DNA from: an uncultured Chlorobiaceae bacterium
GTDB taxonomy: Bacteria; Bacteroidota; Chlorobiia; Chlorobiales; Chlorobiaceae
Direction of reading: 5' to 3'
Assembly: GCA_903882665.1 (NCBI GenBank)
Contig: CAIRXW010000043.1
Location: 1 to 64,000 of the forward strand
Length of the DNA: 64,000 bases
The position numbers and the translations under genes are program-made. Of the stretch, positions 1-64,000 are shown piece after piece. Numbering within the stretch: the stretch's first letter is position 1; each line of letters begins with the position of its first letter. The notes beneath the pieces are model-generated. The model was not told where the DNA came from. It made no database searches and was given only the letters and a program-made list of their open reading frames with translations.

Positions 1-582
1 GCGGACAAAGTTTTCAAATTGCCGGATAGAGCGTAATTGTATCAACTCCCGCAAATCGCGTTCAACATAGGTGGCAAAATAATCTCCGAGCATGACTGCC
101 GGATCAAGGTGATCTGCATGAATACGCGGATAGCCACCAGCAAACAGGAGATGATCAACACCAGTGGGTAATCCTGCATCACACAGTTCAGCAACAGATA
201 ACGGCAACAGCTTCAAAAGCGCTGTTCTTCCGGCAAGTGACTGACTGATATGGCGGCTCAATTCAAATTGATGGCTTCCGGTCAGAATAAATTCACCAGC
301 AGTTTTGTGATCATCAACTCGAACCTGAATCCATGAAAGCAACTCAGGAACACGCTGCACTTCATCAAGAACGGCACCCTTTGGAAACTGGGCCAAAAAT
401 CCTGCCGGATCATGCTGTGCAAAATTACGAATATCAGGCCTCTCCAGATTACTGTAAGGTTTTTCAGGAAAAGCAGTTCTGCAAAGAGTGGTTTTCCCTG
501 ATTGCCTTGGACCGGTAAGCGTTACAACAGGATATTCCATGGCCCGACTCTGCAGGACAGACATGAGATGACGCTCAATCAT
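1..582 (-). CDS. AAA-family ATPase, DUF4143 type, 3' end outside window
   Basis: Reading the minus strand from an ATG at 582 gives 194 codons without a stop up to the window edge, so the C-terminus is missing. Walker A is GPRQSGKTT near residue 25 and Walker B-like AVLDEVQRVPELLSWI follows. Then comes the sensor-1-like stretch FILTGSHQFELS, then the GRTALLKLLPLSVAEL block and GGYPRI...YFATYVERDLREL. This order is typical of the AAA_14/DUF4143 ATPases of bacteria and archaea, whose role is mostly unknown; some act as toxin-antitoxin-like or mobile accessory genes. A second in-frame ATG lies at 540. A 14-bp inverted repeat sits directly upstream of the 582 start, which suggests local autoregulation. 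The family call is secure; the biological role is not known. Confidence 0.85.
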   Translation of the reverse strand, partial: MIERHLMSVLQSRAMEYPVVTLTGPRQSGKTTLCRTAFPEKPYSNLERPDIRNFAQHDPAGFLAQFPKGAVLDEVQRVPELLSWIQVRVDDHKTAGEFILTGSHQFELSRHISQSLAGRTALLKLLPLSVAELCDAGLPTGVDHLLFAGGYPRIHADHLDPAVMLGDYFATYVERDLRELIQLRSIRQFENFVR

Positions 583-583
583 T

Positions 584-620
584 GTATGCAATATTAAAGT
601 TTTGCCTTAATATTGCATAC
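584..620. promoter_or_regulatory. Perfect 14-bp inverted repeat upstream of the ATPase
   Basis: GTATGCAATATTAA (584-597) is followed by a 9-nt spacer and its exact reverse complement TTAATATTGCATAC (607-620). It abuts the ATPase start codon at 582 and lies in the divergent gap before the Fic remnant. There is no T-run, so a terminator is unlikely. An operator bound by a dimeric regulator is the best reading. Confidence 0.6.
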
Positions 621-642
621 ATAGAAGCAAAAACCAAGAAAA

Positions 643-712
643 TTTACACCCATCTTTCATTCTGGTGGTCTATCCCGTTGTATTGGGTGTTGAATTTGGA
701 AATGGGTGTAAA
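643..712. repeat. 11-bp inverted repeat plus GGGTGT direct repeats
   Basis: TTTACACCCAT (643-653) and ATGGGTGTAAA (702-712) are exact reverse complements 48 nt apart. The GGGTGT core also recurs at about 685 and 714, just before the Fic start at 731. The placement suggests a promoter-proximal binding array for the Fic gene, but the function is unknown. Confidence 0.4.
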
Positions 713-730
713 CGGGTGTATTATTGGTTT

Positions 731-1030
731 ATGCTTCAAACCGACACACTTCAAATTACCCCGGAGATCCTGAACCTGATCGCTCAGATCGACGAATTTA
801 AAGGTGCCTGGCGTGCTTTGGGCACACTCGCCCCAGATCGCCTCTCAGCTTTACGCAGGGTTGCCACCATCGAGAGCATCGGATCATCAACTCGCATTGA
901 GGGTAGCAAACTCTCAGATCGGGAGGTAGAACGTCTGCTTTCTAACCTGAAAATCAACTCCTTCGATACGCGTGATGAGCAAGAAGTTGCCGGTTATGCA
1001 GAGCTGATGGACCTGGTGTTCGACTCATGG
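731..1030 (+). pseudogene. Fic family protein, 5' fragment truncated at a junction
   Basis: From the ATG at 731 the frame encodes the Fic N-terminal region. It includes the inhibitory-helix motif SSTRIEG (the S/T-x-x-x-E-G pattern of class II Fic proteins) and the conserved block around DEQEVAGYAELMDLVFDSW. Homology stops after FDSW at about 1030; the frame runs on to a stop at 1073-1075 through sequence that belongs, on the other strand, to a ParB-like gene. The catalytic HPFxxGNGR AMP-transfer motif is absent, so the product cannot be an active AMPylase. A GTG or TTG start further upstream is possible but adds only low-complexity residues. I interpret it as the left half of a recombination scar. 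Confidence 0.75.
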
Positions 1031-1496
1031 CCGCATCCATGGATTCAATGCGAAGATCAATCTCGCCGATGGTGAACCCAGTCGCTTCCAGATCGAAGTC
1101 AAGATCCAGAAGCGTGAGTGACTGCAGCTGCTCGCCGAGCAGCTTGCTATCCCATGTGGCAAGCTCACTGAGCCTATTATCTGCAATCATGAACGCCTTG
1201 ATTTGAGGCGGTGATAAATGTTCAAGACAAAGAACTGGAACTTCGGTCATTCCGATTTTCTTTGCGGCATCAAGCCGAGCATGTCCGGCAACGACGTGAT
1301 TCTCTTTATCGATAGCAACAGGCACGATAAAGCCAAAAGCTTTGATGCTCTTGACGAGTGCTCTGATCTGCCTGTCAGAGTGTTTTCGAGGGTTGGCAGG
1401 ATCGGGTTTGAGCTGCTCCACAGGGAGATAGTTTATCAGCCCCAGCCGTTTTGCTTTCGCAACAGGCCGCTTGCGGTTCGTTTTTTCTTGTTTCAT
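1031..1496 (-). pseudogene. ParB-like nuclease-domain protein, 3' truncated
   Basis: The minus-strand frame from ATG 1496 carries a ParB/Srx-type domain: VEQLKPDPANPRKHS, then SIKAFGFIVPVAID, then HVVAGHARLDAAKKIGM and AFMIADNRLSELATWD. It resembles the phage- and element-encoded ParB proteins that are often fused to or found beside DNA methylases. The similarity ends near GEIDLRIESMDAA; the remaining frame down to 954 is the antisense of the Fic fragment. Full-length relatives carry a large C-terminal part, which is missing here. Its neighbours (DUF2924, serine recombinase) are its usual companions in integrated elements. The 5' part is clear; the product is probably non-functional. Confidence 0.75.
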
Positions 1497-1535
1497 ACTG
1501 GGTTGCGTTTGTTTGCTGGTTATATAAAAGTATAA

Positions 1536-1588
1536 TTACGTTTAATTGTTTATAAAAAATGATTGCCATCCAGGAAATTCTGACACGT
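1536..1588 (-). promoter_or_regulatory. Bipartite upstream motif, copy 1 (before ParB-like gene)
   Basis: TTACGTTTA at 1536-1544 and TTCTGACACGT at 1578-1588 lie 40 to 90 bp upstream of the ParB-like start. The same two words occur with nearly the same spacing upstream of the HTH-like gene (2330-2379). A further copy of the first word is at about 1659. The region is AT-rich. A shared regulator site or duplicated promoter is likely. Confidence 0.4.
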
Positions 1589-1685
1589 GAAAAGCACACT
1601 CATTTTTTTTGTATTGATCATGATAGTATCCTTTGTTGAATGCTTTATAAGAGTAAATTTACGTTTAATTATATAGAAAAAGAGA

Positions 1686-2282
1686 TCACCCCTTTGGACC
1701 AGGACGAATCTCCGGAGCATGCACTGCCCAGTAGGTCCACTGCATTGCCAATAAGCTCAACGGTACTAAAGCCCTGAAACTCCCATCGGGGAACCGCTCA
1801 ACAAGATCAAGTGGAGTCAATACCCCTCCTTGTGCAAATTCATCCATAGTGACGACATCTATTTCACCCGATTTATCATCATATTTGTCATGGAGTCTAA
1901 GAGCAAGGTCATGAGTATTCATGGTCAATTCTTGTCCGCGACTTCTGACCCAAGTCTCATTCAAACTGTTTTCAGGGTGGTTGATTAAAGCATTACGATA
2001 GACTTTCTTCATTTGCCCTCTTTTTTTTAGCAATACCTTGGTAATGTCTGAAGGCTTCATCCCTTGATTGAGAGCATAAAGCGCCACCCCGCATTCAACC
2101 AGGTCCTCATACCCATACGCAACACGATTGCCGCTTCCAAGCTGCTTTTTTGTTGCCTTTTCGGGGATGCCGAGCTGACGCAGGTAATTGAGCTTATCCA
2201 GCTTGTGTTTTGGGACATCCTGGCCAAAATTGATTGCCCATGCAAGTTGTCCAAGTGAAATGTTCAGATTTGGTATTTCCAC
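1686..2282 (-). CDS. Hypothetical protein with HTH-like N-terminal half
   Basis: A 198-residue protein starting at GTG 2282. I do not recognise the family with certainty. Residues about 45 to 90 (GSGNRVAYGYEDLVECGVA, ALNQGMKPSDITKVLLKKR) have the look of a MerR-like winged helix, with a Y-x-x-x-D-L-V first helix and a following K/R-rich helix. The C-terminal half ends in RPGPKG and has no motif I can name. It lies upstream of the ParB-like gene on the same strand, and both have the same bipartite motif in front. A DNA-binding regulator of the element is plausible. It is intact and uses codons like its neighbours. Confidence 0.55.
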   Translation of the reverse strand: MEIPNLNISLGQLAWAINFGQDVPKHKLDKLNYLRQLGIPEKATKKQLGSGNRVAYGYEDLVECGVALYALNQGMKPSDITKVLLKKRGQMKKVYRNALINHPENSLNETWVRSRGQELTMNTHDLALRLHDKYDDKSGEIDVVTMDEFAQGGVLTPLDLVERFPDGSFRALVPLSLLAMQWTYWAVHAPEIRPGPKG

Positions 2283-2329
2283 GTTCCGCTATAGCTATTG
2301 GTCATTGCTGTAAATAATTAAAAGTAATT

Positions 2330-2379
2330 TTACGTTTTAAGATATACATTTTTTATAAACCCAAAAACTTCTGACACGT
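2330..2379 (-). promoter_or_regulatory. Bipartite upstream motif, copy 2 (before HTH-like gene)
   Basis: TTACGTTTT at 2330-2338 and TTCTGACACGT at 2369-2379 lie just upstream of the HTH-like start at 2282. They match copy 1 at 1536-1588; the spacing of the two words differs by 3 nt. Confidence 0.4.
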
Positions 2380-2546
2380 TTACACTTTTTTCGAGTCACT
2401 ATAACGCTCCTTGAAACAAAAGAAAACAATCGCAGAAAGGAGTTGACTTGCTCCCTGAATCAATCGTAATTGGTGTTGTCCACTCTCTTTCCGAGGGTAT
2501 GATTACTGACTAATTCTTTACAAATCGATCTTTTAACTCTTCGCTT

Positions 2547-2981
2547 ATGAATCTCTTGAAATCAAAATTGACCGAGCTTAACGATCAGTCTCGATCGCAA
2601 CTCATGAAGGAATGGAAGCGAATGTTTGGTACGCTGGCTCCCGAACATTCACGTGAAGTTTTTTTAAAACAGGCAATAGCCTGGCAAATGCAGGTTGAGC
2701 AATGGGAGCAACAGCAACCTGAAAATTCTATAAAACGGATGCATAAGCTGCTCCACCGAAAACTCAGTGAAACGAGTTCCAGTTCATCACCCAACAAAAC
2801 ACTTGCTCTGACACAAGGGACACAAATGGTTCGTGAGTGGAATGGCAACACCTATAGGGTAACAGCCACAAATGACGGTTACGAGTACGCAGGACAGGTC
2901 TACCGAAGTCTCACAGCTATCAGTAAACTGATCACTGGTACGGCATGGTCAGGTCCGAAGTTTTTCGGAGTGGTGAAATGA
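2547..2981 (+). CDS. DUF2924 family protein
   Basis: A 144-residue basic protein whose layout matches DUF2924: an N-terminal helical part (LTELNDQSRSQLMKEWKRMFG), a linker, and a C-terminal block with TLTQGT-like TLALTQGTQMVREWNGNTYRV, GYEYAGQVYRSLTAISKLITG and TAWSGPKFFGV. The family's molecular function is not established, but it is almost always found beside a large serine recombinase in bacterial elements. Here its stop overlaps the recombinase start (ATGA at 2978-2981), so the two are translationally coupled. It is close to the usual family length and looks intact. Confidence 0.85.
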   Translation: MNLLKSKLTELNDQSRSQLMKEWKRMFGTLAPEHSREVFLKQAIAWQMQVEQWEQQQPENSIKRMHKLLHRKLSETSSSSSPNKTLALTQGTQMVREWNGNTYRVTATNDGYEYAGQVYRSLTAISKLITGTAWSGPKFFGVVK

Positions 2982-4639
2982 GTGTGAACAGGCTTGCCTG
3001 CGCAATCTACACGCGCAAATCTACAGAAGACGGACTTGAACAGGAATTCAACTCTCTTGATGCACAACGGGAGGCATGTGCCGCATACATCCTCAGTCAA
3101 AAAAGCCAGGGATGGGTACCGGTGACGAGTTCGTATGATGACGGCGGGATATCGGGAGGGACGCTGGATCGACCCGGAGTGCAACGGCTAATCAGCGACA
3201 TTCGGGAGCGGAAGGTTCAGGTGATTGTGGTCTACAAGGTCGACCGGCTGACCCGATCGCTTGCCGACTTTGCAAAACTGGTTGAACTCTTCGATGAGTT
3301 TAACGTCTCCTTCGTCTCAGTGACACAGCAGTTTAACACCACGACCTCGATGGGTCGGCTTACCCTGAATATGCTTCTTTCCTTTGCACAGTTTGAACGG
3401 GAGGTGACCGGCGAGCGGATCAGGGACAAGATTGCCGCATCGAAACGTAAAGGCATGTGGATGGGTGGTATGGTGCCTATCGGGTATACGGCAAACGGCA
3501 GAACACTTGAGATCGACAATGAAAAGGCGGAGATCATCAGAGAAATCTACCGGATGTATCTTGAGATTGGTAATGTTTCAAGACTCAAGAGGCACATCGA
3601 TAGCATGGGTTGGATAACTCCTGAACGATTAAGCAACCGGATTAGTCAGCAGGGCTGTAAACCGTATAGCCGAGGGCATTTTTATCAGATCCTCTGCAAT
3701 CCGATTTACATTGGTAAAATTAAACATAAAAAAAACGTGTACGATGGACAACACCCGCCAATCATTGATATGGAAAGATGGGATGCCGTCCGTAACAAAA
3801 TGACAACTCATCTGCAGGGTGTTCGATCTGGAGAAAACAATGCATGGCCGAGCATACTCATCGGGTTGGCTTTTGATGGTCAAGGAAGACGCCTCACACC
3901 GGTCCACACCAAAAGACGTGGCCGGATCTACCGGTATTATGCTTCTCCTCAGGATATTGCCAAAAGCGATCCTGAGAGGATTCGGGTGAGTGCCAATGAA
4001 CTGGAAGATGCTGTGTTGAGTGGCATGAAGACCTTTCTCCATGATGAGGGCAGAATGTTGGGATTGCTCGATGACGAAAGCGCAAACCAGTTTCACGAGT
4101 TGTTGCAAAATGCACAAGAACTACATGCACAACTTAACTCCCCTGACCGGGAACTCATGCAACGATGTGTACAGAAGATCGAAGTGACCAGAACTCGTAT
4201 CTGGGTCAGATTCAAGCCGACAAGCCTGGGGCTTGACTATGACGATGAAGCTCAAAGCGATAGTGCACTGATTGAAATTCCGGCAGCACTGAAGCGGTGT
4301 GGTATGGCAATGAAGCTCATCATCAATCCGGAGATACAGAGACCGACCCGGAAAAAAGATACGACAACGATGATCGCACTCCTTACCAAGGCAAATGACT
4401 GGTTCAGTCGATTGAAAAGTGGAGAGTGCAAAAGCGTCTCTGAGCTTGCAGAGGAAGATAACGTAAGAGGCAAACATATTTGCAAGCTCTTGCCATTAGC
4501 GTTTCTCTCGCCAGAGATCCAGCAACGAATACTGCTTGGTGAACACCCACCGGAACTGAACGCTCTCCAACTTATAAAAAGAACTCCTTTTCCGCATGAC
4601 TGGGATGAGCAAAAGAGAGTCTTGGGCTTCCACCCCTGA
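2978..4639 (+). CDS. Large serine recombinase (resolvase/invertase family)
   Basis: A protein of about 553 residues starting at the ATG overlapping the DUF2924 stop (MSVNRLACAIYTRKSTEDG). The catalytic domain has the YTRKSTED nucleophile motif, DAQREACAAYI, DDGGISGGTLDRPGVQRL, VVYKVDRLTRSLADF and QFEREVTGERIRDKIAASKRKGMWMGG. A recombinase domain (PIGYTANGR, SRGHFYQILCNPIYIGKIKHKK) and a long C-terminal DNA-binding part follow. It would excise or integrate the element through a serine-phosphate intermediate. It ends about 220 bp before a tRNA-Ser gene, a common integration neighbourhood, although serine recombinases usually do not target tRNA genes. I saw no second copy of the tRNA 3' end in the window, so element borders are undefined. 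Confidence 0.9.
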   Translation: MSVNRLACAIYTRKSTEDGLEQEFNSLDAQREACAAYILSQKSQGWVPVTSSYDDGGISGGTLDRPGVQRLISDIRERKVQVIVVYKVDRLTRSLADFAKLVELFDEFNVSFVSVTQQFNTTTSMGRLTLNMLLSFAQFEREVTGERIRDKIAASKRKGMWMGGMVPIGYTANGRTLEIDNEKAEIIREIYRMYLEIGNVSRLKRHIDSMGWITPERLSNRISQQGCKPYSRGHFYQILCNPIYIGKIKHKKNVYDGQHPPIIDMERWDAVRNKMTTHLQGVRSGENNAWPSILIGLAFDGQGRRLTPVHTKRRGRIYRYYASPQDIAKSDPERIRVSANELEDAVLSGMKTFLHDEGRMLGLLDDESANQFHELLQNAQELHAQLNSPDRELMQRCVQKIEVTRTRIWVRFKPTSLGLDYDDEAQSDSALIEIPAALKRCGMAMKLIINPEIQRPTRKKDTTTMIALLTKANDWFSRLKSGECKSVSELAEEDNVRGKHICKLLPLAFLSPEIQQRILLGEHPPELNALQLIKRTPFPHDWDEQKRVLGFHP

Positions 4640-4790
4640 ACAAGTTGTTTCTCAACCCACACGATCGGCAGGACTACCAACCAAGCGAATAGTCACAAAG
4701 TAACAGTTGAGAAAGGGGCTCTGAGAATGGCGGTGATAAGATAGTAAGAATAGAGGGGAAAAGGGATTCTCAGTCGAATTTATTAAACAC

Positions 4791-4815
4791 AGAAGCCCGC
4801 ATTTTGCGGGCTTCT
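4791..4815 (-). terminator. Rho-independent terminator of tRNA-Ser
   Basis: AGAAGCCCGCA and TGCGGGCTTCT form a perfect 11-bp stem with a 3-nt loop. On the minus strand the stem is followed by a T-rich tract (TGTGTTTAATAAA), so it best serves the tRNA-Ser transcript. It may also stop the convergent recombinase transcript. Confidence 0.75.
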
Positions 4816-4856
4816 TCGATAGCTAAGTTGCTATGTATAAATAATCTTGGACTTCC

Positions 4857-4947
4857 TGGCGGAGAGGGAGGGATTCGAACCCTCGAGGGCTGTGACACCC
4901 TACCCGCTTTCCAGGCGAGCGCACTAGACCAACTATGCGACCTCTCC
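4857..4947 (-). tRNA. tRNA-Ser (anticodon GGA)
   Basis: Read on the minus strand, the acceptor arms GGAGAGG and CCTCTCC pair. The anticodon stem CTCGC/GCGGG encloses the loop CTGGAAA with anticodon GGA, and a long class II variable arm follows. The T-arm contains GGTTCGAATCC, and the discriminator G plus CCA is encoded (GCCA at 4860-4857). It reads UCC/UCU serine codons. Confidence 0.95.
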
Positions 4948-5071
4948 AATAATAAAAGGCCTGTAATTTACACTCTATTTTTGATTTTCAAAAACTTTCT
5001 CTCTTCCGGAGAGCTTTTTAACGCTCACGATACTCCGAGTTGTTTTTTAAAAACGCCTTTTTTTCTGATGC

Positions 5072-5091
5072 ATGTTAACCGCGATTAACAT
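5072..5091. promoter_or_regulatory. 7-bp inverted repeat upstream of guaB
   Basis: ATGTTAA, six bases, then TTAACAT, centred about 85 bp before the guaB start. There is no T-run. It could be an operator, but there is no independent support. Confidence 0.3.
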
Positions 5092-5131
5092 TGTCATTCT
5101 ATGCTCACATTTCGTAAATTGGCAAAATTGA

Positions 5132-6658
<1,527 letters not shown>

Positions 6659-6680
6659 CGCCAAAATTATCAATACCATA

Positions 6681-6708
6681 GGGGCGGGGTCATCCCGCCC
6701 ATTTTTTT
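6681..6708 (+). terminator. Rho-independent terminator of guaB
   Basis: GGGCGGG and CCCGCCC (6682-6688 and 6694-6700) pair around a 5-nt loop and are followed by a run of seven T. It lies between the guaB stop and the convergent bchH-family gene. Confidence 0.85.
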
Positions 6709-6757
6709 GTTCATCCCGTCCATTTTGGCAATCAATCAACCGCGCTATTCCGCCAAA

Positions 6758-9700
6758 TTATTTGTCGTCGGTCAACCCTTCAAGGCGATCTTCCAGATCA
6801 GCGTAGATCTCCTGCAACTCATCAATCATACTCTGATCGGCTTTCCACATGCCGCGACCGTGCGCCTCAAGCATGCGGCCTACGATATTCTTGATTGCCT
6901 GCGGATTGAGTGTTGCCAGCCGCTCCCGCATTTCGGGATCAAGGGCGTAGGTCTCGGCGGTTTTTTTGTAGACCCAGTCGTCCACACTCTTGGTTACGGC
7001 GTCCCAGCCCAGCATGTAGGTGACCCGGTTGCTGATTTCACCGGCCCCGCTATGGCCGTGCTTGAGCATCCCTTCAAACCACTTCGGGTTGAGCAGTTTG
7101 GAGCGGTACTCAATGCGCAGCGATTTGTCAGCATCATCCACCTTGATGTCGGAGGTAAATGACTCAACGTAGTTGAGCTTGACATCACCACCCTTAGTGT
7201 TCCTGCGGCGTGCGGCAAGCTGCAGCGATCCGGAAGAGGAGAAGTAGTGGTCGATATCGGAAATGCCAAATTCGGTAGAGTCAACCTGATGCACCACCCG
7301 GTCAACCGAACCAAGCAGTTTCTGCAGAATCGCAGACTCATTCTCCCCTTTCCTGCCTCCGCCGTAGGCACTGCTGTTGCGGCGGATAAAGAGGTCGTCA
7401 AGATCATTTTCTGATTCCCATGCCGAATCCTCAATCATGTCATCAACATAGGTACCGTAGGCACCGGGAGCCTGGGTAAACTGCCGGGCGGTCGCAGTCT
7501 CGAACGCCATGCCCGATGCAATCGCCTCATCAACATGTTTTTTGACATAGTTCATCTCAACCGGCTCATCCGCCTTGGCCGCTTCCTTGACGAGACGGTC
7601 GAGCTGATCCATAAGAAGACCGAAAGCGTCACGAAAAATAGGGCTGAGCTGCATGAGCACATCAATGCGCGGACGACCAAGCTTGTTGAGCGGCACCAGA
7701 CTGTAGTGACTGATTTTACCGAATGCGTCGTAGGAGGGTTCACCTCCGAGAAGGCGGATCACGACGGCGACAGCCTCACCCTTGGTTTTGATGGTGTCGA
7801 GACCCCAGAGCACCTGGGCTATGGTTTCGGGATACTCTCCTCCATTTTCTTCACGATGCTTTTTGACAATGCTGTCTGCAATAAGCGAGCCTCGCTTGAA
7901 AGCGAGTACGGATGGAATTCTCCACGGGTCGATAGAGTGGATGTTGCGGCCGGAAGGAAGCACATTGATACCGTCACGAACCAGGTCACCGCCAGGACCG
8001 GAAGAGATATAACGCCCGCAAAGAACCTTCATCAAGGAATCCAGCTCACCGGTATTGTCGCGAAGGGCAAAAAGAAGCTGTGAGCCTTCCCTGAACAATT
8101 GATCAACAAAAGCCATATAGTCGGCAGGAATCCGGGCGCCTCCTGTTATTGCAGCAAAGGTTCCGACTGCAGTTTTCCGGTCAAACAGCACCTGCTGAAC
8201 AAAATCACGGCACGCCGTGTCGACCCACTCACGAAGACGAATGGCCTCCTCTTCGCCCTTTCTCGACCGTCCGGTCAGTTCCTCATAACTTCTGAAATGA
8301 CCATTCTTTCCCGATTCACTCATAAGCAGGGAGGGCAGGGTCTTTCCATCTTCCGCCCTGTTTTTAAGGGTTTCAGTGACCGTAATAATCTGCGCCTCCA
8401 GAGGGCTCGCCTCACCAAAAACATGGAGAGAGTTGGAAATCAGGCGGTTTTCGAGTTCGCTGACGTAGATATAGAGACGGCTGACATAATCACTGAACCC
8501 TTCATTTTCAGGGCGGGGACAATCGTCCGTCAAATTGAGCAGCTCGGCTTTCTGCATAATATCCTCTTCAAAACCCGAATTCTCTCCCTGACCTTCTATC
8601 GAGCCTGAAAAACTTCTTTCGCGGAAATCGACCAATAGATCTTTCAGTGCAGGAAGCTCCTTGTAGAGACCGGCACGCGACAGGGGTGGAACAACATGGG
8701 AAACCATGGTTGCCAGCCCGCGCCGTTTGGCAATACTCGATTCACTGGGATTGTTCACCGGATAGATGTAAATATGCGGCACCTCTCCGAGCAAGGCGTC
8801 CGGCCAGCAATCGCCGGTAAGGCCGGTCGGGAGTCCCGGCATCCATTCGACCGATCCGTGCATACCGACATGCACCATGGCATGGGCCTGAAACTCACGG
8901 CTTATCCAGCGGTAAAAGGCGATATACTGGTGGTGCGGCGTGTTTGTCTTGTCGAAAAGCAACCGCATGGGATCGCCCTGCACACCGATACGCGGCTGAA
9001 CACCAATAAAGATGTTACCAAATTGTAAACCTCCGATAAAGACATCATGCTCCCCGATCGGCACAATCTCTCCAGGAAATTTCTGCCACCGATCCTCAAT
9101 ACGTTCCCGCTCCCGTGAAGAGGTGAGCCCCTTGAAGGTATCATAGCTCACTTTGAGGGCATCCTGCTGGTGCTGTTTGATCTGATGATCGGTTGCCTGA
9201 TCAAGCGCTTGAAAAAGCGCTTCAGACGATTCAGGGAGCTGACCGACATTGTATCCCTCCTTTTTTAGCCTCTGCAAAGCAGCCAAAAGCGTTCTGGGAA
9301 CATCGAGAAGGGCCGCAGTGGCTTTTTTGCCAAGACCTGGAGGATAATCGTAGACAACAAAGGCAATTTTTTTATCCTTGTTGGCCGTCGCCCGCAAACG
9401 GAGCCACTGACTGACAATGCCAGCAAGCCGCTCAAGCCGTTCAGGAACCGTCTCTACCTTACCATCCTCAATAGCTCCAAGCACAACCGGACAAATCGCA
9501 CCGTCCATCTCTGGAATGGCATAGGTAAAGGTCATCTGCATGGGCGATACGCCAAGCTCTTTCCATGACTCAAACCCCTGGGTCAAGAGTGGCTGGGCAA
9601 CGATATAGGGTACGTCAAGTTTTGTCATGATCTCGTGACGCGCCTCAGCCGCCGTTCCCGGCTTGGTCGAACCAGCAGGGCCACCGACGAGACCAAAGCC

Positions 9701-10588
9701 CATCATGTTCACCAGGAGATCAATTTTCTCCTTGACAAACCAGTCCCGCACCAGTACATGGCCTTCAACTCCCGTCACAAAGGCCGGAAAAAGATGAATT
9801 CCCCGTTTTTCAAACACACGGATCGTGTTGTCGATATAGCTTTTTTCCTGCAGCAGGTGTTTGCGGAAAAACAAAAGGCCGATTTTCTGGCCTTTGTCGA
9901 TATTGATCCCGCGCTTTTTCAACCAGTTTTTATAACTCTTGATATCTGTAAAAAAAGCTGGAGCATCAGGATGATAGATACCCATGTTCGGCACTTCAAC
10001 AAGTGCCCCGACACTGACCGGCTCATTAAAATATTCCCGAAGAATAAGGCGGAACATGTTGGCGATATTCTCCGCCGTCGGCTGCATCCAGTAAGAGTAT
10101 ACCATCAGCCAGTTCTTGAAATCCTTTGCTTTGCTTGGCACAAGGGGAAGAATGGTGCGCATGATCTTCATGAGCTTCATGTAACCGTAAAGGGCATCCT
10201 CATCGCGCCCCTTCACCAGCATTTTAGCCACTTTTTTGACCATATCCGGCATACCGGCCTTTCCGTCACCAACAGAATAGTTCCCGACCTTGGTCAGTGC
10301 CATGGCTTCAGGCATGGACTCAAAAATAAAAATGGTCTTTTCGTTACTCGATTGATCAACCTGAAGTTTGAACCAGTCAATCTGTTCCTTGAAATTGATC
10401 ATGCTCATAAAGAGACAGTCCGCTTCCTGTATTGCTTTGGCCGCTTCAGGATGCTTTTTTTCGAGATCAACATCACTCAACTGGGTTAATTCAGCTTCGC
10501 TGGAAAGAAGCCCCTTGATCTTTTTCCACAGAGCAGCGTTGTACTGCTCAAGACCGACAACAGCAACAATTTTACGGAGATCACGCAT
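6758..10588 (-). CDS. bchT: Magnesium chelatase large subunit (BchH/BchS/BchT family)
   Basis: A 1276-residue porphyrin-binding subunit of magnesium protoporphyrin chelatase, which inserts Mg2+ into protoporphyrin IX at the start of bacteriochlorophyll synthesis. An N-terminal DUF3479-like part is followed by the CobN/Mg-chelatase region with AFVVYDYPPGLGKKATAALL, FVHVGMHG-like AMVHVGMHGSVEWMPG, IYPVNNPSESSIAKRRG, LPSGRNIHSIDPWRIPS and VTYMLGWDAVTKSVDDWVYKKT. Green sulfur bacteria carry three paralogues (BchH, BchS, BchT). I chose BchT because bchI and bchD lie directly upstream, as I recall for the bchT locus of Chlorobaculum tepidum; the subtype is an inference. A stem-loop and about 200 bp separate it from bchD, so it may have its own promoter. 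Confidence 0.8.
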   Translation of the reverse strand: MRDLRKIVAVVGLEQYNAALWKKIKGLLSSEAELTQLSDVDLEKKHPEAAKAIQEADCLFMSMINFKEQIDWFKLQVDQSSNEKTIFIFESMPEAMALTKVGNYSVGDGKAGMPDMVKKVAKMLVKGRDEDALYGYMKLMKIMRTILPLVPSKAKDFKNWLMVYSYWMQPTAENIANMFRLILREYFNEPVSVGALVEVPNMGIYHPDAPAFFTDIKSYKNWLKKRGINIDKGQKIGLLFFRKHLLQEKSYIDNTIRVFEKRGIHLFPAFVTGVEGHVLVRDWFVKEKIDLLVNMMGFGLVGGPAGSTKPGTAAEARHEIMTKLDVPYIVAQPLLTQGFESWKELGVSPMQMTFTYAIPEMDGAICPVVLGAIEDGKVETVPERLERLAGIVSQWLRLRATANKDKKIAFVVYDYPPGLGKKATAALLDVPRTLLAALQRLKKEGYNVGQLPESSEALFQALDQATDHQIKQHQQDALKVSYDTFKGLTSSRERERIEDRWQKFPGEIVPIGEHDVFIGGLQFGNIFIGVQPRIGVQGDPMRLLFDKTNTPHHQYIAFYRWISREFQAHAMVHVGMHGSVEWMPGLPTGLTGDCWPDALLGEVPHIYIYPVNNPSESSIAKRRGLATMVSHVVPPLSRAGLYKELPALKDLLVDFRERSFSGSIEGQGENSGFEEDIMQKAELLNLTDDCPRPENEGFSDYVSRLYIYVSELENRLISNSLHVFGEASPLEAQIITVTETLKNRAEDGKTLPSLLMSESGKNGHFRSYEELTGRSRKGEEEAIRLREWVDTACRDFVQQVLFDRKTAVGTFAAITGGARIPADYMAFVDQLFREGSQLLFALRDNTGELDSLMKVLCGRYISSGPGGDLVRDGINVLPSGRNIHSIDPWRIPSVLAFKRGSLIADSIVKKHREENGGEYPETIAQVLWGLDTIKTKGEAVAVVIRLLGGEPSYDAFGKISHYSLVPLNKLGRPRIDVLMQLSPIFRDAFGLLMDQLDRLVKEAAKADEPVEMNYVKKHVDEAIASGMAFETATARQFTQAPGAYGTYVDDMIEDSAWESENDLDDLFIRRNSSAYGGGRKGENESAILQKLLGSVDRVVHQVDSTEFGISDIDHYFSSSGSLQLAARRRNTKGGDVKLNYVESFTSDIKVDDADKSLRIEYRSKLLNPKWFEGMLKHGHSGAGEISNRVTYMLGWDAVTKSVDDWVYKKTAETYALDPEMRERLATLNPQAIKNIVGRMLEAHGRGMWKADQSMIDELQEIYADLEDRLEGLTDDK

Positions 10589-10749
10589 AATGAGTAAGAG
10601 ATAGGTACTATTAGAGTATCACTGCTGTGAATAAAGTCCAAAATATACGCCCATCATATACAGAGATATCAGATATATATCCCAAGTATACAGAAAAACG
10701 CAAAATTCATATCTCTAATGTATGAAAGAAGCAGAATAATTCCGAAAAC

Positions 10750-10780
10750 GACCTTTCCGATCCGGGAAACCGGAAAGGTC
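10750..10780 (-). terminator. Stem-loop between bchD and the bchH-family gene
   Basis: GACCTTTCCG and CGGAAAGGTC form a perfect 10-bp stem starting just after the bchD stop on the minus strand, followed by GTTTTC. It could terminate or attenuate transcription before the large-subunit gene. The next 150 bp are AT-rich, without any gene, and could hold a promoter. Confidence 0.6.
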
Positions 10781-10788
10781 TTCGATAA

Positions 10789-12645
10789 TCAAAAGCTCAG
10801 TGCGGCTTCAACAATCTGTTCGGCTTTGGCATTGGGCAGGTAAAAATATCGTCCGCCGAGCTTCTGGGCAAGTTTGGGTGCTTCGCCCCTCGACAGGTAG
10901 TTCATCTGCGTATCAATGACAATGGAGGCTACACCATCGGCCTGGATAGAGAGCGAAAGTGCTTCAATCTCCTTTTCAAGCAGCTCCTTGGATATTTTTT
11001 CTGCGTTCGGGTCAAAGGTGGCCTGCAACCCGATATTGCCTCGACCATCGGTAATCAGCACAAACATGATCTGTGAAATACCTTTGGTACGCGCCTGTTT
11101 TGCCGTCTCCCAACCGAGATAGAGCGCAGAGGCAAGAGGAGTGCCGCCTCCGGTAGGAAGCACATCAAGCTCGCGTTTTGCACGGTCAACACTCTGGGAA
11201 GGTGGCAAAAGAACCTGGGCCTGCTTTCCACGGAACGAGATGAGAGAGACCTGGTCGCGATGCACATAGGCATTCTGCAGAAGACTTGCCACTGCCCCCT
11301 TGGCCTGGCGCATGCGGTTCAGCGCCATGGAACCCGAGGCATCAACCATGAAAATAAACAGTGTCCCCGACTTGTCGCGGAACCGCTTGATCTTCACATC
11401 ATCTTTGGTGATAAGCAGGGCGGTCTTGGGCCTCCCGGCCATCTTGCTGTCACGACGGCGCGTCTCCTGCCAGGGGGCTGCGGAAATGAGTGTCGGGATG
11501 AGTGCAACTTTATTGGTGCGCATCTCACCGGGCTGGGCCCGCACAAAACGTCCGCGCTTGTTGTTCAGTGCCTCGCCACGGCTGCCGGTCGTCGTTTTCT
11601 TTTTTGATGCAAGGGAGATGTTCAAAATATTGTCAGGCAACTCCATCTCGATAGCGTCCATCATCAACTCCTCGATCATGTCGGGAGTCTCCTTCTTCTC
11701 TTCTTCGGCTTCAGCGTCCGGAGTATCGGCCTGCGCCTCATCATCTTCAGCTTCCTGCTCTTCCTGCGGAGGCGGTTCCTCCTCGGGAGGCGCTTCACTG
11801 GATTCAGCTTCCCTTTCGGGCATACGGGTCGCACGGGGAATAAGCACAAGCTTGATAGCCTGTTTCATATCCTCCTCCTCCACATCACTGCGCTGTGCGA
11901 GAGCGGCTGAGGCTATTGCGGCACGAACCGTAAAGATATCAACACGGTTTCCCTCAACTCCGAGGCTGATCGCGGTCTGAATCAGCGCCCGAATCTGATC
12001 GTCGGTAATCGAAACATGCGGTAACTGCTCCCGTGCGGCCTGGATAAAACCGGTAAGCATCTTCAGCTCATCACGGGTATCCTCTTCATCTCTCGTGCCA
12101 AGAACAATGTTGACAATTTTTTTGCGGGCCCTGTAGTCGTTCTGCGCGGTAAAAGGGACAATAATACCTATCCTGTCAAGCAGTCCCATGCGCACCTCGC
12201 CATCGGTAGGATCATAGGTACCCACCAGCATGAACTTCGCCGGATGCACCTCACTGAGCCCTTCGCGCTCAACAAGGACTTCACCGCGCGAAATAGCATC
12301 CATAATGTGCGATACCGCCGAGCTGTCGAGAAGACTGATGGAGTCAACATAAAGAACGCCGCCATGCGCCTTCGACAGGACGCCGTGCTGGACAACGCGT
12401 ACTCCGGTTGCAAGGGTTGCCTCCAGGTCAACGCCACCGATCAAACGATCTTCGGTAACATTCAGGGGGAGTTCCACGAAAGGGGTCCCTTCGGGAAGAA
12501 TATCAGCAAATGCCCTGGCGAGCGTCGACTTTCCCGACCCCACGGCCGAAGGAATAACAACACCGCCAAGTTCAGAATCAACGGCAAGCAGCATGAGCGC
12601 CTGCTTGGCCAGATCCATCCCTACGATATCGGTAAAAGCTATCAT
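10789..12645 (-). CDS. bchD: Magnesium chelatase ATPase-like subunit D
   Basis: A 618-residue subunit that partners BchI in the AAA+ ring of magnesium chelatase. The N-terminal AAA-like domain has AVGSGKSTLARAFADILP and LYVDSISLLD. A linker rich in Glu, Asp, Pro and Gln spans about residues 285 to 325. The C-terminal von Willebrand A domain has the MIDAS motif FMVDASGSMALNRM and later LITDGRGN. Its start codon overlaps the bchI stop by one base (TAATG), so the two are translationally coupled. The order bchI-bchD-large subunit on one strand supports a functional three-subunit chelatase. Confidence 0.95.
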   Translation of the reverse strand: MIAFTDIVGMDLAKQALMLLAVDSELGGVVIPSAVGSGKSTLARAFADILPEGTPFVELPLNVTEDRLIGGVDLEATLATGVRVVQHGVLSKAHGGVLYVDSISLLDSSAVSHIMDAISRGEVLVEREGLSEVHPAKFMLVGTYDPTDGEVRMGLLDRIGIIVPFTAQNDYRARKKIVNIVLGTRDEEDTRDELKMLTGFIQAAREQLPHVSITDDQIRALIQTAISLGVEGNRVDIFTVRAAIASAALAQRSDVEEEDMKQAIKLVLIPRATRMPEREAESSEAPPEEEPPPQEEQEAEDDEAQADTPDAEAEEEKKETPDMIEELMMDAIEMELPDNILNISLASKKKTTTGSRGEALNNKRGRFVRAQPGEMRTNKVALIPTLISAAPWQETRRRDSKMAGRPKTALLITKDDVKIKRFRDKSGTLFIFMVDASGSMALNRMRQAKGAVASLLQNAYVHRDQVSLISFRGKQAQVLLPPSQSVDRAKRELDVLPTGGGTPLASALYLGWETAKQARTKGISQIMFVLITDGRGNIGLQATFDPNAEKISKELLEKEIEALSLSIQADGVASIVIDTQMNYLSRGEAPKLAQKLGGRYFYLPNAKAEQIVEAALSF

Positions 12646-13853
12646 TATACGGCTTCCGCTTCTCCGAGGATTTTAGCGAGTTCACGTTCAATTTTTTCAC
12701 CTGCATCAAGGGTTTCAAGCGGATCCTTGCGCAGACGGTGACGCAGGCAAAGGCCGGCAATCTCCTTGACATGCTTCATGGTCACAACCGTTTCACCACG
12801 GAAGGCGGCATGGGCATAAGCTGTACGGGCAATGGTGAGTTCACCACGGTGACCGTCAATACCAAGATTCATGCAGAGCTTTGCAATATCGGTCAGTACA
12901 GCATCGGTCATGCTCACATCAGGAAGCAGATCCTTGGCTGTCTGAATCTTTTTCTGCAGCTTCTGCTGTTCGCGGCTGTATTTTTTCATAAAGGCATCGG
13001 GATCTTCATCAAACTCCCGGCGGCGTTTGACAATATCGACCCTTTTTGCAATATCAAGAATCGTGATGATACGGGCATGCAGACCAAAACGGTCAAGGAG
13101 CTGGGGACGAAGCTCACCCTCCTCAGGGTTACCGGAACCGACAAGCACAAAACGTGCTGGATGGCGGATACTGATACCTTCACGTTCAACCACATTCTGA
13201 CCGCTTGCAGCAACATCAAGCAAAACGTCAACAAGATGGTCATCAAGCAGGTTGACTTCATCAATATAAAGAAAGCCGCGGTTCGCCTGGGCAAGAAGAC
13301 CCGGCTCAAAAGCTTTAACACCACTGGTAAGTGCCTGCTCGATATCAATGGTACCGCAGACACGATCTTCTGTTGCACCAAGCGGAAGATCAACAACCGG
13401 TACAGGAATTTTTTCGGTTTTAAGGGTCGCAGGATCAATAGCCTTATGTCCCTTTTTGGCCTCCTCACCTTCAACATATTGATCGACTGTACGATTGTAG
13501 GTATCGCCCTCAACCCGATCAATGAGAGGAAGCACTTCGGCAAGCGCCCTGACCGTTGTACTTTTTCCGGTACCCCTGTGGCCCATGACGAGCACGCCTC
13601 CGATTCTCGGATCAATGATATTGAGGATCAGACTGAGCTTCATTTCCTCCTGACCAACAATTGCTGTAAAAGGAAAGGCTTGGCCGGACTTCTTTTTTGC
13701 GGCAGGCTTTACTGCTTTTGTGAGTTCCGGAGTTGCCGTGACCGTTGAACTCGCCTTTGCCTTTACCGTAGCAGGTTTCTTTGCTGCAGTTTTTTTTGCA
13801 ACCGTTTCAGTCTGAGTCATAATTGATCGTTTGGTTAATACCTGTTTCTCCAT
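12645..13853 (-). CDS. bchI: Magnesium chelatase ATPase subunit I
   Basis: The AAA+ motor of magnesium chelatase. Walker A is GHRGTGKSTTVRALAE, Walker B LYIDEVNLLDDHLVDVLLD, and the Arg-finger region RFVLVGSGNPEEGELRPQLLDRFGLH is complete. The frame from 13853 gives 402 residues; the ATG at 13820 (MTQTETVAKK) is an equally reasonable start, since neither has a strong ribosome site. About 55 residues rich in Lys, Ala and Thr precede the conserved core (FPFTAIVGQEEMK), an extension unlike the short N-terminus of most BchI proteins. It lies 107 bp after lpd on the same strand. Confidence 0.95.
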   Translation of the reverse strand: MEKQVLTKRSIMTQTETVAKKTAAKKPATVKAKASSTVTATPELTKAVKPAAKKKSGQAFPFTAIVGQEEMKLSLILNIIDPRIGGVLVMGHRGTGKSTTVRALAEVLPLIDRVEGDTYNRTVDQYVEGEEAKKGHKAIDPATLKTEKIPVPVVDLPLGATEDRVCGTIDIEQALTSGVKAFEPGLLAQANRGFLYIDEVNLLDDHLVDVLLDVAASGQNVVEREGISIRHPARFVLVGSGNPEEGELRPQLLDRFGLHARIITILDIAKRVDIVKRRREFDEDPDAFMKKYSREQQKLQKKIQTAKDLLPDVSMTDAVLTDIAKLCMNLGIDGHRGELTIARTAYAHAAFRGETVVTMKHVKEIAGLCLRHRLRKDPLETLDAGEKIERELAKILGEAEAV

Positions 13854-13960
13854 GAACAGCGAAATTATTCACCGAAAAAGGCTTACTGTTTTTATAAGCT
13901 GAATAAAAGAGATTGAATTTATGCTTTTAGAAAGACAATAGAAAATGGTTTTAAAAAACG

Positions 13961-15376
13961 TCACTCCTGCAGAGCATTTTCAGCCGCTTCCCTGATCGTT
14001 TCCGAAAGAGTCGGGTGCGCATGAACCGTACCGGCAAGTAATTCTGCCGTAACCTCAAGCCGCCGTGCCAACGTGAGTTCTCCAATCAACTCAACCGCTC
14101 CATGTCCCACAATATGTGCTCCGAGCAAGCGATCGTCAGCCGCATTAAAAACAAGCTTCACCAACCCCTCCAAATTGCCACAGGCATTGGCCTTTCCGGA
14201 AGCAGCAAACATGGAGCGACCAACCTTGACGGTGTAGCCCTGCAATTCCGCCTCCCTTTCGCTCCACCCTATGCTTGCAACCGAAGGATCGGCATAGACA
14301 CATCGGGGAATCATGCTCTCATCAATCGGCCGAGGCTCTTTTCCCGCTATGGAGTCGACAGCAATGGCCGCTTCAGCCGAAGCCTTGTGGGCAAGCAGCA
14401 TTCCCCCACAGACATCACCAATAGCAAAAATATGGTTTACTGAGGTTCGGCAGGCACTGTCCGTAACCACAAAACCCCGTGCGCTCTTCACTCCGGCATG
14501 TTCCAGACCAAGCCCGTCGCAGTTGCCGGTTACACCAACGGCAACAAGCAGATAATCAGCAACGACCGACTGCGGTCCTTCTCCTTCAACCGCAAGAAGC
14601 CCGCTCACCTGCTCTCCTGATACCATAACACCGTCCAGCTTTGCCCCAGTGAAAACAGTGATGCCTGCCTTCTGAAACGATCGCTTCAGAACTTCCGAAA
14701 TCTCTTCATCTTCAAGCGGCAAGAGCCGGGGCATCATCTCCACAATCGTCACTGCACTGCCCGCCATGGCATAAAACCATGCCATTTCCACGCCGATGGC
14801 TCCACCTCCCAACACAATCATGGAAACCGGAACTGACTTCAGGGCAAGCGCTTCGCGGCTGGTAATAATATGCTTCCCGTCTGGTTCAAGCCCCGGCAGT
14901 TGACGGGAGCGGGCTCCGGATGCAACAATGATATGGTTGGCATGCAGCGTTTCAGCACACACTCCTTCACGAAAAATATCAAGCCTGTGCGCGCCACTGA
15001 AACAGGCTTCCCCCTGGATCACCTCAACCTGTGCCCGACGCAACATGAAACCAATTCCTTTTGAAAGTTTCTGTGCCACACCGCGGCTGCGTTTAACCGC
15101 TTCAGCCAAATCGATAGCGGTACCTTCTACCTTGAGACCGTAGGAGACTGCTTTTTTAACAAAATTGAAGAGTTCTGCGCTCTGCAAAAGTGCTTTTGTT
15201 GGAATACAGCCCCAATTGACGCAAACGCCGCCAAGAGCTCCTTTTTCAATAAGGCAAACCTTCATGCCACCCTTTGCGGCCCGAAGTGCCGCATCATAAC
15301 CTCCCGGTCCGGAACCGATAACAGCAAGATCAACATGACGAACTGACGCCTTGGGCAACTGTTGCATGGAATGCAT
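13961..15376 (-). CDS. lpdA: Dihydrolipoamide dehydrogenase (E3)
   Basis: A 471-residue FAD flavoprotein that reoxidises dihydrolipoyl groups of 2-oxoacid dehydrogenase or glycine-cleavage complexes with NAD+. The FAD fold IGSGPGGYDAALRAAKGGMK, the redox-active disulfide GGVCVNWGCIPTKAL, the NAD fold VLGGGAIGVEMAWFYAMAG, the second FAD motif HIFAIGDVCGG and the C-terminal HAHPTLSE catalytic His-Glu are all present. No E1 or E2 genes are in the window. Its 5' end overlaps the predicted upstream extension of the divergent rluD-type gene, so the two share a short promoter region. Confidence 0.93.
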   Translation of the reverse strand: MHSMQQLPKASVRHVDLAVIGSGPGGYDAALRAAKGGMKVCLIEKGALGGVCVNWGCIPTKALLQSAELFNFVKKAVSYGLKVEGTAIDLAEAVKRSRGVAQKLSKGIGFMLRRAQVEVIQGEACFSGAHRLDIFREGVCAETLHANHIIVASGARSRQLPGLEPDGKHIITSREALALKSVPVSMIVLGGGAIGVEMAWFYAMAGSAVTIVEMMPRLLPLEDEEISEVLKRSFQKAGITVFTGAKLDGVMVSGEQVSGLLAVEGEGPQSVVADYLLVAVGVTGNCDGLGLEHAGVKSARGFVVTDSACRTSVNHIFAIGDVCGGMLLAHKASAEAAIAVDSIAGKEPRPIDESMIPRCVYADPSVASIGWSEREAELQGYTVKVGRSMFAASGKANACGNLEGLVKLVFNAADDRLLGAHIVGHGAVELIGELTLARRLEVTAELLAGTVHAHPTLSETIREAAENALQE

Positions 15377-15419
15377 AGAAGATATGGTATGGTTTTATTA
15401 TAATAACCCCGTAAGTGTA

Positions 15420-16496
15420 ATGCCGGAAGTGTTCAAGTATCGCAAAATGCAAAATCAGCCACAAATAAACGAATCCGCGCAAAAAGATGCGCTTCCTCTT
15501 GAGCCAAAAAAACTCACTCTGCAGGTCAGCCGTGTACAGTGCCCGATGCGTATTGACCAATACCTGACACGGCAAGTTGAAAACGCCACCCGCAACAAGG
15601 TGCAGGAAGCTATTGAGGAGGGACGGGTGCTGGTCAATGACAAGATCACAAAATCGAACTACCGCGTCAAATCCTGCGACATCATAGAGATGACCTTTCT
15701 GCGGCCACCGGCACCTGAGCTCGCAGCAGAAGATATCCCCATAGAGATTATTTACGAAGACGAGGATCTGATGGTCATCAACAAAAAAGCTGGCATGGTT
15801 GTCCATCCGGCATTCGGCAACTGGACAGGGACACTGGCAAACGCCATTCTGCACCACATTGGCAAAAAGGCTGAAGAACTCGACAAAGCGGAACTCCGTC
15901 CTGGCATTGTACACCGGCTCGACAAGAACACCTCGGGACTCATCATCATAGCAAAAAATCCGGTTGCACTCCACCGCCTTGCACGCCAGTTCGCTGAACG
16001 AAAGGTGATAAAAATCTACAAAGCCATAGTATGGGGGGTTCCTGACCCGCCTTCAGGTACCATAACAACCAATATCGGGCGCTCAAAAAAAGATCGGAAG
16101 GTAATGGCAAACTTCCCCTTCGAAGGGGAGTACGGAAAAACTGCTATCACGGATTATACGATTACAGAAAACCTTCACTGGTTTTCCCTGCTCTCGCTCA
16201 GGCTGCATACGGGGAGAACCCACCAGATCAGGGCACACCTGCAGCACCTTGGCCACCAGATCCTTGGCGATGACACCTATGGGGGAGCCGCCTTGCGCAC
16301 ACTCCCGTTCAGCAAAAGTGAAAGCTTCGTCAAAAATCTTCTCGAGCTGCTGCCACGCCAGGCCCTGCACGCTGCAACCCTCTCTTTTCATCAACCCCTA
16401 AGCCATGAACCGCTCTCCTTCACGGCTCCGCTCCCGGAAGATATGAGGCTCGCGCTCGAAAAAGTGCGTTCAGCTCTGAGCCAAGCCTCTCTTTGA
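15420..16496 (+). CDS. rluD: RluD-family 23S rRNA pseudouridine synthase
   Basis: A protein of about 358 residues that isomerises uridines in large-subunit rRNA. An N-terminal S4 domain (RIDQYLTRQVENATRNKVQ, GRVLVNDKITKSNYRVK) precedes the synthase core. The catalytic motif RPGIVHRLDKNTSGLIIIAK contains the active Asp, and LHTGRTHQIRAHLQHLGHQILGD is complete. The frame opens at 15351, inside the lpd start, but ATG 15420 (MPEVF) or 15447 (MQNQPQ) are more likely. RluD versus RluC/RluA cannot be settled by eye; the S4 domain and motifs favour RluD. Confidence 0.9.
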   Translation: MPEVFKYRKMQNQPQINESAQKDALPLEPKKLTLQVSRVQCPMRIDQYLTRQVENATRNKVQEAIEEGRVLVNDKITKSNYRVKSCDIIEMTFLRPPAPELAAEDIPIEIIYEDEDLMVINKKAGMVVHPAFGNWTGTLANAILHHIGKKAEELDKAELRPGIVHRLDKNTSGLIIIAKNPVALHRLARQFAERKVIKIYKAIVWGVPDPPSGTITTNIGRSKKDRKVMANFPFEGEYGKTAITDYTITENLHWFSLLSLRLHTGRTHQIRAHLQHLGHQILGDDTYGGAALRTLPFSKSESFVKNLLELLPRQALHAATLSFHQPLSHEPLSFTAPLPEDMRLALEKVRSALSQASL

Positions 16497-16870
16497 ATGC
16501 ATCAAGAGACGAGGAAGACCCAACTTCCCGGCCTTGATATTTGCATATATTGAAGTATAAAGCTATAGTAATATAAACGTGTCATTGCCACTCAAAGCGA
16601 AAATGACGTTGGTCAATATGCCCAGCTATCACCCTTGACCTCAAACCGGAAAAAAAGTTTTCAATCAGCGAATACCATTTACAAATTTCAGGCGTTTGTT
16701 CTCAATTTGAACGTGCACATATTTTTTAGACCAAAAAAGTAAGACAAAGGTACTGTACCTGGCCTTTCTATCAGTTATGGGGTAAACAAATAAAATGACT
16801 GGTAATGGAATAACGAAAAGCAAAGCGATGAACGGCACAAGCAATGTCATTACTCGTCGAAAAAAATACA
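16497..16870. other. Intergenic region before the gvp regulator
   Basis: 374 bp without a convincing gene. It holds an imperfect inverted repeat (ACGTGTCATT near 16576 with AAATGACGT near 16602) and AT-rich sequence that could carry the regulator's promoter. A short hydrophobic minus-strand frame (ATG 16850 to 16665) has no family resemblance that I can see. Confidence 0.4.
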
Positions 16871-18280
16871 ATGAGAATGGACAATAAAAATATTGGGCAT
16901 ATAAAAGTGCTGATACTTGACGATGAAATTGATTTTACAAATGAGATCAGTGATTATCTTCAAAATTCCGGATTTATTCCTTTTTCTGCAAATACTCCTG
17001 AAGATGGTTATGCCATATTAAGCAAAAACAATATCGATCTGCTTATTCTTGATGTGCGGTTACCAGGTACAAACGGGCTTGAAATTTTAAAAAATGTCAA
17101 GTCACTTTATCCTGACCTGGAGGTCATCATGGTCTCGGCTCATGGCGATATGGACACGGTTATCGATTCCATCAGACTGGGCGCATTTGACTATTTGCGT
17201 AAACCTATGAGATATATAGATATACAGATCGCCATAGAGCGGACACAAAAATACCTTCAAATGCAGCGAAAACTCGCCCGAGCTGAAGAAAAGTACTCAT
17301 TGATATCGTCGGACATAGAGTCAAAAATAGGGCACCATTGTATCGGAAAAAGCAAACAGATTGTTGAAATTTATGAACTTGCAAAAAAAGCGTCACAATA
17401 TCACGACATAAACGTCCTGATAACAGGTGAAAGTGGAACAGGAAAAGAGATATTTGCAAGACTTATTCATTATATGAGCCCGCAAAAAGGAAATTATTTT
17501 GGGGCGATTAATTGCAGTTCAATCAGTGAGTCCCTGATTGAAAGCGAATTTTTTGGTCATAAGAAAGGATCATTTACCGGCGCAATATCAGATAAAAAAG
17601 GATTATTTGAAATATGCAATGAAGGAACACTTTTTCTGGATGAAATCGCTGATATGCCATTTAATCTCCAGTCAAAAATCTTACGTGCCATAGAAGAGCG
17701 GGCCATAACAAGGGTGGGTGATACAAAGCCAATACAGACAAAATTCAGGCTGATTGCTGCAACAAACTGTGATCTGCAGAAAATGGTGGAAGAAAAAAAA
17801 TTCAGACTTGACCTGCTTCACAGACTGAATACTTTCCATATACACATCCCGCCTCTTCGTGAAAGAACAGAAGATATCGGTCCTCTTCTCATTGATTTTA
17901 CAGAAGAGTTTTCGGATAAAATCAATAAACCAATAGAATATATTGCTGATGAGGTATTTGAAACACTCGAGAAATACAGTTTTCCAGGAAATATAAGGGA
18001 ATTGAGAAACCTCGCAGAAAGAGCAATTATACTTTCCAAAGGTAAATCGTTGGAGGTGACCGATTTTCCGTTACCATCCACGGAAAAAAGAATAGAAACA
18101 AGAGATACAGCGGTCAGGAATAATAAAACAAATGAGGCCGAAGAAATAAGGAATGCACTTGAGGAGTGCGAATATAATCAGGTAATAGCAGCAGAAATCC
18201 TTGGAATCAGTCGATATGCTCTCATAAGAAGAATGAAAAAATACAAAATTGATATTGAAAAGAAAGAAATTAACCGATAA
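16871..18280 (+). CDS. NtrC-type sigma-54-dependent response regulator
   Basis: About 469 residues. The receiver domain has LILDDEIDF, the phosphoacceptor region LLILDVRLPGTNG, VSAHG and LRKPM. The AAA+ activator domain has GESGTGKEIFARLIH, ESEFFGHKKGSFTGA, GTLFLDEIADMP and LLHRLNTFHIHIPPLRERTEDI. A Fis-type HTH closes the protein (NQVIAAEILGISRYALIRRMKKY). The sigma-54 contact loop is GSFTGA, with Ser in place of the usual first Ala. No histidine kinase is adjacent, so it is an orphan here. The gene faces the gvp cluster and ends 43 bp from gvpK; a sigma-54 promoter lies at the far end of that cluster, upstream of gvpA. I infer that it controls gas vesicle expression. Confidence 0.9.
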   Translation: MRMDNKNIGHIKVLILDDEIDFTNEISDYLQNSGFIPFSANTPEDGYAILSKNNIDLLILDVRLPGTNGLEILKNVKSLYPDLEVIMVSAHGDMDTVIDSIRLGAFDYLRKPMRYIDIQIAIERTQKYLQMQRKLARAEEKYSLISSDIESKIGHHCIGKSKQIVEIYELAKKASQYHDINVLITGESGTGKEIFARLIHYMSPQKGNYFGAINCSSISESLIESEFFGHKKGSFTGAISDKKGLFEICNEGTLFLDEIADMPFNLQSKILRAIEERAITRVGDTKPIQTKFRLIAATNCDLQKMVEEKKFRLDLLHRLNTFHIHIPPLRERTEDIGPLLIDFTEEFSDKINKPIEYIADEVFETLEKYSFPGNIRELRNLAERAIILSKGKSLEVTDFPLPSTEKRIETRDTAVRNNKTNEAEEIRNALEECEYNQVIAAEILGISRYALIRRMKKYKIDIEKKEINR

Positions 18281-18323
18281 GACAATCAAAAACCGCAAAA
18301 AAACATTTATTCATTAAGTTACA

Positions 18324-18668
18324 TTATAATAAATCACCCAAAGGACCGAGATTAAGGTTAAGGTCTTTATCCGTGAGATTAAATATTTTTTTCAACTCAT
18401 CCATCTTGTTTTCAAGTTTCATGAGAGTTTCTCCAAGATTTTCGATTTGATCTTCTGTCAATGAATCACCTTCAATTCTGCGCATTGCCTGTTTTTCCAT
18501 CAACTTCCGAATCAGTTCAACGAGTGTCAGAACAAGTTTAGCAAGACCGGATTCAACATTTTCAGGGGTTGCATTTATTCGCCCTTGAATGCCGGAATTC
18601 ATTTTTTCAAGTTCTTCTATGATCTCATTTGAAGAACCTGCATAAAACAATACCTTATCATTTTCCAT
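18324..18668 (-). CDS. gvpK: Gas vesicle protein GvpK
   Basis: A 114-residue small accessory protein. The core INATPENVESGLAKLVLTLVELIRKLMEKQAMRRIEGDSLT followed by IENLGETLMKLENKMDELK is typical of GvpK. It is the last gene of the gvp cluster, 2 bp after the upstream GvpF/L gene. GvpK is required for gas vesicle formation in several organisms, but its biochemical role is not established. No terminator is obvious in the 43 bp to the convergent regulator. Confidence 0.93.
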   Translation of the reverse strand: MENDKVLFYAGSSNEIIEELEKMNSGIQGRINATPENVESGLAKLVLTLVELIRKLMEKQAMRRIEGDSLTEDQIENLGETLMKLENKMDELKKIFNLTDKDLNLNLGPLGDLL

Positions 18669-18670
18669 CT

Positions 18671-19417
18671 CTATTCAAGCTTTATTTGAGCAAAATTATA
18701 TGGCGGCCATGGGCCTGTCAAAATCACATTGTATTGGGGATAGATGGATTGGATATGAGCGACCAAAGAAAGAAGTTCGCCTTTTGCTGACCGCTCAATC
18801 AAAAGCACAGCATCGACAATTAACGCAGGTGATAATCTTTTGTTAAAATCGACAAATTCAGTTATCTTTTTAAGATCTTGTGCAACAAAGGAGTGTATTT
18901 TTTCGATGTATTGAAGACGCTTTTCTTCGGCTCTATGCTTTTGGTATTTTTTCAGCAAATAGTTTTTTGTTTCGCTGTCTCCCTGCAGTATACCAGTGAG
19001 CGACTGCGGAACATCACCGCACTCTTCGTTAAAGATAGCAGAGTGATGTTCATGCGAAAACAGGATACGTAATGAATATTCTTCTTTATTCATTATTTTA
19101 TTCAACCCATTACGAATCGACTCGGAATTTTTTTCCAATAAAACAATTACATCAGCAGAGGATGCGACAACTGAGCCATACCTCATGGGAAGAATTGAAT
19201 ATTGAGTCGATATTTTATCAACAATACCAGCATAAGCCAAAACCTCATGCTGATAATCAGCAGGTTTATTTGCAGTTTGCACCGAAACTATAGCCGTTAA
19301 CTCATTGGCAGAAATATATTCAATTTGTACACTTGAGCCTGATGGAAGAACATAAATAGACGACAAGGCATCATTGATTTGTCTTGAATCAAAAACAGCA
19401 TAAACAATTACAGGCAT
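18671..19417 (-). CDS. Gas vesicle protein, GvpF/GvpL family (copy 5)
   Basis: A 248-residue GvpF/L protein. Hallmarks are the N-terminal VIVYAVFDS strand, the SILPMRYGSVVASSADV block and the C-terminal LTGPWPPYNFAQI. GvpF/L proteins bind GvpA monomers and are thought to prevent aggregation and nucleate the wall. It is the most divergent copy in the set and sits between a GvpA/J-type gene and gvpK. Confidence 0.9.
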   Translation of the reverse strand: MPVIVYAVFDSRQINDALSSIYVLPSGSSVQIEYISANELTAIVSVQTANKPADYQHEVLAYAGIVDKISTQYSILPMRYGSVVASSADVIVLLEKNSESIRNGLNKIMNKEEYSLRILFSHEHHSAIFNEECGDVPQSLTGILQGDSETKNYLLKKYQKHRAEEKRLQYIEKIHSFVAQDLKKITEFVDFNKRLSPALIVDAVLLIERSAKGELLSLVAHIQSIYPQYNVILTGPWPPYNFAQIKLE

Positions 19418-19448
19418 ACCCGAAAGCGATAATATTATAATGACAATC

Positions 19449-19640
19449 TCACTTGACAGCCTTTCTTTTTTCCATTGTTTCTACCGAACTCAACAACACC
19501 CTCAGGCCGAGATATACAAGATCGATATCGGCTACTGAAATAACTATATCACCTGTAATGACAACCCCTTTTGTTAAAACACGATCAAGAACATCAAGAA
19601 TGGTGATTTCTTTGTTAATGTCATAAAGGTTTTCTTGCAT
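19449..19640 (-). CDS. gvpS: Small GvpA/J/S-family gas vesicle protein
   Basis: A 63-residue protein with the GvpA-like fold: ITILDVLDRVLTKGVVITGDI followed by VADIDLVYLGLRVLLSSVETM. The LDRVLTKGVVI and DIDLVYLGLRVLL parts match the helix-strand-strand core of GvpA and its minor homologues GvpJ, GvpM and GvpS. Its place between two GvpF/L genes is the usual place of gvpS. It ends 1 bp from the upstream GvpF/L gene. The subtype S versus J/M is tentative. Confidence 0.85.
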   Translation of the reverse strand: MQENLYDINKEITILDVLDRVLTKGVVITGDIVISVADIDLVYLGLRVLLSSVETMEKRKAVK

Positions 19641-19641
19641 A

Positions 19642-20439
19642 TTAATTGGATAGATTTATAAATGAGTATGGAGGCCAAGGGCCTGTAATGTCCAGAATCA
19701 ACCCAATATTTTCGTGTTCAATAATCAAATTATCAGCAAGCTTGATAAACTCATCGATGTTGTCATTTTTTATTAAAAAAGTAGCATTGATAATCATATC
19801 ATCGTTTTGCCCTGATAAATCACCAGGAAGAATGGCATGGAAGCGATATTCTTCAGTCAACTCATTAAGGCGAGTAAATACAAGCCTAGATATATCATTG
19901 TATATCGTATTGATTTCTTTTCCAACAAGATCATTTTTTTGCTTTTTCAGTATATAGGCTTTACCAGGGGTGCTCTGCTTGATTTTAAGATCGATGTCAG
20001 CAATATTCCGGCTAAATACGCCTATGTTTTCGACTATTTTATCTTTATTGCAAAAAACCTTGACAGACCACTCTTCCTTGTTTCGAAGATGGAGCAGTAC
20101 CTCCACAAAATCAGCGCTATAGGAACGGACGAAATCCCTTAAACTCTCTTCCGATTTATAGAGAGTCCCAAAATTGAACGGAATAACCGTATGCATCTGC
20201 ATGATGTCTCCAATCACCTGGAGGTGCTTTCTGACATTTCTATCAAGCCAAGCCTCGTTTGAGAGATTTTTTTTAATATTTATTTCAGAATAATCGCTTT
20301 CTGAAACATATTTCATGGTCACATACAACGTATCAACTTCAAAAGAAAATATACCTTCTTTATGCCATAAGCTTGTGATTAATGGCTTTTCGCTGGTAAT
20401 ACAATAAATATATATGAGTCCATTCTTATCATTACCCAT
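19642..20439 (-). CDS. Gas vesicle protein, GvpF/GvpL family (copy 4)
   Basis: A 265-residue protein with GLIYIYCITS at the N-terminus, HTVIPFNFGTLYKSEESL in the middle and ILDITGPWPPYSFINLSN at the C-terminus, all GvpF/L hallmarks. The central region has an insert rich in Lys and Ile (about residues 140 to 190). It lies 19 bp after gvpO. Codon use is strongly AT-biased. Confidence 0.9.
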   Translation of the reverse strand: MGNDKNGLIYIYCITSEKPLITSLWHKEGIFSFEVDTLYVTMKYVSESDYSEINIKKNLSNEAWLDRNVRKHLQVIGDIMQMHTVIPFNFGTLYKSEESLRDFVRSYSADFVEVLLHLRNKEEWSVKVFCNKDKIVENIGVFSRNIADIDLKIKQSTPGKAYILKKQKNDLVGKEINTIYNDISRLVFTRLNELTEEYRFHAILPGDLSGQNDDMIINATFLIKNDNIDEFIKLADNLIIEHENIGLILDITGPWPPYSFINLSN

Positions 20440-20458
20440 TGGAACATTATTAAATCAA

Positions 20459-20731
20459 TCAATTATTTTCCTGTTCGGATTCATCGTATGTCGAGAGCCT
20501 TGTGAATGACAACACCTCCAATTCAGAATCAATAACGACGGCATAAAACAATCGTATTTTTTTAGGAGGGAGGTTCATGGATTTCAAAAAAGAATCATCT
20601 TCATATACCTCTGCAACAGTTTTCCATGTATCTCCGGATTTTTCTATACGAATGACGGTCACTTCTGTCGTCTTGATATTTTCTTTAAGAAATTTAATTA
20701 CAGCATTTCTTACAGTAATTATTTTACTCAT
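20459..20731 (-). CDS. gvpO: Gas vesicle protein GvpO
   Basis: A 90-residue soluble protein with VTVIRIEKSGDTWKTVAEVYED and LPPKKIRLFYAVVIDSELEVLSFTRLSTY. This matches the GvpO pattern of a short helix followed by a curved beta-sheet (W-x-x-x-VEV-E). GvpO is essential in haloarchaea and may affect gas vesicle expression. About 75 bp of AT-rich sequence separates it from gvpG, the largest gap among the accessory genes. Confidence 0.88.
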   Translation of the reverse strand: MSKIITVRNAVIKFLKENIKTTEVTVIRIEKSGDTWKTVAEVYEDDSFLKSMNLPPKKIRLFYAVVIDSELEVLSFTRLSTYDESEQENN

Positions 20732-20806
20732 AATACGCTCCGGCAGTTAATTTTACAAAAAAGAGACTGATTTATGATATATTTATTAAAATACAATCAA
20801 GCTATT

Positions 20807-21079
20807 TCATTGATTTTGCTTCTCCAATCTTATTCTTTCAAGTTTTTTCAACAGCTCATCCTCTTGCTTGTCATATTCTTCCTCATCAATTTCATCCAGC
20901 TCAAACCTGAGCTGAAGTGCCATAAGTCGTTCTTTAACAGTACCTTCATCTGATGTCTCTTTCTCTACAACATCATTGATTTTTTCAGCAATAAATATAA
21001 GACCGTTTAATGGCGCAAATAATATGTCATCGATTATAAAAATATCAGCCTCCTTTGGTATTAATCGAAAGATTGACAA
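20807..21079 (-). CDS. gvpG: Gas vesicle protein GvpG
   Basis: A 90-residue protein. The N-terminus IIDDILFAPLNGLIFIAEKIND is the GvpG signature, followed by an acidic, coiled-coil C-terminal half (LRFELDEIDEEEYDKQEDELL). About 15 extra residues precede the conserved start. The reading frame overlaps the 3' end of the upstream GvpF/L gene by 35 bp, which suggests translational coupling. GvpG usually works with GvpF and GvpL in early assembly. Confidence 0.92.
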   Translation of the reverse strand: MSIFRLIPKEADIFIIDDILFAPLNGLIFIAEKINDVVEKETSDEGTVKERLMALQLRFELDEIDEEEYDKQEDELLKKLERIRLEKQNQ

Positions 21080-21836
21080 AGTTATATGGCGGGAGCGTGC
21101 CTACATATTTGAACGTCATAATATCTCCGTATTTTTTGTCAAGCTCATTAACAGCCTCATCAAATTGTGGTTCTTTAACCTCCTTGATAAGAAAAGCTGC
21201 ATTTAAAATCATAAGATTACCATAATTATCAGTGATCTTGACATCATCAGCAATCGGGTTCAATAGATCAAGAATCTGTTTTTTATGGTTATCAATTTCT
21301 GTCTTCAAAGCATCCTCAACCATTTCACCTATCTTTACTCGTTGATAGTGAATTTTATCAGGTGGCTGGTTCAACAGCTTCTCTCTAAGCATTCTTATAC
21401 TATCATATTTCTGTATAATATTTTCATATATTTTCGATTCATCAGCAACAACTTTAAGCCCAAGTTCCTTTTTCCCCTTCATTTTATCAAGCAAATCATC
21501 TAGTCTGCGATAATCCTCAGTAAGGATACGAATTATTGCATCATCATCATCATGAGGTGAAATCGTAGAAAATCTTACCGGAAGAACATTAAACCGCGTC
21601 ATTACCTCTTCAAGCACTTTTTGATGGGCAATCATATTGGCCCGTCTTGCCTGATATTGAATATCCGGCGATGAGCTTACAATGGCACAAATATCTTTAT
21701 AAGTAACTCCGTACACATGATCATTCCTGCTGCCAATTCCAATAGGGCCAAAATCAATTTTTTCGGAATTTCTTATTATTCCGTATATATATCTGCCTTC
21801 TTTTGCATTATCACTATCCATGTCGTTAAGTATCAT
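21045..21836 (-). CDS. Gas vesicle protein, GvpF/GvpL family (copy 3)
   Basis: A 263-residue protein with GRYIYGIIRNSEKIDFGPIGIG, AHQKVLEEVMTRFNVLPVRFSTIS, NAAFLIKEV and YVGTLPPYNFVNLSI. It follows the common GvpF/L layout and is close to copy 2 in the N-terminal FGPIGIGSR pattern, so these two probably arose by duplication. It lies 9 bp after copy 2 and overlaps gvpG. Confidence 0.92.
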   Translation of the reverse strand: MILNDMDSDNAKEGRYIYGIIRNSEKIDFGPIGIGSRNDHVYGVTYKDICAIVSSSPDIQYQARRANMIAHQKVLEEVMTRFNVLPVRFSTISPHDDDDAIIRILTEDYRRLDDLLDKMKGKKELGLKVVADESKIYENIIQKYDSIRMLREKLLNQPPDKIHYQRVKIGEMVEDALKTEIDNHKKQILDLLNPIADDVKITDNYGNLMILNAAFLIKEVKEPQFDEAVNELDKKYGDIMTFKYVGTLPPYNFVNLSINTKGG

Positions 21837-21845
21837 TTTTTGATT

Positions 21846-22619
21846 TTAGAGTTCCCATTTTTCAGGGAGAATTCGCAAGTCTATAAAGTTAAAGATTGGC
21901 AGCGGACCCGTATAATAAAAGTCACTTCTCTCCTTAAATCTTTCTCCAAGATCAGTCATAACATTATCAAATTCAACTTCGCGACCTTTGTTGAGCAAAA
22001 AAGCGGTATTCATAAACAGAGCCTCCCCTGTTGTTTTGTTATGCTTATACGCGACAACTGTCTTGCGAAAAGTTGTTACAACTTCTTCAGCCTCAACTTC
22101 TTTCTTTTTTTGCAACGCCTCTTCTATTATATGGCCAGCCTCAACAATGAATGTTTTTCTATTTTCTTCATCAATTGATTTTTCTATTTTACTTCTAAGT
22201 TTTTTCAGGCCCGAATTTTCTTTATCAATCTCTTTATAAATATCAGCCATATTTCTCCAGGAGGCTTTAAGATTATATTCAACCTTGTTTTCAAAGCGCT
22301 CAAGCAGTTCGGATAATTCGCTGTATCGCCTGTCAAGGAGATTCCTGATCTCATCAGGTGTTGCCGCAACAGTACCAAACCTGACCGGAATGACACTGTT
22401 GAATTGAGTCATCACCACCTCAATTACTTTTTGATGAGCAAGAATATTTTCAGGATTTAATACAAAGTGATCCAGAGGGTGATCACTCACCACCATGCTT
22501 AATCCCTGAAATCCAATGGTACTTACCAAATCACCTCTTCCACCGATTCCAACAGGTCCAAAATTGCACTCATAACTTGTTGCAATTATACAATAGACAT
22601 ATTTACCATCTTTTTGCAT
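21846..22619 (-). CDS. gvpF: Gas vesicle protein, GvpF/GvpL family (copy 2)
   Basis: A 257-residue protein with GKYVYCIIATSYECNFGPVGIG, AHQKVIEVVMTQFNSVIPVRFGTVA, NTAFLLNKG and YYTGPLPIFNFIDL. Of the five copies this one has the most standard GvpF features. Gas vesicle GvpF binds GvpA and is found on the gas-facing side in cyanobacteria. It begins 1 bp after the stop of the J-domain fusion gene. Confidence 0.92.
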   Translation of the reverse strand: MQKDGKYVYCIIATSYECNFGPVGIGGRGDLVSTIGFQGLSMVVSDHPLDHFVLNPENILAHQKVIEVVMTQFNSVIPVRFGTVAATPDEIRNLLDRRYSELSELLERFENKVEYNLKASWRNMADIYKEIDKENSGLKKLRSKIEKSIDEENRKTFIVEAGHIIEEALQKKKEVEAEEVVTTFRKTVVAYKHNKTTGEALFMNTAFLLNKGREVEFDNVMTDLGERFKERSDFYYTGPLPIFNFIDLRILPEKWEL

Positions 22620-22620
22620 A

Positions 22621-23640
22621 TTATTTCTTTATTTTGACCAGGTATAAAGGTTCAACCATTACCGTATCAGGCGACTGTTTAATGGCATGTAAATACTCAA
22701 GCAATATTTTGTATGCATGGTTAATTTTTATAAATCCGTCAGTACTATCTTGTGGACTTTCGCTGTTTTTGTCAGGGTGCGTTAATCCTGCATTCATGCG
22801 ATACGCTCTCTTAAGACTACCCTCTGTCAGAGCAACGTCAATCCCAAGCACTTCTTTGGCTTTTTCTATATCATCCTTATCAAGTACTTTACATTCAATA
22901 GTATAAAAACTATAGCATGGCAATGGCCCAACTATCTTAAAGTTCAACTGATCAGCATATTTTATGTCAAGCTGATCAATCGAATCCATATAACGTTCTT
23001 TATTTTCTTTTTTTACAAGAAAAGCGCAATTTACAGGCATCTCATCATTCATCGTCTCATGCTTTTTAGCAGCAAAGCAATAAGGCATCAATGAATTAAT
23101 CACATCACTATTGACTTTATTGTTTTTTTCATCAATCTTTTTCTTGATCAATTTCCCTATATTGATGCTATCGGCCTGTTCATACGTATTTTTTTTTGCT
23201 ATCTCTTCCTTCATAAGTCTGATTGCTGACGTATCAGATATGCGTCTGATAAAATCGGGAAAATCATTCCAGACAGCCACTACATCAAATTCCTCAACCT
23301 TAGCGATAACGTTAAAAACATCATTGATAACAGCAAATCCATGTTTCAATATCTTAATGACATCATTTCCTGAACTCACTATGGTGCCGAGTTGAACCGG
23401 AATAACTTCCGAGCATCCACTGCTCATCATCTTTTCAAGTTTTCTTTGATGATCAACAAGAAGATATGCAAGAGCCTCCCTGTCAAGATATTCAAGTTTT
23501 TCATCCCTTGTATCTGACACGACTGCAGAAATACCTTTATATTCTATCGAGTAGATTCCGGATTCAAGCATAAGATCCCTCACAGCATCAAAACAATGAG
23601 TGGGAACAAATCCGTATAAATAAATACCCTGCTTATTCAT
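22621..23640 (-). CDS. GvpF/GvpL protein fused to a C-terminal DnaJ J-domain
   Basis: A 339-residue fusion. Residues 1 to about 250 are GvpF/L: GIYLYGFVPTHCFDAVRD, SEVIPVQLGTIVSSGNDVI, NCAFLVKKEN and VGPLPCYSFYTIE. Residues about 255 to 325 form a J-domain. A helix II-like GSLKRAYRMNAGLT leads into the invariant HPD (residues 288-290), and helix III follows (GFIKINHAYKILLEYL). J-domains stimulate Hsp70 ATPase through HPD, so this protein could recruit DnaK to GvpA-bound GvpF/L. The frame is continuous and no sign of frameshift exists. It sits between the Cdc48-type gene and GvpF/L copy 2, 6 bp and 1 bp away. Confidence 0.88.
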   Translation of the reverse strand: MNKQGIYLYGFVPTHCFDAVRDLMLESGIYSIEYKGISAVVSDTRDEKLEYLDREALAYLLVDHQRKLEKMMSSGCSEVIPVQLGTIVSSGNDVIKILKHGFAVINDVFNVIAKVEEFDVVAVWNDFPDFIRRISDTSAIRLMKEEIAKKNTYEQADSINIGKLIKKKIDEKNNKVNSDVINSLMPYCFAAKKHETMNDEMPVNCAFLVKKENKERYMDSIDQLDIKYADQLNFKIVGPLPCYSFYTIECKVLDKDDIEKAKEVLGIDVALTEGSLKRAYRMNAGLTHPDKNSESPQDSTDGFIKINHAYKILLEYLHAIKQSPDTVMVEPLYLVKIKK

Positions 23641-23646
23641 TAACTG

Positions 23647-25794
23647 CTAATTTATTATATTTTCATTTTGATGGATGACGACTTCTATTGCCTCTTCAAA
23701 ATGTTTTTCCGTAACAAGAATTTCCGCCGTATCGGAAGCCTCTTTATTATCAATTATTTCGCGAATAGCGCACATTTTTGCCTTTTGACAAATAAACTGT
23801 ATGTCTGCCCCTGTCATACGTTCTGTTTTTCCGGCTAAAAGAGTCAAGCTCACACCACTTTCCAGAGGCATATTTTTTGTATGGATTTTAAATATTTTCT
23901 CTCTGGTACTTAACTCAGGTAATGGAACTTCAAACATAAGATCAAATCTTCCTGAACGTAATAATGCAGGATCAATGATATCGATCCGATTTGTTGCAGC
24001 TAGCACCGTGACACCTTTCAACTCTTCAATACCATCCATTTCAGTAAGAAATTGACTGATCACTCGTTCAATTACCCCGGATTCTGTACCATCATTTCTT
24101 CTGCGTGGTGTAAGACTGTCTATTTCATCAAGGAAAAGAATTGTCGGCGCTGATTGTTTGGCAAGTCTGAAAAGTTCCCGTACCCCTTTTTCAGATTCGC
24201 CAATAAAACGGCTAAGTAGTTGCGGCCCCTTGACTGAAATAAAATTCACACCACTCTCACTGGCAAGTGCTTTTGCAAGGTATGTCTTGCCTGTTCCTGG
24301 CTTTCCATACAATATTATCCCTTTAGGTGGTTTGGTATCTGTTTTTTTAAAGAGTTCTGCATACTTGACAGGCCACTCGACACTCTCTTTTAATGCCTGC
24401 TTGATCTCTTCAAGCCCTCCGACATCTTCCCACTTGACATCAGGGACCTCTACAAATACTTCACGGATGGCAGAGGGCTCAACCTCTTTCATTGCGTCAA
24501 GAAAATTATCCATCGTGACTTCCAATTGCATCAAAAGCTCGTAAGGAATCTCCGATAATTCAAAATTAATCTGCGGAAGAATTTTTCTTAACGCCGTCAT
24601 GGCCGCCTCCCGTGCAAGGGCTTCAAGATCAGCCCCGACAAAGCCATGAGTAATATCGGCAATTTTAGTCATATCCACATCTTCTGACAGAGGAATCCCC
24701 CTTGTATGGATATGAAGAATTTCAAGGCGTCCTTTCTTGTCAGGAATTGAAATCGATAGTTCACGATCAAAACGGCCTGGTCTTCTCAGGGCAGGATCAA
24801 TAGAATTAGGTATATTTGTTGCCCCAATGACAATCACCTTGCCTCTTGACTCCAATCCATCCATCAACGATAAAAGCTGTGCAACAACCCTCTTCTCCAC
24901 CTGTTTTTCGCCGCCCATATCCTCCCGTTTGGGAGCGATTGCATCTATTTCATCAATAAAAATAATTGATGGCGCATGCGACTGGGCTTCAGCAAATATA
25001 TTGCGCACCCTTGCTTCACTTTCACCATAATACTTGCCCATAATTTCAGGGCCTGATATATTTATAAAATATGCATCCGTCTCCTGAGCCACCGCTCTTA
25101 CAATAAGTGTTTTACCAGTACCCGGAGGGCCATAGAGAAAAACACCTTTTGGAGGTTCAACTCCCAGTCTTTCAAATATTTCAGGGTATTTAAGGGGCAG
25201 TTCAATCATTTCTCGTATTCGTTGAACCTGATTACCAAGTCCCCCTATATCTTCATACGTGACCTTATTTGATTTTACTTCATTTTGTTTGGTCAACTCA
25301 ACCTGAATAGAAGTATCCGGATGGATAAGAACCACTCCATCAGGAGTCGTCGAAGTTATGGTGTAGTATATTGAGCCGGACCCGAAAAGAGTCGCCTTGA
25401 TTTTATCACCCTTGGTAACAGGCAAGCCATTGATAAGCGAACCTATATATTTGGCATCATCAGCTTTTATCAGTGAACTTGACTTTGTTACCGGTTTAAG
25501 CTTGATTTTTGTGGCTTGACGGAAGGTAACTTTATTGATCAATACTTTTTCATCGATACCAACTCCAGCATTCTCCCTGGTAATACCGTCAATCTGTATG
25601 ATCCCCTTATCTCTGTCATCCGGATAGGAAGGAAGTATTTTGACCGGAGTAGAGCGCTTACCCCCGATCATGACAATGTCACCAGAATCCAACCCAGTGC
25701 GAGCCATATCATGAGGATCAATCCTTGCAATTGCTCGTCCTACATCCTTGACAATAGCTTCTTTTACCTTGAGTACCAACTCATCATTACTCAT
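23647..25794 (-). CDS. Cdc48/VAT-type AAA+ ATPase in gas vesicle cluster
   Basis: A 715-residue protein with the full architecture of archaeal VAT / eukaryotic Cdc48 (p97). An N-domain of about 170 residues has ARIDPHDMARTGLDSGDIV, like the double-psi barrel. D1 has GPPGTGKTLIVRAVA, IIFIDEIDAIAPKRE and ALRRPGRFDRELSI. D2 has GKPGTGKTYLAKALA, ILFLDEIDSLTPRRR and LLRSGRFDLMFEVPLP. Both Walker A and B sets and both Arg-finger regions are intact; the D2 P-loop has Lys for the usual first Pro. The C-terminus (NENIIN) lacks an HbYX proteasome motif. Such proteins unfold or extract client proteins. It overlaps the ArsA-like gene by 4 bp, so it belongs to the gvp transcript. The family is uncommon in Bacteria. 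Confidence 0.93.
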   Translation of the reverse strand: MSNDELVLKVKEAIVKDVGRAIARIDPHDMARTGLDSGDIVMIGGKRSTPVKILPSYPDDRDKGIIQIDGITRENAGVGIDEKVLINKVTFRQATKIKLKPVTKSSSLIKADDAKYIGSLINGLPVTKGDKIKATLFGSGSIYYTITSTTPDGVVLIHPDTSIQVELTKQNEVKSNKVTYEDIGGLGNQVQRIREMIELPLKYPEIFERLGVEPPKGVFLYGPPGTGKTLIVRAVAQETDAYFINISGPEIMGKYYGESEARVRNIFAEAQSHAPSIIFIDEIDAIAPKREDMGGEKQVEKRVVAQLLSLMDGLESRGKVIVIGATNIPNSIDPALRRPGRFDRELSISIPDKKGRLEILHIHTRGIPLSEDVDMTKIADITHGFVGADLEALAREAAMTALRKILPQINFELSEIPYELLMQLEVTMDNFLDAMKEVEPSAIREVFVEVPDVKWEDVGGLEEIKQALKESVEWPVKYAELFKKTDTKPPKGIILYGKPGTGKTYLAKALASESGVNFISVKGPQLLSRFIGESEKGVRELFRLAKQSAPTILFLDEIDSLTPRRRNDGTESGVIERVISQFLTEMDGIEELKGVTVLAATNRIDIIDPALLRSGRFDLMFEVPLPELSTREKIFKIHTKNMPLESGVSLTLLAGKTERMTGADIQFICQKAKMCAIREIIDNKEASDTAEILVTEKHFEEAIEVVIHQNENIIN

Positions 25795-26756
25795 TTTACC
25801 TCTCTGTTTAGCTCTTTATGTTCATCAAAGAGCACCTGCATTAATGTCTTCAAAGCCGTCACCCCTTTGATTTCATCAGGAAAAAGAGGGACAATTACTA
25901 CCTGTAATTCGTTAAACAGCTCATGAACCTTATCAATATACTTACGTTGGGCGGCCTTTCTTTGTCGGCAAAACCCGGATTCGTCTGACTCCATGACATT
26001 ATTGAGAATCAATTGGTGTGATGAAATCCTGAAGTTCCTGAGTTCTTTTAAAAGCCTCTGCGTTTCCATAATAGCCATGTCCTCAGGAATACAGACCGGA
26101 ATAAATTCGCATTTCTCACTATTACCCAAGAGAACTGCTATACGTTTGACGGTCTTTTTCAGATTAAGCAACATAACATCTGCTTCATCATCCTTGTATT
26201 CACCAGAAAAAGACTCAATCATATAACGATACTTCCACCTCATTTTTGCAGCCATCTTGATCCACTCATCCAAAAGTACCGGAGAGGACAAAAGACGCAA
26301 TGCATGTCCGGTTGGTGCCGTATCTACCACATATTTTTCGTAATTATTCTCTTCAATCAGGTCGATAATGGTTTTGAAGCTCATAACCTCATCAATACCG
26401 GGTATTGAGAGACTCATCATTTGCTGAATATCTTCGTCATCAAAATTTGTGGATGTATCAAAGAGTTTAATGAGTTCAGCTTCATGCTCTTTTTTAAAAT
26501 CCTGAAATGCTTTATCTGCAGAAATCTCTATAGCGGTGAGGTTGGCAACGTTTCGAACAGGTTGAAGTCTGAACCCAATCTCTTGCTCGAGACTGTCAGA
26601 AATTGAGTGCGCCGGGTCTGTTGAAATTACCAGTGTCTTGAATTTTCGGGCCAACCCTATAGCGCAAGCCACAGCACAACTGGTCTTGCCAACTCCACCC
26701 TTACCGCCAAATATAACCATCTTAAGGTCTTTGCACTCCAAACCTGTCAGCGGCAT
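25791..26756 (-). CDS. ArsA/Get3-like ATPase in gas vesicle cluster
   Basis: A 321-residue single-domain P-loop ATPase. FGGKGGVGKTSCAVACAIGLA (about residues 16-36) is the deviant Walker A with the intersubunit Lys. STDPAHSISDSL is switch I, and DTAPTGHALRLL is switch II. The late motif SGFCRQRKAAQRKYI corresponds to the Get3/ArsA CxxC region, but the first Cys is replaced by Ser, so the zinc-bridged dimer of Get3 is unlikely. Get3 shields hydrophobic tail-anchored proteins and ArsA drives arsenite export. No arsenic genes are nearby, so a role in handling hydrophobic Gvp proteins is inferred. It overlaps the Cdc48-type gene by 4 bp and follows gvpH by 4 bp. Confidence 0.88.
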   Translation of the reverse strand: MPLTGLECKDLKMVIFGGKGGVGKTSCAVACAIGLARKFKTLVISTDPAHSISDSLEQEIGFRLQPVRNVANLTAIEISADKAFQDFKKEHEAELIKLFDTSTNFDDEDIQQMMSLSIPGIDEVMSFKTIIDLIEENNYEKYVVDTAPTGHALRLLSSPVLLDEWIKMAAKMRWKYRYMIESFSGEYKDDEADVMLLNLKKTVKRIAVLLGNSEKCEFIPVCIPEDMAIMETQRLLKELRNFRISSHQLILNNVMESDESGFCRQRKAAQRKYIDKVHELFNELQVVIVPLFPDEIKGVTALKTLMQVLFDEHKELNREVK

Positions 26757-26760
26757 TGTA

Positions 26761-27285
26761 TCATTTTTTAATTCTTATTTCAAGGATACCGTTTATGTAT
26801 TTTTGTTGAATCGAACTCGTATCAGATTTAATCGGCAATAACAATTCCTTGCGGTAACTCTTTTTCATACTTTTCGTCGATATCTCAAGAATGTCATCTT
26901 TAAGATCAATAATAATATCCGACTCTTCAATGCCAGGCATTTCTGCAATTATGACAACTTCATCATCCTCATCAAACACATCAGTTATAGGTTCACGTTC
27001 CTCGTTGACCATGGGGCCTTTAGCTGTTTTAACTATGTTTCCGAAAGTCTCAACCTTTGGAGAACCTCCGACTGCTGATTTAATGGTAAATCCATAAACG
27101 CCTTTCATTCCTTTTTTCAACTGATCAAAATTGAGCTCTCCTTCGCGACTTACCGCTCCAGCCTGCTCAAGCTTACCTGCTAAATCGACCAATTTTTCAA
27201 TTCCCTTAAAAAGACCTCCCAAGCCAAGAAAATCGAACTCAGATTCTGATTCCCCTTTTCTGTTACTATCTTTTTCATATTTCAT
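26761..27285 (-). CDS. gvpH: Gas vesicle protein GvpH (Hsp20-like)
   Basis: A 174-residue protein. The N-terminal half is charged and contains FDFLGLGGLFKGIEKLVDLAGKLEQ. The C-terminal half is an alpha-crystallin/Hsp20-like sandwich: DEVVIIAEMPGIEESDIIIDLKDDILEI and LLLPIKSD...NGILEIRIKK. GvpH proteins of this type are small-heat-shock-like; in haloarchaea GvpH has been linked to control of gas vesicle gene expression and binding of Gvp proteins. It sits between gvpJ and the ArsA-like gene. Confidence 0.9.
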   Translation of the reverse strand: MKYEKDSNRKGESESEFDFLGLGGLFKGIEKLVDLAGKLEQAGAVSREGELNFDQLKKGMKGVYGFTIKSAVGGSPKVETFGNIVKTAKGPMVNEEREPITDVFDEDDEVVIIAEMPGIEESDIIIDLKDDILEISTKSMKKSYRKELLLPIKSDTSSIQQKYINGILEIRIKK

Positions 27286-27298
27286 GGTATACCCCCAC

Positions 27299-27598
27299 CT
27301 ATGTTGTTTTTGTCATCGCTTCCAGTTTCTCTACACGCTGCTGTAAATCATCCCGTAAAATCTGCTGTTCTTTGTCTTTGGCTTTCGTAGAAAGATATGG
27401 ATCTTCCTGCCACCAGTTTATACCCATCTCCATGGCCTTGTCAACTGATGCAATCAAAAGCCTTATCTTAATGGTCAACAAGTCTATATCGGCAATCTGT
27501 ATTTTTATATCTCCTGCAATTACAATACCTTTATCAAGAACCCTTTCGAGTATGTCCGCAAGACCAGTCGCATTAACAGCATGTTTTAATTCTGCCAT
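27299..27598 (-). CDS. gvpJ: Gas vesicle protein GvpJ
   Basis: A 99-residue GvpA homologue. GLADILERVLDKGIVIAGDIKIQIADIDLLTIKIRLLIASVDKA is the GvpA/J core, and it is followed by a 45-residue charged C-terminal tail (WWQEDPYLSTKAKDKEQQI), as in GvpJ. GvpJ is a minor wall component believed to form the conical tips. It lies 12 bp after the GvpV-like gene and 13 bp before gvpH. Confidence 0.9.
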   Translation of the reverse strand: MAELKHAVNATGLADILERVLDKGIVIAGDIKIQIADIDLLTIKIRLLIASVDKAMEMGINWWQEDPYLSTKAKDKEQQILRDDLQQRVEKLEAMTKTT

Positions 27599-27610
27599 GG
27601 TACAATAAAT

Positions 27611-27916
27611 TTAGTACTCTATTTGGATAGTTGTAAATCCAGGCTCTGAGTTTACCTCACCGTAATGGCGATTATTCTGATGATGAAGTAAATGAGAACT
27701 ATGCTCATAAATATTCTCGATAATTCTTAACCTGTTCTGGACATAATCAAGCCGGCATAATATTTTCGACTCTTCAGCCATTAACCGCTGTTTCTCCTTT
27801 TCAAGCATATACAACTCAAGAAAATCCGCAGTATCATTTTTCTTAATAGATGCCTTGGTAACGGTATGGAGAGTCTTGATATGACTGACACCCCTTTTAG
27901 GATTCATGATCGGCAT
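27611..27916 (-). CDS. Small basic coiled-coil protein, possibly GvpV-like
   Basis: A 101-residue protein that I do not recognise with certainty. It has an N-terminal basic segment (PKRGVSHIKTLHTVTKASIKK) followed by a helical, charged stretch (FLELYMLEKEKQRLMAEESK and RLDYVQNRLRIIENIYEHS) that should form a coiled coil. The layout recalls cyanobacterial GvpV, which also has an Arg/Ile-rich start and an LE-x-EK-x-R helix; this is an impression, not a demonstrated homology. It is tightly packed between gvpN (29 bp) and gvpJ (12 bp), so a gas vesicle role is likely. Confidence 0.6.
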   Translation of the reverse strand: MPIMNPKRGVSHIKTLHTVTKASIKKNDTADFLELYMLEKEKQRLMAEESKILCRLDYVQNRLRIIENIYEHSSHLLHHQNNRHYGEVNSEPGFTTIQIEY

Positions 27917-27945
27917 AATATCTCATTTGATTGTGGTTTATATAA

Positions 27946-28872
27946 CTATGAGTACAAGTCAATAAGCTCATTTACAATACCACGTACCCTCTCCTGATTT
28001 GTTTTGGATCCAACCCTGCTCGTCTCCGAAGTTAAAATATCCTGACAGACTCTTTTAAACATATCATTTGACTTGTCCGGCCTTGCTCCAAGAACATTCA
28101 ATGTTTTCGCTATCATGATCGAACCCCGGATGGTAGGGTCAAACTCGGTTTTTCCCGATTCACGCAACCCGCGGACAATTTTAACAATTATTTCGGCATC
28201 ATCAAGTGACATTCCTGATTTTGCATGAGTGATCATAAGCTCCGTCTCGTAATCAAAATAATCAAGATCCATGGTAACCATTCTGTCACGCAGTGCATCC
28301 TGGGTTCTGTTTACACCGGCATACTCCTCTGGATTCGAGGTAAATATCGCCCTGAATTCGGGATGAACCTTCATATAGTACTCTTCTTCATTTGATGATG
28401 AGGTGCTCAACATTTTTTCCTGAAGAATAGGAAGAAGGATATTGTTTGCTTCAGGACGCGAACGGGTAAATTCGTCATACACCAGGGTAAACCCTTTCTT
28501 GATTGCAATGGTAAGTCGATTGTTTACCCACTGCTTGGTCATGTCCTCTTCATACTTGTGAACAGAATGAATAAAATTGTCATCAAGCCTTCTGTATTTA
28601 TAACCCTGCTCACTTCCAATAAGATCAGATGTTTTGTATTCTGAATCGCCATGAATAATGACAACCGGTCGACCGATCTGGCTTGCAAGATGCAACGCGA
28701 CCGTCGTTTTCCCGGTGCCGGAGGGGCCCCTGAAATGAACGGGAAAGCCCGCTTTCATGTAGGTCAGACCACGGTTGGTTATATCCCTGATGTAGTCTGT
28801 CTCGACAAAATTTGGCATGGGCTTCGGCTCAAGCACTGTATTCATCTCATTATCATTTCCCTGGCGACGCAT
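27946..28872 (-). CDS. gvpN: Gas vesicle AAA+ ATPase GvpN
   Basis: A protein of about 300-308 residues of the MoxR/NorQ-like AAA+ class. FRGPSGTGKTTVALHLASQIGRP is Walker A, GFTLVYDEFTRSRPEANNILLPILQE is Walker B and sensor region, and FRAIFTSNPEEYAGVN...ALRDRMVTMDLDYFD is the conserved GvpN block. GvpN with GvpC supports growth of gas vesicles to full width. The frame starts at 28872; ATG 28845 (MNTVLEP) is an alternative start preceded by AGGGA. An 18-bp stem-loop lies upstream, between gvpN and the gvpC-like gene. Confidence 0.95.
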   Translation of the reverse strand: MRRQGNDNEMNTVLEPKPMPNFVETDYIRDITNRGLTYMKAGFPVHFRGPSGTGKTTVALHLASQIGRPVVIIHGDSEYKTSDLIGSEQGYKYRRLDDNFIHSVHKYEEDMTKQWVNNRLTIAIKKGFTLVYDEFTRSRPEANNILLPILQEKMLSTSSSNEEEYYMKVHPEFRAIFTSNPEEYAGVNRTQDALRDRMVTMDLDYFDYETELMITHAKSGMSLDDAEIIVKIVRGLRESGKTEFDPTIRGSIMIAKTLNVLGARPDKSNDMFKRVCQDILTSETSRVGSKTNQERVRGIVNELIDLYS

Positions 28873-28935
28873 AGTTACAGGCTATTTGAATTTTTATTGG
28901 ACCAATTCACTTAAAATCAACAGCTCAAAAACACA

Positions 28936-28981
28936 AAAGCAAGATAAGGGTTTTTTTGTCTACAAACCCTTATCTTGCTTT
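28936..28981 (-). terminator. 18-bp stem-loop after the gvpC-like gene
   Basis: AAAGCAAGATAAGGGTTT (28936-28953) and its exact reverse complement (28964-28981) are separated by 10 nt. On the minus strand it starts 11 bp after the gvpC-like stop and is followed by TTGTGTTTTTGAG. It should act as a terminator or leaky attenuator that splits the abundant structural genes from the accessory genes, or as an mRNA 3'-end stabiliser. Confidence 0.8.
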
Positions 28982-28992
28982 AATTTTGTTAT

Positions 28993-30162
28993 TTACTTAA
29001 TATTCTTCTTCGCTGGGTAGTAAAGATTTTCTACTTTTGAAACTTTCCCTGCATCCAGCAGACATTTTGCAGCAAAACCAATCTTCATCCTGGTTTCATG
29101 TAAAGGTTCTTCCATATCAGAAACCTTGACACCTTCATGATGACTATTGATGTACTGGAAAATTTTGTCTTCCAAAGTGATTTCATCGTGTACTGCTGGC
29201 GGCTCAATAGTGACAACCGGTGCCTTTTCCACAAAAACAGGCAACACTTTAATAACAGCAGGAGCTGGTTCAGCTTTTACTTCATGTTTTTCAACCGCTT
29301 TTTCCTCCATTTTTGGAGCGGCAACCTGCTCTCCACTCCTGATCGCCGCGATCTCTTCCTGCATTTTACTCCAATGCTCAGCTCCCTGTGATCTGTCTTT
29401 GGAATAACTGCCAAGCAGGCTCGAAGTGGATTTTCTCAACTCTGCAACTTCACTGCTGATCCGGTCAAACAACGCGTTATACTCCTTCAGCCTGTCTGCC
29501 TCACCATGGTTTAAATCATTTCTCAGCTCACGGGCAGCATTGAGATTTTCGTTACTGATCTCTGCAATTCTTTCCTGAATACTCTTCAGCAATGCATGGG
29601 TATACTCAAATCGTTCATTTCTTGTTTTGCTCAGCTCCGCCCTGAGCTCCTCCGTCATCTCCTTATGTTCACTGCCAAACTTTTCAAGCATTTCGTTTGT
29701 ATAATTGAAAATACTTGATACTTCATCACTTATTTTTCCAATGTACACCTCATACTCCGCCATTCTCGACTGCTCATTCTGTGTGCGTGACTTATTTTCT
29801 TCAGAGAAAAATTTGTCCAAATCACTTGCCAGCACCTTTCTTGCCTTCGAAAACTCTTTGATCAATGCGTTCGTTGACGACTTTGAACCCTTAACTTCCT
29901 TTTCGATGCCTTTGATATCTTTCTGTATGGAGCCAATCAACTGTCCATATTTGCTTATCCGCTCTTTTTCACCCGCAGCAAGATTACTCTTTAATTCAGC
30001 AGCATTCGCATTCAAGGTTGCGGCTGTATTTTCCTGCTCATGACGATACTGTTTCAGTTTGTTCTCAACAGTAGCAACAAGCTCCTGATTATCCCTGACG
30101 CGCCCTTTAAATGAAGAAAGCATCTCTTCACTCAAGCTTTTCATTTCATTAGCCAGTCCCAT
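28993..30162 (-). CDS. gvpC: GvpC-like coiled-coil repeat protein
   Basis: A 389-residue, mostly helical protein. Residues about 45 to 260 contain four degenerate repeats of roughly 40 to 60 residues with the theme A-E-L-x-x-x-L-x-x-G-E-x-x-R-x-x-x-Y (examples GEKERISKYGQLIGSIQKDI and GEADRLKEYNALFDRISSEV). That is the style of GvpC, the protein that wraps and stiffens gas vesicles. A Pro/Ala/Glu/Val-rich linker (about 295-325) follows, and the last 60 residues (ITLEDKIFQYINSHHEG to YYPAKK) look like a winged-helix fold. This C-terminal domain is not part of cyanobacterial GvpC. The gene is upstream of gvpN, the standard gvpC-gvpN order. Subfamily identity is an inference. Confidence 0.72.
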   Translation of the reverse strand: MGLANEMKSLSEEMLSSFKGRVRDNQELVATVENKLKQYRHEQENTAATLNANAAELKSNLAAGEKERISKYGQLIGSIQKDIKGIEKEVKGSKSSTNALIKEFSKARKVLASDLDKFFSEENKSRTQNEQSRMAEYEVYIGKISDEVSSIFNYTNEMLEKFGSEHKEMTEELRAELSKTRNERFEYTHALLKSIQERIAEISNENLNAARELRNDLNHGEADRLKEYNALFDRISSEVAELRKSTSSLLGSYSKDRSQGAEHWSKMQEEIAAIRSGEQVAAPKMEEKAVEKHEVKAEPAPAVIKVLPVFVEKAPVVTIEPPAVHDEITLEDKIFQYINSHHEGVKVSDMEEPLHETRMKIGFAAKCLLDAGKVSKVENLYYPAKKNIK

Positions 30163-30199
30163 CTTGCTCTCCGTTTTTGGTTAAGTATTACGAATAATC

Positions 30200-30802
30200 T
30201 TATTTGCTGATAATATATTTAGCATTTTTGATATCCCTGATACTGATATTATCGCCTTTTTCAAGTAATGATTCAAGATATACCATCACCTCTTTATGCA
30301 TTTCCTGAAAATCTGTCAATATTTTTATAACCGTCTCTTTTCTTTTTTCCTGTATCTCCGCAATTTGAGCCAGTTCTTCTTTCAGCAAGACATTTTTATC
30401 CGGAGAATCCGCTGCACAATAATCAGAAATATTTACTATTATATTTTTTAACGACTGGGTAAACTCCTTCTGGTCTTCTATAAAAGCAATAAAATGGTTT
30501 TTTGCATTGCGCTCTTTTTCATCAAGTAAACTATAGATATCACTCATGATGATATTATAATCTTTTTTTCGCAACGACTCTTTTTTTGCCAGTGCTTCAC
30601 AGAGTTTTGAACTTACATCATTCCGCCTCTCCTTCAGATATTCCAGGGAATGCTCAACACTGTCAACCAAAAAATGACACGACTCTTTAATATTCTCGGA
30701 ACTCTGGAACGCATTCTGAATTTTTTTTATCCTGATATCTTCTGAGTCACCGATATCTTCAGAAACAACCTTTTCCATAACTACCTCTTCTCTGATATCC
30801 AT
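30200..30802 (-). CDS. Gas-vesicle-cluster coiled-coil protein, unknown family
   Basis: A 200-residue acidic, helical protein (for example CHFLVDSVEHSLEYLKERR and LLKEELAQIAEIQEKRKETV). The last 25 residues (GDNISIRDIKNAKYIISK) look like a small beta/helix end. I do not recognise a family. It lies between gvpA and the gvpC-like gene, 37 bp from the latter, with an imperfect hairpin and an AT-rich gap of about 175 bp after gvpA. By position it could be a second GvpC-like shell protein or a regulator of wall strength. The ribosome site before ATG 30802 is weak; other ATGs follow at 30778 (MEKVV). Confidence 0.6.
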   Translation of the reverse strand: MDIREEVVMEKVVSEDIGDSEDIRIKKIQNAFQSSENIKESCHFLVDSVEHSLEYLKERRNDVSSKLCEALAKKESLRKKDYNIIMSDIYSLLDEKERNAKNHFIAFIEDQKEFTQSLKNIIVNISDYCAADSPDKNVLLKEELAQIAEIQEKRKETVIKILTDFQEMHKEVMVYLESLLEKGDNISIRDIKNAKYIISK

Positions 30803-30899
30803 CTCGACCTCATATTATATGCAATTAAACACCATCACTACCAACCGGTCAATATGCACCATCACCCAACTCTTCTCTTCGTTTTAGCGGTATAAATAA

Positions 30900-30956
30900 G
30901 TTCTTGGTAAATCATGCTCACAAGACATTATTGCCGGAGGATGCTTTAGCAAGAAC
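30900..30956 (-). terminator. Imperfect hairpin after gvpA (attenuator candidate)
   Basis: GTTCTTGGTAAATCAT (30900-30915) pairs at 14 of 16 positions with the reverse complement of ATGCTTTAGCAAGAAC (30941-30956). On the minus strand it is followed by TTATTTATA. It could partly stop transcription after gvpA and explain how gvpA outnumbers downstream products. Confidence 0.55.
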
Positions 30957-30978
30957 AATCATTTAACTGCCAGCACCC

Positions 30979-31185
30979 TTATGCTGCCTTTGCAGTCAGG
31001 CCGATTGCTTCAGCATACTTCAGGTAGGTCTCTACAGAGGCAACGACGACCCTTGCTTCGATAGCAAGAAGTTCGATACCGACAAGTGATACCCTTACCC
31101 ATGCATCGACAACGACGCCCTTGTCAAGGATACGATCAATAACCTCTACGAGGCTTGACGAGCCGATTGTTTTCTCTACTGCCAT
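30979..31185 (-). CDS. gvpA: Gas vesicle major structural protein GvpA (copy 2)
   Basis: A 68-residue hydrophobic wall protein, [20 protein letters not shown] at the start, with [20 protein letters not shown] in the centre and an AKAA C-terminus. GvpA forms the ribbed, water-excluding shell. The protein is identical to that of the upstream copy; the nucleotide sequences differ only at a handful of synonymous positions. The ribosome site GGAG (in CCGGAGATTTATC) precedes the ATG in both copies. Confidence 0.97.
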
Positions 31186-31241
31186 GATAAATCTCCGGTT
31201 GTTTGTTTAAAAAAATGACACTTCATTCTGCAAAATCTCGC

Positions 31242-31448
31242 TTACGCTGCCTTTGCAGTCAAACCGATTGCTTCAGCATACTTCAGGTAGGTCTCTACAG
31301 AGGCAACGACGACCCTTGCTTCGATAGCAAGAAGTTCGATACCGACAAGTGATACCCTTACCCATGCGTCTACAACCACACCCTTGTCAAGGATACGGTC
31401 AATAACCTCTACGAGGCTTGACGAGCCGATTGTTTTCTCTACTGCCAT
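31242..31448 (-). CDS. gvpA: Gas vesicle major structural protein GvpA (copy 1)
   Basis: The promoter-proximal of two tandem genes for an identical 68-residue GvpA. The frame is open further upstream to 31541, but ATG 31448 with GGAG eight bases before it matches copy 2 and the family length. It lies 56 bp before copy 2 and about 75 bp after a sigma-54 promoter. Two copies give a high dose of the wall protein. Confidence 0.97.
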
Positions 31449-31524
31449 GATAAATCTCCGGTTGTTGATACTTGATAATACCGTCTTGTAAAGAGAGGGA
31501 CGGCTTGCCTCACCAAAGAAGAGC

Positions 31525-31540
31525 TGCATATAGTGTGCCA
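31525..31540 (-). promoter_or_regulatory. Sigma-54 (-24/-12) promoter of gvpA
   Basis: On the minus strand the sequence TGGCACACTATATGCA matches the consensus TGGCAC-N5-TTGCA, with GG and GC separated by exactly ten bases and one mismatch in the -12 element. Predicted transcription begins near 31514, about 65 nt before the gvpA ATG. It fits with the NtrC-type regulator at the other end of the cluster. Confidence 0.8.
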
Positions 31541-31561
31541 CGGTAATAGAGCGTACTCATC

Positions 31562-31581
31562 AGCCGTCTGCAATAACGGCT
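31562..31581. promoter_or_regulatory. 6-bp inverted repeat upstream of the gvpA promoter
   Basis: AGCCGT and ACGGCT, eight bases apart, centred about 40 bp upstream of the -24 element. It could be a regulator site. It has no T-run in either direction. Confidence 0.3.
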
Positions 31582-31693
31582 AGACCATAGCATTAAAAGA
31601 TGATATCTATTTATTATTTATTTTCTGCCTGACGCTGTGGATCGATATATGCCTCGATAAGCCTGATTTTTTCCGTCAGAGAGCCGCACAGTT

Positions 31694-31713
31694 GTGCGAA
31701 TCGATGTTCGCAC
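31694..31713. promoter_or_regulatory. Candidate enhancer (UAS) palindrome for gvpA
   Basis: GTGCGAA, six bases, then TTCGCAC. It lies about 165 bp upstream of the sigma-54 promoter, the usual distance for an NtrC-type enhancer. An AT-rich tract (about 31600-31626) that could bend lies between the two. It is between the alkD stop and gvpA; without a T-run it is a poor terminator. Confidence 0.45.
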
Positions 31714-31739
31714 TGTCATTCAATGCACACTGCCGGGTC

Positions 31740-32450
31740 TTACAGGAGGCCTTTCAGGTAGTACTGTCGATGCTCTTCAGCAAATCGCTCAAGAGCATAT
31801 CGCAACATGACCCTTGGCATCCGCCGGTAATGCTGCAATAAAAAATCTTCCAAGGCAACCAGGTCGCGTTTGCCAACCTCCCTGAGCATCCAGCCAGTTG
31901 CCTTATGAATCAGCTCTTGAGTATCCTGAAGCAATTTTTCGGCGAGAGCAAGGGTATCGTGAAACTCTCCCCTGCGGATAAAATGAAAGGTTGCCAAAAC
32001 AGCAATCCGTCTCTCCCAGAGAGTTTCCGAATCGGCAAGCAGGTAAAGAGGTTTTCTTGGACGATGGAGCAGAAAACTCCCGACAATGTGCTCTGCCGAT
32101 ATGTCGACCAGATCCCAGTTGTTGATAAAGCGGGTATTGGCAAGATAGAGGTTGTAGATCTGCTCCCTCATCGATTCGTCGCCTTGGCCAAAACGACGCA
32201 TAAGCATCAAAAGGGCAAGCAGCCGATCTTCATGAAAAGCGGAAGCAAGCAGCCGGATAACCTCCGGCAACGGCGCATCATCAAGTGTACGGGAGAGCTT
32301 TCTCAATACCGGGACACGAATACCGCGAAAAAGGTCGCCCTCACCATACTCTCCGGGGCCTGTCTTGAAAAACCTCTGTGCAAACAGGGCATCCCCGGGA
32401 TTTGATAGTGCTTCAAGATTATGACGAATCATGGCAACGGTAACGCTCAT
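31740..32450 (-). CDS. alkD: DNA alkylation repair protein, AlkD family
   Basis: A 236-residue all-helical HEAT-like-repeat DNA glycosylase that removes alkylated bases. Typical blocks are GVRVPVLRKL-like GIRVPVLRKLSRTLDD, NNWDLVDISAEHIVGSFLL, WERRIAVLATFHFIRRGEF, THPLIHKATGWMLREVG-like ELIHKATGWMLREVGKRD and MPRVMLRYALERF. It starts at ATG 32450, 21 bp after uup, with which it probably forms an operon. Confidence 0.9.
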   Translation of the reverse strand: MSVTVAMIRHNLEALSNPGDALFAQRFFKTGPGEYGEGDLFRGIRVPVLRKLSRTLDDAPLPEVIRLLASAFHEDRLLALLMLMRRFGQGDESMREQIYNLYLANTRFINNWDLVDISAEHIVGSFLLHRPRKPLYLLADSETLWERRIAVLATFHFIRRGEFHDTLALAEKLLQDTQELIHKATGWMLREVGKRDLVALEDFLLQHYRRMPRVMLRYALERFAEEHRQYYLKGLL

Positions 32451-32471
32451 GACCTGATCCTTGTCAATCAG

Positions 32472-34364
32472 TTAGGCCTGTTCGGCAAGTTTGCTCCACC
32501 GGCTCATCTCCTTTTCAAGTTGCTGCTGCAACCCATGAAGCTCCGAACCAAGTTGCTGCTGCAAAGCAAAATCACTGCCAGCCGACGCAAGGCGTGCTGC
32601 TATCTCCGACTGACGGGTTTCAGCCTCATGAATCGAGCGCTCAAGCTGCTCCAGTTCGCGCTTCTCTTTACTGGTAAGCTTACTCTGCTTTGTCGACGCT
32701 ATCGCTGCCGGTTTCGGGAGCTCAGGCACTTTTTTCAACGGCTTTTTCTCACTCTTTGCTCCTTCCGACGCTTTCAGCTCAAGATAAACGGTGTAATTAC
32801 CAGGATAACGGCGGATAAGACCATTCTCCTCAAAGGCAAAAATATACTCAACAGTCCGATCAAGAAAATAACGATCGTGACTGACCACCATGAGGCAACC
32901 CTTATAGGTATCGAGATAATCCTCAAGCACACGAAGCGTTGGAATATCGAGATCGTTGGTAGGCTCATCAAGCAGGAGCACATTGGGCGAATCAATCAGT
33001 TGTTTAAGCAGATAAAGCCTCCGGCGCTCGCCTCCCGAAAGGGTCTTGATAAAACTATACTGGGTAGAGGGTGCAAAGAGAAATCGCTCAAGCATCTTCG
33101 AGGCCGAAAAGACCATACCATCCTTCGTCTTGATCTGCTCGGCATGTTCCTGAATATATTCGATCACCCGCTTGGAGTCGTCAAGTCCCCTGCTTTGCTG
33201 ATCGTAATAACCAATTTTCACCGTCTTGCCAAGATCAATATGGCCGCTGTCCGGCTTGACACGCCCGGTAATCATATCAAAAAGAGTGGTTTTTCCCGAA
33301 CCGTTCGGCCCGATAATACCAATGCGATCCCCCTTCTGCAGATGGTACTCGAACGACTGCAAGAGCAACTTCTCTCCGTAGGATTTCGAAACCTGATGGA
33401 ACTCAATAATTTTATCGCCCAGCCTTCCCGAGCCAAAACCGATCTCAAGCTCTTTCGCCTTCTCCTTTTTGGGAGCATAAACCAGACTTTCTGCCCGCAG
33501 CATCCGGGCCTTCTGCTTCGTCGTCCGAGCCTTGCAACCGCCCCGCATCCAGTCGAGCTCCTGGCGAACAAGGGCAGATCGCTTGCGGTCATCGCGTATC
33601 GCCTGCTCTTCCTGCTCAGCCTTCTGCACAAGATAGCTCGAATATCCTCCCGTATAGGTGACCGCCGTCCGGCCATCCATCTCAATCATGCGCGTAGCCA
33701 CACGATCGAGGAAATAACGATCATGCGTAATGAGCAGCACCGCGCCCTGATAGCGCCTGATATAATTCTCCAGCCACTCAACACTGTCGGCATCGAGATG
33801 GTTGGTCGGTTCATCAAGAATAAGCCCGTCACTCGGCACAACAAGCGCATGAGCCAGGGCCACCCGCTTGCGCTGCCCACCCGAAAGCGTCCCCATGAGT
33901 GCCGTAAGGTCGTAAAGACCGAGCTTGCCGAGCACCATTTTGGCATTCGATTCAAGCTCCCACGCACCACACACATCAAGCTCATGGGCAAGCCGGCTCA
34001 TCTTCTCGATCAACGAAGGATCCTCACTGTGCCGCGTTTCAAGCTCCTTGCAGACCACTTCATACTCATAAATCAGCTCCATGGCCTTATCGCTCGACTT
34101 CAAAATGGCCTCAAGCACCGTATCCTCCGCATTATAGGGCGAATCCTGCGGCAGATAGGCAATCCTCTTCTGGTTTGCCACCATCACCTTTCCCTTGTCG
34201 GGAGTTTCCACCCCGGCAAGAATTTTCAAAAGCGTACTCTTTCCACTCCCGTTCGCCCCGATAATACCAATCTTGTCGCGGTCATCAATGCCAAACGAAA
34301 CATCCTCAAACAAATGTTTCAGACCATATTTTTTCTCTAACCCCTCTACCGTTAAAAGCACCAT
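32472..34364 (-). CDS. uup: ABC-F ATPase, Uup type
   Basis: A 630-residue soluble protein with two ABC domains and no membrane segments. Domain 1 has GANGSGKSTLLKILAG, LSGGQRKRVALAHAL and GLILDEPTNHLD; domain 2 has GPNGSGKTTLFDMITG, LSGGERRRLYLLKQL and VLLLDEPTNDLD. A basic linker leads to a C-terminal coiled coil (SKEKRELEQLERSIHEAE to WSKLAEQ), the DNA/ribosome-binding domain characteristic of Uup. ABC-F proteins act on stalled ribosomes. It is upstream of alkD. Confidence 0.93.
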   Translation of the reverse strand: MVLLTVEGLEKKYGLKHLFEDVSFGIDDRDKIGIIGANGSGKSTLLKILAGVETPDKGKVMVANQKRIAYLPQDSPYNAEDTVLEAILKSSDKAMELIYEYEVVCKELETRHSEDPSLIEKMSRLAHELDVCGAWELESNAKMVLGKLGLYDLTALMGTLSGGQRKRVALAHALVVPSDGLILDEPTNHLDADSVEWLENYIRRYQGAVLLITHDRYFLDRVATRMIEMDGRTAVTYTGGYSSYLVQKAEQEEQAIRDDRKRSALVRQELDWMRGGCKARTTKQKARMLRAESLVYAPKKEKAKELEIGFGSGRLGDKIIEFHQVSKSYGEKLLLQSFEYHLQKGDRIGIIGPNGSGKTTLFDMITGRVKPDSGHIDLGKTVKIGYYDQQSRGLDDSKRVIEYIQEHAEQIKTKDGMVFSASKMLERFLFAPSTQYSFIKTLSGGERRRLYLLKQLIDSPNVLLLDEPTNDLDIPTLRVLEDYLDTYKGCLMVVSHDRYFLDRTVEYIFAFEENGLIRRYPGNYTVYLELKASEGAKSEKKPLKKVPELPKPAAIASTKQSKLTSKEKRELEQLERSIHEAETRQSEIAARLASAGSDFALQQQLGSELHGLQQQLEKEMSRWSKLAEQA

Positions 34365-34660
34365 ACCTCTATCCGTTCTTTATACTTATATACATTCATC
34401 ATCGTCATGGACAATGCAAAAGAGGGCAATATAACCATTGCATTCAGTTTTGCCGCCATCTCATTGTACGGTTTGCACCGGAAATCAAACCGCAAAAGCG
34501 TGAAATACATGAATTTATTTCTTGAAAAAATAGAGATTTATTTTTCCAACAGGGTTTTCTCTTCTCATTTATTTTCATAAACTATGCAGATTGAGAAAGA
34601 AGATGCAGGAATTACCCTGCACAACCCCGACGCCAACGAGTAAAGAAACGTGAACTTGTG

Positions 34661-35221
34661 ATGAGTGAATTAGAAAAATTACTGGCATGGAGCAATCTGC
34701 CCATACCGGGAGTGTTGCATGAATTACCGCACCACCAGCAGCAGGAGGTTATTTTATGGGCAAAAAAAGTTGTCAGCCATAACACCGAAGGACTTGATGA
34801 CCTCTACAATGCCATAAGCATGATCGTCAAATACATACCCAACTTCATGGTCATTCCGCTCATGGTCGCACACATCCGCCCCCGCATTGCCGCCGAAGTA
34901 TGCATTAAAATGGGTATTGATCAGGCCACCGGATACGCCAACGACCTTCCTCTGGAATATTTCAGCGACGTATCCAAACATCTTGACGCCCCGATGATGG
35001 CCCAGATTCTCGAAAAAATGAGAAAACAGGCCGCTGAAAAGTTTATCCACCACGAACTCAAGCACCACCAAACACGCTTACTCGACATTGCCCTGCATCT
35101 TGATCGGCGCCTCCTCGAAATCGTGGCAAAGCTTGCCACACTTCCTGAGCAGGAGCAGGAAGATGCCCAGGCCAACAACCCCCACAAAACCGTCATCGAC
35201 AAAATCAGGGCAATGCAGTAA
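34661..35221 (+). CDS. Conserved hypothetical helical protein
   Basis: A protein of about 186 residues (MSELEKLLAWSNLPIPGVLH), helical throughout and His/Leu rich, for example AAEVCIKMGIDQATGYAND and EKFIHHELKHHQTRLLDIAL. Repeated helix pairs and paired Asp/Ala-Pro turns suggest a scaffold. I do not recognise the family. It is intact and isolated, with about 300 bp of non-coding sequence upstream that contains no feature I can name. The frame opens with GTG 34658 followed by ATG 34661. Confidence 0.6.
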   Translation: MSELEKLLAWSNLPIPGVLHELPHHQQQEVILWAKKVVSHNTEGLDDLYNAISMIVKYIPNFMVIPLMVAHIRPRIAAEVCIKMGIDQATGYANDLPLEYFSDVSKHLDAPMMAQILEKMRKQAAEKFIHHELKHHQTRLLDIALHLDRRLLEIVAKLATLPEQEQEDAQANNPHKTVIDKIRAMQ

Positions 35222-35235
35222 CATAACCCGAATAA

Positions 35236-35340
35236 TTAACCAAACGACAAAAAAGTGGGGCAAAAAAGTCTCTCTTGATTTCATGGACGGCAGCATCACA
35301 AGCAATGCTGGTGCTTTGCTGTGGAGGAAAATAGAATCCG
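35236..35340 (+). pseudogene. IS1380-family transposase N-terminal remnant
   Basis: About 35 codons in one frame read KKWGKKVSLDFMDGSITSNA then GALLWRKIESEGGI. The pattern (V-x-x-D-F-x-x-G-x-I-[ST]-S-[ND]-[AG]-G-A-L-L-[LW]-R) matches the start of IS1380-group DDE transposases. No start codon and no downstream catalytic part are present. It is squeezed between the hypothetical gene and the ydbH stop. It is a short match, so the call is moderate. Confidence 0.45.
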
Positions 35341-35352
35341 AAGGAGGGATCA

Positions 35353-37506
35353 TTATTTTCCCCTCTTCTGAAGAGCTTTTTCAGAAATGATCTGTTCGAT
35401 GTTTGAGGAGATTGAGAGGCTGCGCATGAGGTCGAGCAGGTTCTGTTGGACGTTGAGGTTCAGTTCGATAGGTCGTCCACTCCGAAAGTCCGGATTGTTT
35501 CCCTTGATCTTGATGGTCATGGTCGAATTGCCATCCGGGCTCATATTGATTGACGAAAGCAACTCAACATAGAGAAAGTTTGAGAGTGCTTCGTAAGTGG
35601 TGCGAAGCCCCTGGTTTGCTGCGGCTCGCTCTTCAGGTGTCGTCGCATAAATAATCTGTCCGGACTGCTCTGCGTTTATTCCCGCATCTTTGATTTCAAA
35701 CAACTTGCCATTCATTTTTATCGGAATATTTCCTCCCGCGCGTCCTGTTGCATAGATCTTTTTTGCGCCCTGCAGGTCAAGCAGTTTCTGCAGCGGAATA
35801 TTGTTGATCCGGAGCGATGTTTCGCCCTTCTCTTTTGCCATATCGTAATCGAAATGTCGAATAGCGATTGTGCCGTCGAAAAATCCGGCGCTGAAGTCCG
35901 AAAGTGACACGATATCGAGATTCAGGCGGTTATGCCAGAGCATCAGCTTTCCTTTTGGCAAGGTGATCAGCATCTCTCTTTCGTTGGTCTTACGACGCAG
36001 CTTTTTCAAGCTGAACGTAATGGTGGTGCTTCCGTTCGATAATCGGTTGAGCACAAGGTCGGGCTCGCTAAAGATATAGTCGGCATCTTGCTTTTGCCGA
36101 CCAAAAATGCGTTCGCTTGCACTTTGCTTTTTTGACGGTTCGACCATGGTAATCGTGCCGCCTCCTGAAGATTTAAGATGTGCGTTCCGGATTGAAAATC
36201 CGTTATTTGTTATGGAAAGCGGAATGGATCCGCTTACCGGCCCGTTCATCGAGCTTTTGAAATCTCCGTACATGCGCACACGGTCAAGGAGCTTGAGTTT
36301 ATTCAACTTCAGGGTCAAGAGTGTGGCCTTCGCAGACGGGTCGATGCTGACAGGTGTTGAGGCGATTGTTCCGCCAAACAGTGTCGCTGACAGGTCGCTC
36401 AGAGCGAGGCCGGAAAGCTTTTCGTTGTGGCTGTTAAGTATGATTCGTGCATTGAGATGTTTTACCACCTCGTTACCTTCGAGATTGAGTGAGAGCCAGG
36501 GTTTGTGTTTTCGTGAATAGAAAACAATCTTGCTGCCCTTTTCGGCCATAACGACTGCATTACGCACCAGCACTGTGGAATCCTGGAATTCGACAGGAAT
36601 ATAACCGCTTATCCGGCCTGATGCGAAGGGGGTTTTACTGCTGCCCCGGTTATAGCCCGGGATTTTCGTGAGCGGGATTTGAGCCATGGCAAGGGTGAAT
36701 CGGGACTGTTTTTTTTTCAGGTCATAATCAATACGATCTGTCGAAGCCTTCCAATGAAAGAGCTCCATTGAGCAGTCGGTGAGTGTGAGGATACATGGCT
36801 TGAGCGGATCGCGTTTTGAACCGAAAAGTGCTTTGAAATTGCCCGCCGGCGACGGGTTTCCTTCGTTTAAGAGTTTTGCTATATGCAGTGTATCCAATTG
36901 TTGCTGCCAGTGTTCTGCCGCGCTGAGCCGTACCTTGAAGTCCACATCTTCAAGGCGGAGCTTTTCTCGCGTAATCGTAGCGCCCTTGATGGTGTAGGCA
37001 GCAGAAAGCGGTGTGAAGGAAAGGGTGAACCCTTTTTTGCGGGAAATCTCAATGCTCGCTTTTATCTGTGGTTTGCAGTCGATAAAGGTAACATGTTCAG
37101 TGCCAGGCTTTACCGTAAGCGAATCGGCTTCGAGTGTGAATGCTGCATTGACAACATTCAGCAGCAGTGACCCGAAACCAGGGGTGTCGCGGTTTTCGAA
37201 ATGCCAGGAAAGCAAACCGTTTGTGAATGAAAAAGTGCAGGTGGCAGTATCACTGCAGCCATCGGGCGGTGTCGTGAAGAATATTTTTATTGAGCGATAC
37301 CCAACGCCTGAAATACCCGGAAGTTCCACACCGGAAACCTCAACCCGAAACGGTTTCCCCTCAAGGGCACGGTTGACCAGTGATTGAGCATACCAGGGAA
37401 AAAAGAACCATGCTGCTGTCGGTAAAAGCGCCAGAAACAAAAGCAAAGCGAGCAGGATGCGCAGAGCCCCTTTTTTTCGCAGGATTACTTTTCCTTTTTT
37501 ATCCAT
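35353..37506 (-). CDS. ydbH: YdbH-like intermembrane (AsmA-like) transport protein
   Basis: A 717-residue protein with one N-terminal membrane helix (about residues 15-35, LRILLALLLFLALLPTAAWF) and a long beta-rich region of repeated strands and GG turns, as in AsmA-like YdbH proteins. The C-terminal block (ELNLNVQQNLLDLMRSLSIS) matches the family. E. coli YdbH, with YnbE and YdbL, takes part in phospholipid transport between membranes. The two partner genes follow here in the correct family set, with ydbL overlapping by 22 bp. Individual sequence identity is low, so the assignment leans on gene set and fold. Confidence 0.75.
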   Translation of the reverse strand: MDKKGKVILRKKGALRILLALLLFLALLPTAAWFFFPWYAQSLVNRALEGKPFRVEVSGVELPGISGVGYRSIKIFFTTPPDGCSDTATCTFSFTNGLLSWHFENRDTPGFGSLLLNVVNAAFTLEADSLTVKPGTEHVTFIDCKPQIKASIEISRKKGFTLSFTPLSAAYTIKGATITREKLRLEDVDFKVRLSAAEHWQQQLDTLHIAKLLNEGNPSPAGNFKALFGSKRDPLKPCILTLTDCSMELFHWKASTDRIDYDLKKKQSRFTLAMAQIPLTKIPGYNRGSSKTPFASGRISGYIPVEFQDSTVLVRNAVVMAEKGSKIVFYSRKHKPWLSLNLEGNEVVKHLNARIILNSHNEKLSGLALSDLSATLFGGTIASTPVSIDPSAKATLLTLKLNKLKLLDRVRMYGDFKSSMNGPVSGSIPLSITNNGFSIRNAHLKSSGGGTITMVEPSKKQSASERIFGRQKQDADYIFSEPDLVLNRLSNGSTTITFSLKKLRRKTNEREMLITLPKGKLMLWHNRLNLDIVSLSDFSAGFFDGTIAIRHFDYDMAKEKGETSLRINNIPLQKLLDLQGAKKIYATGRAGGNIPIKMNGKLFEIKDAGINAEQSGQIIYATTPEERAAANQGLRTTYEALSNFLYVELLSSINMSPDGNSTMTIKIKGNNPDFRSGRPIELNLNVQQNLLDLMRSLSISSNIEQIISEKALQKRGK

Positions 37507-37832
37507 TTACCCTGAACCTTTACCCACGTCCGTACCGGAAGACGGCTATAGATTTTCTGGAACATCATCTCTCCCACAACATCAATGGTCAGGTTATTCT
37601 GGGCAGCAACTTTTGCATACTCAGCACGGCGTAAGTTATTGATGGTTGCAATCAACTCCTCTGCTTCAACCGGTGCATCCGGAGGAATGGCAAGCAGTCC
37701 ATTGTCAACCTCTCCGGCAAGTCCGTTTAATCGGGCTGTTTTAATATCAAGCGCAAAGACCGGCATAGCAAGAACCATAAACAGCATCGTTGCTGCCGCT
37801 ACTCTTAACACTATGGATTGCATATTTTTCAT
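37485..37832 (-). CDS. ydbL: YdbL family (DUF1318) periplasmic protein
   Basis: A 115-residue protein with a signal peptide (VLRVAAATMLFMVLAMPVFA, cleavage after about residue 27). The mature part has LNGLAGEVDNGLLAIP, INNLRRAEYAKVAAQNN, and VGEMMFQKIYSRLPVRTWVK with the final GKWIKK. This is the DUF1318/YdbL pattern of G-x-V-x-E-x-x-x-G-x-L then an N-x-x-R-x-x-x-Y-x-x-I-A motif. It overlaps the ydbH start and follows ynbE by 17 bp. Confidence 0.82.
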   Translation of the reverse strand: MKNMQSIVLRVAAATMLFMVLAMPVFALDIKTARLNGLAGEVDNGLLAIPPDAPVEAEELIATINNLRRAEYAKVAAQNNLTIDVVGEMMFQKIYSRLPVRTWVKVQGKWIKKEK

Positions 37833-37849
37833 TGTTCCATTTCTCCTGT

Positions 37850-38053
37850 TTAAAATAAGCCTTGTTTGTTTTCAAGCAGGTAGTCGAGTTCCCGGTCAAC
37901 CTTGATCCTGATTTCGTGATCGATTTTGATGTTCATGTTAATCACAATGGGTTTGTCGGGGGCTTCAATTTTTACGGTTGGATTGCACCCGGTCATGAGT
38001 GTACCGGCGACGAGCGAAAGAAGCGCCAGTATGCTGTCGATTTGCTTGTTCAT
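37850..38053 (-). CDS. ynbE: YnbE-like small lipoprotein
   Basis: About 67 residues. The start at ATG 38053 gives MNKQIDSILALLSLVAGTLM followed by the lipobox Thr-Gly-Cys. The mature part PTVKIEAPDKPIVINMNIKID then HEIRIKVDRELDYLLEN matches YnbE closely (P-I-x-I-N-M-N-[VI]-K-I-[ED]-H-E-I). The frame is open further upstream to 38125, but the added residues do not look like a signal. YnbE forms a beta-bridge with YdbH; YdbL prevents its runaway polymerisation. Confidence 0.85.
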   Translation of the reverse strand: MNKQIDSILALLSLVAGTLMTGCNPTVKIEAPDKPIVINMNIKIDHEIRIKVDRELDYLLENKQGLF

Positions 38054-38148
38054 TGCTTCTTTTCTTTTTGTTAAAATATTCTTGGCCCTGCAGTATCTTT
38101 CCCTTGCCAAGGCCATGGTAACCATAACGTTACAGCAAGAAAACCAGT

Positions 38149-39198
38149 CTATTTGTTCAAATTATTTTTGCATGATTCCCAAGGCGCAAAAACCAGGCGT
38201 AAGCCAGTGTAGTTGCTGCGGAACTCGGGTGTGCCACTATCGCGAGAAGCTGACCGGCAGCGCATGCCAAAATCGTTCCAGCTCCCGCCACGAAGCACAT
38301 GGGTCAAACCGGTTGCTGGTCCGACAGGATTGATAACGGTACCTGTTGTTTTACAGTCGGCGTAATAGTTCAATCCATACCAGTCACTACACCATTCCAG
38401 GACATTGCCGTGCATGTTATAAAGCCCCCAGGCATTCGGAGCAAAACAGTTAACCGCAACAGTATTTGCTCTGTACACGCCTTTTGGGTTATGGTTGTAC
38501 GGATAGTTCCCGTCATAGTTTGCCTGATCTGTTGTTATGTTTTCTCCCGTATTGAAAGGCGACTGGCTTCCTGCCCGGCAAGCGTACTCACGCTCCGCTC
38601 CTGTGGGCAAGCGGAACTGCTTTCCTGTTTGTTGCGATATCCACTTGCAATAGGCTACTGCATCATTCCAGCTAACATGCAACACCGGATGATTATCTTC
38701 GTTCTGGCTCCGCAAACTACCCCAAACTCCGTGACGCCAGTTTACACCTGCTTTTTTCAGGACGTTAACACCATCAAAAATCCAGCTCCCGCTGCCTTTT
38801 TCAGCATCAGTCAGATAGTTTGATGCCTCAATGAATCTCCTGAAATCAGCAACGGTTACGGCATATTTGCTCATATAAAAGTCACTTACTCTTGCCCGGT
38901 GCTGGATTTCATCTTTCTGGCGGCCAACTTCACTCTCCGGGCTTCCTATCGTAAATTCGCCTCCGTGTATTTTAATAAAGTTTCGGGGAACACACCCGGC
39001 GGCGGGTAACGATGAGTTAAAAACCATTAGTCCGACAAGGCAGATAACAGGGGCGATGGCGACAACTTTCCATTTGTGCCAAGTCAGGCTTGCCAGCAGG
39101 GCAAGAAAGCGGTATAAGCGTGCTGCGAAACTGCTATCAAATTCTCTATCAGCTCTCAACAGCGGAGATCCAACCCGGATGGTCATGGCTTCCATCAT
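38149..39198 (-). CDS. SUMF1/FGE-domain membrane-anchored protein
   Basis: About 349 residues. A hydrophobic segment at about residues 45-65 (VVAIAPVICLVGLMVFNSSL) precedes a formylglycine-generating-enzyme/sulfatase-modifying domain. Blocks are FIKIHGGEFTIGSPESE, MSKYAVTVADFRRFIEAS, HPVLHVSWNDAVAYCKWIS, FRLPTGAEREYACRAG, WGLYNMHGNVLEWCSDWYG, and HVLRGGSWNDFGMRCRSASRD. The family includes real FGE and many non-enzymatic ligand or carrier proteins; the two active Cys of FGE are not evident by eye. Start ATG 39198 is preceded by AAGGGGG. No sulfatase is nearby. Confidence 0.8.
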   Translation of the reverse strand: MMEAMTIRVGSPLLRADREFDSSFAARLYRFLALLASLTWHKWKVVAIAPVICLVGLMVFNSSLPAAGCVPRNFIKIHGGEFTIGSPESEVGRQKDEIQHRARVSDFYMSKYAVTVADFRRFIEASNYLTDAEKGSGSWIFDGVNVLKKAGVNWRHGVWGSLRSQNEDNHPVLHVSWNDAVAYCKWISQQTGKQFRLPTGAEREYACRAGSQSPFNTGENITTDQANYDGNYPYNHNPKGVYRANTVAVNCFAPNAWGLYNMHGNVLEWCSDWYGLNYYADCKTTGTVINPVGPATGLTHVLRGGSWNDFGMRCRSASRDSGTPEFRSNYTGLRLVFAPWESCKNNLNK

Positions 39199-39430
39199 GC
39201 ACCCCCTTTTACCCAATTATAGGAAAATAAAAGCAATGCTTATAATTTACTTTTTATGCCTGTGTTGCACAAATAGCCAGATATGCGATGCCAGCTTTGT
39301 TGAAGCTCCCCGACAGCGAAACACCCGAAAAGAAAACCTGTTGGTCAAAGCGGGAATAACACCGGAAGCACATGGAAGAGCAAATGAGTCCGGGACGATA
39401 CTTACCCGCGACTCCGGCATGCAAGAGCGG

Positions 39431-40126
39431 CTACATCCCGAGAAAGGCTCTCTTTACCTCCTTGTTATCGAGGAGTTCTTCGCCTGTTCCGGTCAGCACC
39501 ATCGACCCGGTTTCAATGACGTATCCCCTGTGGCTGATTTTCAGAGACTGATAGACATTCTGCTCAACAAGGAGTACCGTAACGCCGTTGGAGTTGATGG
39601 TACGAATGGCACCGAAAACCACCTCGGTAAAAAGAGGAGACAATCCCAGACTTGGTTCGTCAAGAAGAAGGAGTTTCGGGTTACCCATTAACCCTCTTCC
39701 TATGGCAAGCATTTGCTGCTCACCACCAGACATGGTTCCTCCCGGTTGATTGCGTCGTTCAGCGAGTTTCGGAAAAAGGGCAAAGACTTTTTCCAGATTC
39801 AGTTGGCGATCTTTCTGGTGCAGGTAACCTCCCATCATCAGATTTTCAACAACGGTCATATCCGGAAAAATCTTTCTCCCCTCAGGCACATGGACAATCC
39901 CTCGCTGAACAATGGTGTGCGCCGGAAGAGCCTGAAGCGATTCTTGATTAAAGGTGATCGTGCCAGTTGATTTGATAATGCCCGAGATGGCTTTGAGCAG
40001 GGTCGATTTACCAGCGCCATTGCTGCCAACAACAGAGACTATTTCTCCTTCAACAAGAGCAAGAGTAATGGCCCGTAAAACAGGCATCTCACCGTATCCC
40101 GCATGCAGATTTTGAATATCAAGCAT
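39431..40126 (-). CDS. livF: Branched-chain amino acid ABC transporter, ATPase LivF
   Basis: About 231 residues, starting MLDIQNLHAGYGEMPVLRAI. Walker A GSNGAGKSTLLKAISG, Q-loop region VHVPEGRKIFPDMTV, signature MSGGEQQMLAIGRGLM and Walker B LLLLDEPSLGLSPLF are all complete, and the GRKIFPDMTVVENL segment is typical for LivF. It is the last gene of the livKHMGF cluster, overlapping livG by 8 bp. The ribosome site GGAGG precedes ATG 40126. Confidence 0.93.
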   Translation of the reverse strand: MLDIQNLHAGYGEMPVLRAITLALVEGEIVSVVGSNGAGKSTLLKAISGIIKSTGTITFNQESLQALPAHTIVQRGIVHVPEGRKIFPDMTVVENLMMGGYLHQKDRQLNLEKVFALFPKLAERRNQPGGTMSGGEQQMLAIGRGLMGNPKLLLLDEPSLGLSPLFTEVVFGAIRTINSNGVTVLLVEQNVYQSLKISHRGYVIETGSMVLTGTGEELLDNKEVKRAFLGM

Positions 40127-40847
40127 TGTGGCCGCCTCCAAGGTATGCGTCAATAACATCAGGATTATTGGTAATCTCTTCAGGCGTGCCTTCCGCAAGC
40201 TTTTCGCCGGAGTTCAGCACAACGATCCGGTCACAAATTGAAGTAACGGCTTTCATATCATGCTCAATAAAAACAATGGTCGCCCCTTTTTGCCGGACCC
40301 CGCGGATGATATCGAGAATGATACCGGTTTCCGTAGGGTTCAGCCCACCACATATTTCGTCCAGAAGCAGCATTTTCGGATGGGTAGCCAACACACGCGC
40401 AAGCTCAAGCTTTTTTTTCAAACCAACAGGCAACGATCCCGCAAGCTTGCCAGCATAATCCATCAATCCCACTGCGTGCAAATTTTCCCGGGCAATCGCT
40501 TCAGCCTCTCTGGTAACACTGGTTATGGAAAATGCCCCGATCATGACGTTCTCAAGCACCGTCAGACTTCCCAATGGCTTGACCCTCTGCCAGGTTCGTA
40601 CCATACCCAAACGGCAAACTTCATCAGGTCGCAGGGCATTGATTTTTTTATTATCAAAAATCACCTCTCCGGACGAGGCCGGAAAAAAACCCGTCATGCA
40701 GTTGAACAAAGTGCTCTTTCCTGCACCGTTCGGACCGATAAGGCCAAAAATCTGTTGTTCATCAACAGAAAAACTGACATCTGAAACAGCAACATTACCG
40801 CCAAAATGCTTGCTGACATGGCTGATATGCAAAAGATGCCGGATCAT
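40119..40847 (-). CDS. livG: Branched-chain amino acid ABC transporter, ATPase LivG
   Basis: About 242 residues from ATG 40847 (MIRHLLHISHVSKHFGG). Walker A GPNGAGKSTLFNCMTGF, the LivG-type segment LGMVRTWQRVKPLGSLTVLENVMIG (Q-x-x-x-x-F-like), signature region LPVGLKKKLELARVLA (a degenerate LSGG, as in many LivG) and Walker B LLLDEICGGLNPTE. Note ICGG replacing PxxG in the Walker B neighbour, a usual LivG variant. The start overlaps the livM stop (ATGA), with GGAGG before it. Confidence 0.93.
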   Translation of the reverse strand: MIRHLLHISHVSKHFGGNVAVSDVSFSVDEQQIFGLIGPNGAGKSTLFNCMTGFFPASSGEVIFDNKKINALRPDEVCRLGMVRTWQRVKPLGSLTVLENVMIGAFSITSVTREAEAIARENLHAVGLMDYAGKLAGSLPVGLKKKLELARVLATHPKMLLLDEICGGLNPTETGIILDIIRGVRQKGATIVFIEHDMKAVTSICDRIVVLNSGEKLAEGTPEEITNNPDVIDAYLGGGHNA

Positions 40848-41839
40848 TTCACCCTCCGGAAAAGCCCAAGAATACCTTTGGGCAGATAAAGAATGCAAAG
40901 CACCGTAATGATGCCATAGACCAGTACATGGGCGTGAGCCAGGTTCTCTTTCAAAAAGAGTCCTGTTCCTGACGTTTCCGATACCAGCCCGGCCTTGACC
41001 AGAGCATCTCCAAGAAGATTTGAGCGAAGCACCTCGGCAAGCGGCACCAGCAGGAGCGCTCCAACAACCGGCCCCCACAGGGTTCCGACACCCCCGATAA
41101 TTGCGGTCAGAATAATTTCAATGGAGAGTCGAAGGTCAAGAACTGCCGAGGTGTCAATAAACCGGATATAGAGGCCATAGAGGCTTCCAAGGACAGAGGT
41201 TAAAGCCGCAGATATCAGCAATGCCCTGTTTTTATAAACGGAGAGATTAATGCCCAGTGAAGCGGCAGCATCCTGGTCTTCACGGATTGCCTGCAGATAG
41301 AACCCTGTTTTCGACTTTCGAAGCCAGGCTGTGATGCTGAGGGTAACAACAAGCACCAGCAGCATCCCGTAATAAAAAGGGTTTTTACTGTTAAGATCAA
41401 GCCCCCACAACGAGAGATCAGAGAGCAGAATTCCCTGAGCACCTCCGGTAAACTCAAAATTAAGCACCGAAAGACGGACAATTTCGGCCACAGCAATAGA
41501 GGCAAGAGCAAAGTAATGGCCGCGCAACCGGAAAACAATGCTGCCGGTAATGAGGGCAATAATGCAGGCCACAACAATACCTGCCGCCATGCAGAGAATC
41601 GGATTAAGATTGTAGAGCGTGATCAGAATCATGGTGGTGTAGGCACCAGCCCCGAAATAGGCGGCATGACCAAAGCTGTACTGCCCTGCATAGCCACCAA
41701 TAATATTCCAGGCCGAAGAGAGCGCGGCCATCATCAGAACCGAAATCATGATTCCTGTGATATAGGGATTCTCTCCAATAAACAGCGGCAAAGCGGCAGC
41801 AATTGCCGCAAGAATTGCAATAAGGACAATACGCTTCAT
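40844..41839 (-). CDS. livM: Branched-chain amino acid ABC transporter, permease LivM
   Basis: About 331 residues from ATG 41839 (MKRIVLIAILAAIAAALPLF). Eight or more membrane helices are evident. The LivM hallmark AWNIIGGYAGQYSFGHAAYFGAGAY and the EAA-like loop RALLISAALTSVLGSLYGLY are present, with IIGGVGTLWGPVVGALLL near the end. The ribosome site GGAGG precedes the start, and it overlaps livH by 4 bp. Confidence 0.93.
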   Translation of the reverse strand: MKRIVLIAILAAIAAALPLFIGENPYITGIMISVLMMAALSSAWNIIGGYAGQYSFGHAAYFGAGAYTTMILITLYNLNPILCMAAGIVVACIIALITGSIVFRLRGHYFALASIAVAEIVRLSVLNFEFTGGAQGILLSDLSLWGLDLNSKNPFYYGMLLVLVVTLSITAWLRKSKTGFYLQAIREDQDAAASLGINLSVYKNRALLISAALTSVLGSLYGLYIRFIDTSAVLDLRLSIEIILTAIIGGVGTLWGPVVGALLLVPLAEVLRSNLLGDALVKAGLVSETSGTGLFLKENLAHAHVLVYGIITVLCILYLPKGILGLFRRVK

Positions 41840-42708
41840 GACTGCCCTCCCTTTTTGCCGAACAACCCTTGCGGACGAAGCAGCAGTACCGCAAGAAAGA
41901 GCACAAAGACCACAACATCCTTCCAGTCTGATGAGATATAGGTCGATGACATGGACTCCACCACACCAATAATCAACCCCCCGACTCCAGCCCCGGCAAC
42001 CGAGCCAAGACCACCTAAAACACATATAGTAAAGGCCTTCAGCAGAAAACTGTGACCCGCCAATGGGTGAATATAATAGGTCGGTGCAATCAGTGCGCCG
42101 GCGGTTGCAGCCAAAGCCGTACCGATACCAAAGGCGATTGCACTCATTTTCGCCACATTGATGCCCATTAACTGCGCTGCCTCACGGTTCTGGCTCGTTG
42201 CCCGCAATGCCATACCGGTGCTGGTTTTTAACAGGAACAAAGAGAGCATGGCCGTAATGCAGCAGGTAATAAGAAAAGAGATCAACAGGGGCACAGAAAG
42301 GTAAATACCGCCGGGAATAGTGAATGCGCTGCTCGAATAGGAGGTTGTCAGTATTTTGGGGTCGCTGGTAAAAGCCAGAAGCGCGGTATTACTCATGATG
42401 AGACCAAGACCAACGGTCAGCAGTATCTGATTTTGATGAGGGTGATCGATAACGCGGCTGATAAAGACTTTTTCCATCATAAAGCCAAACAGAAAGGCTA
42501 TGGGCATAATCAGAATCAGCGACAAATAGGGATCGATATGCAGCAACGTAAAGGCAAAGTATGCCAGATACATGCCAAGCATCATCAAATCTCCATGCGC
42601 AAAATTACTGATATTCATGACACCAAAAACAAGCGACATGCCTATTCCGGCAAGAGCATAAACACCACCGGTCAGTATTCCTGAAAGCAAGGCTTGAAGA
42701 AACAGCAT
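41836..42708 (-). CDS. livH: Branched-chain amino acid ABC transporter, permease LivH
   Basis: About 290 residues from ATG 42708 (MLFLQALLSGILTGGVYALA), preceded by GGGAG. It has eight predicted helices. Family hallmarks are AGIGMSLVFGVMNISNFAHGDL, the cytoplasmic loop ATSQNREAAQLMGINVAKM, and FLLKAFTICVLGGLGSVAGA. It forms a heterodimer with LivM in the inner membrane. Substrate could be branched-chain amino acids, urea or other small molecules; the family is broad. Confidence 0.93.
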   Translation of the reverse strand: MLFLQALLSGILTGGVYALAGIGMSLVFGVMNISNFAHGDLMMLGMYLAYFAFTLLHIDPYLSLILIMPIAFLFGFMMEKVFISRVIDHPHQNQILLTVGLGLIMSNTALLAFTSDPKILTTSYSSSAFTIPGGIYLSVPLLISFLITCCITAMLSLFLLKTSTGMALRATSQNREAAQLMGINVAKMSAIAFGIGTALAATAGALIAPTYYIHPLAGHSFLLKAFTICVLGGLGSVAGAGVGGLIIGVVESMSSTYISSDWKDVVVFVLFLAVLLLRPQGLFGKKGGQS

Positions 42709-42786
42709 GATACATCTCCCTGTAAAATGAACTGATCGGCCAGCTAACTCCATTTACAACGATAACACAAAAAAAATCCGGGAAAA

Positions 42787-42815
42787 GGCGCCTCAAGCAA
42801 CTTTCAGGAAGCGCC
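42787..42815 (-). terminator. Stem-loop between livK and livH
   Basis: GGCGCTTC and GAGGCGCC on the minus strand pair (one G-U), with a loop of about 13 nt, followed by CTTTTCCCGG and a run of eight T. Such leaky terminators after the binding-protein gene give excess binding protein over permease. Confidence 0.6.
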
Positions 42816-42850
42816 ATATCACCATATTTTCTCTGAACAGTAACGGCAAC

Positions 42851-43996
42851 TTAACGCTTGAAGGGATAGATCAGCTTCTTTTTGCTGAATTGAGCCGGAT
42901 AGACCGTTTCATACCTGGCACCTGAAATTTGCTGCACCAGCATGGAATGGTTGTTCTGATTGGTGAAACCGCCATAGTCTGCGAACTTGACCGGCCCCAT
43001 AATACCATTCCAGACTCCCGCCTTAAGAGCTGCCTGAAGTTTGAGGGCAGTTTTGGCGGTTGATGCCGTAATCACCATAATCCGCATCGCCTCATAAGCA
43101 CAGGCCGCATGATAGGAGGGATCCTTCGCATACTTTGCCTTATAGCGAAGGGCGAAGTCGGCTGCACCTGGCCAATTGACATCATCAGTCCACTGGGTTG
43201 CAGAAATGACCAGATTTGAAATTTCAGTCTGCCGGGCAAACTGGGCCGTCGTATAACCGGCACCGGCACCCAGAAAAGCCTTTGGTGTGAGCCCGATCTC
43301 CCTGGCCTGGCGCATCAGCAGAATGGCATCGGCATCATAGGAAACAAGGAAAACAAGATCAGGATTTGCCGCCTTGACTTTTGCAAGTGAAGCACGATAA
43401 TCGGGCTGTCCCTGCTGGTACTTTTCATTGGCAACCTCTCTCAACCCCATTTTCAGAGCATTCTCCTGAGCCGTCTTGACGGTCGATACGCCAAAATCAG
43501 TTGCGGCGTAGACATAGGCTATGGTTGTCGGTTTATAGGGTGCCACAGCTTTCATCAGCACACTTGAATAGACATTGGCAGGAGCATTCAGGCGGAAAAC
43601 ATTCTTGTACCCCTTCATGGTAATCTCCTCCTTGGCCGCCGCAGGAACAAGCAGTGGAACCTTATACTGGTCAGCCCTCGAAGCGACCACGTTAGCACAA
43701 CCAGAGGTGTAGGGGCCAACAACACCGATAACACCATCCCGGGTTACCAGCTTTTCATAAGCCGCAAGAGCATTTTTCGGATCACCTCCATCATCCTCCT
43801 TGACAAGATCCACCTGAATCCCCTTTGCCTTCAGATCTTCAATTGCCATGGCAACGCCGTTGGTGAGATTCTCGCCAATTTGCGCCTCTTTACCGGTGAT
43901 TGAGTTGATAAAACCGATCTTGACTGGAGCCGCCGATGTCAGCAACGGAAAAGCCAACAATGCGGCGGTAACGAGTAATACAAGCTTTTTTTTCAT
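42851..43996 (-). CDS. livK: ABC transporter substrate-binding protein, LivK type
   Basis: A 381-residue periplasmic binding protein. A signal peptide MKKKLVLLVTAALLAFPLLTSA ends in SA-A. The fold PVKIGFINSITGKEAQIGENL, GVIGVVGPYTSGCANVVASRA, and TPKAFLGAGAGYTTAQFA is the receptor-family ligand-binding (Peripla_BP_6) type. It is the first gene of the liv cluster and probably its most highly expressed product. Ligand class cannot be set by eye. Confidence 0.92.
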   Translation of the reverse strand: MKKKLVLLVTAALLAFPLLTSAAPVKIGFINSITGKEAQIGENLTNGVAMAIEDLKAKGIQVDLVKEDDGGDPKNALAAYEKLVTRDGVIGVVGPYTSGCANVVASRADQYKVPLLVPAAAKEEITMKGYKNVFRLNAPANVYSSVLMKAVAPYKPTTIAYVYAATDFGVSTVKTAQENALKMGLREVANEKYQQGQPDYRASLAKVKAANPDLVFLVSYDADAILLMRQAREIGLTPKAFLGAGAGYTTAQFARQTEISNLVISATQWTDDVNWPGAADFALRYKAKYAKDPSYHAACAYEAMRIMVITASTAKTALKLQAALKAGVWNGIMGPVKFADYGGFTNQNNHSMLVQQISGARYETVYPAQFSKKKLIYPFKR

Positions 43997-44064
43997 GTAC
44001 GGTCATCTCCTCTGGTTAGGGTTTATATCATTCCCGATGCAACAAACGTGACTCTTCACGGACA

Positions 44065-44514
44065 TCAAGGCAACGCAGGAGCAACCGCAGACTCCTCCCT
44101 GATCACATTCGGCACACCCGCCGCACCGGTATAAAAAACAACAAGAGATGCCGGTGCGATTCCAGAATTGTAGCCATTATGCAGGGTATTGATGACCTCA
44201 AGAATAGCATCACCTTTTTTGAAAACAAAGGTACGACCATCTTTCAGCTCAACCGTGAGCTCCCCTTCCAGCATATAGGCATAAACCGGTACCGGATGCT
44301 TGTGCCAGCCGGTTGAACCCCCGGGAGGGAAATGGACAATAAGAGCTGTTACCTCAGGTTTGTCCGTACGAAGATAGAGCAGCGGTTCACCATTACTTGA
44401 CGTTGACGAAGTAATCAGTTTCTTCACCTCAACATTCCGGTACTCCTCCCCCTTTGCTGTACTGTTCAGGACAAAAAGCAGCAACAGCGCAATGGCACCC
44501 TGAACCATTCTCAT
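44065..44514 (-). CDS. Small secreted cupin-domain protein
   Basis: A 149-residue protein with a signal peptide (MVQGAIALLLLFVLNSTAKG). The single cupin barrel has metal-binding motif 1 HFPPGGSTGWHKHPVPVYAYMLEGELTVEL (His, His, Glu) and motif 2 FKKGDAILEVINTLHNGYN (His). Exported cupins of this type are of unknown substrate. The N-terminal third has a broken relative at 47143. Confidence 0.85.
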   Translation of the reverse strand: MRMVQGAIALLLLFVLNSTAKGEEYRNVEVKKLITSSTSSNGEPLLYLRTDKPEVTALIVHFPPGGSTGWHKHPVPVYAYMLEGELTVELKDGRTFVFKKGDAILEVINTLHNGYNSGIAPASLVVFYTGAAGVPNVIREESAVAPALP

Positions 44515-44745
44515 AAATCCTCCTCTGTTTGAAAAATTATCTGATGGCGCATTCTTTCGTCAGGAAATACAGACTTAAGCGTACACGCCACCTTGCAATA
44601 TAATCATCACTTTTTCAAATTTCTCCTGCTGAAACGATGGCTGCAGACAAGCGTATAACCCATTATTCACAAAAACCACATTGGTCGTTACGGCCAACAG
44701 CAGGGTTGACTCGGCCAGCGATAACCATGAATGGATCGAGGGAAG

Positions 44746-45396
44746 CTACGTTATGCGTTGTAACTTTTTTTCGAGGTAGTATTGCGAAACACCGCAATAC
44801 TGAAGTAGCTTGCCTTCACCGTTTTTCTGTTGCCATTTTAACAGCAACCCTTCAATTTGTGTTCGAGTGGCTTTGCCGGTAATTCTTGACAGGGTTTTGG
44901 TGACAGAACTCCAGACTGATTTCCTGTTATCCCTTAACCGGGAATAGTTGAGATTGAGTATTTCATTGAGCTGGCGATCAAACAGAGCGTCTTCTGACTT
45001 GATTGTCCCGTTAAACTCATAATGAATCTTCAATCGGGAGTGATGGCTGGGTTCGGCTTGATTAAAAAGAAGATCATTATCACGTTTTTTGGTATCACAA
45101 TGAGCACGAGTATCCGGCTGACCTTCATTTCCAGAACAGCAGCCGAGCAGAGTGGTATAGTTGAGTTGTTTCGCAGGATATTTCTTGCGGGAGTGCCAAT
45201 GCTCTACTTTCATATTCCTGTCATCAGGCTCAATGCGACCCATGCAATAGGCACAAAGATATCCCTGCTCTGCAACAAGTTGAACTCGTATATCCTGTTT
45301 TACCGGTGTAAAATTCTGGCCGTCATAAACAGCACCTGCCTGCAACCTGTAAAGCTGCAAAGATTGTGGTTCCGTACTTTTGGCAATGGGAATCAT
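44746..45396 (-). CDS. ptuB: HNH nuclease-type protein, PtuB-like (Septu defence)
   Basis: A 216-residue protein of the TIGR02646 HNH type. A CxxC knuckle in GYLCAYCMGRIE is followed by KVEHWHSRKKYP (HNH core His), LLGCCSGNEGQP and AHCDTKK, with basic residues near the C-terminus. It overlaps the upstream ATPase gene by 4 bp (ATGA). This ATPase-HNH pair is the Septu anti-phage system, also found as effector with some retrons; no reverse transcriptase or retron RNA is evident here. It should cleave DNA or RNA once the ATPase releases it. Confidence 0.78.
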   Translation of the reverse strand: MIPIAKSTEPQSLQLYRLQAGAVYDGQNFTPVKQDIRVQLVAEQGYLCAYCMGRIEPDDRNMKVEHWHSRKKYPAKQLNYTTLLGCCSGNEGQPDTRAHCDTKKRDNDLLFNQAEPSHHSRLKIHYEFNGTIKSEDALFDRQLNEILNLNYSRLRDNRKSVWSSVTKTLSRITGKATRTQIEGLLLKWQQKNGEGKLLQYCGVSQYYLEKKLQRIT

Positions 45397-46664
45397 TCGC
45401 CAGCTCCCCTCTCGGGCTCCAGCATGGCAATAGTCGCTTCAGCTTCCACAATATCTGGAATAGATCCCTTCAAATCGACTTTCAGTTTTTGAATTAGCTC
45501 CTTTGCGGCATCAAATTCATCATGGTCGATTTTGGCTGCTATCTCTTCAATACGCTTTGGGACAGTGCTGTTGATTCCCGGATCATCCATCAACTCCCGG
45601 AGAATTTCTGCCGAGTTCAAACCGATGGACTGTCTGGGAATGGTAAACTTGATGAGGTTATCCTCCTGATAGAGCAGACGAATTGATTCGGGTGCAACCT
45701 CACTCAGAATCTGGGGTGAATGGGTCGTGACAACAAACTGCACATTCGGAAAGACCTTTGTGAGGTTTGTAACCGCTCTTCTCTGCCACGCCGGATGGAG
45801 ATGAAGATCTATTTCATCAATCAGGATAACCCCTTCACCGTCAAGCGGATTCTGCATCCGTGGATTTGCAATTGCCAGACGGCGGGCAATATCACCGATC
45901 AGCGCAATAAAGCAGGTTTCACCAACAGAGAGTGAGTCAATTCTCAGCTCCTGATCTCCTTTCGTTACAACCATGCGAAGAGGCTGGCGCTTTATCCTGA
46001 AGTCATGGTACTCAGGCAGAAACTTCTCAAGAGCACTCCTCACGGTTTGCAACTGCGGATCAAGAAACTCCAGGGGATCGACGTTATTGAGTATGCCGTT
46101 GGCTCGAAGGTTCTCATTTTCAATATCTTCCCGTTCACGAAACCATTCAAAAAAAAGGCGAAAATTCGCGCCACTGCTCAAAAGGTTATCGTAGACCGAG
46201 ATGGGATCAAATTCGTGCCTTGTTCTTATTCGTTGAGGCAAATCAGTATCCTTTACTGCCCGATCAACAGGATAACAGGTAAAAACAGGCAGGGAATTTT
46301 CACTCTCCAACTGATGCCGAAAGTGACGAACGATATCCTGAAGAGCGGTAAAGTTACTCATGCTGATACCACCTGTTCCTACGCGGGATTTTGCAATTAA
46401 CCACTCGCCAGAAGATGTCTGAGCGGAAATAAGAGAAAATTTAGCTCCATTTTTAATCTCAACATCCTTGATATAACGCCCCTTACCCGAATCTCGTCTC
46501 GTTCGTGCCGTGAGCCATGAGAGCAACATGGCCAATGCATCAACGACCGTTGTTTTTCCTCCCCCGTTAACCGCAGCGATAACCGTCAGACCCGATTCAA
46601 ATGGAAGGTGCAACTTTTCAATACCTCTGAAGTTTATTAGTCTGAGTGTCCGGATTTTCATCAT
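45393..46664 (-). CDS. ptuA: AAA-type ATPase, PtuA-like (Septu defence)
   Basis: A 423-residue SMC/OLD-like ATPase. RLINFRGIEKLHLPF is the RecF-like start, Walker A NGGGKTTVVDAL, then a long helical insert. The signature LSVGETCFIALIGDIARRLA, Walker B GVILIDEIDLHLHPAWQRR and VTTHSPQILSEV follow. It is close to the usual PtuA length (about 420). It is 4-bp overlapped with the HNH gene, so both are made from one mRNA. The Walker A Gly-Gly-Gly-Lys-Thr variant is as expected for this group. It senses phage infection in Septu, by analogy. Confidence 0.82.
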   Translation of the reverse strand: MMKIRTLRLINFRGIEKLHLPFESGLTVIAAVNGGGKTTVVDALAMLLSWLTARTRRDSGKGRYIKDVEIKNGAKFSLISAQTSSGEWLIAKSRVGTGGISMSNFTALQDIVRHFRHQLESENSLPVFTCYPVDRAVKDTDLPQRIRTRHEFDPISVYDNLLSSGANFRLFFEWFREREDIENENLRANGILNNVDPLEFLDPQLQTVRSALEKFLPEYHDFRIKRQPLRMVVTKGDQELRIDSLSVGETCFIALIGDIARRLAIANPRMQNPLDGEGVILIDEIDLHLHPAWQRRAVTNLTKVFPNVQFVVTTHSPQILSEVAPESIRLLYQEDNLIKFTIPRQSIGLNSAEILRELMDDPGINSTVPKRIEEIAAKIDHDEFDAAKELIQKLKVDLKGSIPDIVEAEATIAMLEPERGAGE

Positions 46665-46736
46665 GAGTCCATAACGATCTACAACGTGGCCGATAACTGC
46701 TTTTTTCCTTTTTTAAATTTGGTGAACAGTTCGCTT

Positions 46737-46874
46737 TCAAGCAACAACTATCTCCGTTTTACCTGAACGCCTTGATCTGGGCTTTTTGGTGCTTTCGAGC
46801 TTTGCTTTTTCTTCGAGAATCCGTTTCAGCAGCTCTGCTGCCGGTTCGTCGTTTGGATACGGAATCGCCTCGGG
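46737..46874 (-). pseudogene. HsdS (type I restriction specificity) C-terminal remnant
   Basis: A short minus-strand frame ends at TGA 46737-46739 and reads EAIPYPNDEPAAELLKRILE then EKAKLESTKKPRSRR and a short basic tail. The Y-P-x-D-E-P-A-x-x-L-L-x-R-I pattern is the C-terminus of many type I specificity subunits. An in-frame TAG lies immediately upstream, so only this tail remains. It sits upstream of the ptuA gene and next to the broken cupin copy. Confidence 0.55.
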
Positions 46875-47011
46875 CTATACTGCACCTTGATTAACTCACA
46901 CTTGTTTGATAATTCAGTTAATTGAAGTGGACCCCAGCCGGTAGACAAAAAATGGCTGAGTTTAAGTTGGTAACCTGACCTGTTCATGCAGCGGAAAGGC
47001 GCTGCCCCTCC

Positions 47012-47143
47012 TGTCAGCCGTTCACCATTGCTCGATCCGGATGAGGTAATCAGTTTTTTTACGACAACATTGTGGTACTCTCCGGTTTTGGCGGCGCTGT
47101 TCAGGACAAGAAGCAAAAACAGCGCAATGACACCCTGAACCAT
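47012..47143 (-). pseudogene. Broken second copy of the cupin gene
   Basis: From ATG 47143 the frame reads MVQGVIALFLLLVLNSAAKT and HNVVVKKLITSSGSSNGERL, closely matching the first 40 residues of the intact cupin at 44065-44514. The rest diverges into unrelated sequence; the metal-binding cupin part is missing. The matching ends around 47012. Confidence 0.75.
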
Positions 47144-47365
47144 TCTCCTACATATCCTTCTCTATGCAAATAAATTATAGGCTATCACGATCCTGCAGTG
47201 AACATTACCCCGCACTTTCCAATATCGGCGTTTCTCAACAGTGTTCCAGACCCTCATTATTTTTTAGTGGAGACTGCTGGTTTATAATTTATTTATATCG
47301 TAGATTTACTTCATAAAGGATGTGTATGAATTTCAAAACGGCTCGGTAATCACATTTTGTACACC

Positions 47366-49801
47366 ATGAGCAGATTGAGAAACGAGAAGTTGAGGTCAGG
47401 TGCGCTACGCGAAAGTCACATCAATGCGTTGCACTTGCCGGGGGCGGAGAATAAAAAGCCTTGCTGGCGGAATGACTGTCGTCATTGGCTCTCGTTAAGC
47501 GCACTTTTTGTTGTTCTCTCCTGTGCAGGGATGCAATGCCCCGGAGATGTGAGCGCGTCAGTAAACATTGATACTGAAGCGCTCTACACTTCAGCTAATT
47601 ATGAATCAACCCTCACCGTTGCAAAGCAGACTGTAGCTACCGCTGAAAAGAATCTCGGTACACTTCATCCTGATTTTGCCCTCAGTCTCAATAATCTTGC
47701 AGCACTCTATGCTACCCAAGCCCACTATGCAGAAGCAGTCCCTCTCTTCATGCATGCACTTGCCATACGCGAAAAAATCCTGAACCCTCTTCATCCCGAT
47801 ATTGCTGTCAGTTTGAATAATCTGGCTGAGATCTACAGGGTTCAAGGAAATTTTCGTAAGGCAGAGCAACTCTACCGGCGTGCCCTCGCCATCCGTGAAA
47901 AAATCAATTCCCCCTTTGACTCCGATGTTGCTCTCAGCCTGGCAAACCTCTCAGAGTTATATCGCCTTCAGTGCCGCTATGCTGAAGCGGAGTTACTCTG
48001 CAAGCGCGCACTGGCCATCCGCGAAAAAAGTTCCGGCTCCTCTTCTTCTGATGTAGCCCATAGCGTGAACAACCTTGGAAAAATTCTGATTGCTGAAGGC
48101 CGGCATGCTGAAGCCGAAGCACTCTTCCTGCGGGCGATCACTCTTTTGCAAAAGAATTTCGGTGCTGAACATCCAGCTCTCGCAACGCCATTGAACAATC
48201 TTGCAGATTTGTATCGGATTGAGGGTCGCTACAGCGAGGCTGAACCGCTCTGCCTGCGTGCACTCACTCTTTTTGAAAAGGCCTTTAGACCTGATCACCC
48301 TCTACTAGCAACAAGTCTCAACAACCTCGCCGGGCTCTATTGTGCATTGGGGCGGTATAAGGAGGCTGAAACGCTCTACCTGCGTGCTTTTGCCATTCTG
48401 GAAAATACTTTTGATCCAAATAATCCTGCTATAGCAACAAGTCTCAACAACCTCGGCGTGCTCTATTTTGCATTGGGGCGGTATAAGGAGGCTAAAACGC
48501 TCTACCTGCGTGCTCTTGCCATTCGGGAGAAAATTTTCCCGGAAAATCATCCTGATATCATAACGGTTATGAACAACCTTGCCGGGGTTTATGTTGCCGA
48601 AAACAAATACATCAATGCCGTTCGACTCGCGAATCGTGTGCTTCTCATCCGCCACAAGCTCATTGGCGCAGACCAGCCCGATGTGGCAACAAGTCTTAAC
48701 AACCTTGCGGCAATATACTTTGCCGAGGGAAAGTTAAAAAAAGCGGAAACGCTCTACCTGAGTGCAATAAGCATCATGCAGAAAATTTATCCCCCGTTTC
48801 ATCCCGATATAGCCACAAGTTTCAATAACCTTGGAGAGTTGTACCGAGTGCAAAATCGCTTTGCCGAGGCTCTCTCGTTCTTCAATCAGGCACTCACCAT
48901 CCGTGAGAAGCTCTTTGGCCAGCAGCATCCCCTCTTGGCGGTAACCCTGAATAATCTCGCAATACTCTACAAAAACCAGGCCAAATATGGAGAGGCCGAC
49001 CAACTCTGTCGGCGTGCGCTCGCCATCCGCGAAAAAAACTTTGGCATGCAGCATCCCGATGTAGCAACAAGCCTCAACAACCTCGCCGGAATCTGTTTTG
49101 CATCAGGGAAGTATACTGAGGCTGAAGCGCTCTATCTCCAGGCGAAAGCCATCAATGAAGATATTTTTGGCCAGCAGAATGCAACTACTGCCCTGTGCCT
49201 GAACAACCTGGCAGAACTGAACAAAACCAAAGGCAACCTCCGTGAGGCTGAATCTCAGTACCGCAAGGCTCTCGCTATCCAGAAAAAGCTTTTTGGTATC
49301 GAGCACCCTGATGTTGCAACAACGATCAATAACCTCGCCGTGTTGCTTCGTATTAAGGGCAATTACCCTGACGGACTGACTCTCTGCAAGCAAGCGCTCG
49401 CCATTCGGCAAAAGATCAATGGTACCGCAAATATCAATTTCGCAACAAGTCTCAACAACCTTGGTTTGTTCTATAGTGCACAGCACAATTACAAAGCTGC
49501 AAGTCTTTGCTTCAAGCGTACCATTGCCATCCAGGAAAGAATTTTGGGCCGCAATCATCCTGATTTGGTCATAAGCATCAACAATTTAGGAGTGCAGTAT
49601 ACTGTGGAAAAGAGGTACGCAGAGGCTGAATCACACTGCAAGCGATCACTCGCAATTGCAGAGAGCTCTCTGGGGCCTCTTCACCCCACCGTAGCCAAAG
49701 TTCTTGATAATCTTGCTCTCATTTATCAAAAAACAGGGAAGCTGAGCGATGCTGAGAGCGTGGAAAAACGCTCAGCACTTATCAAGGCAGAAAAACGATG
49801 A
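47366..49801 (+). CDS. Kinesin light chain-like TPR repeat protein
   Basis: About 811 residues (ATG 47366; TTG 47357 is also open). A hydrophobic stretch LSLSALFVVLSCAGMQ (about residues 42-60) may be a signal or anchor. Then 17 tetratricopeptide repeats of 42 residues fill the rest, each with the theme S-L-N-N-L-A-x-L-Y and YxEAExLYxRALAIREK, as in TPR_10/TPR_12 (kinesin light chain type) arrays. It should be a protein-protein interaction solenoid. Two neighbouring repeats (from about 48309 and 48435) are nearly identical in nucleotide sequence, which indicates recent internal duplication. It overlaps the next gene by 4 bp. Confidence 0.9.
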   Translation: MSRLRNEKLRSGALRESHINALHLPGAENKKPCWRNDCRHWLSLSALFVVLSCAGMQCPGDVSASVNIDTEALYTSANYESTLTVAKQTVATAEKNLGTLHPDFALSLNNLAALYATQAHYAEAVPLFMHALAIREKILNPLHPDIAVSLNNLAEIYRVQGNFRKAEQLYRRALAIREKINSPFDSDVALSLANLSELYRLQCRYAEAELLCKRALAIREKSSGSSSSDVAHSVNNLGKILIAEGRHAEAEALFLRAITLLQKNFGAEHPALATPLNNLADLYRIEGRYSEAEPLCLRALTLFEKAFRPDHPLLATSLNNLAGLYCALGRYKEAETLYLRAFAILENTFDPNNPAIATSLNNLGVLYFALGRYKEAKTLYLRALAIREKIFPENHPDIITVMNNLAGVYVAENKYINAVRLANRVLLIRHKLIGADQPDVATSLNNLAAIYFAEGKLKKAETLYLSAISIMQKIYPPFHPDIATSFNNLGELYRVQNRFAEALSFFNQALTIREKLFGQQHPLLAVTLNNLAILYKNQAKYGEADQLCRRALAIREKNFGMQHPDVATSLNNLAGICFASGKYTEAEALYLQAKAINEDIFGQQNATTALCLNNLAELNKTKGNLREAESQYRKALAIQKKLFGIEHPDVATTINNLAVLLRIKGNYPDGLTLCKQALAIRQKINGTANINFATSLNNLGLFYSAQHNYKAASLCFKRTIAIQERILGRNHPDLVISINNLGVQYTVEKRYAEAESHCKRSLAIAESSLGPLHPTVAKVLDNLALIYQKTGKLSDAESVEKRSALIKAEKR

Positions 49802-50274
49802 TGAGATCTCCTGCTAAAACTTTGGCTCGCCAACTATTGAAAGCCATGCTCGCCTCCTTCTTCGGTGTGGTTGTAGCTTTTGTTGTTTTGATGGCGGAGC
49901 CGCTCAAGAAAGGAAATATCCATGAAGGTGGAATGATTGTCTTTATTGAACAAAGCAACTCAAGAGTACCCCAACAACACGGCGTTATTGCCGCATTGTC
50001 CGATTTGGAAAACCCAATGAGCTGGTCTGATGCAAAAGCGACATGCGACAGCCTGACCTTAAAAGGTTATAGGGATTGGGCACTTCCAACAAAGGAGGAT
50101 CTGAACAAGCTCTTTTTAAACAAAGAGTCGCTTGGAGGATTTCAGAGTGCCGACTACTGGAGTTCTTCAGCCTTTGAGCCCGACAGCGCCTGGAGCCAGC
50201 GATTCTTTGACGGCAAAGAGCATATCCGTTCCAGGGAGAGTCGCTTGCGGGTCAGACCCATAAGAAAGTTTTGA
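49798..50274 (+). CDS. DUF1566 (Lcl_C-like) membrane-anchored protein
   Basis: A 158-residue protein with an N-terminal membrane segment (AMLASFFGVVVAFVVLM, about residues 17-34). The DUF1566 part has MSWSDAKATCDSL, GYRDWALPTKEDLNKLF, FQSADYWSSSAFEPDSAWS and LRVRPIRKF. The family is widespread in exported proteins and adhesin-like modules; its function is not known. It is translationally coupled to the TPR protein gene, which suggests a joint complex. Confidence 0.82.
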   Translation: MMRSPAKTLARQLLKAMLASFFGVVVAFVVLMAEPLKKGNIHEGGMIVFIEQSNSRVPQQHGVIAALSDLENPMSWSDAKATCDSLTLKGYRDWALPTKEDLNKLFLNKESLGGFQSADYWSSSAFEPDSAWSQRFFDGKEHIRSRESRLRVRPIRKF

Positions 50275-50309
50275 TGTTTCATCTCTCTTGTTGAAAAAAT
50301 GGATCCGTT

Positions 50310-50666
50310 ATGAACAATTATAGACAAGAAGTTTTCACCCGACCACTGCAGACGCTGCTGCTTACCGCTGTGGGCACGCTCGCTCTTTCACCGCTCTCTT
50401 TGGCGGTGGAACTCAAGGTCGGCGATGCGTATGGAGGAGGCAAGGCCGCTTATATTTTGCGGCCCGGTGACAAGGATTATGCTCAAAGCATCGATCAGGC
50501 TGTCATTGTTGCAAAAGCTGATGCTACAACCTCTCTTTACTGGTCTGATAACAGAACGGCAACCGACAAGATTGACGGGATGGGTTTCAACGACTCGAAT
50601 TTGCATGGCTACGCAAGGCAAGCGCAACTTACCGGGAGCATCACTCATGAACGCAACTCACACTGA
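50310..50666 (+). pseudogene. Truncated DUF1566-type exported protein
   Basis: 118 residues starting at ATG 50310. The signal peptide LLLTAVGTLALSPLSLAVE leads into VGDAYGGGKAAYILRPGDKDY, IDQAVIVAKADATTSLYWSD and RTATDKIDGMGFND, the start of DUF1566 proteins. The DWxLP and WSSS motifs that follow in intact members are missing; the frame ends in unrelated residues at 50666. It looks like a gene that lost its 3' half, possibly by deletion. It could still be secreted. Confidence 0.6.
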
Positions 50667-51075
50667 AAAACTACGGGTGTTGTGTTGTGTGTGTACTATG
50701 AACCTCCCCGCCGCAAGCAGCGGGGTATCTGTTTATAGAAGAATTCAGCAAGCTTTCACCGCAAGCGATAAGGAATTCAACCCTGAGAGGTTAAAATAAG
50801 TGTTAAGTCCGCGTACTAATATACGCCTTTTTTGGTGTATCAGAACAATTCTTTCTCGCCCTGCAGGCAGACAAGTAGAATACCTCACTCCAGCCAAGGC
50901 GCTTGCATACTCAGATCCTTTCGAAAAATGAAACTTATAACGAGCACTCCCCGTTACAGTTGAGCAAAAAATTGAAAACAGCAAGCATCCAAAGGCACCA
51001 CCAGGATAGCTTTTTTGGTTTCTCCTTTTTGTACACGTTTGACCGATCAGCCGCAAACCAATCCAACGCCGATGT
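50667..51075. other. Intergenic region with short hairpins
   Basis: 409 bp without a credible gene. There is a small hairpin CCCCGC/GCGGGG at 50706-50725, a second (ATACGCC/GGTGTAT, one G-U) near 50820-50839, and a palindromic CCTGCAGG at about 50860. The region probably holds the promoter of the pterin genes. Confidence 0.4.
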
Positions 51076-51525
51076 ATGAATGATCTTTTAAAAAAGCCAA
51101 GAAAAGTCTACGTTTCAAGAAAAATCGAGTTCAATGCGGCTCACCGTCTCTTCAATCCACTCCACTCAGAGCAGGAAAACCTTGACGTTTACGGAAAGTG
51201 CAGCAATAAAAACGGGCACGGGCACAACTATCTGCTTGAGGTGACCATCTCGGGCATTGTTGACGGCGACACCGGTTTTCTTTTCGATTTGAAAGAGCTT
51301 AAAGCAATCCTTGAGGAGGAGATCACTGCCCGATTCGACCATAAGCACCTCAACCTAGATGTGCCGGAACTGCAAGAGTGCGTGCCGACAACCGAGGTGC
51401 TCGCTGTGCTGATATGGGATCTCCTTGAAATACGACTGCGCAACATCAATAACCGGGAGCTTTCACTCCATGAAGTCAAAATCTATGAAACAGGAAAAAA
51501 TGCCGTCCGCTATCTCGGAGAGTAA
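51076..51525 (+). CDS. 6-pyruvoyltetrahydropterin synthase / QueD family
   Basis: A 149-residue enzyme of the PTPS/6-carboxytetrahydropterin synthase family. Zinc ligands are His in FNAAHRLFN and the HGHNY motif ([11 protein letters not shown]). The catalytic Cys is in [11 protein letters not shown], the substrate Glu/Asp block FDFDLKELK-like [12 protein letters not shown] and FDHKHLNLD, and C-terminal [18 protein letters not shown]. It overlaps folE. Green sulfur bacteria make biopterin glycosides such as chlorobiopterin, so it could be a true PTPS; QueD for queuosine is the alternative. Confidence 0.85.
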
Positions 51526-52156
51526 CCCCCTTCCTTCAGGCCGGGGAAGCTGCTGCGATGATGACGACTGCGTGGCAGACAGGGCACAAAATGACCCTGC
51601 AATTATCGACTCCCTCTCCGGTGCGATATCTGGCTTGCTTGAGGGCATCGGAGAAGACCAGTTTCGCGAGGGGCTGCTGAAAACCCCCGAGCGGGTTGCC
51701 CGCTCGCTTCGCTTTCTGACCAAAGGGTACCGTCAGAATCCTGAAGAGCTGTTAAAAAAGGCGGTATTTACTGAAAGCTATGACGAGATGGTGCTGGTGC
51801 GCGATATCGACCTCTTTTCCATGTGCGAACACCATCTGCTCCCCTTCTTCGGAAAAGCACATGTTGCCTATATTCCTGACGGAAAAATTGTGGGTCTTTC
51901 AAAACTGGCACGGGTGGTTGATGTTTTTGCGCGCCGCCTGCAGGTACAGGAACGGCTTACCCAGCAGATCCGCGACGCCATACAGAATGTACTGAACCCG
52001 AGAGGTGTCGCGGTCGTCATTGAGGCACGCCATCTCTGCATGGTGATGCGTGGAGTCGAAAAAATCAATTCTATCACCACAACCTCTGCCATGTCGGGGC
52101 AATTCATTACTTCAGAGTCAACAAGAGGCGAATTTCTGCGCCTGATCAAGCCATAG
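51470..52156 (+). CDS. folE: GTP cyclohydrolase I (FolE)
   Basis: About 228 residues from ATG 51470, which has GGGAG upstream; ATGs at 51485 and 51500 are also possible. The core [61 protein letters not shown] and [19 protein letters not shown] is typical. The zinc-binding Cys-His are in MCEHHLLPF and VIEARHLCM. It converts GTP to 7,8-dihydroneopterin triphosphate, the precursor the upstream PTPS/QueD-family enzyme uses. The two genes overlap by 56 bp, a strong sign of coupled expression. Confidence 0.93.
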
Positions 52157-52224
52157 CACTCATGGCGGCTCACCCCATCTGTCCCGGAACCCATCCCCGG
52201 GACAGGAGACGGGAAGATGCCGCG

Positions 52225-52710
52225 CTACCCTTCAGCCAGCCATCCTGCCACAATTGCCCGCCCCGTCTCTACCGCTTCAGGCAGCAACAGCGCAACTTCA
52301 GCACTCAATTCCGTGGAAAGCTCAAGCTCTTTTGGAGGAATACCGATCAGCACCATCTCACGGGGCATTTTGCCACGCAATCGAGCAAGCCCGATCAATT
52401 CGCTGAAGCCCATCTGGTGGGATGACATCTTGCGGTGGATAAAGGCAGGCAACTCCTCGTTGCGATAAACATAGACCCGGCGATCATACTCAACAGGAAC
52501 AAGGGCGTCAAAAACAATGACGGCATCGCTGGATTCAATGTAGTCGAGCAGGTAGATCCCCTGGGTTCCGCCATCAATGCAGTGCACTGTGGCAGGAAAA
52601 TCGACCGACTCCTGAATACGGTTAAGCGCTGCCACACCAAACCCCTCGTCACCATGGAGCACATTGCCAAGCCCGATAATATTGATTCGATTGTACTTCA
52701 CTTCAGACAA
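52225..52710 (-). CDS. hupD: [NiFe] hydrogenase maturation endopeptidase (HupD/HyaD)
   Basis: About 158-161 residues. GLGNVLHGDEGFGVAALNRI is the conserved start with the metal-binding Glu, then IDGGTQGIYLLDYIESSDAVIVFDAL (metal-binding Asp) and SSHQMGFSELIGLARLRG (metal-binding His). It cleaves the C-terminal tail of the large subunit after nickel insertion. The frame opens at a TTG (52710); GTG 52701 is an alternative. It is the last hup gene, after a strong hairpin. Confidence 0.9.
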   Translation of the reverse strand: MSEVKYNRINIIGLGNVLHGDEGFGVAALNRIQESVDFPATVHCIDGGTQGIYLLDYIESSDAVIVFDALVPVEYDRRVYVYRNEELPAFIHRKMSSHQMGFSELIGLARLRGKMPREMVLIGIPPKELELSTELSAEVALLLPEAVETGRAIVAGWLAEG

Positions 52711-52732
52711 AAATTGATTAACCGGGATGAGA

Positions 52733-52774
52733 AAAGCCCACTGCAGGAGAGCTTAACCCCCTGCCATGGGCTTT
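52733..52774 (-). terminator. Stem-loop between hupC and hupD
   Basis: On the minus strand AAAGCCCA pairs with TGGGCTTT at the base, and CAGG pairs with CCTG inside, followed by TTCTC. It likely lowers transcription into hupD relative to hupSLC. Confidence 0.65.
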
Positions 52775-52819
52775 ATTGAACAGAAAAATTTCTCCAGAAA
52801 AAATCCTCGCTCTCCGTTC

Positions 52820-53503
52820 TCACACAGGTTCTTCCTCTACCTTGTGCTTGTAGCCGGTAATAATCGAGGAGGTAACGCTGGTACGATCGACCACATCGTG
52901 ACGGACAACCGCATAGAGGTGCATGATCACATAGATCGGTAACATCCATGACCCAAGATGGTGTGTGAAATGGAGGGTGTAGCTGCCACCGAAAAGCGGG
53001 ATCATCCAGCCAAAAAGTGCTGCGCTCAATCCGCCCGGATTATTTTCACCATACATCGCAAGACCCGAAAAAATCATAAAGGTCGATCCGCAGAAAATAA
53101 ACAGAAAGTGGGCCAGAGCTGCAACAGGGTTATGACCGACATAGTTCGGCTCATCAGAACGCAGAAAGAGATAGGACTCAACCTGCTCCCTGAACGGTTT
53201 GCCCCACCAGGAGGGCGACCAGGGCCTGAATCCGCCGAAGCGGGCATATTTATCGTCGCCAAAGAGCGCCCAGTAGAGGCGGAAAAGAAAGTTGGCGATA
53301 AAAACAAAGGCAAAAACAAAATGCACATAACGCCACCATGCCATGCCCTTGTACCAGACCGCCTCGCCGAGTGGAGGACTCAGCAAGGGAGCTGCGATAT
53401 ACATCCCCGTGAGAAAAAGAGCCACCATACAGAGCGCATTGATCCAGTGATAAAGCCTGACCGGCAGCCTCCAGACATAGATTTCTTCAATTATTCTCCC
53501 CAT
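52820..53503 (-). CDS. hupC: Ni/Fe-hydrogenase b-type cytochrome subunit
   Basis: About 227 residues from ATG 53503 (MGRIIEEIYVWRLPVRLYHW). At least four membrane helices with heme-ligand histidines in YHWINALCMVALF, RYVHFVFAFVFIANFLFRLYW, and HFTHHLGSWMLPIYVIMHLYAVV. It anchors HupSL to the membrane and passes electrons to the quinone pool. It starts 13 bp after hupL. Confidence 0.92.
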   Translation of the reverse strand: MGRIIEEIYVWRLPVRLYHWINALCMVALFLTGMYIAAPLLSPPLGEAVWYKGMAWWRYVHFVFAFVFIANFLFRLYWALFGDDKYARFGGFRPWSPSWWGKPFREQVESYLFLRSDEPNYVGHNPVAALAHFLFIFCGSTFMIFSGLAMYGENNPGGLSAALFGWMIPLFGGSYTLHFTHHLGSWMLPIYVIMHLYAVVRHDVVDRTSVTSSIITGYKHKVEEEPV

Positions 53504-53516
53504 GACACAGCTCCGT

Positions 53517-55235
53517 TTAGACGATTGTAACTGAGGTAATCTCCTTGCCATTCATATCAAAAAGATGAGAGGCACAGGCAAGACACGGATCGAAGGAGTG
53601 CACCGTTCTGAGAATCTCAAGCGGCTGTTCAGGCTTGAGCATGGGAGTTCCCTTCAGGGCCGACTCATAAGCACCTGTATTGCCATTGACATCGCGTGGA
53701 GAGGCATTCCAGGTGGAAGGCACAACAATCTGGTACTCCTTGATCTTCTGCTCCTTGATGTGAATCCAGTGACCGAGCGAACCGCGCGGAGCTTCAGTAT
53801 AACCGAATCCCTTGCACTCGTCAGGCCAGGTCGATGGATTCCACCGGTCACTGTTAAAGGTGCGAAGGTCACCGGTTTTGATATTGGCAATCAATTGATC
53901 GTAGTAATGGCGCATGAAGCCGGCGGTCTGCTTGCATTCGATACCCCTTGCCGCCGTACGGCCAAGTGTCGAAAAGAGCGCTTCAGGTCCGACACCAAGC
54001 GTTGAAAGCACCATGCCAACCGTATCCTTGATCATGGGGTCACCCTTGGCATAGCCAATCAGCACGCGGGCAAGAGGGCCAACCTCCATGGGGTGGTTTC
54101 TCCAGCGGGGTGTCTTCAGCCAACTGTACTTCTTGTCGGTATCGAGATGCTCGAAGGGTGGCTTGGGACCGGTATATTTGGGGCTGGTCTCCCCCTGCCA
54201 GGGATGAAGCCCTTTACCGTCTCCCTTGGTGTAGGTATACCAACTGTGGCTCACCTCTTCGGTAACCTGCGATGCGTCCCTCGGATCAACGTCAATAACC
54301 ACGCTGAGATCCTTGCCAAGAATAACTCCCCTCGGCCAGAGCAGTGTCTTGAAATCATCAAGCTTCGTCTCTGGAAAATCACCATAACTGAGATAGTTGC
54401 CAAGTCCGCCACCGTGCAGCCAACCCTTGTAGTATCCGGCAATGGCAAGAAGATCAGGGATATAGACCTGGTCGATAAAAGTGTTGGTATCATCAATGAT
54501 TTTCTTGATCATCATCAGGCGCTCAATATTGATGGCCGTATCACTGTTCGGATCAATCGCACAGGCCATGCCGCCAACCAGATAGTTTGGATGAGGGTTC
54601 TTGCCTCCAAAAATCGTATGAATCTTGACAATCTCTTTCTGGAAATCGAGTGCCTCAAGATAGTGTGCTACAGCAATAAGGTTCACTTCCGGCGGAAGCT
54701 TGTAGGCTGGATGGCCCCAGTAACCGTTGGAGAAAATACCAAGCTGGCCGCTCTCAACAAAACCAACCAGGCGCTGCTGCAAATCCTTGAAGTAGCCAAC
54801 CGACGATTTTGGCCATGGAGAGATGCTCTGTGCGATAGCCGAAGCCTGTTTTGGATCGGCCTTCAGGGCACTGACAACATCGACCCAGTCAAAAGCATGG
54901 AGGTGGTAAAAGTGCACCAGATGATCCTGGGTCACCTGGGTTGCGTTCATCAGGTTTCTGATGATACGGGCATTGGGTGGAATGGCGATTCCAAGTGCAT
55001 CCTCGACGCAGCGAACCGATGCAAGGGCATGCACCGTCGTACAGACACCGCAAATACGCTCGGTAAAAGCCCACGCCTCCCTGGGGTCGCGTCCCTTGAG
55101 GATCACCTCAATACCGCGCCACATCGTGCCACTGGAGTAGGCATCCTCAATCACATTGCTGTCGTTCAGCTTCGCCTCTATTCTCAAATGTCCCTCAATA
55201 CGAGGAATCGGATCAACAACTATTTTTTTGGCCAT
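53517..55235 (-). CDS. hupL: [NiFe] uptake hydrogenase large subunit
   Basis: A 572-residue subunit with the Ni-Fe active site. The N-terminal L1 motif is in ERICGVCTTVHALASVR, after DPIPRIEGHLRIEA, and the C-terminal L2 motif DPCLACASH is followed by a 15-residue tail that the HupD protease would remove after His. Length and motifs match group 1 membrane-bound uptake hydrogenases. H2 oxidation would feed electrons to quinones for CO2 or N2 fixation. It follows hupS by 15 bp. Confidence 0.96.
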   Translation of the reverse strand: MAKKIVVDPIPRIEGHLRIEAKLNDSNVIEDAYSSGTMWRGIEVILKGRDPREAWAFTERICGVCTTVHALASVRCVEDALGIAIPPNARIIRNLMNATQVTQDHLVHFYHLHAFDWVDVVSALKADPKQASAIAQSISPWPKSSVGYFKDLQQRLVGFVESGQLGIFSNGYWGHPAYKLPPEVNLIAVAHYLEALDFQKEIVKIHTIFGGKNPHPNYLVGGMACAIDPNSDTAINIERLMMIKKIIDDTNTFIDQVYIPDLLAIAGYYKGWLHGGGLGNYLSYGDFPETKLDDFKTLLWPRGVILGKDLSVVIDVDPRDASQVTEEVSHSWYTYTKGDGKGLHPWQGETSPKYTGPKPPFEHLDTDKKYSWLKTPRWRNHPMEVGPLARVLIGYAKGDPMIKDTVGMVLSTLGVGPEALFSTLGRTAARGIECKQTAGFMRHYYDQLIANIKTGDLRTFNSDRWNPSTWPDECKGFGYTEAPRGSLGHWIHIKEQKIKEYQIVVPSTWNASPRDVNGNTGAYESALKGTPMLKPEQPLEILRTVHSFDPCLACASHLFDMNGKEITSVTIV

Positions 55236-55250
55236 GAGCTACTCCCTGGG

Positions 55251-56339
55251 TTATGCTTTATCGTTGTTATCATGCTTATCTGATTTCGCTTTCTTGACAG
55301 CCGTAACTGCAGCATGAGCGGCCGCACCGGCAGCAGCGGCACCAACGGCAATCACACCAATCTTGTCGGCATTGCTGTCACTGCCAAGGAACGGCACTTC
55401 AGCAAGCCTCTCGTAGAATGGTCCCCTGTCCCAGAAATGCGGCTCAGAGCAGCCAATACAAGGGTGACCGGAACCGATAGGGAAACTTGTTCCCCCGTTC
55501 CACTGGATCTTTGAGCATGAGTTATAGGTGGTTGGACCCTTGCAGCCCATCTTGTAAAGACACCACCCTTTTCTTGTCGCTTCATCATCAAAGGATGGAA
55601 CAAACATGCCCGCATCAAAAAATGCACGGCGATAGCATTTGTCGTGAATCCTCGTATTGTAAAAAGCTTTTGGACGACCGAGACGATCAAGGTCAGGCAA
55701 GGTACCGAAGGTATGGAAATGAGCAATGACACCGGTCATGACCTCTGAAATCGGTGGACAGCCTGGTACTTTGACAATGGGCTTGTTCTTGATGATATCA
55801 GAAACCGGAGCTGCACCGGTTGGATTGGGGTCAGCATTCTGCACACAGCCAAACGAGGCACAGGAACCCCAGGCGATGATTGCTGCCGCATCAGCCGCAG
55901 TCTCCTTCAGGGTATTGAGAAAAGAGTCTCCACCCACCATGCAGTAGACACCATCATCTTTTGTGGAGGCGTTTCCTTCAACCGCAAGGATATATTTTCC
56001 CTTGTACTCTTTCATGATCCTGCGACGCTGATCCTCAAGCTGGCTGCCGGCAGCCGCGCTGAGAAGGTCATCATAGTCAAGAGAGATCATGTTGAAAAGC
56101 AGATCTTCAATCGAAGGGTGGGAAGAGCGGATGAAGGATTCAGAACAGCAGGTACATTCGAGTCCGTGCAGCCAGATGACCGGAGTACGGGGTTTCTTCT
56201 CCATTGCCTCGACTATAGAGGGCACCATGGATGGTGAAAGACCAAGGTAGACCGAAGTAAGCGAACAAAACTTCAAAAAGTCCCGGCGGCTTACCCCCCT
56301 GGCTTTGAATACGTCGGCAAAGGTCTGATTACTTTGCAT
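55251..56339 (-). CDS. hupS: [NiFe] uptake hydrogenase small subunit
   Basis: A 362-residue Fe-S subunit. The twin-arginine signal [18 protein letters not shown] exports the folded dimer through Tat. Cluster ligands are visible in [42 protein letters not shown], and the C-terminal set [19 protein letters not shown] and [13 protein letters not shown]. An Ala-rich hydrophobic tail ([17 protein letters not shown]) anchors it in the membrane. It is the first gene of hupSLCD. Confidence 0.96.
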
Positions 56340-56489
56340 TATACTATCCTCCCTTTAAAAAATCAGATTATCTGGAAAGAGCCCGTCAATACAGGTGAGC
56401 ATACACTGGAAATCCGGAGCAAGTCAGCGAATGAACAACGCCAAGAGAATACATCATCCAAAGCTAACAATTGTTTTCAGAAATACCAT

Positions 56490-56524
56490 AAAAAACCCCG
56501 TTTATCCTTGCAGAAAACGGGGTT
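56490..56524 (-). terminator. Rho-independent terminator of the nuo cluster
   Basis: AACCCCGTTT and AAACGGGGTT (56494-56503, 56515-56524) form a 10-bp stem with an 11-nt loop. On the minus strand the stem is followed by TTTTATGG, after the nuoN stop. It ends the nuo transcript before hupS. Confidence 0.85.
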
Positions 56525-56558
56525 AATAAAATAGCGAGCCTGAAACGACAAACAACGA

Positions 56559-58094
56559 TCAATGCAGTGTGATACCAAACATTGCTGATGAATATTTTGC
56601 AAAATCTGAAAGCGGGGTGAAAAAAAGCCCGAAATAGAGTGTCAAAATCATCAGAATGGCCAAAATAATCTGCGGTGCCATACCAGGATTCATCACCTTT
56701 TCATCAGGCTGTTTTGATTCACGAAGGTACATGTTGAGCGGAATCAGCATGTAATAGTAGAGCGAGATCACGCTGGTCATGATACCGACCAAAGCGATCC
56801 AGATATAAAGAGAGCCCTTGGTAAGCAATGCTGAAAAGATCATCAGCTTGCCAATAAATCCGACAGTTGGCGGAAGACCGACAAGAGAGATCAGAAAAAC
56901 GGTCAAGGCTGCACCAGCAAGCGGCATTTTTTTGCCGAGGCCGCGATAATCATCCAGATTCTCGCTTCCTGTCTTGTTCGAGATGAGAATGACTACATAA
57001 AATGCTCCGAAATTCATGATGAAGTAGGAGAGCAGGTAAAAGAGTGTCGCCTGGGTTCCAAACTGATCCATGACAAGAATGCCAAGAAGCAGATAACCTG
57101 CATGAGCAATGGAAGAGTAGGCCAGCAACCGCTTGACGTTTTTCTGCCACAGCGCCACAACGTTGCCATAGATCATCGATGCAACAGAGAAAATCATGAG
57201 CAGCGAAAGCCAGTCCATGCCAAGCTTATCCTCTGGCGGGAGTGCACCATGGGGAATAGCGACATAGAAAAAGCGCATGAGCAAGGCAAACCCTGCCGCC
57301 TTTGAGGCAACAGAAAGATAGGCTGTGACAGGAGTCGGCGATCCCTCATACACATCGGGCGACCAGAAGTGGAATGGCACGGCACCAATCTTGTAACCAA
57401 AACCAGCAAGCACAAGGAGTGTTGCAAGAATCATTACCAGTGAGTCAGAGCCATGCGCGGCCAATTCAAGGCTGATCTTGATGATATTGGTCTGGGCCGT
57501 GATGCCATAAATAAGTGAGAAACCATAGACCATGAGGCCTGATGATACGGCGCCATAGACCAGATATTTGAGCGCAGCTTCAGATGAACGGGGGTTGCGC
57601 TTGAAATAGCCTGCAAGAAGGTAACCGGTAAAACTCACCAGCTCCATCGAAAGGAAGATCATCAGCAGATCGGCCGAGGAGGCCATCATGATCATACCGA
57701 TCACCATTGCCACGATGAGCGCATAGTACTCACCCATACTTTTCACCTCCCGGTCAAACTGCTCGTCAGCCATCGTAACAACAACGGCGAGAATCGCGGA
57801 AAGCACAAAAAAGTATTTGAAGAAGAGGGCGAACTCATCGAGGACATACATCCCGAAAAAGAGCTCACCAGCCGGCAGTGCGTGCTGCTGGTAAATAAAA
57901 ACGGTACTGCCCGCAAGCCCGAGAAGGGTTGTTATCGAGAGCAGATTGTTTTTGCGCCCCTTTGCAACCAGATCAATAACGATAAGGAGCATAAAGAGCA
58001 CAGACAGATAGATTTCAGGAATAAAAAATCCAACGCTTGCTTTTAGACTTGCAATAATACCCTGGATTTCAGCACCTGATGGCAGCTCGAACAT
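56559..58094 (-). CDS. nuoN: NADH-quinone oxidoreductase subunit N
   Basis: A 511-residue, about 14-helix antiporter-like proton-pumping subunit. Blocks are LLMIFLSMELVSFTGYLLAGYF, FKIGAVPFHFW-like YKIGAVPFHFWSPDVYEGSPT, KRLLAYSSIAHAGYLLLGI and LVGLPPTVGFIGKLMIFSAL. The key Lys in KRLLAYSS and Glu in SMELVS are present. It is the last gene of the nuo cluster, 43 bp after nuoM. Confidence 0.95.
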   Translation of the reverse strand: MFELPSGAEIQGIIASLKASVGFFIPEIYLSVLFMLLIVIDLVAKGRKNNLLSITTLLGLAGSTVFIYQQHALPAGELFFGMYVLDEFALFFKYFFVLSAILAVVVTMADEQFDREVKSMGEYYALIVAMVIGMIMMASSADLLMIFLSMELVSFTGYLLAGYFKRNPRSSEAALKYLVYGAVSSGLMVYGFSLIYGITAQTNIIKISLELAAHGSDSLVMILATLLVLAGFGYKIGAVPFHFWSPDVYEGSPTPVTAYLSVASKAAGFALLMRFFYVAIPHGALPPEDKLGMDWLSLLMIFSVASMIYGNVVALWQKNVKRLLAYSSIAHAGYLLLGILVMDQFGTQATLFYLLSYFIMNFGAFYVVILISNKTGSENLDDYRGLGKKMPLAGAALTVFLISLVGLPPTVGFIGKLMIFSALLTKGSLYIWIALVGIMTSVISLYYYMLIPLNMYLRESKQPDEKVMNPGMAPQIILAILMILTLYFGLFFTPLSDFAKYSSAMFGITLH

Positions 58095-58137
58095 AATTCT
58101 CTTCGTTTATTCTTTAACCTCTGTCAATTCCATTAAA

Positions 58138-59775
58138 TCACATCTGTGACATCACAACGGGCGAAAGCACCTGAACCAGCTTGTTAATGCTTGAGGTCAA
58201 CATACCGAGCACGGGCATGGGATAGATACCAAGGAAAATGGTGATCACCACAAGCGGTACAAGCATGGCGAGTTCACGACCGTCAAGATCCAGCTTTCCC
58301 TTCCAGTCATGAAAGTGGATATGCTCATGACCATCCTGGCCGACCTCAAGATCGTAGGCCGCATCATCATTTCTCTTCCCGAGGAACATCCTCTGCAATG
58401 ACCAGAGCAGGTAGGCTGCACCAAAAACAATACCAAGCACCGATACCATGGCAATCGGACGTGTTGTTTGGGAACTGAAGGCGCCGACAAAGACCAGTGC
58501 TTCAGAGATAAAGCCGCTCAGGCCAGGCAGACCAAGCGATGCAAACCAGGCTATCGTTACAACCGCAGCATAGACCGGCATGTATGAGGCAAGTCCACCG
58601 AATTTGTCAATCTGGCGAGTATGTGCACGATCATAAATCACGCCAACAAGAAGGAAGAGCATGGCGGTGATGGTGCCATGGTTGAACATCTGATAGAGTG
58701 CACCAACCATTCCCTCGCTGTTTCCAGCCGAAAGACCGAGCAGCACATAGCCCATGTGGCTGATGGAAGAGTAAGCAACCATCTTTTTAAGATCTTTCTG
58801 TGCCAGCGCGCAGAGTGCACCGTAAATAATATTGATGGCACCAAAAATACCGATCACATACATCGAAGCATGAAAGACCTCGGGAAAGAGCGGGAAGTTG
58901 ATACGAATCATGCCATAGGTGCCAAGCTTCAGAAGCACACCGGCAAGAATAACCGAGATAGGAGTCGGCGCCTCAACGTGTGCATCGGGGAGCCATGTAT
59001 GGAACGGGAACATGGGAACCTTGATGGCAAAACCGACAAAGAGCACAATAAAGGCTATCTGACGCCAGAGATGGTTTTCAGGAGCGAAAATTGCTCCAGC
59101 AACATTAAAGTTTGTCTGGGTTGCCATGGCAACAAGACTGAAGGTATGCTGGCCGGTGACAGGATCGGTAACACTGAAGTAGAGACCAATCATGACAAGA
59201 AGCATGAAGACCGAACCAAACAGTGTATAGAGAAAAAACTTGATGGCCGCATACTCACGGTTCGGACCACCCCAGATACCGATAAGGAAGTACATCGGAA
59301 GAAGCATGATCTCCCAGAAAACGTAGAAGAGGAAGAAATCAAGTGCGACAAAACAGCCCATCATCGCCGAGGCAAGCAGGTTATAAAGGATAAAATATCC
59401 CTTCACCTGTTTCTGTATGGTCCAGCTTGAGAGCACGCCGATTGCCGAGACCAGAGCGGTCAGAATCACCATGGTGACCGAGATTCCATCAACACCGAGG
59501 AAATACTCGATGTTCAGTGAACCAAAACCGCCAAGATTGAGACTGATCCACGGTATTTTCTCAACAAACTGGAATGAGCCCAGCGGGCTACCACCGACTC
59601 CAGCAGTAATTCCAGGCAGCGCAGGGTCGTACCCTCTCCAAATCAGAACCGCCAGCACTCCTTGGGCAAGGGCCGCAAGCAATGAAACAATTCTGATTAT
59701 CTGCTTTTGCGATGAAGGCACAGCAAGTATTACCAGACCGGCAATAATAGGCAGAAAAACAATTAAACTCAGCAT
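58138..59775 (-). CDS. nuoM: NADH-quinone oxidoreductase subunit M
   Basis: A 545-residue antiporter-like subunit. VFWEIMLLPMYFLIGIWGG carries the TM5 Glu. FAIKVPMFPFHTWLPDAHVEAPTP has the Lys and the trans-helix, and KKMVAYSSISHMGYVLLGL follows. The C-terminal part holds a loop rich in Asp and His (DLEVGQDGHEHIHFHDWK). It lies 41 bp after nuoL. Confidence 0.95.
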   Translation of the reverse strand: MLSLIVFLPIIAGLVILAVPSSQKQIIRIVSLLAALAQGVLAVLIWRGYDPALPGITAGVGGSPLGSFQFVEKIPWISLNLGGFGSLNIEYFLGVDGISVTMVILTALVSAIGVLSSWTIQKQVKGYFILYNLLASAMMGCFVALDFFLFYVFWEIMLLPMYFLIGIWGGPNREYAAIKFFLYTLFGSVFMLLVMIGLYFSVTDPVTGQHTFSLVAMATQTNFNVAGAIFAPENHLWRQIAFIVLFVGFAIKVPMFPFHTWLPDAHVEAPTPISVILAGVLLKLGTYGMIRINFPLFPEVFHASMYVIGIFGAINIIYGALCALAQKDLKKMVAYSSISHMGYVLLGLSAGNSEGMVGALYQMFNHGTITAMLFLLVGVIYDRAHTRQIDKFGGLASYMPVYAAVVTIAWFASLGLPGLSGFISEALVFVGAFSSQTTRPIAMVSVLGIVFGAAYLLWSLQRMFLGKRNDDAAYDLEVGQDGHEHIHFHDWKGKLDLDGRELAMLVPLVVITIFLGIYPMPVLGMLTSSINKLVQVLSPVVMSQM

Positions 59776-59816
59776 GTTCCGTGTCTGTAAGTTTTCAGAT
59801 TAAAAGTAAATCCCTC

Positions 59817-62072
59817 TTAGTAGATCAGTCGTGTAAAATATAAAACAAAGTAACCAAAGAGCACCAGCATCAGCATGACCACATAGGTCTGAACCTTGCC
59901 TGTCTGAAGCTTTCTCAAAACAGCGCCCGTCGTATTGACCGTAAATGCCGTAAAGTTCACCATGCCATCAACCACATGCCGATCAAAACCGTCATTGACA
60001 AAGGCAAATTTCCTTACCAGTGTGGCTACGCCGTTCACCATACCATCAACAACGTTGGAGTCGAACCAGGAGAGCATTCGAGCCAGCAGCATGGATCCCC
60101 TGATAAACGTTGCCTCATAGATCTCATCCCAGTACCACTTGTTGAGCGAAAAGAGATAGAACGGACGAATGGCTTGGGCGGTTTTTTCAGGATCAATAAT
60201 CCTGAAGACGTAAACCACCAGGGCCATGCAAATACCGAGCACCACCATGATGCTGGAGATATAAATCGCCGTATAGTGTGCCGCATGTCCGGCATGAACA
60301 ATTTCAGCCTGGCGCGGATCCGTATAGAGGTGTCCACCCTTCGCTTCGCCAGGAGCGCCATGTTCTGCAGCAACAGCAGGAGCTTCAGTAGTCCGGACAA
60401 CTCCGGCAAGATGCGGCGCAACACTGCCTGAAAGAAGTGCGCCCTTCTGGGGGTTGGCTTCACCAACAACCGTTGCAGGGGTCGGAATCATCTTCATGAA
60501 CCACCCTTTTGCGCCATCAAGCGGATCAGGGGAATAGACAAAGAAGACCGAGAGCGCCGCCAGAATGACAAGAGGAGCCCGCATGTTCCATGAAACCTCA
60601 TGCACGCCATGAGAGGTATGATGATCGTCAGCATGAGCGGCATGACTGTCGTGAGCATGATGAGCCTGGTGATGATTGTCGGCAGGTTTCAGGTGCGTGC
60701 GACTTTCACCGAAGAAAACAAGCCAGATCTGACGGCCCATATAGAAGGCGGTCAACATGGCGGAAAAGAATCCAAGAACGGGAATGAGATAGAAAATGCC
60801 GCCACCTTCTACCTGGGCAAAACCGATTGCACCGGCAAGAATGGCATCTTTGCTCAAAAATCCGCTGGTAAGAGGCAAGCCGGCAAGAGCAAGGGTGGCA
60901 AGGGTAAAGGTTGCAAAGGTCCAGGGCATGTGTTTGCGAAGACCGCCCATCCAGCGCATATCCTGCTCATGGTGCATGGCGTGGATAATGGCGCCTGAAC
61001 CAAGGAAGAGACATGCTTTGAAAAATGCATGCGTAACAAGGTGGAAAAGCGAGGCCGAGTAGGCACCAACACCGAGGCCAAGCACCATGTAACCAAGCTG
61101 CGAAACCGTTGAATAGGCCAGAACTCTTTTAATGTCATTCTGGGTTATGGCTATGGTTGCTGCCATGAAGGCGGTGCAGGCTCCGATAAAGGCAATAACA
61201 TGCAGGGCGTCCGGCGTCAGCATCACAAAGATACGGGCAACAAAGTAGACTCCTGCGGCAACCATGGTAGCTGCATGGATCAGGGCAGAAACCGGAGTCG
61301 GACCCTCCATGGCATCAGGAAGCCAGACATGAAGCGGGAACTGAGCTGACTTGCCAACGCAGCCCATAAAGAGAAGAATACCGGCAGCGGTCAGCCATGC
61401 ATTGGAGAGACCGAAGTTCCCTGCTGCAAGGTTGGCATAGATCTGCTCAAAGCTGAAGGTATGGAACTGTGAATAGAGAATCAGGATACCAAGCCACATG
61501 CCGATATCACCGACACGGTTGGCAAGAAATGCCTTCTTCTGAGCATCAGCCGCACTGTCCTTTTCAAAGAAGAAGCCTATAAGAAGATAGGATGAAAGGC
61601 CGACGAGCTCCCAGAAGATATAGATGGAGAAAAGATTGTCGGAAAGCACGATACCAAGCATCGAAAAGGTAAAAATACCCAGAAAGGCAAAATAACGGCC
61701 ATAATTCTTGTCTCCGGCCATGTATCCGGTAGAGTAGAGATGAACAAGCAAGCTGATCAGGGTAACCATCGCCAGCATGATGGCCGTCAGGTTGTCGATA
61801 ACCACACCCATCTTGATCTGCAGCGGCCCCACTCCAGGAACATTGCCTAAATCAATCCAGGTAAAATCCCACGCAATTCTGAATGCCGGATCATAAGTCT
61901 GTACGATGACCGTCCAGAAAATATAGGCCGAGATGCCAAACGCTGTACCAAGTATTCCTACCCCTATAAAATCGCCTCTTCTGGGGATGCGGCGATTAAA
62001 AAAGATAAGAATGACAAACGAAAGCAGCGGCAGCAGCAGTACGACTATTGATAACTGAATTAAACTGTGCAT
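59817..62072 (-). CDS. nuoL: NADH-quinone oxidoreductase subunit L
   Basis: A 751-residue antiporter-like subunit, longer than the roughly 610-residue E. coli protein. YIFWELVGLSSYLLIGFFFEKDS, GCVGKSAQFPLHVWLPDAMEGPTP and IKRVLAYSTVSQLGYMVLGLG are complete. A loop at about residues 450-495 is unusually His/Ala/Asp-rich (NHHQAHHAHDSHAAHADDHH), and a second insert (GEAKGGHLYTDPRQAEIV) precedes the C-terminal helices. The lateral helix region is at the C-terminus. It ends 41 bp before nuoM. Confidence 0.95.
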   Translation of the reverse strand: MHSLIQLSIVVLLLPLLSFVILIFFNRRIPRRGDFIGVGILGTAFGISAYIFWTVIVQTYDPAFRIAWDFTWIDLGNVPGVGPLQIKMGVVIDNLTAIMLAMVTLISLLVHLYSTGYMAGDKNYGRYFAFLGIFTFSMLGIVLSDNLFSIYIFWELVGLSSYLLIGFFFEKDSAADAQKKAFLANRVGDIGMWLGILILYSQFHTFSFEQIYANLAAGNFGLSNAWLTAAGILLFMGCVGKSAQFPLHVWLPDAMEGPTPVSALIHAATMVAAGVYFVARIFVMLTPDALHVIAFIGACTAFMAATIAITQNDIKRVLAYSTVSQLGYMVLGLGVGAYSASLFHLVTHAFFKACLFLGSGAIIHAMHHEQDMRWMGGLRKHMPWTFATFTLATLALAGLPLTSGFLSKDAILAGAIGFAQVEGGGIFYLIPVLGFFSAMLTAFYMGRQIWLVFFGESRTHLKPADNHHQAHHAHDSHAAHADDHHTSHGVHEVSWNMRAPLVILAALSVFFVYSPDPLDGAKGWFMKMIPTPATVVGEANPQKGALLSGSVAPHLAGVVRTTEAPAVAAEHGAPGEAKGGHLYTDPRQAEIVHAGHAAHYTAIYISSIMVVLGICMALVVYVFRIIDPEKTAQAIRPFYLFSLNKWYWDEIYEATFIRGSMLLARMLSWFDSNVVDGMVNGVATLVRKFAFVNDGFDRHVVDGMVNFTAFTVNTTGAVLRKLQTGKVQTYVVMLMLVLFGYFVLYFTRLIY

Positions 62073-62127
62073 GTTCCTTTAGTTTTACACCGAAAAAAAT
62101 TATAACTGATAGTGCTTTTACGCTCTG

Positions 62128-62445
62128 TTACTCTTTCATGGAGTCAATACTTGAGACATCGACACTCTTGTATAGCTTGAAAATATTGATCACGATAGCA
62201 AGCGCAATAGCGGCTTCAGCGGCCGCAATGACAATAATGAAGAGCGCAAACATCACCCCTTCCATTCCGCCATTATACTTTGAAAATGCCAGGAAATTAA
62301 TATTTGCCGCATTAAGAATAAGTTCAACACCCATCAAAACAACGATCGCGTTTTTCCGGGTCATCACGGCAAAAAGCCCGAACCCCAGCAGAAAAGCCGA
62401 TATTGTCAGATAGTGATTGAGTCCAATGGTTGTCAACTGTTCCAT
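62128..62445 (-). CDS. nuoK: NADH-quinone oxidoreductase subunit K
   Basis: A 105-residue, three-helix MrpC-like subunit. The buried Glu residues lie in VLMGVELILNAANINFLAFSK and in IVIAAAEAAIALAIVINIFK. The start ATG 62445 follows nuoJ by 23 bp. Length and motifs match the family. Confidence 0.95.
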   Translation of the reverse strand: MEQLTTIGLNHYLTISAFLLGFGLFAVMTRKNAIVVLMGVELILNAANINFLAFSKYNGGMEGVMFALFIIVIAAAEAAIALAIVINIFKLYKSVDVSSIDSMKE

Positions 62446-62468
62446 GTTGTGATAAACTTATTGATTCG

Positions 62469-62981
62469 TTATTTCCCTGGCTTGTCGAAACGTGCAAGAA
62501 ATGCGGCTCCAATAAGTGCCGCAAGCAGCAGGATGGAGACCATTTCAAACGGCAGAACATAGCGTGACATGGTTTCAAATCCAATCCGTTCCACTATGCT
62601 GCCCTGCAGTGTGGTCTCGGAGGGCATCCAGCCATGCGTGGTATAAAAGGTGTAGAGCAAAGCTCCGGTGATACCTGCGAGCAAAAGTGTACCGGGAATA
62701 ATATGGAGCACTTCACTTTTCTTCGGGGCCTGCATGATACTGTTGGTAAACATAACACCGAAAAGCAGAAGAACAAGAATGCCGCCAACATAGACGACAA
62801 CCTGGGTAACAGCAATGAAATCAGCGCTCAAAAAAACATAGAGAGCTGCCACACCAAAAAAAGTAAAGAGCAGCGAAAAAGCGGAATAAATGACATTGCG
62901 TGTAAACACGACAAAGGCGGCTGAACAGACCGTAATGGCCGCAAAGAGATAAAAGATGACCGTATAGGTTTGGTTACTCAT
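62469..62981 (-). CDS. nuoJ: NADH-quinone oxidoreductase subunit J
   Basis: About 170 residues, five helices. NVIYSAFSLLFTFFGVAALYVFLSADFIAVTQVVVYVGGILVLLLFGVM includes the conserved Tyr/Glu-rich loop of NuoJ. I chose ATG 62981 (MSNQTYTV); the frame opens at 62996 (MCSNTMSN). Neither has a strong ribosome site. Confidence 0.93.
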   Translation of the reverse strand: MSNQTYTVIFYLFAAITVCSAAFVVFTRNVIYSAFSLLFTFFGVAALYVFLSADFIAVTQVVVYVGGILVLLLFGVMFTNSIMQAPKKSEVLHIIPGTLLLAGITGALLYTFYTTHGWMPSETTLQGSIVERIGFETMSRYVLPFEMVSILLLAALIGAAFLARFDKPGK

Positions 62982-63010
62982 GGTGTTAGAGCACATTAAT
63001 TGGTTCGCTA

Positions 63011-63631
63011 CTATTCTCCGCCCTTGCTTTCATTGAGGGCTTCGGCTGCCTTCTTCTCCTTTTCTGCCTGCGCCTTTGCCTGAAGATCTGCATTCTTGCG
63101 TCGTTTGGCCTCGGCTTCACGGCGTGAAAGGTTTCCGAAATGATAGATAAAATTGCTGCGGTCAAACTCGGAAAAATCACTGACCGGAGTATGCGCAAGA
63201 CACTCGGTCGGGCAGACTGTTGTGCATATTCCGCAGGTCATGCACTTTGCCACATCAATATCAAAAACAGGAATCCAGAATTTTTTCTGCTGACCGTCCG
63301 AGGTCTTGCCGCAAAGAGCCAGATCATCGGCTGCAACCTTGATCGTATCGATAGCGATACAGGCAATCGGGCAGGCTCTGACGCACTGACCGCAACCGAT
63401 ACAATCCTCAATATTGTTATAGAGACGATAACGGCCGTTTTTCGGTGTCGGTATGACCTCCCGCGGATACTGCAGGGTGCACAGACCGTCAACCTGACGG
63501 AAATAGTTTACATCATCAACACCGGCATCACCTTTGCGATGGATAGCATTGAAAAAATGCTTCAGGGTAATTCCCATGCCGGAGGCAATCGTGACCGCCC
63601 CGGTTTTTATATTCCCGAAATACTCGCTCAT
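63011..63631 (-). CDS. nuoI: NADH-quinone oxidoreductase subunit I
   Basis: A 206-residue protein with two [4Fe-4S] clusters. CIGCGQCVRACPIACI and CMTCGICTTVCPTECLAHTP hold the eight Cys ligands. The N-terminal GMGITLKHFFNAIHRKGD segment docks on the membrane. A Lys/Glu/Ala-rich C-terminal tail (about 40 residues, EAKRRKNADLQAKAQAEKEK) is longer than in E. coli NuoI. In green sulfur bacteria the NADH module NuoEFG is absent, so the electron donor may be ferredoxin, and a charged tail could help docking (inference). Confidence 0.95.
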   Translation of the reverse strand: MSEYFGNIKTGAVTIASGMGITLKHFFNAIHRKGDAGVDDVNYFRQVDGLCTLQYPREVIPTPKNGRYRLYNNIEDCIGCGQCVRACPIACIAIDTIKVAADDLALCGKTSDGQQKKFWIPVFDIDVAKCMTCGICTTVCPTECLAHTPVSDFSEFDRSNFIYHFGNLSRREAEAKRRKNADLQAKAQAEKEKKAAEALNESKGGE

Positions 63632-63676
63632 AATCTATACGTCATTACTTTCCCGGTCGTTGACTGTTGAACTCTC

Positions 63677-64000
63677 TTAAGGGACATAGACTTCCCATAT
63701 TGCGGTCAGCACAAAACTGACAAAGGCAAACGGTGTCAAAACTTTCCAGCAAAGATACATAAGCTGGTCAACCCGTAATCGTGGAAGCGTCCAGCGAAGC
63801 CACATCTGTACAAAAATAAAGAAGAACCCTTTGGTGATGATCCAGAATGCGCCCCACAGAGGCCCGTTTGTCATGTCATTAAGGGCAAGCGGCCCGATAT
63901 TGGGAAGCGGTGAGTTCCATCCACCAAGAAATACGATCGAAATAATGGCGGAAACCATGAACATGCTGCCATATTCAGCAAGGAAAATAACTGCAAACTT
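63677..64000 (-). CDS. nuoH: NADH-quinone oxidoreductase subunit H, 5' end outside window
   Basis: The minus-strand frame is open to the window edge and begins with [20 protein letters not shown], an internal part of NuoH. It continues with [32 protein letters not shown] and [20 protein letters not shown], the classic C-terminal third (R-x-D-Q-L-M-x-x-x-W-K). About 107 codons are visible. NuoH forms part of the quinone site. The stop is at 63677; it lies 45 bp before nuoI. Confidence 0.95.

Follow-up and report, generated by a model that had tools for sequence, protein, structure and literature searches.

Gene content and organization of the locus

The window, a stretch of 64,000 nucleotides from an uncultured Chlorobiaceae bacterium, contains one minus-strand run of genes (18,324-31,448) in which Gvp proteins are encoded together with a CDC48-type double-AAA ATPase, a Get3/ArsA-type ATPase, a GvpF/L protein with a J-domain and an Hsp20-type GvpH. 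The presence of gvpA, gvpF/L, gvpG, gvpK and gvpN identifies the locus as a gas vesicle gene cluster. From its high-coordinate end, the run begins with a gvpA gene for the shell protein (31242..31448; Pfam Gas_vesicle, ATG start) and a near-identical second copy (30979..31185; sequence reading and ORF). These are followed by orf200 (30200..30802), a candidate GvpC-like helical protein (28993..30162; its one match is to apolipoprotein, below threshold), the AAA_5 ATPase GvpN (27946..28872; Pfam), orf101 (27611..27916) and a GvpA-family minor protein (27299..27598; Pfam Gas_vesicle), which its position suggests is of the GvpJ type. Both orf200 and orf101 belong to no known family and are conserved in the clusters of relatives. 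Beyond the four protein-handling genes described below lie GvpF/L paralogues 2 (21846..22619) and 3 (21045..21836), GvpG (20807..21079, its listed start overlapping the end of paralogue 3), a GvpO-like protein (20459..20731; below the Pfam cut-off), GvpF/L paralogue 4 (19642..20439), a short GvpM/GvpA-family protein (19449..19640; NCBIfam GvpM E 3e-11, below cut-off), GvpF/L paralogue 5 (18671..19417) and GvpK (18324..18668), all minus-strand; the paralogues, GvpG and GvpK are Pfam matches.

Intergenic distances in the run range from -35 to +176 bp, and the CDC48-type and ArsA genes overlap by 4 bp. An identical gene order recurs in relatives' clusters; together with the genome-level association reported below, this recurrence indicates clustering beyond chance. 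These gaps and the Pfam matches bear out an earlier note on this DNA, which had described a closely spaced minus-strand run with all the genes it named, and the family assignments given below agree with its reading of an ArsA/Get3-like ATPase, a GvpF/L protein with a J-domain and a small-heat-shock-like GvpH. The second gvpA, the gvpM-like gene and a sigma-54-type promoter are additions to that note. This putative -24/-12 promoter (TGGCACACTATATGCA; 31525..31540, minus strand) lies 92 bp upstream of the first gvpA start, and 6 of the 10 clusters examined have a similar site 89-92 bp ahead of their first gvpA (10 matches are reached by 0.5% of random 300-bp stretches, and 9 matches by 3.2%). 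An NtrC-type sigma-54 response regulator gene (16844..18280, plus strand; Pfam) adjoins the operon, as it does several relatives' clusters, and is the probable regulator of the gas vesicle operon.

The CDC48-type ATPase and its association with gvpK

The double-AAA protein (23647..25794, minus strand) carries CDC48_N, CDC48_2 and two AAA domains (Pfam; tree), scores 934 bits against the NCBIfam CDC48 model TIGR01243 (cut-off 803) and thus belongs to the CDC48 family. It shares this architecture and this model with eukaryotic Cdc48-p97 and with archaeal VAT, and its best PDB match is a "VCP-like ATPase" (5g4f). P-loops, DEID boxes and pore-loop aromatics are kept in both AAA domains of eight aligned proteins, and the protein would be expected to work as a hexamer that pulls proteins apart. 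Unlike VAT and Cdc48-p97, this type co-occurs with gas vesicle genes, and in its cyanobacterial relatives a GvpH-like element replaces the N-domain.

Among 98 genomes of the class, GvpK is present in 27, CDC48_N in 25 and both in 24, that is, CDC48_N occurs in 24 of 27 gvpK-positive against 1 of 71 gvpK-negative genomes (Fisher p 1.5e-18; this and the following values treat related genomes as independent and ignore kinship). All three gvpK-positive genomes lacking CDC48_N have a gvp cluster cut at a contig end. Within the family, the corresponding figures are 15/17 and 0/69 (p 6e-15). Similarly, 292 sampled cyanobacteria include 46 with GvpK, 45 with a related double-AAA protein and 45 with both (45/46 gvpK-positive versus 0/246 gvpK-negative genomes, p 2e-52); in the core cyanobacterial loci, a GvpF/L-type gene, ArsA and AAA follow one another on one strand in 22 of 32 cases. 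The association is weaker in the phylum of genome G099, where half of the gvpK-positive genomes lack the AAA gene at the cut-off (it is found in 9/18, versus 7/279 gvpK-negative genomes, p 1e-8). The co-occurrence across groups that the earlier note had proposed to check thus holds for the CDC48-type gene in the class and in cyanobacteria; as for the absence from related gas-vacuolate strains that it had named as refuting its reading, the outcome favours the note within the family and is mixed elsewhere.

One could suppose that these genes form a general stress module whose association with gas vesicle genes comes only from sharing mobile DNA. Two haloarchaeal plasmids carry CDC48 and Hsp20 side by side without gvp genes, two rhizobial-order plasmids carry lone CDC48 genes, some gvp clusters with CDC48 are themselves plasmid-borne, and the cluster has a low G+C content (35-43%, versus 45-53% in other 2-kb steps of the window, the step with the regulator being at 41%). 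We nevertheless consider this very improbable. The cyanobacterial AAA gene follows gvpK even when unlinked to it, being distant in 16 of 45 genomes (in nine it is on another contig, in seven more than 300 kb off within one contig), and the combinations of GvpF/L with a J-domain and of the GvpH element with AAA link parts of the set to Gvp proteins. Counting against a dedicated module, CDC48 lies away from gvpK in 9/9 genomes of family f4, one of which lacks gvpK.

The Get3/ArsA-type ATPase

The neighbouring ATPase gene (25791..26756, minus strand) encodes a single-domain protein of 321 aa (Pfam ArsA_ATPase E 8e-78); in class relatives whose ArsA gene is near-complete, the length from stop to stop is 316-357 aa (13 of 13). 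With 250 bits against TIGR00345 GET3_arsA_TRC40 (cut-off 135), it falls in the Get3/TRC40/ArsA subfamily. Its best PDB matches are "ATPase ARSA1" (5zme), then 3ug6 and 3zq6, presumably archaeal Get3 proteins, with bacterial ArsA (1f48) behind. It thereby resembles Get3/TRC40 and ArsA1, from which it differs in that no tail-anchored client or membrane receptor is known for it. A CxxC zinc motif marks archaeal-type Get3; the window protein has one cysteine at the position of the 3ug6 CxxC pair and so does not show this motif.

A role in arsenic resistance, already unlikely, is suggested by the family name, by the depositors' titles of two of the nearest solved structures (arsenical pump-driving ATPases) and by a Nodularia ArsA gene directly after gvp genes (nsp15480), which the portion of PMC3610870 consulted lists as arsenate-related. 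We give it hardly any credence: the protein scores 128 bits against the arsenical-pump equivalog TIGR04291 (cut-off 650) while passing the GET3/ArsA/TRC40 model, it falls in a gvp-only branch of 16 ArsA proteins (SH-aLRT 100) separate from six paralogues of the same genomes, and the Pfam matches of the run include neither an arsenic pump nor an ArsR family.

Castillo and Saier (PMC2963123) described ArsA and Hsp20 in gvp clusters in 2010; in the parts drawn on here, they report an ArsA homologue and hsp20 among gvpN/L/F/G/J/K/M, as in the window, including in Pelodictyon luteolum. The gvp-linked ArsA given there is a two-domain protein of about 637 aa, versus one domain in the window. "DnaJ" is absent from the main text of that paper, and those parts name neither a CDC48-type ATPase nor a GvpH/AAA link; we found no open-access paper linking CDC48, a J-domain or GvpH-AAA to gas vesicles.

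The J-domain GvpF/L protein and GvpH

GvpF/L paralogue 1 (22621..23640, minus strand; Pfam GvpL/F E 3e-43, DnaJ E 3e-10) carries a C-terminal J-domain (22702..22854) above the Pfam cut-off with its HPD motif intact. The PDB matches of its model (mean pLDDT 88) include GvpF at Z 21.3 and J-domains at Z about 8-8.7. HPD is kept in 25 of the 25 J-domain copies found, 24/24 fused ones and the single Octadecabacter copy, and the domain is predicted to recruit the cell's general DnaK. GvpF itself is regarded as a likely GvpA chaperone (PMC11445434, PMC9501494, as far as consulted).

GvpH (26761..27285, minus strand) is a small heat shock protein with an alpha-crystallin part (Pfam HSP20 passes its cut-off at E 1e-6, and the NCBIfam archaeal Hsp20 model falls just short of its own) modelled at pLDDT 82-90. 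It shares this Hsp20-type accessory character with haloarchaeal GvpH, described in the excerpts consulted as non-essential and as preventing GvpM aggregation (PMC9501494, PMC6107691). Its N-terminal element (GGLFKGIEKLVDLAGKLEQ...; 27118..27219, minus strand) is common to other bacterial GvpH proteins and resembles the N-terminus of cyanobacterial gvp AAA proteins. An HMM built only from 17 GvpH elements and run on 19,069 six-frame ORFs matched, at E<=1, 22 GvpH and 26 AAA proteins and nothing else. The AAA matches are all cyanobacterial (26/26; eight at E<=0.01, 16 at E<=0.1; one is a duplicate locus), and 30 column-shuffled HMMs gave zero AAA matches. Profile alignment of the two gave a probability of 96.5 (local) or 78 (global); as a single query, the window's element reached AAA proteins only at E 0.25-8.4. 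Most of the cyanobacterial double-AAA proteins tested carry an element like it, and CDC48_N was not found at E<=1e-6 in the three tested. An Hsp20 gene was detected, at the score used, in 0 of 32 core cyanobacterial clusters. On the cyanobacterial AAA protein, the element can be read as a fusion-type link that joins GvpH to the AAA motor.

The element HMM gave no match for GvpH from Methylocella or from Octadecabacter. The Hsp20 proteins of two non-gvp CDC48-Hsp20 pairs gave none either, which weighs little against a stress module because a true gvp Hsp20 there escapes the HMM as well.

A proposed protein-handling module for gas vesicles

The ATPase and chaperone genes are strongly tied to gas vesicle function, and the fact that they track gas vesicle genes in several bacterial groups suggests a dedicated protein-handling crew. 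We propose a sigma-54-type gas vesicle operon with its own protein-handling module, a reading which, mechanism included, we regard as evenly poised. GvpA-family subunits (GvpA/J/M) would be aggregation-prone and bound by GvpF/L proteins, one of which would bring general DnaK to the complex through its J-domain. With its N-terminal element, GvpH may hold these clients or the vesicle as it forms; the Get3-type protein, as a dimer, may shield hydrophobic segments, and GvpA assemblies that have stalled, misassembled or collapsed may be pulled apart by the CDC48-type hexamer. As the GvpH-like element is fused to the cyanobacterial double-AAA motor, the motor there would already be directed to the GvpH binding site. 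Somewhat more tentatively, we suggest a dedicated GvpH-CDC48 disaggregase or remodelling machine, targeted by the GvpH element (in trans in green sulfur bacteria, fused in cyanobacteria) and tied through the J-domain GvpF/L to DnaK for the same clients, with the double-AAA protein as a cyanobacterial gas vesicle protein that would be nearly universal yet overlooked.

Several systems do without part or all of this set. The A. flos-aquae gvpA and gvpNJKFGWV genes yield a gas vesicle signal in human HEK293T cells according to the portion of PMC10344784 consulted, so that ArsA and AAA are not needed there. There are clusters of haloarchaeal layout without CDC48-type, ArsA-type and J-domain GvpF genes. 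The cluster table in PMC9501494, as far as consulted, contains gvp letters only, whereas the window run has both CDC48 and ArsA, and neither was found beside one named Halobacterium cluster examined. At the scores used, 8 of 17 core archaeal loci have none of the four genes. Incomplete sets also occur, with CDC48 without ArsA in Methylosinus, ArsA without AAA in cyanobacterium G793, and a J-domain GvpF with neither CDC48 nor ArsA beside it in Octadecabacter. The earlier note's dedicated pathway accordingly stands in part: gvpK co-occurrence, the tight run, the conserved HPD and the GvpH-like element on AAA proteins place the genes with gas vesicles, whereas its strict version is opposed by the HEK293T expression, the haloarchaeal-layout clusters and the incomplete sets. 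The relay that it proposed, from GvpF through DnaK and Get3 to Cdc48, would be one possible sequence.

The published heterologous vesicles also favour quality control, remodelling or turnover, the work that we infer for the module, over an obligatory assembly step. They tell against AAA and ArsA energising nucleation or the setting of shape or size alongside GvpN, as do the several gvp lineages without both genes; we find such assembly control improbable, despite the proposal of Castillo and Saier (PMC2963123, in part) that ArsA energises a biogenic step and the near-complete AAA/gvpK co-occurrence in the cyanobacterial sample. A module that mainly dismantles collapsed or surplus vesicles, lowering buoyancy or recycling shell protein with little role in building, is an unlikely reading, though it deserves attention: CDC48-type motors are unfoldases by family, the module tracks gvpK in phototroph groups, and heterologous hosts form vesicles without it (PMC10344784, in part). 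However, the genes lie within the biosynthetic run, between gvpH and gvpF/L, so that expression during assembly is expected, and Pfam picked out no protease gene within the run.

The module genes are specific, testable candidates for keeping a hydrophobic shell protein soluble, correcting mistakes and clearing failed vesicles. The published cyanobacterial gvp gene list stops at gvpW (PMC9501494 table and PMC7204071, as far as consulted). In E. coli, a minority of tested gvp clusters gave detectable vesicles, one possible reason, per the authors, being missing genes beyond the annotated operons (PMC10344784, in part), and the module genes may matter for gas vesicle engineering in heterologous hosts.

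Gene content of the gas vesicle run

The gas vesicle (gvp) run lies on the minus strand (31,448 to 18,324) and comprises, in reading order, two gvpA copies, orf200, a GvpC-like gene, gvpN, orf101, a GvpA-family gene, gvpH (Hsp20), arsA and a CDC48 gene, followed by five gvpF/L genes, with gvpG, a gvpO-like gene and a short gvpM-like gene among them, and gvpK. Intergenic gaps range from -35 to +176 bp, and arsA and CDC48 overlap by 4 bp. Family models confirmed the reading of the earlier note that this run encodes a CDC48-type ATPase, a Get3/ArsA-type ATPase, a GvpF/L with a J-domain, an Hsp20-type GvpH and GvpN. A sigma-54-type site is found 92 bp upstream of the first gvpA start, and a like site lies 89-92 bp upstream of gvpA in five relatives. 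It is thus present in 6 of the 10 clusters examined and absent from loci L035, L049, L061 and L038, the contig start of L038 possibly leaving just a second gvpA copy. A gene for an NtrC-type regulator adjoins the run on the opposite strand. The G+C content of the run is 35-43%, versus 45-53% in the other 2-kb steps of the window, except for 41% over the regulator.

Two proteins of the run fall outside known families and are kept in the clusters of relatives: a GvpC-like helical protein (28,993-30,162), whose last ~60 residues resemble a small separate domain by eye, and a second, coil-rich one (30,200-30,802). The iterated model of orf101 also matches opposite-strand ORFs in cyanobacteria, and was therefore applied to close relatives only. 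The genome itself amounts to 2.8 Mb in 57 contigs. The magnesium-chelatase genes bchH, bchD and bchI at 6.8-13.9 kb of the window point to a host that probably makes bacteriochlorophyll, and which we regard as a green sulfur bacterium (Chlorobiia). Elsewhere in the window, an ORF at 45,393-46,664 matches the model of the anti-phage ATPase PtuA strongly but partially, with 319 bits where the cut-off is 500.

The chaperone-like proteins

The CDC48-type ATPase (23,647-25,794) scores 934 bits against a family cut-off of 803, and its closest solved structure is the VCP-like ATPase 5g4f. The ArsA-type protein (321 aa) passes the GET3/ArsA/TRC40 subfamily model and does not reach the arsenical-pump equivalog cut-off. 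Its closest solved structures are ArsA1 (5zme), then 3ug6 and 3zq6, both titled arsenical pump-driving ATPase by their depositors and presumably archaeal Get3. Of the eight ORFs in the genome that match ArsA over a long stretch, a single one lies in the gas vesicle run. In a tree including 10 chosen cyanobacterial ArsA loci, the window's protein falls in a branch of gvp-linked ArsA from relatives (16 rows, SH-aLRT 100), apart from six paralogues of its own genome, the seventh (L271, two-domain) having been left out by the length filter. Given this gvp-linked branch and the equivalog result, a role in arsenic resistance was rejected. The Nodularia gene that immediately follows the gvp run (nsp15480) is tabulated as an arsenate-related ArsA (PMC3610870); it is probably the gas vesicle ArsA.

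The first GvpF/L of the window carries a C-terminal J-domain (Pfam E 3e-10). In its structural model (mean pLDDT 88), residues 3-249 match GvpF crystal structures (Z 21.3), and residues ~256-325 match J-domains with a Z of about 8-8.7, which the tool rates as middling and with which the Pfam result agrees. All 24 J-domains that occur as GvpF/L fusions among the fetched loci keep the HPD motif, with the reservation that they were detected by a J-domain HMM, which could miss strongly decayed copies; the motif is also kept in one J-domain GvpF on a named Octadecabacter plasmid. Two further J-domain ORFs occur in the window's genome, one strong (DnaJ-like) and one weak. No relative of the J-domain GvpF was detected in viral contigs, and no match in phages. 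In locus L222, which comes from a genome in the G102 phylum, the other gvp genes are on the strand opposite that of a GvpF/L with a J-domain (7,813-8,847), whose neighbour is a 655-aa ArsA.

Co-occurrence with gas vesicle genes

We used GvpK as the marker of gas vesicle genomes. Among 98 genomes of the window's class, GvpK is found in 27, CDC48_N in 25 and both in 24. The sole CDC48-only genome is G094, and the gvp clusters of the three gvpK-only genomes (G039, G074 and G088) are cut at a contig end, which in G074 passes through a CDC48 gene. Within the window's family, CDC48 is present in 15/17 gvpK-positive versus 0/69 gvpK-negative genomes, and lies inside the fetched cluster in 14 of these 15; in the remaining one (G029), it is on another contig and the gvp contig starts inside the J-domain GvpF gene. 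Another family of the class (f4) has CDC48 in 9/9 genomes and gvpK in 8/9, CDC48 being on another contig than gvpK or 244 kb away (G090).

Similarly, an even sample of 292 cyanobacteria contains 45 genomes with a double-AAA protein and 46 with GvpK, 45 having both. Double-AAA calls required E<=1e-120 with profile A2 and four first-look candidates were scored per genome; 44 genomes score at least 919 bits and G744 scores 482 bits on a partial match. In 16 of the 45, the assemblies show no linkage between the AAA gene and gvpK: the former is more than 300 kb away in 7 and on another contig in 9, which in a draft assembly is no proof of distance. The G099 phylum (locus L062 of G099 being from an Acidobacteriota) has matches in 9/18 gvpK-positive genomes (each at least 1107 bits) versus 7/279 gvpK-negative ones (each at most 917 bits). 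Fisher tests of these tables ignore kinship among genomes. Genome-level co-occurrence in the class and in cyanobacteria led us to reject chance neighbourhood as a full account. The earlier note suggested a search for co-occurrence in gvp clusters, and CDC48-type genes do co-occur strongly with gvpK. The dedicated chaperone pathway it proposed is partly supported: the tie to gas vesicles is strong (24/27 gvpK-positive genomes in the class, 45/46 in cyanobacteria), whereas the binding steps and the order of hand-offs are something that we infer.

Absence from related gas-vacuolate strains would, according to the earlier note, refute its reading; the outcome favours the note within the family and is mixed in other groups. 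Core loci are here the fetched loci with gvpA, gvpN and gvpF/L together. All four chaperone-like proteins are encoded in 14/14 core loci of the class and in 2/3 of other Bacteroidota; 8/17 archaeal core loci have none of them at the scores used. Cyanobacterial core loci carry AAA and ArsA in 29/32 cases, ArsA alone in one and neither in two, and CDC48 is present in 7/8 core loci of the G099 phylum. These counts leave out L163 and L149 as duplicates of L063 and L062, treat ArsA genes near but outside the L052 and L053 clusters as paralogues (set to zero), and require more than 60 bits for Hsp20, leaving weak haloarchaeal-type GvpH matches (24-41 bits) uncounted. The profile scan of genome contigs with GvpN yielded at least five loci.

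Phylogeny and genomic contexts of CDC48

CDC48 proteins of J-type clusters (class relatives, L061, L139, L153, L155 and L156) form one group with moderate support (81/97), which joins the f4 copies at 95/98. A long branch of their own holds the cyanobacterial AAA proteins. In this unrooted tree, where long branches meet, the gvp association may trace to one origin or to several. Locus L061 belongs to a Bacteroidales MAG (PL25a_bin.72), where the gvp cluster has the gene order of the window's class relatives and GvpN is 77% identical, which suggests either transfer of the genes or an error in binning.

A gas-vesicle-only CDC48 family was considered and dropped, because 4 of the 5 plasmid regions examined carry gvp-free CDC48-Hsp20 pairs or a lone CDC48 (Methylocella providing the sole gvp cluster) and f4 copies lie away from gvpK. 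In two such regions, L277 (Natrinema plasmid) and L280 (Halobacterium pNRC200), an Hsp20 gene is directly upstream of CDC48, with no gas vesicle genes in the stretch examined. Archaeal CDC48 neighbours of gvpK (L224, L226 and L230) were not counted as support, as they lie on the opposite strand and CDC48_N occurs in all four archaea among 14 control genomes.

The joint presence of ArsA and hsp20 in gvp clusters, that of a green sulfur bacterium among them, was reported in 2010 (PMC2963123). The A. flos-aquae cluster table of a 2022 review ends at gvpW (PMC9501494), a 2020 Anabaena paper gives the cluster up to gvpW (PMC7204071), and the Cdc48 passage of one gas vesicle paper mentions Cdc48d solely as a protein sticking to nickel resin. 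The words ArsA and AAA are absent from a 2023 paper on Prosthecochloris gvp clusters (PMC10158934). Among the matches listed in the open-access literature, none ties gvp clusters to Cdc48, a J-domain GvpF or a GvpH-AAA fusion. On plasmids of Methylosinus and Methylocella, such genes in the gvp cluster already bear the public annotation "CDC48 family AAA ATPase"; the genes are therefore annotated, though undiscussed in the literature searched. A CDC48-type partner of the gas vesicle operon is strongly supported by our data.

A GvpH-like element on cyanobacterial AAA proteins

Cyanobacterial AAA proteins are mostly about 620 aa long with two AAA domains, and CDC48_N is absent at E<=1e-6 from the three tested. 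Their N-termini resemble MSDLFKGFEQLLELAKTLEEK, and residues 23-41 of the window's GvpH read GGLFKGIEKLVDLAGKLEQ. This likeness was first spotted by eye and then tested. An HMM built from 17 distinct GvpH elements only was searched against 19,069 six-frame ORFs; at E<=1 it matched 22 GvpH (seeds included), 26 AAA proteins (8 at E<=0.01, 16 at E<=0.1) and nothing else. All 26 are cyanobacterial, out of 30 cyanobacterial AAA ORFs found by the reverse HMM, and one is a duplicate locus. None of 30 column-shuffled HMMs matched an AAA protein, and an HMM of six diverse GvpH still matched 19; with the window's element alone as query, AAA proteins appear no better than at E 0.25-8.4. In the other direction, the reverse HMM recovered 17 GvpH, six of them at E<=0.01, besides one GvpC (E 0.017) and, weakly, two ORFs without annotation, and profile-profile probability was 96.5 in local and 78 in global mode. 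The element HMM found no match in GvpH of Methylocella and Octadecabacter, nor did the element match the Hsp20 proteins of L277 and L280. The shortness and amphipathic nature of the element limit the comparison. In the structural model of GvpH, confidence is restricted to the alpha-crystallin part (residues 1-84 have pLDDT <50), yet a helix is drawn at 22-41.

Proteins that are fused in one lineage and separate neighbours in another often cooperate. The GvpH-like element on cyanobacterial AAA proteins may thus represent a new and testable link of the fusion type, judging from sequence likeness. The J-domain on GvpF would bring DnaK to GvpA, and the element, placed on the AAA motor, would recruit an unfoldase to the clients of GvpH. 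Earlier papers describe GvpF as a main GvpA binder with a suggested chaperone-like role (PMC9501494, PMC11445434), and haloarchaeal GvpH as preventing GvpM aggregation (PMC6107691) and as non-essential (PMC9501494). We would assign the chaperone module to quality control, remodelling or turnover, because A. flos-aquae gvpA with gvpNJKFGWV yields a gas vesicle signal in human cells (PMC10344784). One cyanobacterium, G793 (locus L184), is the sole gvpK-positive genome of the sample lacking a double-AAA match; ArsA is present in its cluster, and it could serve as a natural AAA knock-out.

Follow-up and report, generated by a model that had tools for sequence, protein, structure and literature searches.

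A GvpF protein fused to a J-domain in gas-vesicle clusters of Chlorobiaceae and its probable link to DnaK

A gene joining a GvpL/GvpF domain to a C-terminal J-domain, designated here as gvpF-J, was found on the minus strand (22621..23640) of the window, which is the whole 64,000-nucleotide stretch analysed from an uncultured Chlorobiaceae bacterium, and is delimited by its open reading frame, Pfam matches, conservation and structure. Comparison of homologous sequences indicates that the fusion and its J-domain are conserved and under purifying selection, and the protein is probably a gas-vesicle-dedicated J-domain protein of class C-like organization, whose GvpF part would hold hydrophobic shell-type proteins and whose J-domain would recruit DnaK to them. 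The gene is a single uninterrupted open reading frame of 339 codons with an ATG start, while the plus strand across 22621-23640 is full of stops; the coordinates and length given by an earlier sequence-only reading were right, with the gene on the minus strand.

Both halves of the fusion claimed in that reading exceed the curated Pfam cut-offs. Residues 5-246 (22903..23628, minus strand) match GvpL_GvpF (PF06386) with E=3.3e-43 and 148.9 bits (cut-off 23.6), and residues 263-313 match DnaJ (PF00226) with E=2.9e-10 and 40.5 bits (cut-off 27.8). When the protein was compared with the PDB by phmmer, its first part retrieved the two solved GvpF proteins and its second part many J-domains. Helices I-III of the J-domain cover residues 255-322 (22675..22878, minus strand), as supported by Pfam, predicted helices and PDB J-domain matches; the HPD motif, which is invariant in all intact homologues, occupies residues 288-290 (22771..22779, minus strand), exactly the residues named before; and the last approximately nine residues form a conserved C-terminal tail, PLYLVKIK (22627..22653, minus strand), recognized from the alignment. 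When 60 genomes were searched with a profile built from the fused J-regions, almost every one yielded ordinary DnaJ proteins, in most cases at E-values of about 1e-11 to 1e-14. The J-domain match is not due to chance, since this profile recovers ordinary DnaJ proteins, H, P and D are among the few invariant columns, and the fused frame recurs without stops. The protein belongs to the GvpL/GvpF family by its Pfam score, its GvpF fold and its setting in a gas-vesicle cluster, and to the J-domain proteins by its Pfam score, the HPD between helices II and III and the helical hairpin fold. The layout of DnaJ classes A and B is absent, as the J-domain at 255-322 follows the GvpF domain instead of standing at the N-terminus with a G/F region, and no Pfam match to DnaJ_C or the zinc finger was obtained in gvpF-J.

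The AlphaFold2 model of full-length gvpF-J, built with 17 homologues, reached a mean pLDDT of 88 and a pTM of 0.79 and contains the J-domain helical hairpin for which the sequence-only reading had proposed a structure prediction. J-domain helices are predicted at residues 255-265, 273-287 and 296-322, with the HPD loop between the second and the third, and a short beta strand is predicted at 332-337 in the conserved tail. The GvpF core of the model matches PDB 6l5d_B with a target-normalised TM score of 0.80 and 4qsg with 0.74, while over 53 columns its J-part deviates from the J-domain 2dmx by 1.5 angstrom. Folded alone, the J-part was modelled with moderate confidence (pLDDT 73); its best PDB matches were all J-domains, and its superposition on 5nro_B, the J-domain of DnaJ bound to DnaK, covers 53 columns at 1.3 angstrom. 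As Foldseek E-values are weak for so small a domain, the J-fold is assigned from probability, superposition and sequence jointly.

The suspicion voiced earlier, that such a fusion might exist in other gvp clusters, proved apt when GvpF proteins with a C-terminal DnaJ domain were searched for. A scan of genome contigs disclosed eight fusion loci, most of them in MAGs named Chlorobiaceae, with 59-76% full-length identity and the HPD in all. In a search that covered 394 genomes from the phylum and 97 from the class, 16 of the 86 that belong to Chlorobiaceae (family f1) contained the fusion with no stops in frame, although contig ends split it in G028; G083, which represents a second family of the order, and G019, whose family is more remote within the phylum, also carry it. 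In the alphaproteobacterium Octadecabacter arcticus, a plasmid encodes a further fused protein, WP_015497776.1, which has 360 amino acids and an intact HPD, passes both Pfam cut-offs (DnaJ only narrowly, 28.0 against 27.8) and bears in RefSeq only the name 'GvpL/GvpF family'. No relative was detected in the viral contigs searched, nor, at E<=1e-20, in 397 genomes of family f15 of the phylum, where the search contained no known positive. The gvpF-J on a contig from a bin named Bacteroidia (L007) is identical to the one in a Chlorobiaceae bin (L006), and the contig was probably misbinned.

The relationship of the fused proteins was assessed in a GvpF/L tree of 55 proteins, eight of them fused, which was calculated from the GvpF part alone with 200 bootstrap trees. 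The GvpF cores of the eight fused proteins constitute one clade with support of 99/96, recovered in all 200 bootstrap trees. The fusion is therefore old and probably of single origin; its spread is best explained by one such event with subsequent descent and transfer. The fused clade falls in a group with a Nostoc GvpF and paralogues c and d of the window, a grouping that depends on the root. Many gvp clusters of the tree set are devoid of any fused J-domain, which is therefore not essential to gas vesicles in general.

The cluster around gvpF-J, encoded throughout on the minus strand, holds five GvpF/L proteins with gvpF-J included. In the order of transcription, its first half consists of GvpN (27946..28872), an AAA ATPase that matches PF07728 at E=1e-19 and aligns with the annotated Octadecabacter gvpN, an uncharacterised protein, a GvpJ/GvpA-family protein (27299..27598; PF00741, E=5e-17), a GvpH-like small heat-shock protein of the Hsp20 type (26761..27285; PF00011, E=1e-6), a single-domain ATPase of the Get3/ArsA family (25791..26756; TIGR00345, 250 bits, cut-off 135, with PDB Get3 matches), a Cdc48/p97-type AAA ATPase directly upstream of gvpF-J (23647..25794; TIGR01243, 934 bits, cut-off 803) and gvpF-J itself. 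It is followed by the unfused GvpL/GvpF paralogues d (21846..22619; Pfam E=1.1e-56) and c (21045..21836; E=7.5e-64), GvpG (20807..21079; PF05120, E=1.2e-20), a GvpO-like protein (20459..20731) whose PF05800 match of E=2.3e-4 is below the cut-off and which takes the same position in homologous clusters, paralogue b (19642..20439; Pfam E=1.1e-46), a small GvpA/GvpJ-family shell-type protein of 63 amino acids (19449..19640; PF00741, E=3e-16), paralogue a (18671..19417; Pfam E=1.6e-36) and GvpK (18324..18668; PF05121, E=1.1e-35). Two tandem gvpA genes with identical 68-amino-acid products (30979-31185 and 31242-31448, together 30979..31448), recognized as open reading frames matching PF00741, lie on the same strand. 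Three conserved proteins of the gvp cluster (27611-27916, 28993-30162 and 30200-30802) match no Pfam family over the cut-off; the second resembles a coiled coil, shows weak similarity to apolipoproteins and may be a GvpC counterpart. A sigma-54-dependent response regulator encoded directly beside the cluster on the opposite strand (16844-18280, plus) is a candidate regulator of it.

This gene order is shared by G071, G079 and G197, whose clusters are complete, by G083 and, with small losses, by G019; Cdc48 was next to gvpF-J in the Chlorobiales clusters compared and in G019. Within Chlorobiaceae, Cdc48 accompanies the fusion in 15 of 16 genomes and occurs in none of the 70 that lack it; in the remaining fusion genome, G358, gvpF-J is situated near a contig end. 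The Octadecabacter cluster combines the fusion with Hsp20, and its annotated stretch has neither Get3 nor Cdc48 alongside. Family f3 possesses small gvp clusters without the fusion and has Cdc48 elsewhere in the genome, and one of its members, G129, assembles Cdc48, Hsp20, Get3 and GvpN in one locus from which the fusion is absent. A strict linkage of Cdc48 and Get3 with the fusion was consequently rejected on the grounds of f3, with Cdc48 but no fusion, and Octadecabacter, with the fusion but neither ATPase nearby. Near the G129 locus, a 276-codon frame (L074:14104-14931) contains a J-domain-like HPD stretch. Its presence beside Cdc48 is probably a coincidence, because it lies on the opposite strand and was not found in four other f3 genomes, and the idea that a standalone J-protein replaces the fusion in f3 was discarded.

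Structurally, residues 4-246 of gvpF-J adopt the same fold as the solved GvpF proteins of Microcystis and Anabaena (4qsg, 6l5d), and the genomic setting is like that of the studied GvpF proteins (Halobacterium, Bacillus and the solved ones), whereas the approximately 90 extra C-terminal residues, comprising the J-domain and the conserved tail, are missing from the solved GvpF and the unfused GvpF/L proteins compared. Like class C J-domain proteins, gvpF-J unites in one chain an HPD-containing J-domain of three (predicted) helices and a client-specific domain; in contrast with DnaJ, its J-domain is C-terminal and accompanied by a GvpF client domain, with no G/F region, zinc finger or DnaJ C-terminal domains. 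A study of 2010 described gvp clusters containing arsA and hsp20 from Pelodictyon luteolum, Polaribacter irgensii and others (PMC2963123), and these share with the present one the set of gvpN, F/L copies, G, J and K; the gas-vesicle ArsA homologues of that work are two-domain, in contrast to the single-domain ATPase here (25791-26756), and neither DnaJ nor a J-domain is mentioned there.

The Halobacterium GvpF is the only protein that binds GvpA strongly and is thought to keep it soluble or aid assembly (PMC9501494), and the Bacillus GvpF is the primary partner of GvpA2, is displaced by GvpG and has been proposed as a GvpA2 chaperone (PMC11445434). In J-domains, the HPD docks at the Hsp70 linker and triggers hydrolysis (PMC8054193). 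Taken together, these properties would allow gvpF-J to guide DnaK to a client that its GvpF part has bound. Following the studied GvpF proteins, the GvpF domain would bind a hydrophobic shell-type protein (GvpA/GvpJ-like) soon after its synthesis, and the HPD loop, judged from the intact J-domain, would dock on ATP-bound DnaK and trigger hydrolysis, upon which DnaK would close around either this client itself or its complex with GvpF. DnaK and GrpE would then keep the client soluble or release it from GvpF, and the client would be passed to GvpG and the growing vesicle, presumably in that order. The source genome harbors one complete DnaK, and GrpE is encoded beside DnaJ, all of them away from the gvp cluster; since there is only this one complete DnaK, the partners would be the housekeeping set of the cell. 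The sequence-only reading had gone further in asserting a direct physical link between the GvpA-binding protein and Hsp70. The analysis confirms the fusion and the intact J-domain, both of them conserved, and the link is their best reading, in which GvpA binding is taken over from other GvpF proteins and DnaK stimulation from the intactness of the J-domain.

It was considered whether the joined frame is an artefact of assembly or annotation, in which a chance read-through connects two genes. The same stop-free fused frame in 16 Chlorobiaceae genomes, two further families and a plasmid, the single clade and the low dN/dS (about 0.20 for the J-region and 0.13 for the GvpF part) render this explanation extremely improbable, and it was rejected on account of the recurrence and the single clade. 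It could also be supposed that the J-domain is degenerate and serves as a structural or protein-binding module, for instance by holding another Gvp, with no action on DnaK. Certain J-domain residues (R27, R36 and N37 of DnaJ) help DnaJ bind DnaK. With the helix II columns that we equate, by our own numbering, with R22, Y25 and K26 of E. coli DnaJ, the R22 and K26 positions are occupied by K/R and R/K/H in all 14 sequences and the Y25 position stays aromatic, while on the same numbering the R27 position is mostly non-basic and the R36 and N37 positions after the HPD vary. The drift of the residues flanking the HPD and of part of helix II, together with the somewhat faster evolution of the J-region than of the GvpF part, speaks for degeneration. 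Against it, among 13-14 homologues with identities down to 24-25% in the J-region, H, P and D are three of the 6-7 invariant columns, an outcome with a chance probability of about 2e-4 to 3e-4, and the HPD is invariant in every intact copy, YPD being seen only in a relic (L025/L058). In this relic of G056 (L058:8175-9296), only a fragment of Cdc48 is left, and the gvpF-J that comes after it is truncated and reads YPD instead of HPD; no gvp gene was found in its surroundings besides these two remnants, and loss of the HPD and truncation of the frame coincide with loss of the gvp cluster in this single case. A J-domain inert towards DnaK is accordingly regarded as unlikely.

A more elaborate proposal places gvpF-J at the head of a dedicated transfer chain encoded in its neighbourhood, in which the J-domain would load GvpA onto DnaK, the Get3-family ATPase would accept the hydrophobic client, much as Get3 receives tail-anchored proteins once Hsp70 and J-proteins have acted, and Cdc48 and Hsp20 would handle misassembled client. 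It draws on the order Hsp20-Get3-Cdc48-gvpF-J, which the complete Chlorobiales clusters compared and that of G019 have in common, on the distribution of Cdc48 over Chlorobiaceae genomes, on the Get3-family membership of the cluster ATPase, and on the precedent of yeast, where J-proteins help tail-anchored clients to pass from Hsp70 to Sgt2, a step upstream of Get3 (PMC8054193). The likeness to the GET pathway resides in a J-domain protein and a Get3-family ATPase in a cluster devoted to a small hydrophobic protein; in contrast to that pathway (PMC8054193), no Sgt2-like middleman was seen here, gas vesicles are not membranes, and Get3 does not always accompany the J-fusion, as in Octadecabacter, where Cdc48 is not alongside either. 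It likewise tells against the chain that f3 has Cdc48 while lacking the fusion, and that in G129 this Cdc48 shares one locus with Hsp20, Get3 and GvpN. The chain is consequently held to be doubtful. That such a dedicated Hsp70-to-Get3 relay, running from gvpF-J via DnaK to Get3 with Cdc48 and Hsp20 clearing failures, builds gas vesicles in some bacteria appears improbable; if true, it would represent a GET-like targeting chain serving a protein-only organelle instead of a membrane.

Recruitment of DnaK by gvpF-J, the preferred reading, bears on the question of how the very hydrophobic GvpA stays soluble and reaches the vesicle. The GvpF and J-domain families are each known, and no description of their joining was found in the open literature searched: no gas-vesicle or DnaJ paper screened by title and abstract joins GvpF with a J-domain, and no paper retrieved links gas vesicles with Get3. 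Automatic domain databases may already list the architecture. The interaction study of 2024 in which GvpF was proposed as a GvpA chaperone placed host proteins outside its scope and does not mention Hsp70/DnaK (PMC11445434). The natural fusion supplies genetic evidence that the GvpF step works with Hsp70 in at least one gas-vesicle lineage, and it offers a one-residue test of the GvpF-Hsp70 link, the change of HPD to QPD. It also suggests that more DnaK capacity, or this GvpF-J, be tried in the expression of gas vesicles for imaging. For the biology of these bacteria, the fusion suggests that vesicle assembly directly enlists the general protein-folding machinery (DnaK/Hsp70).
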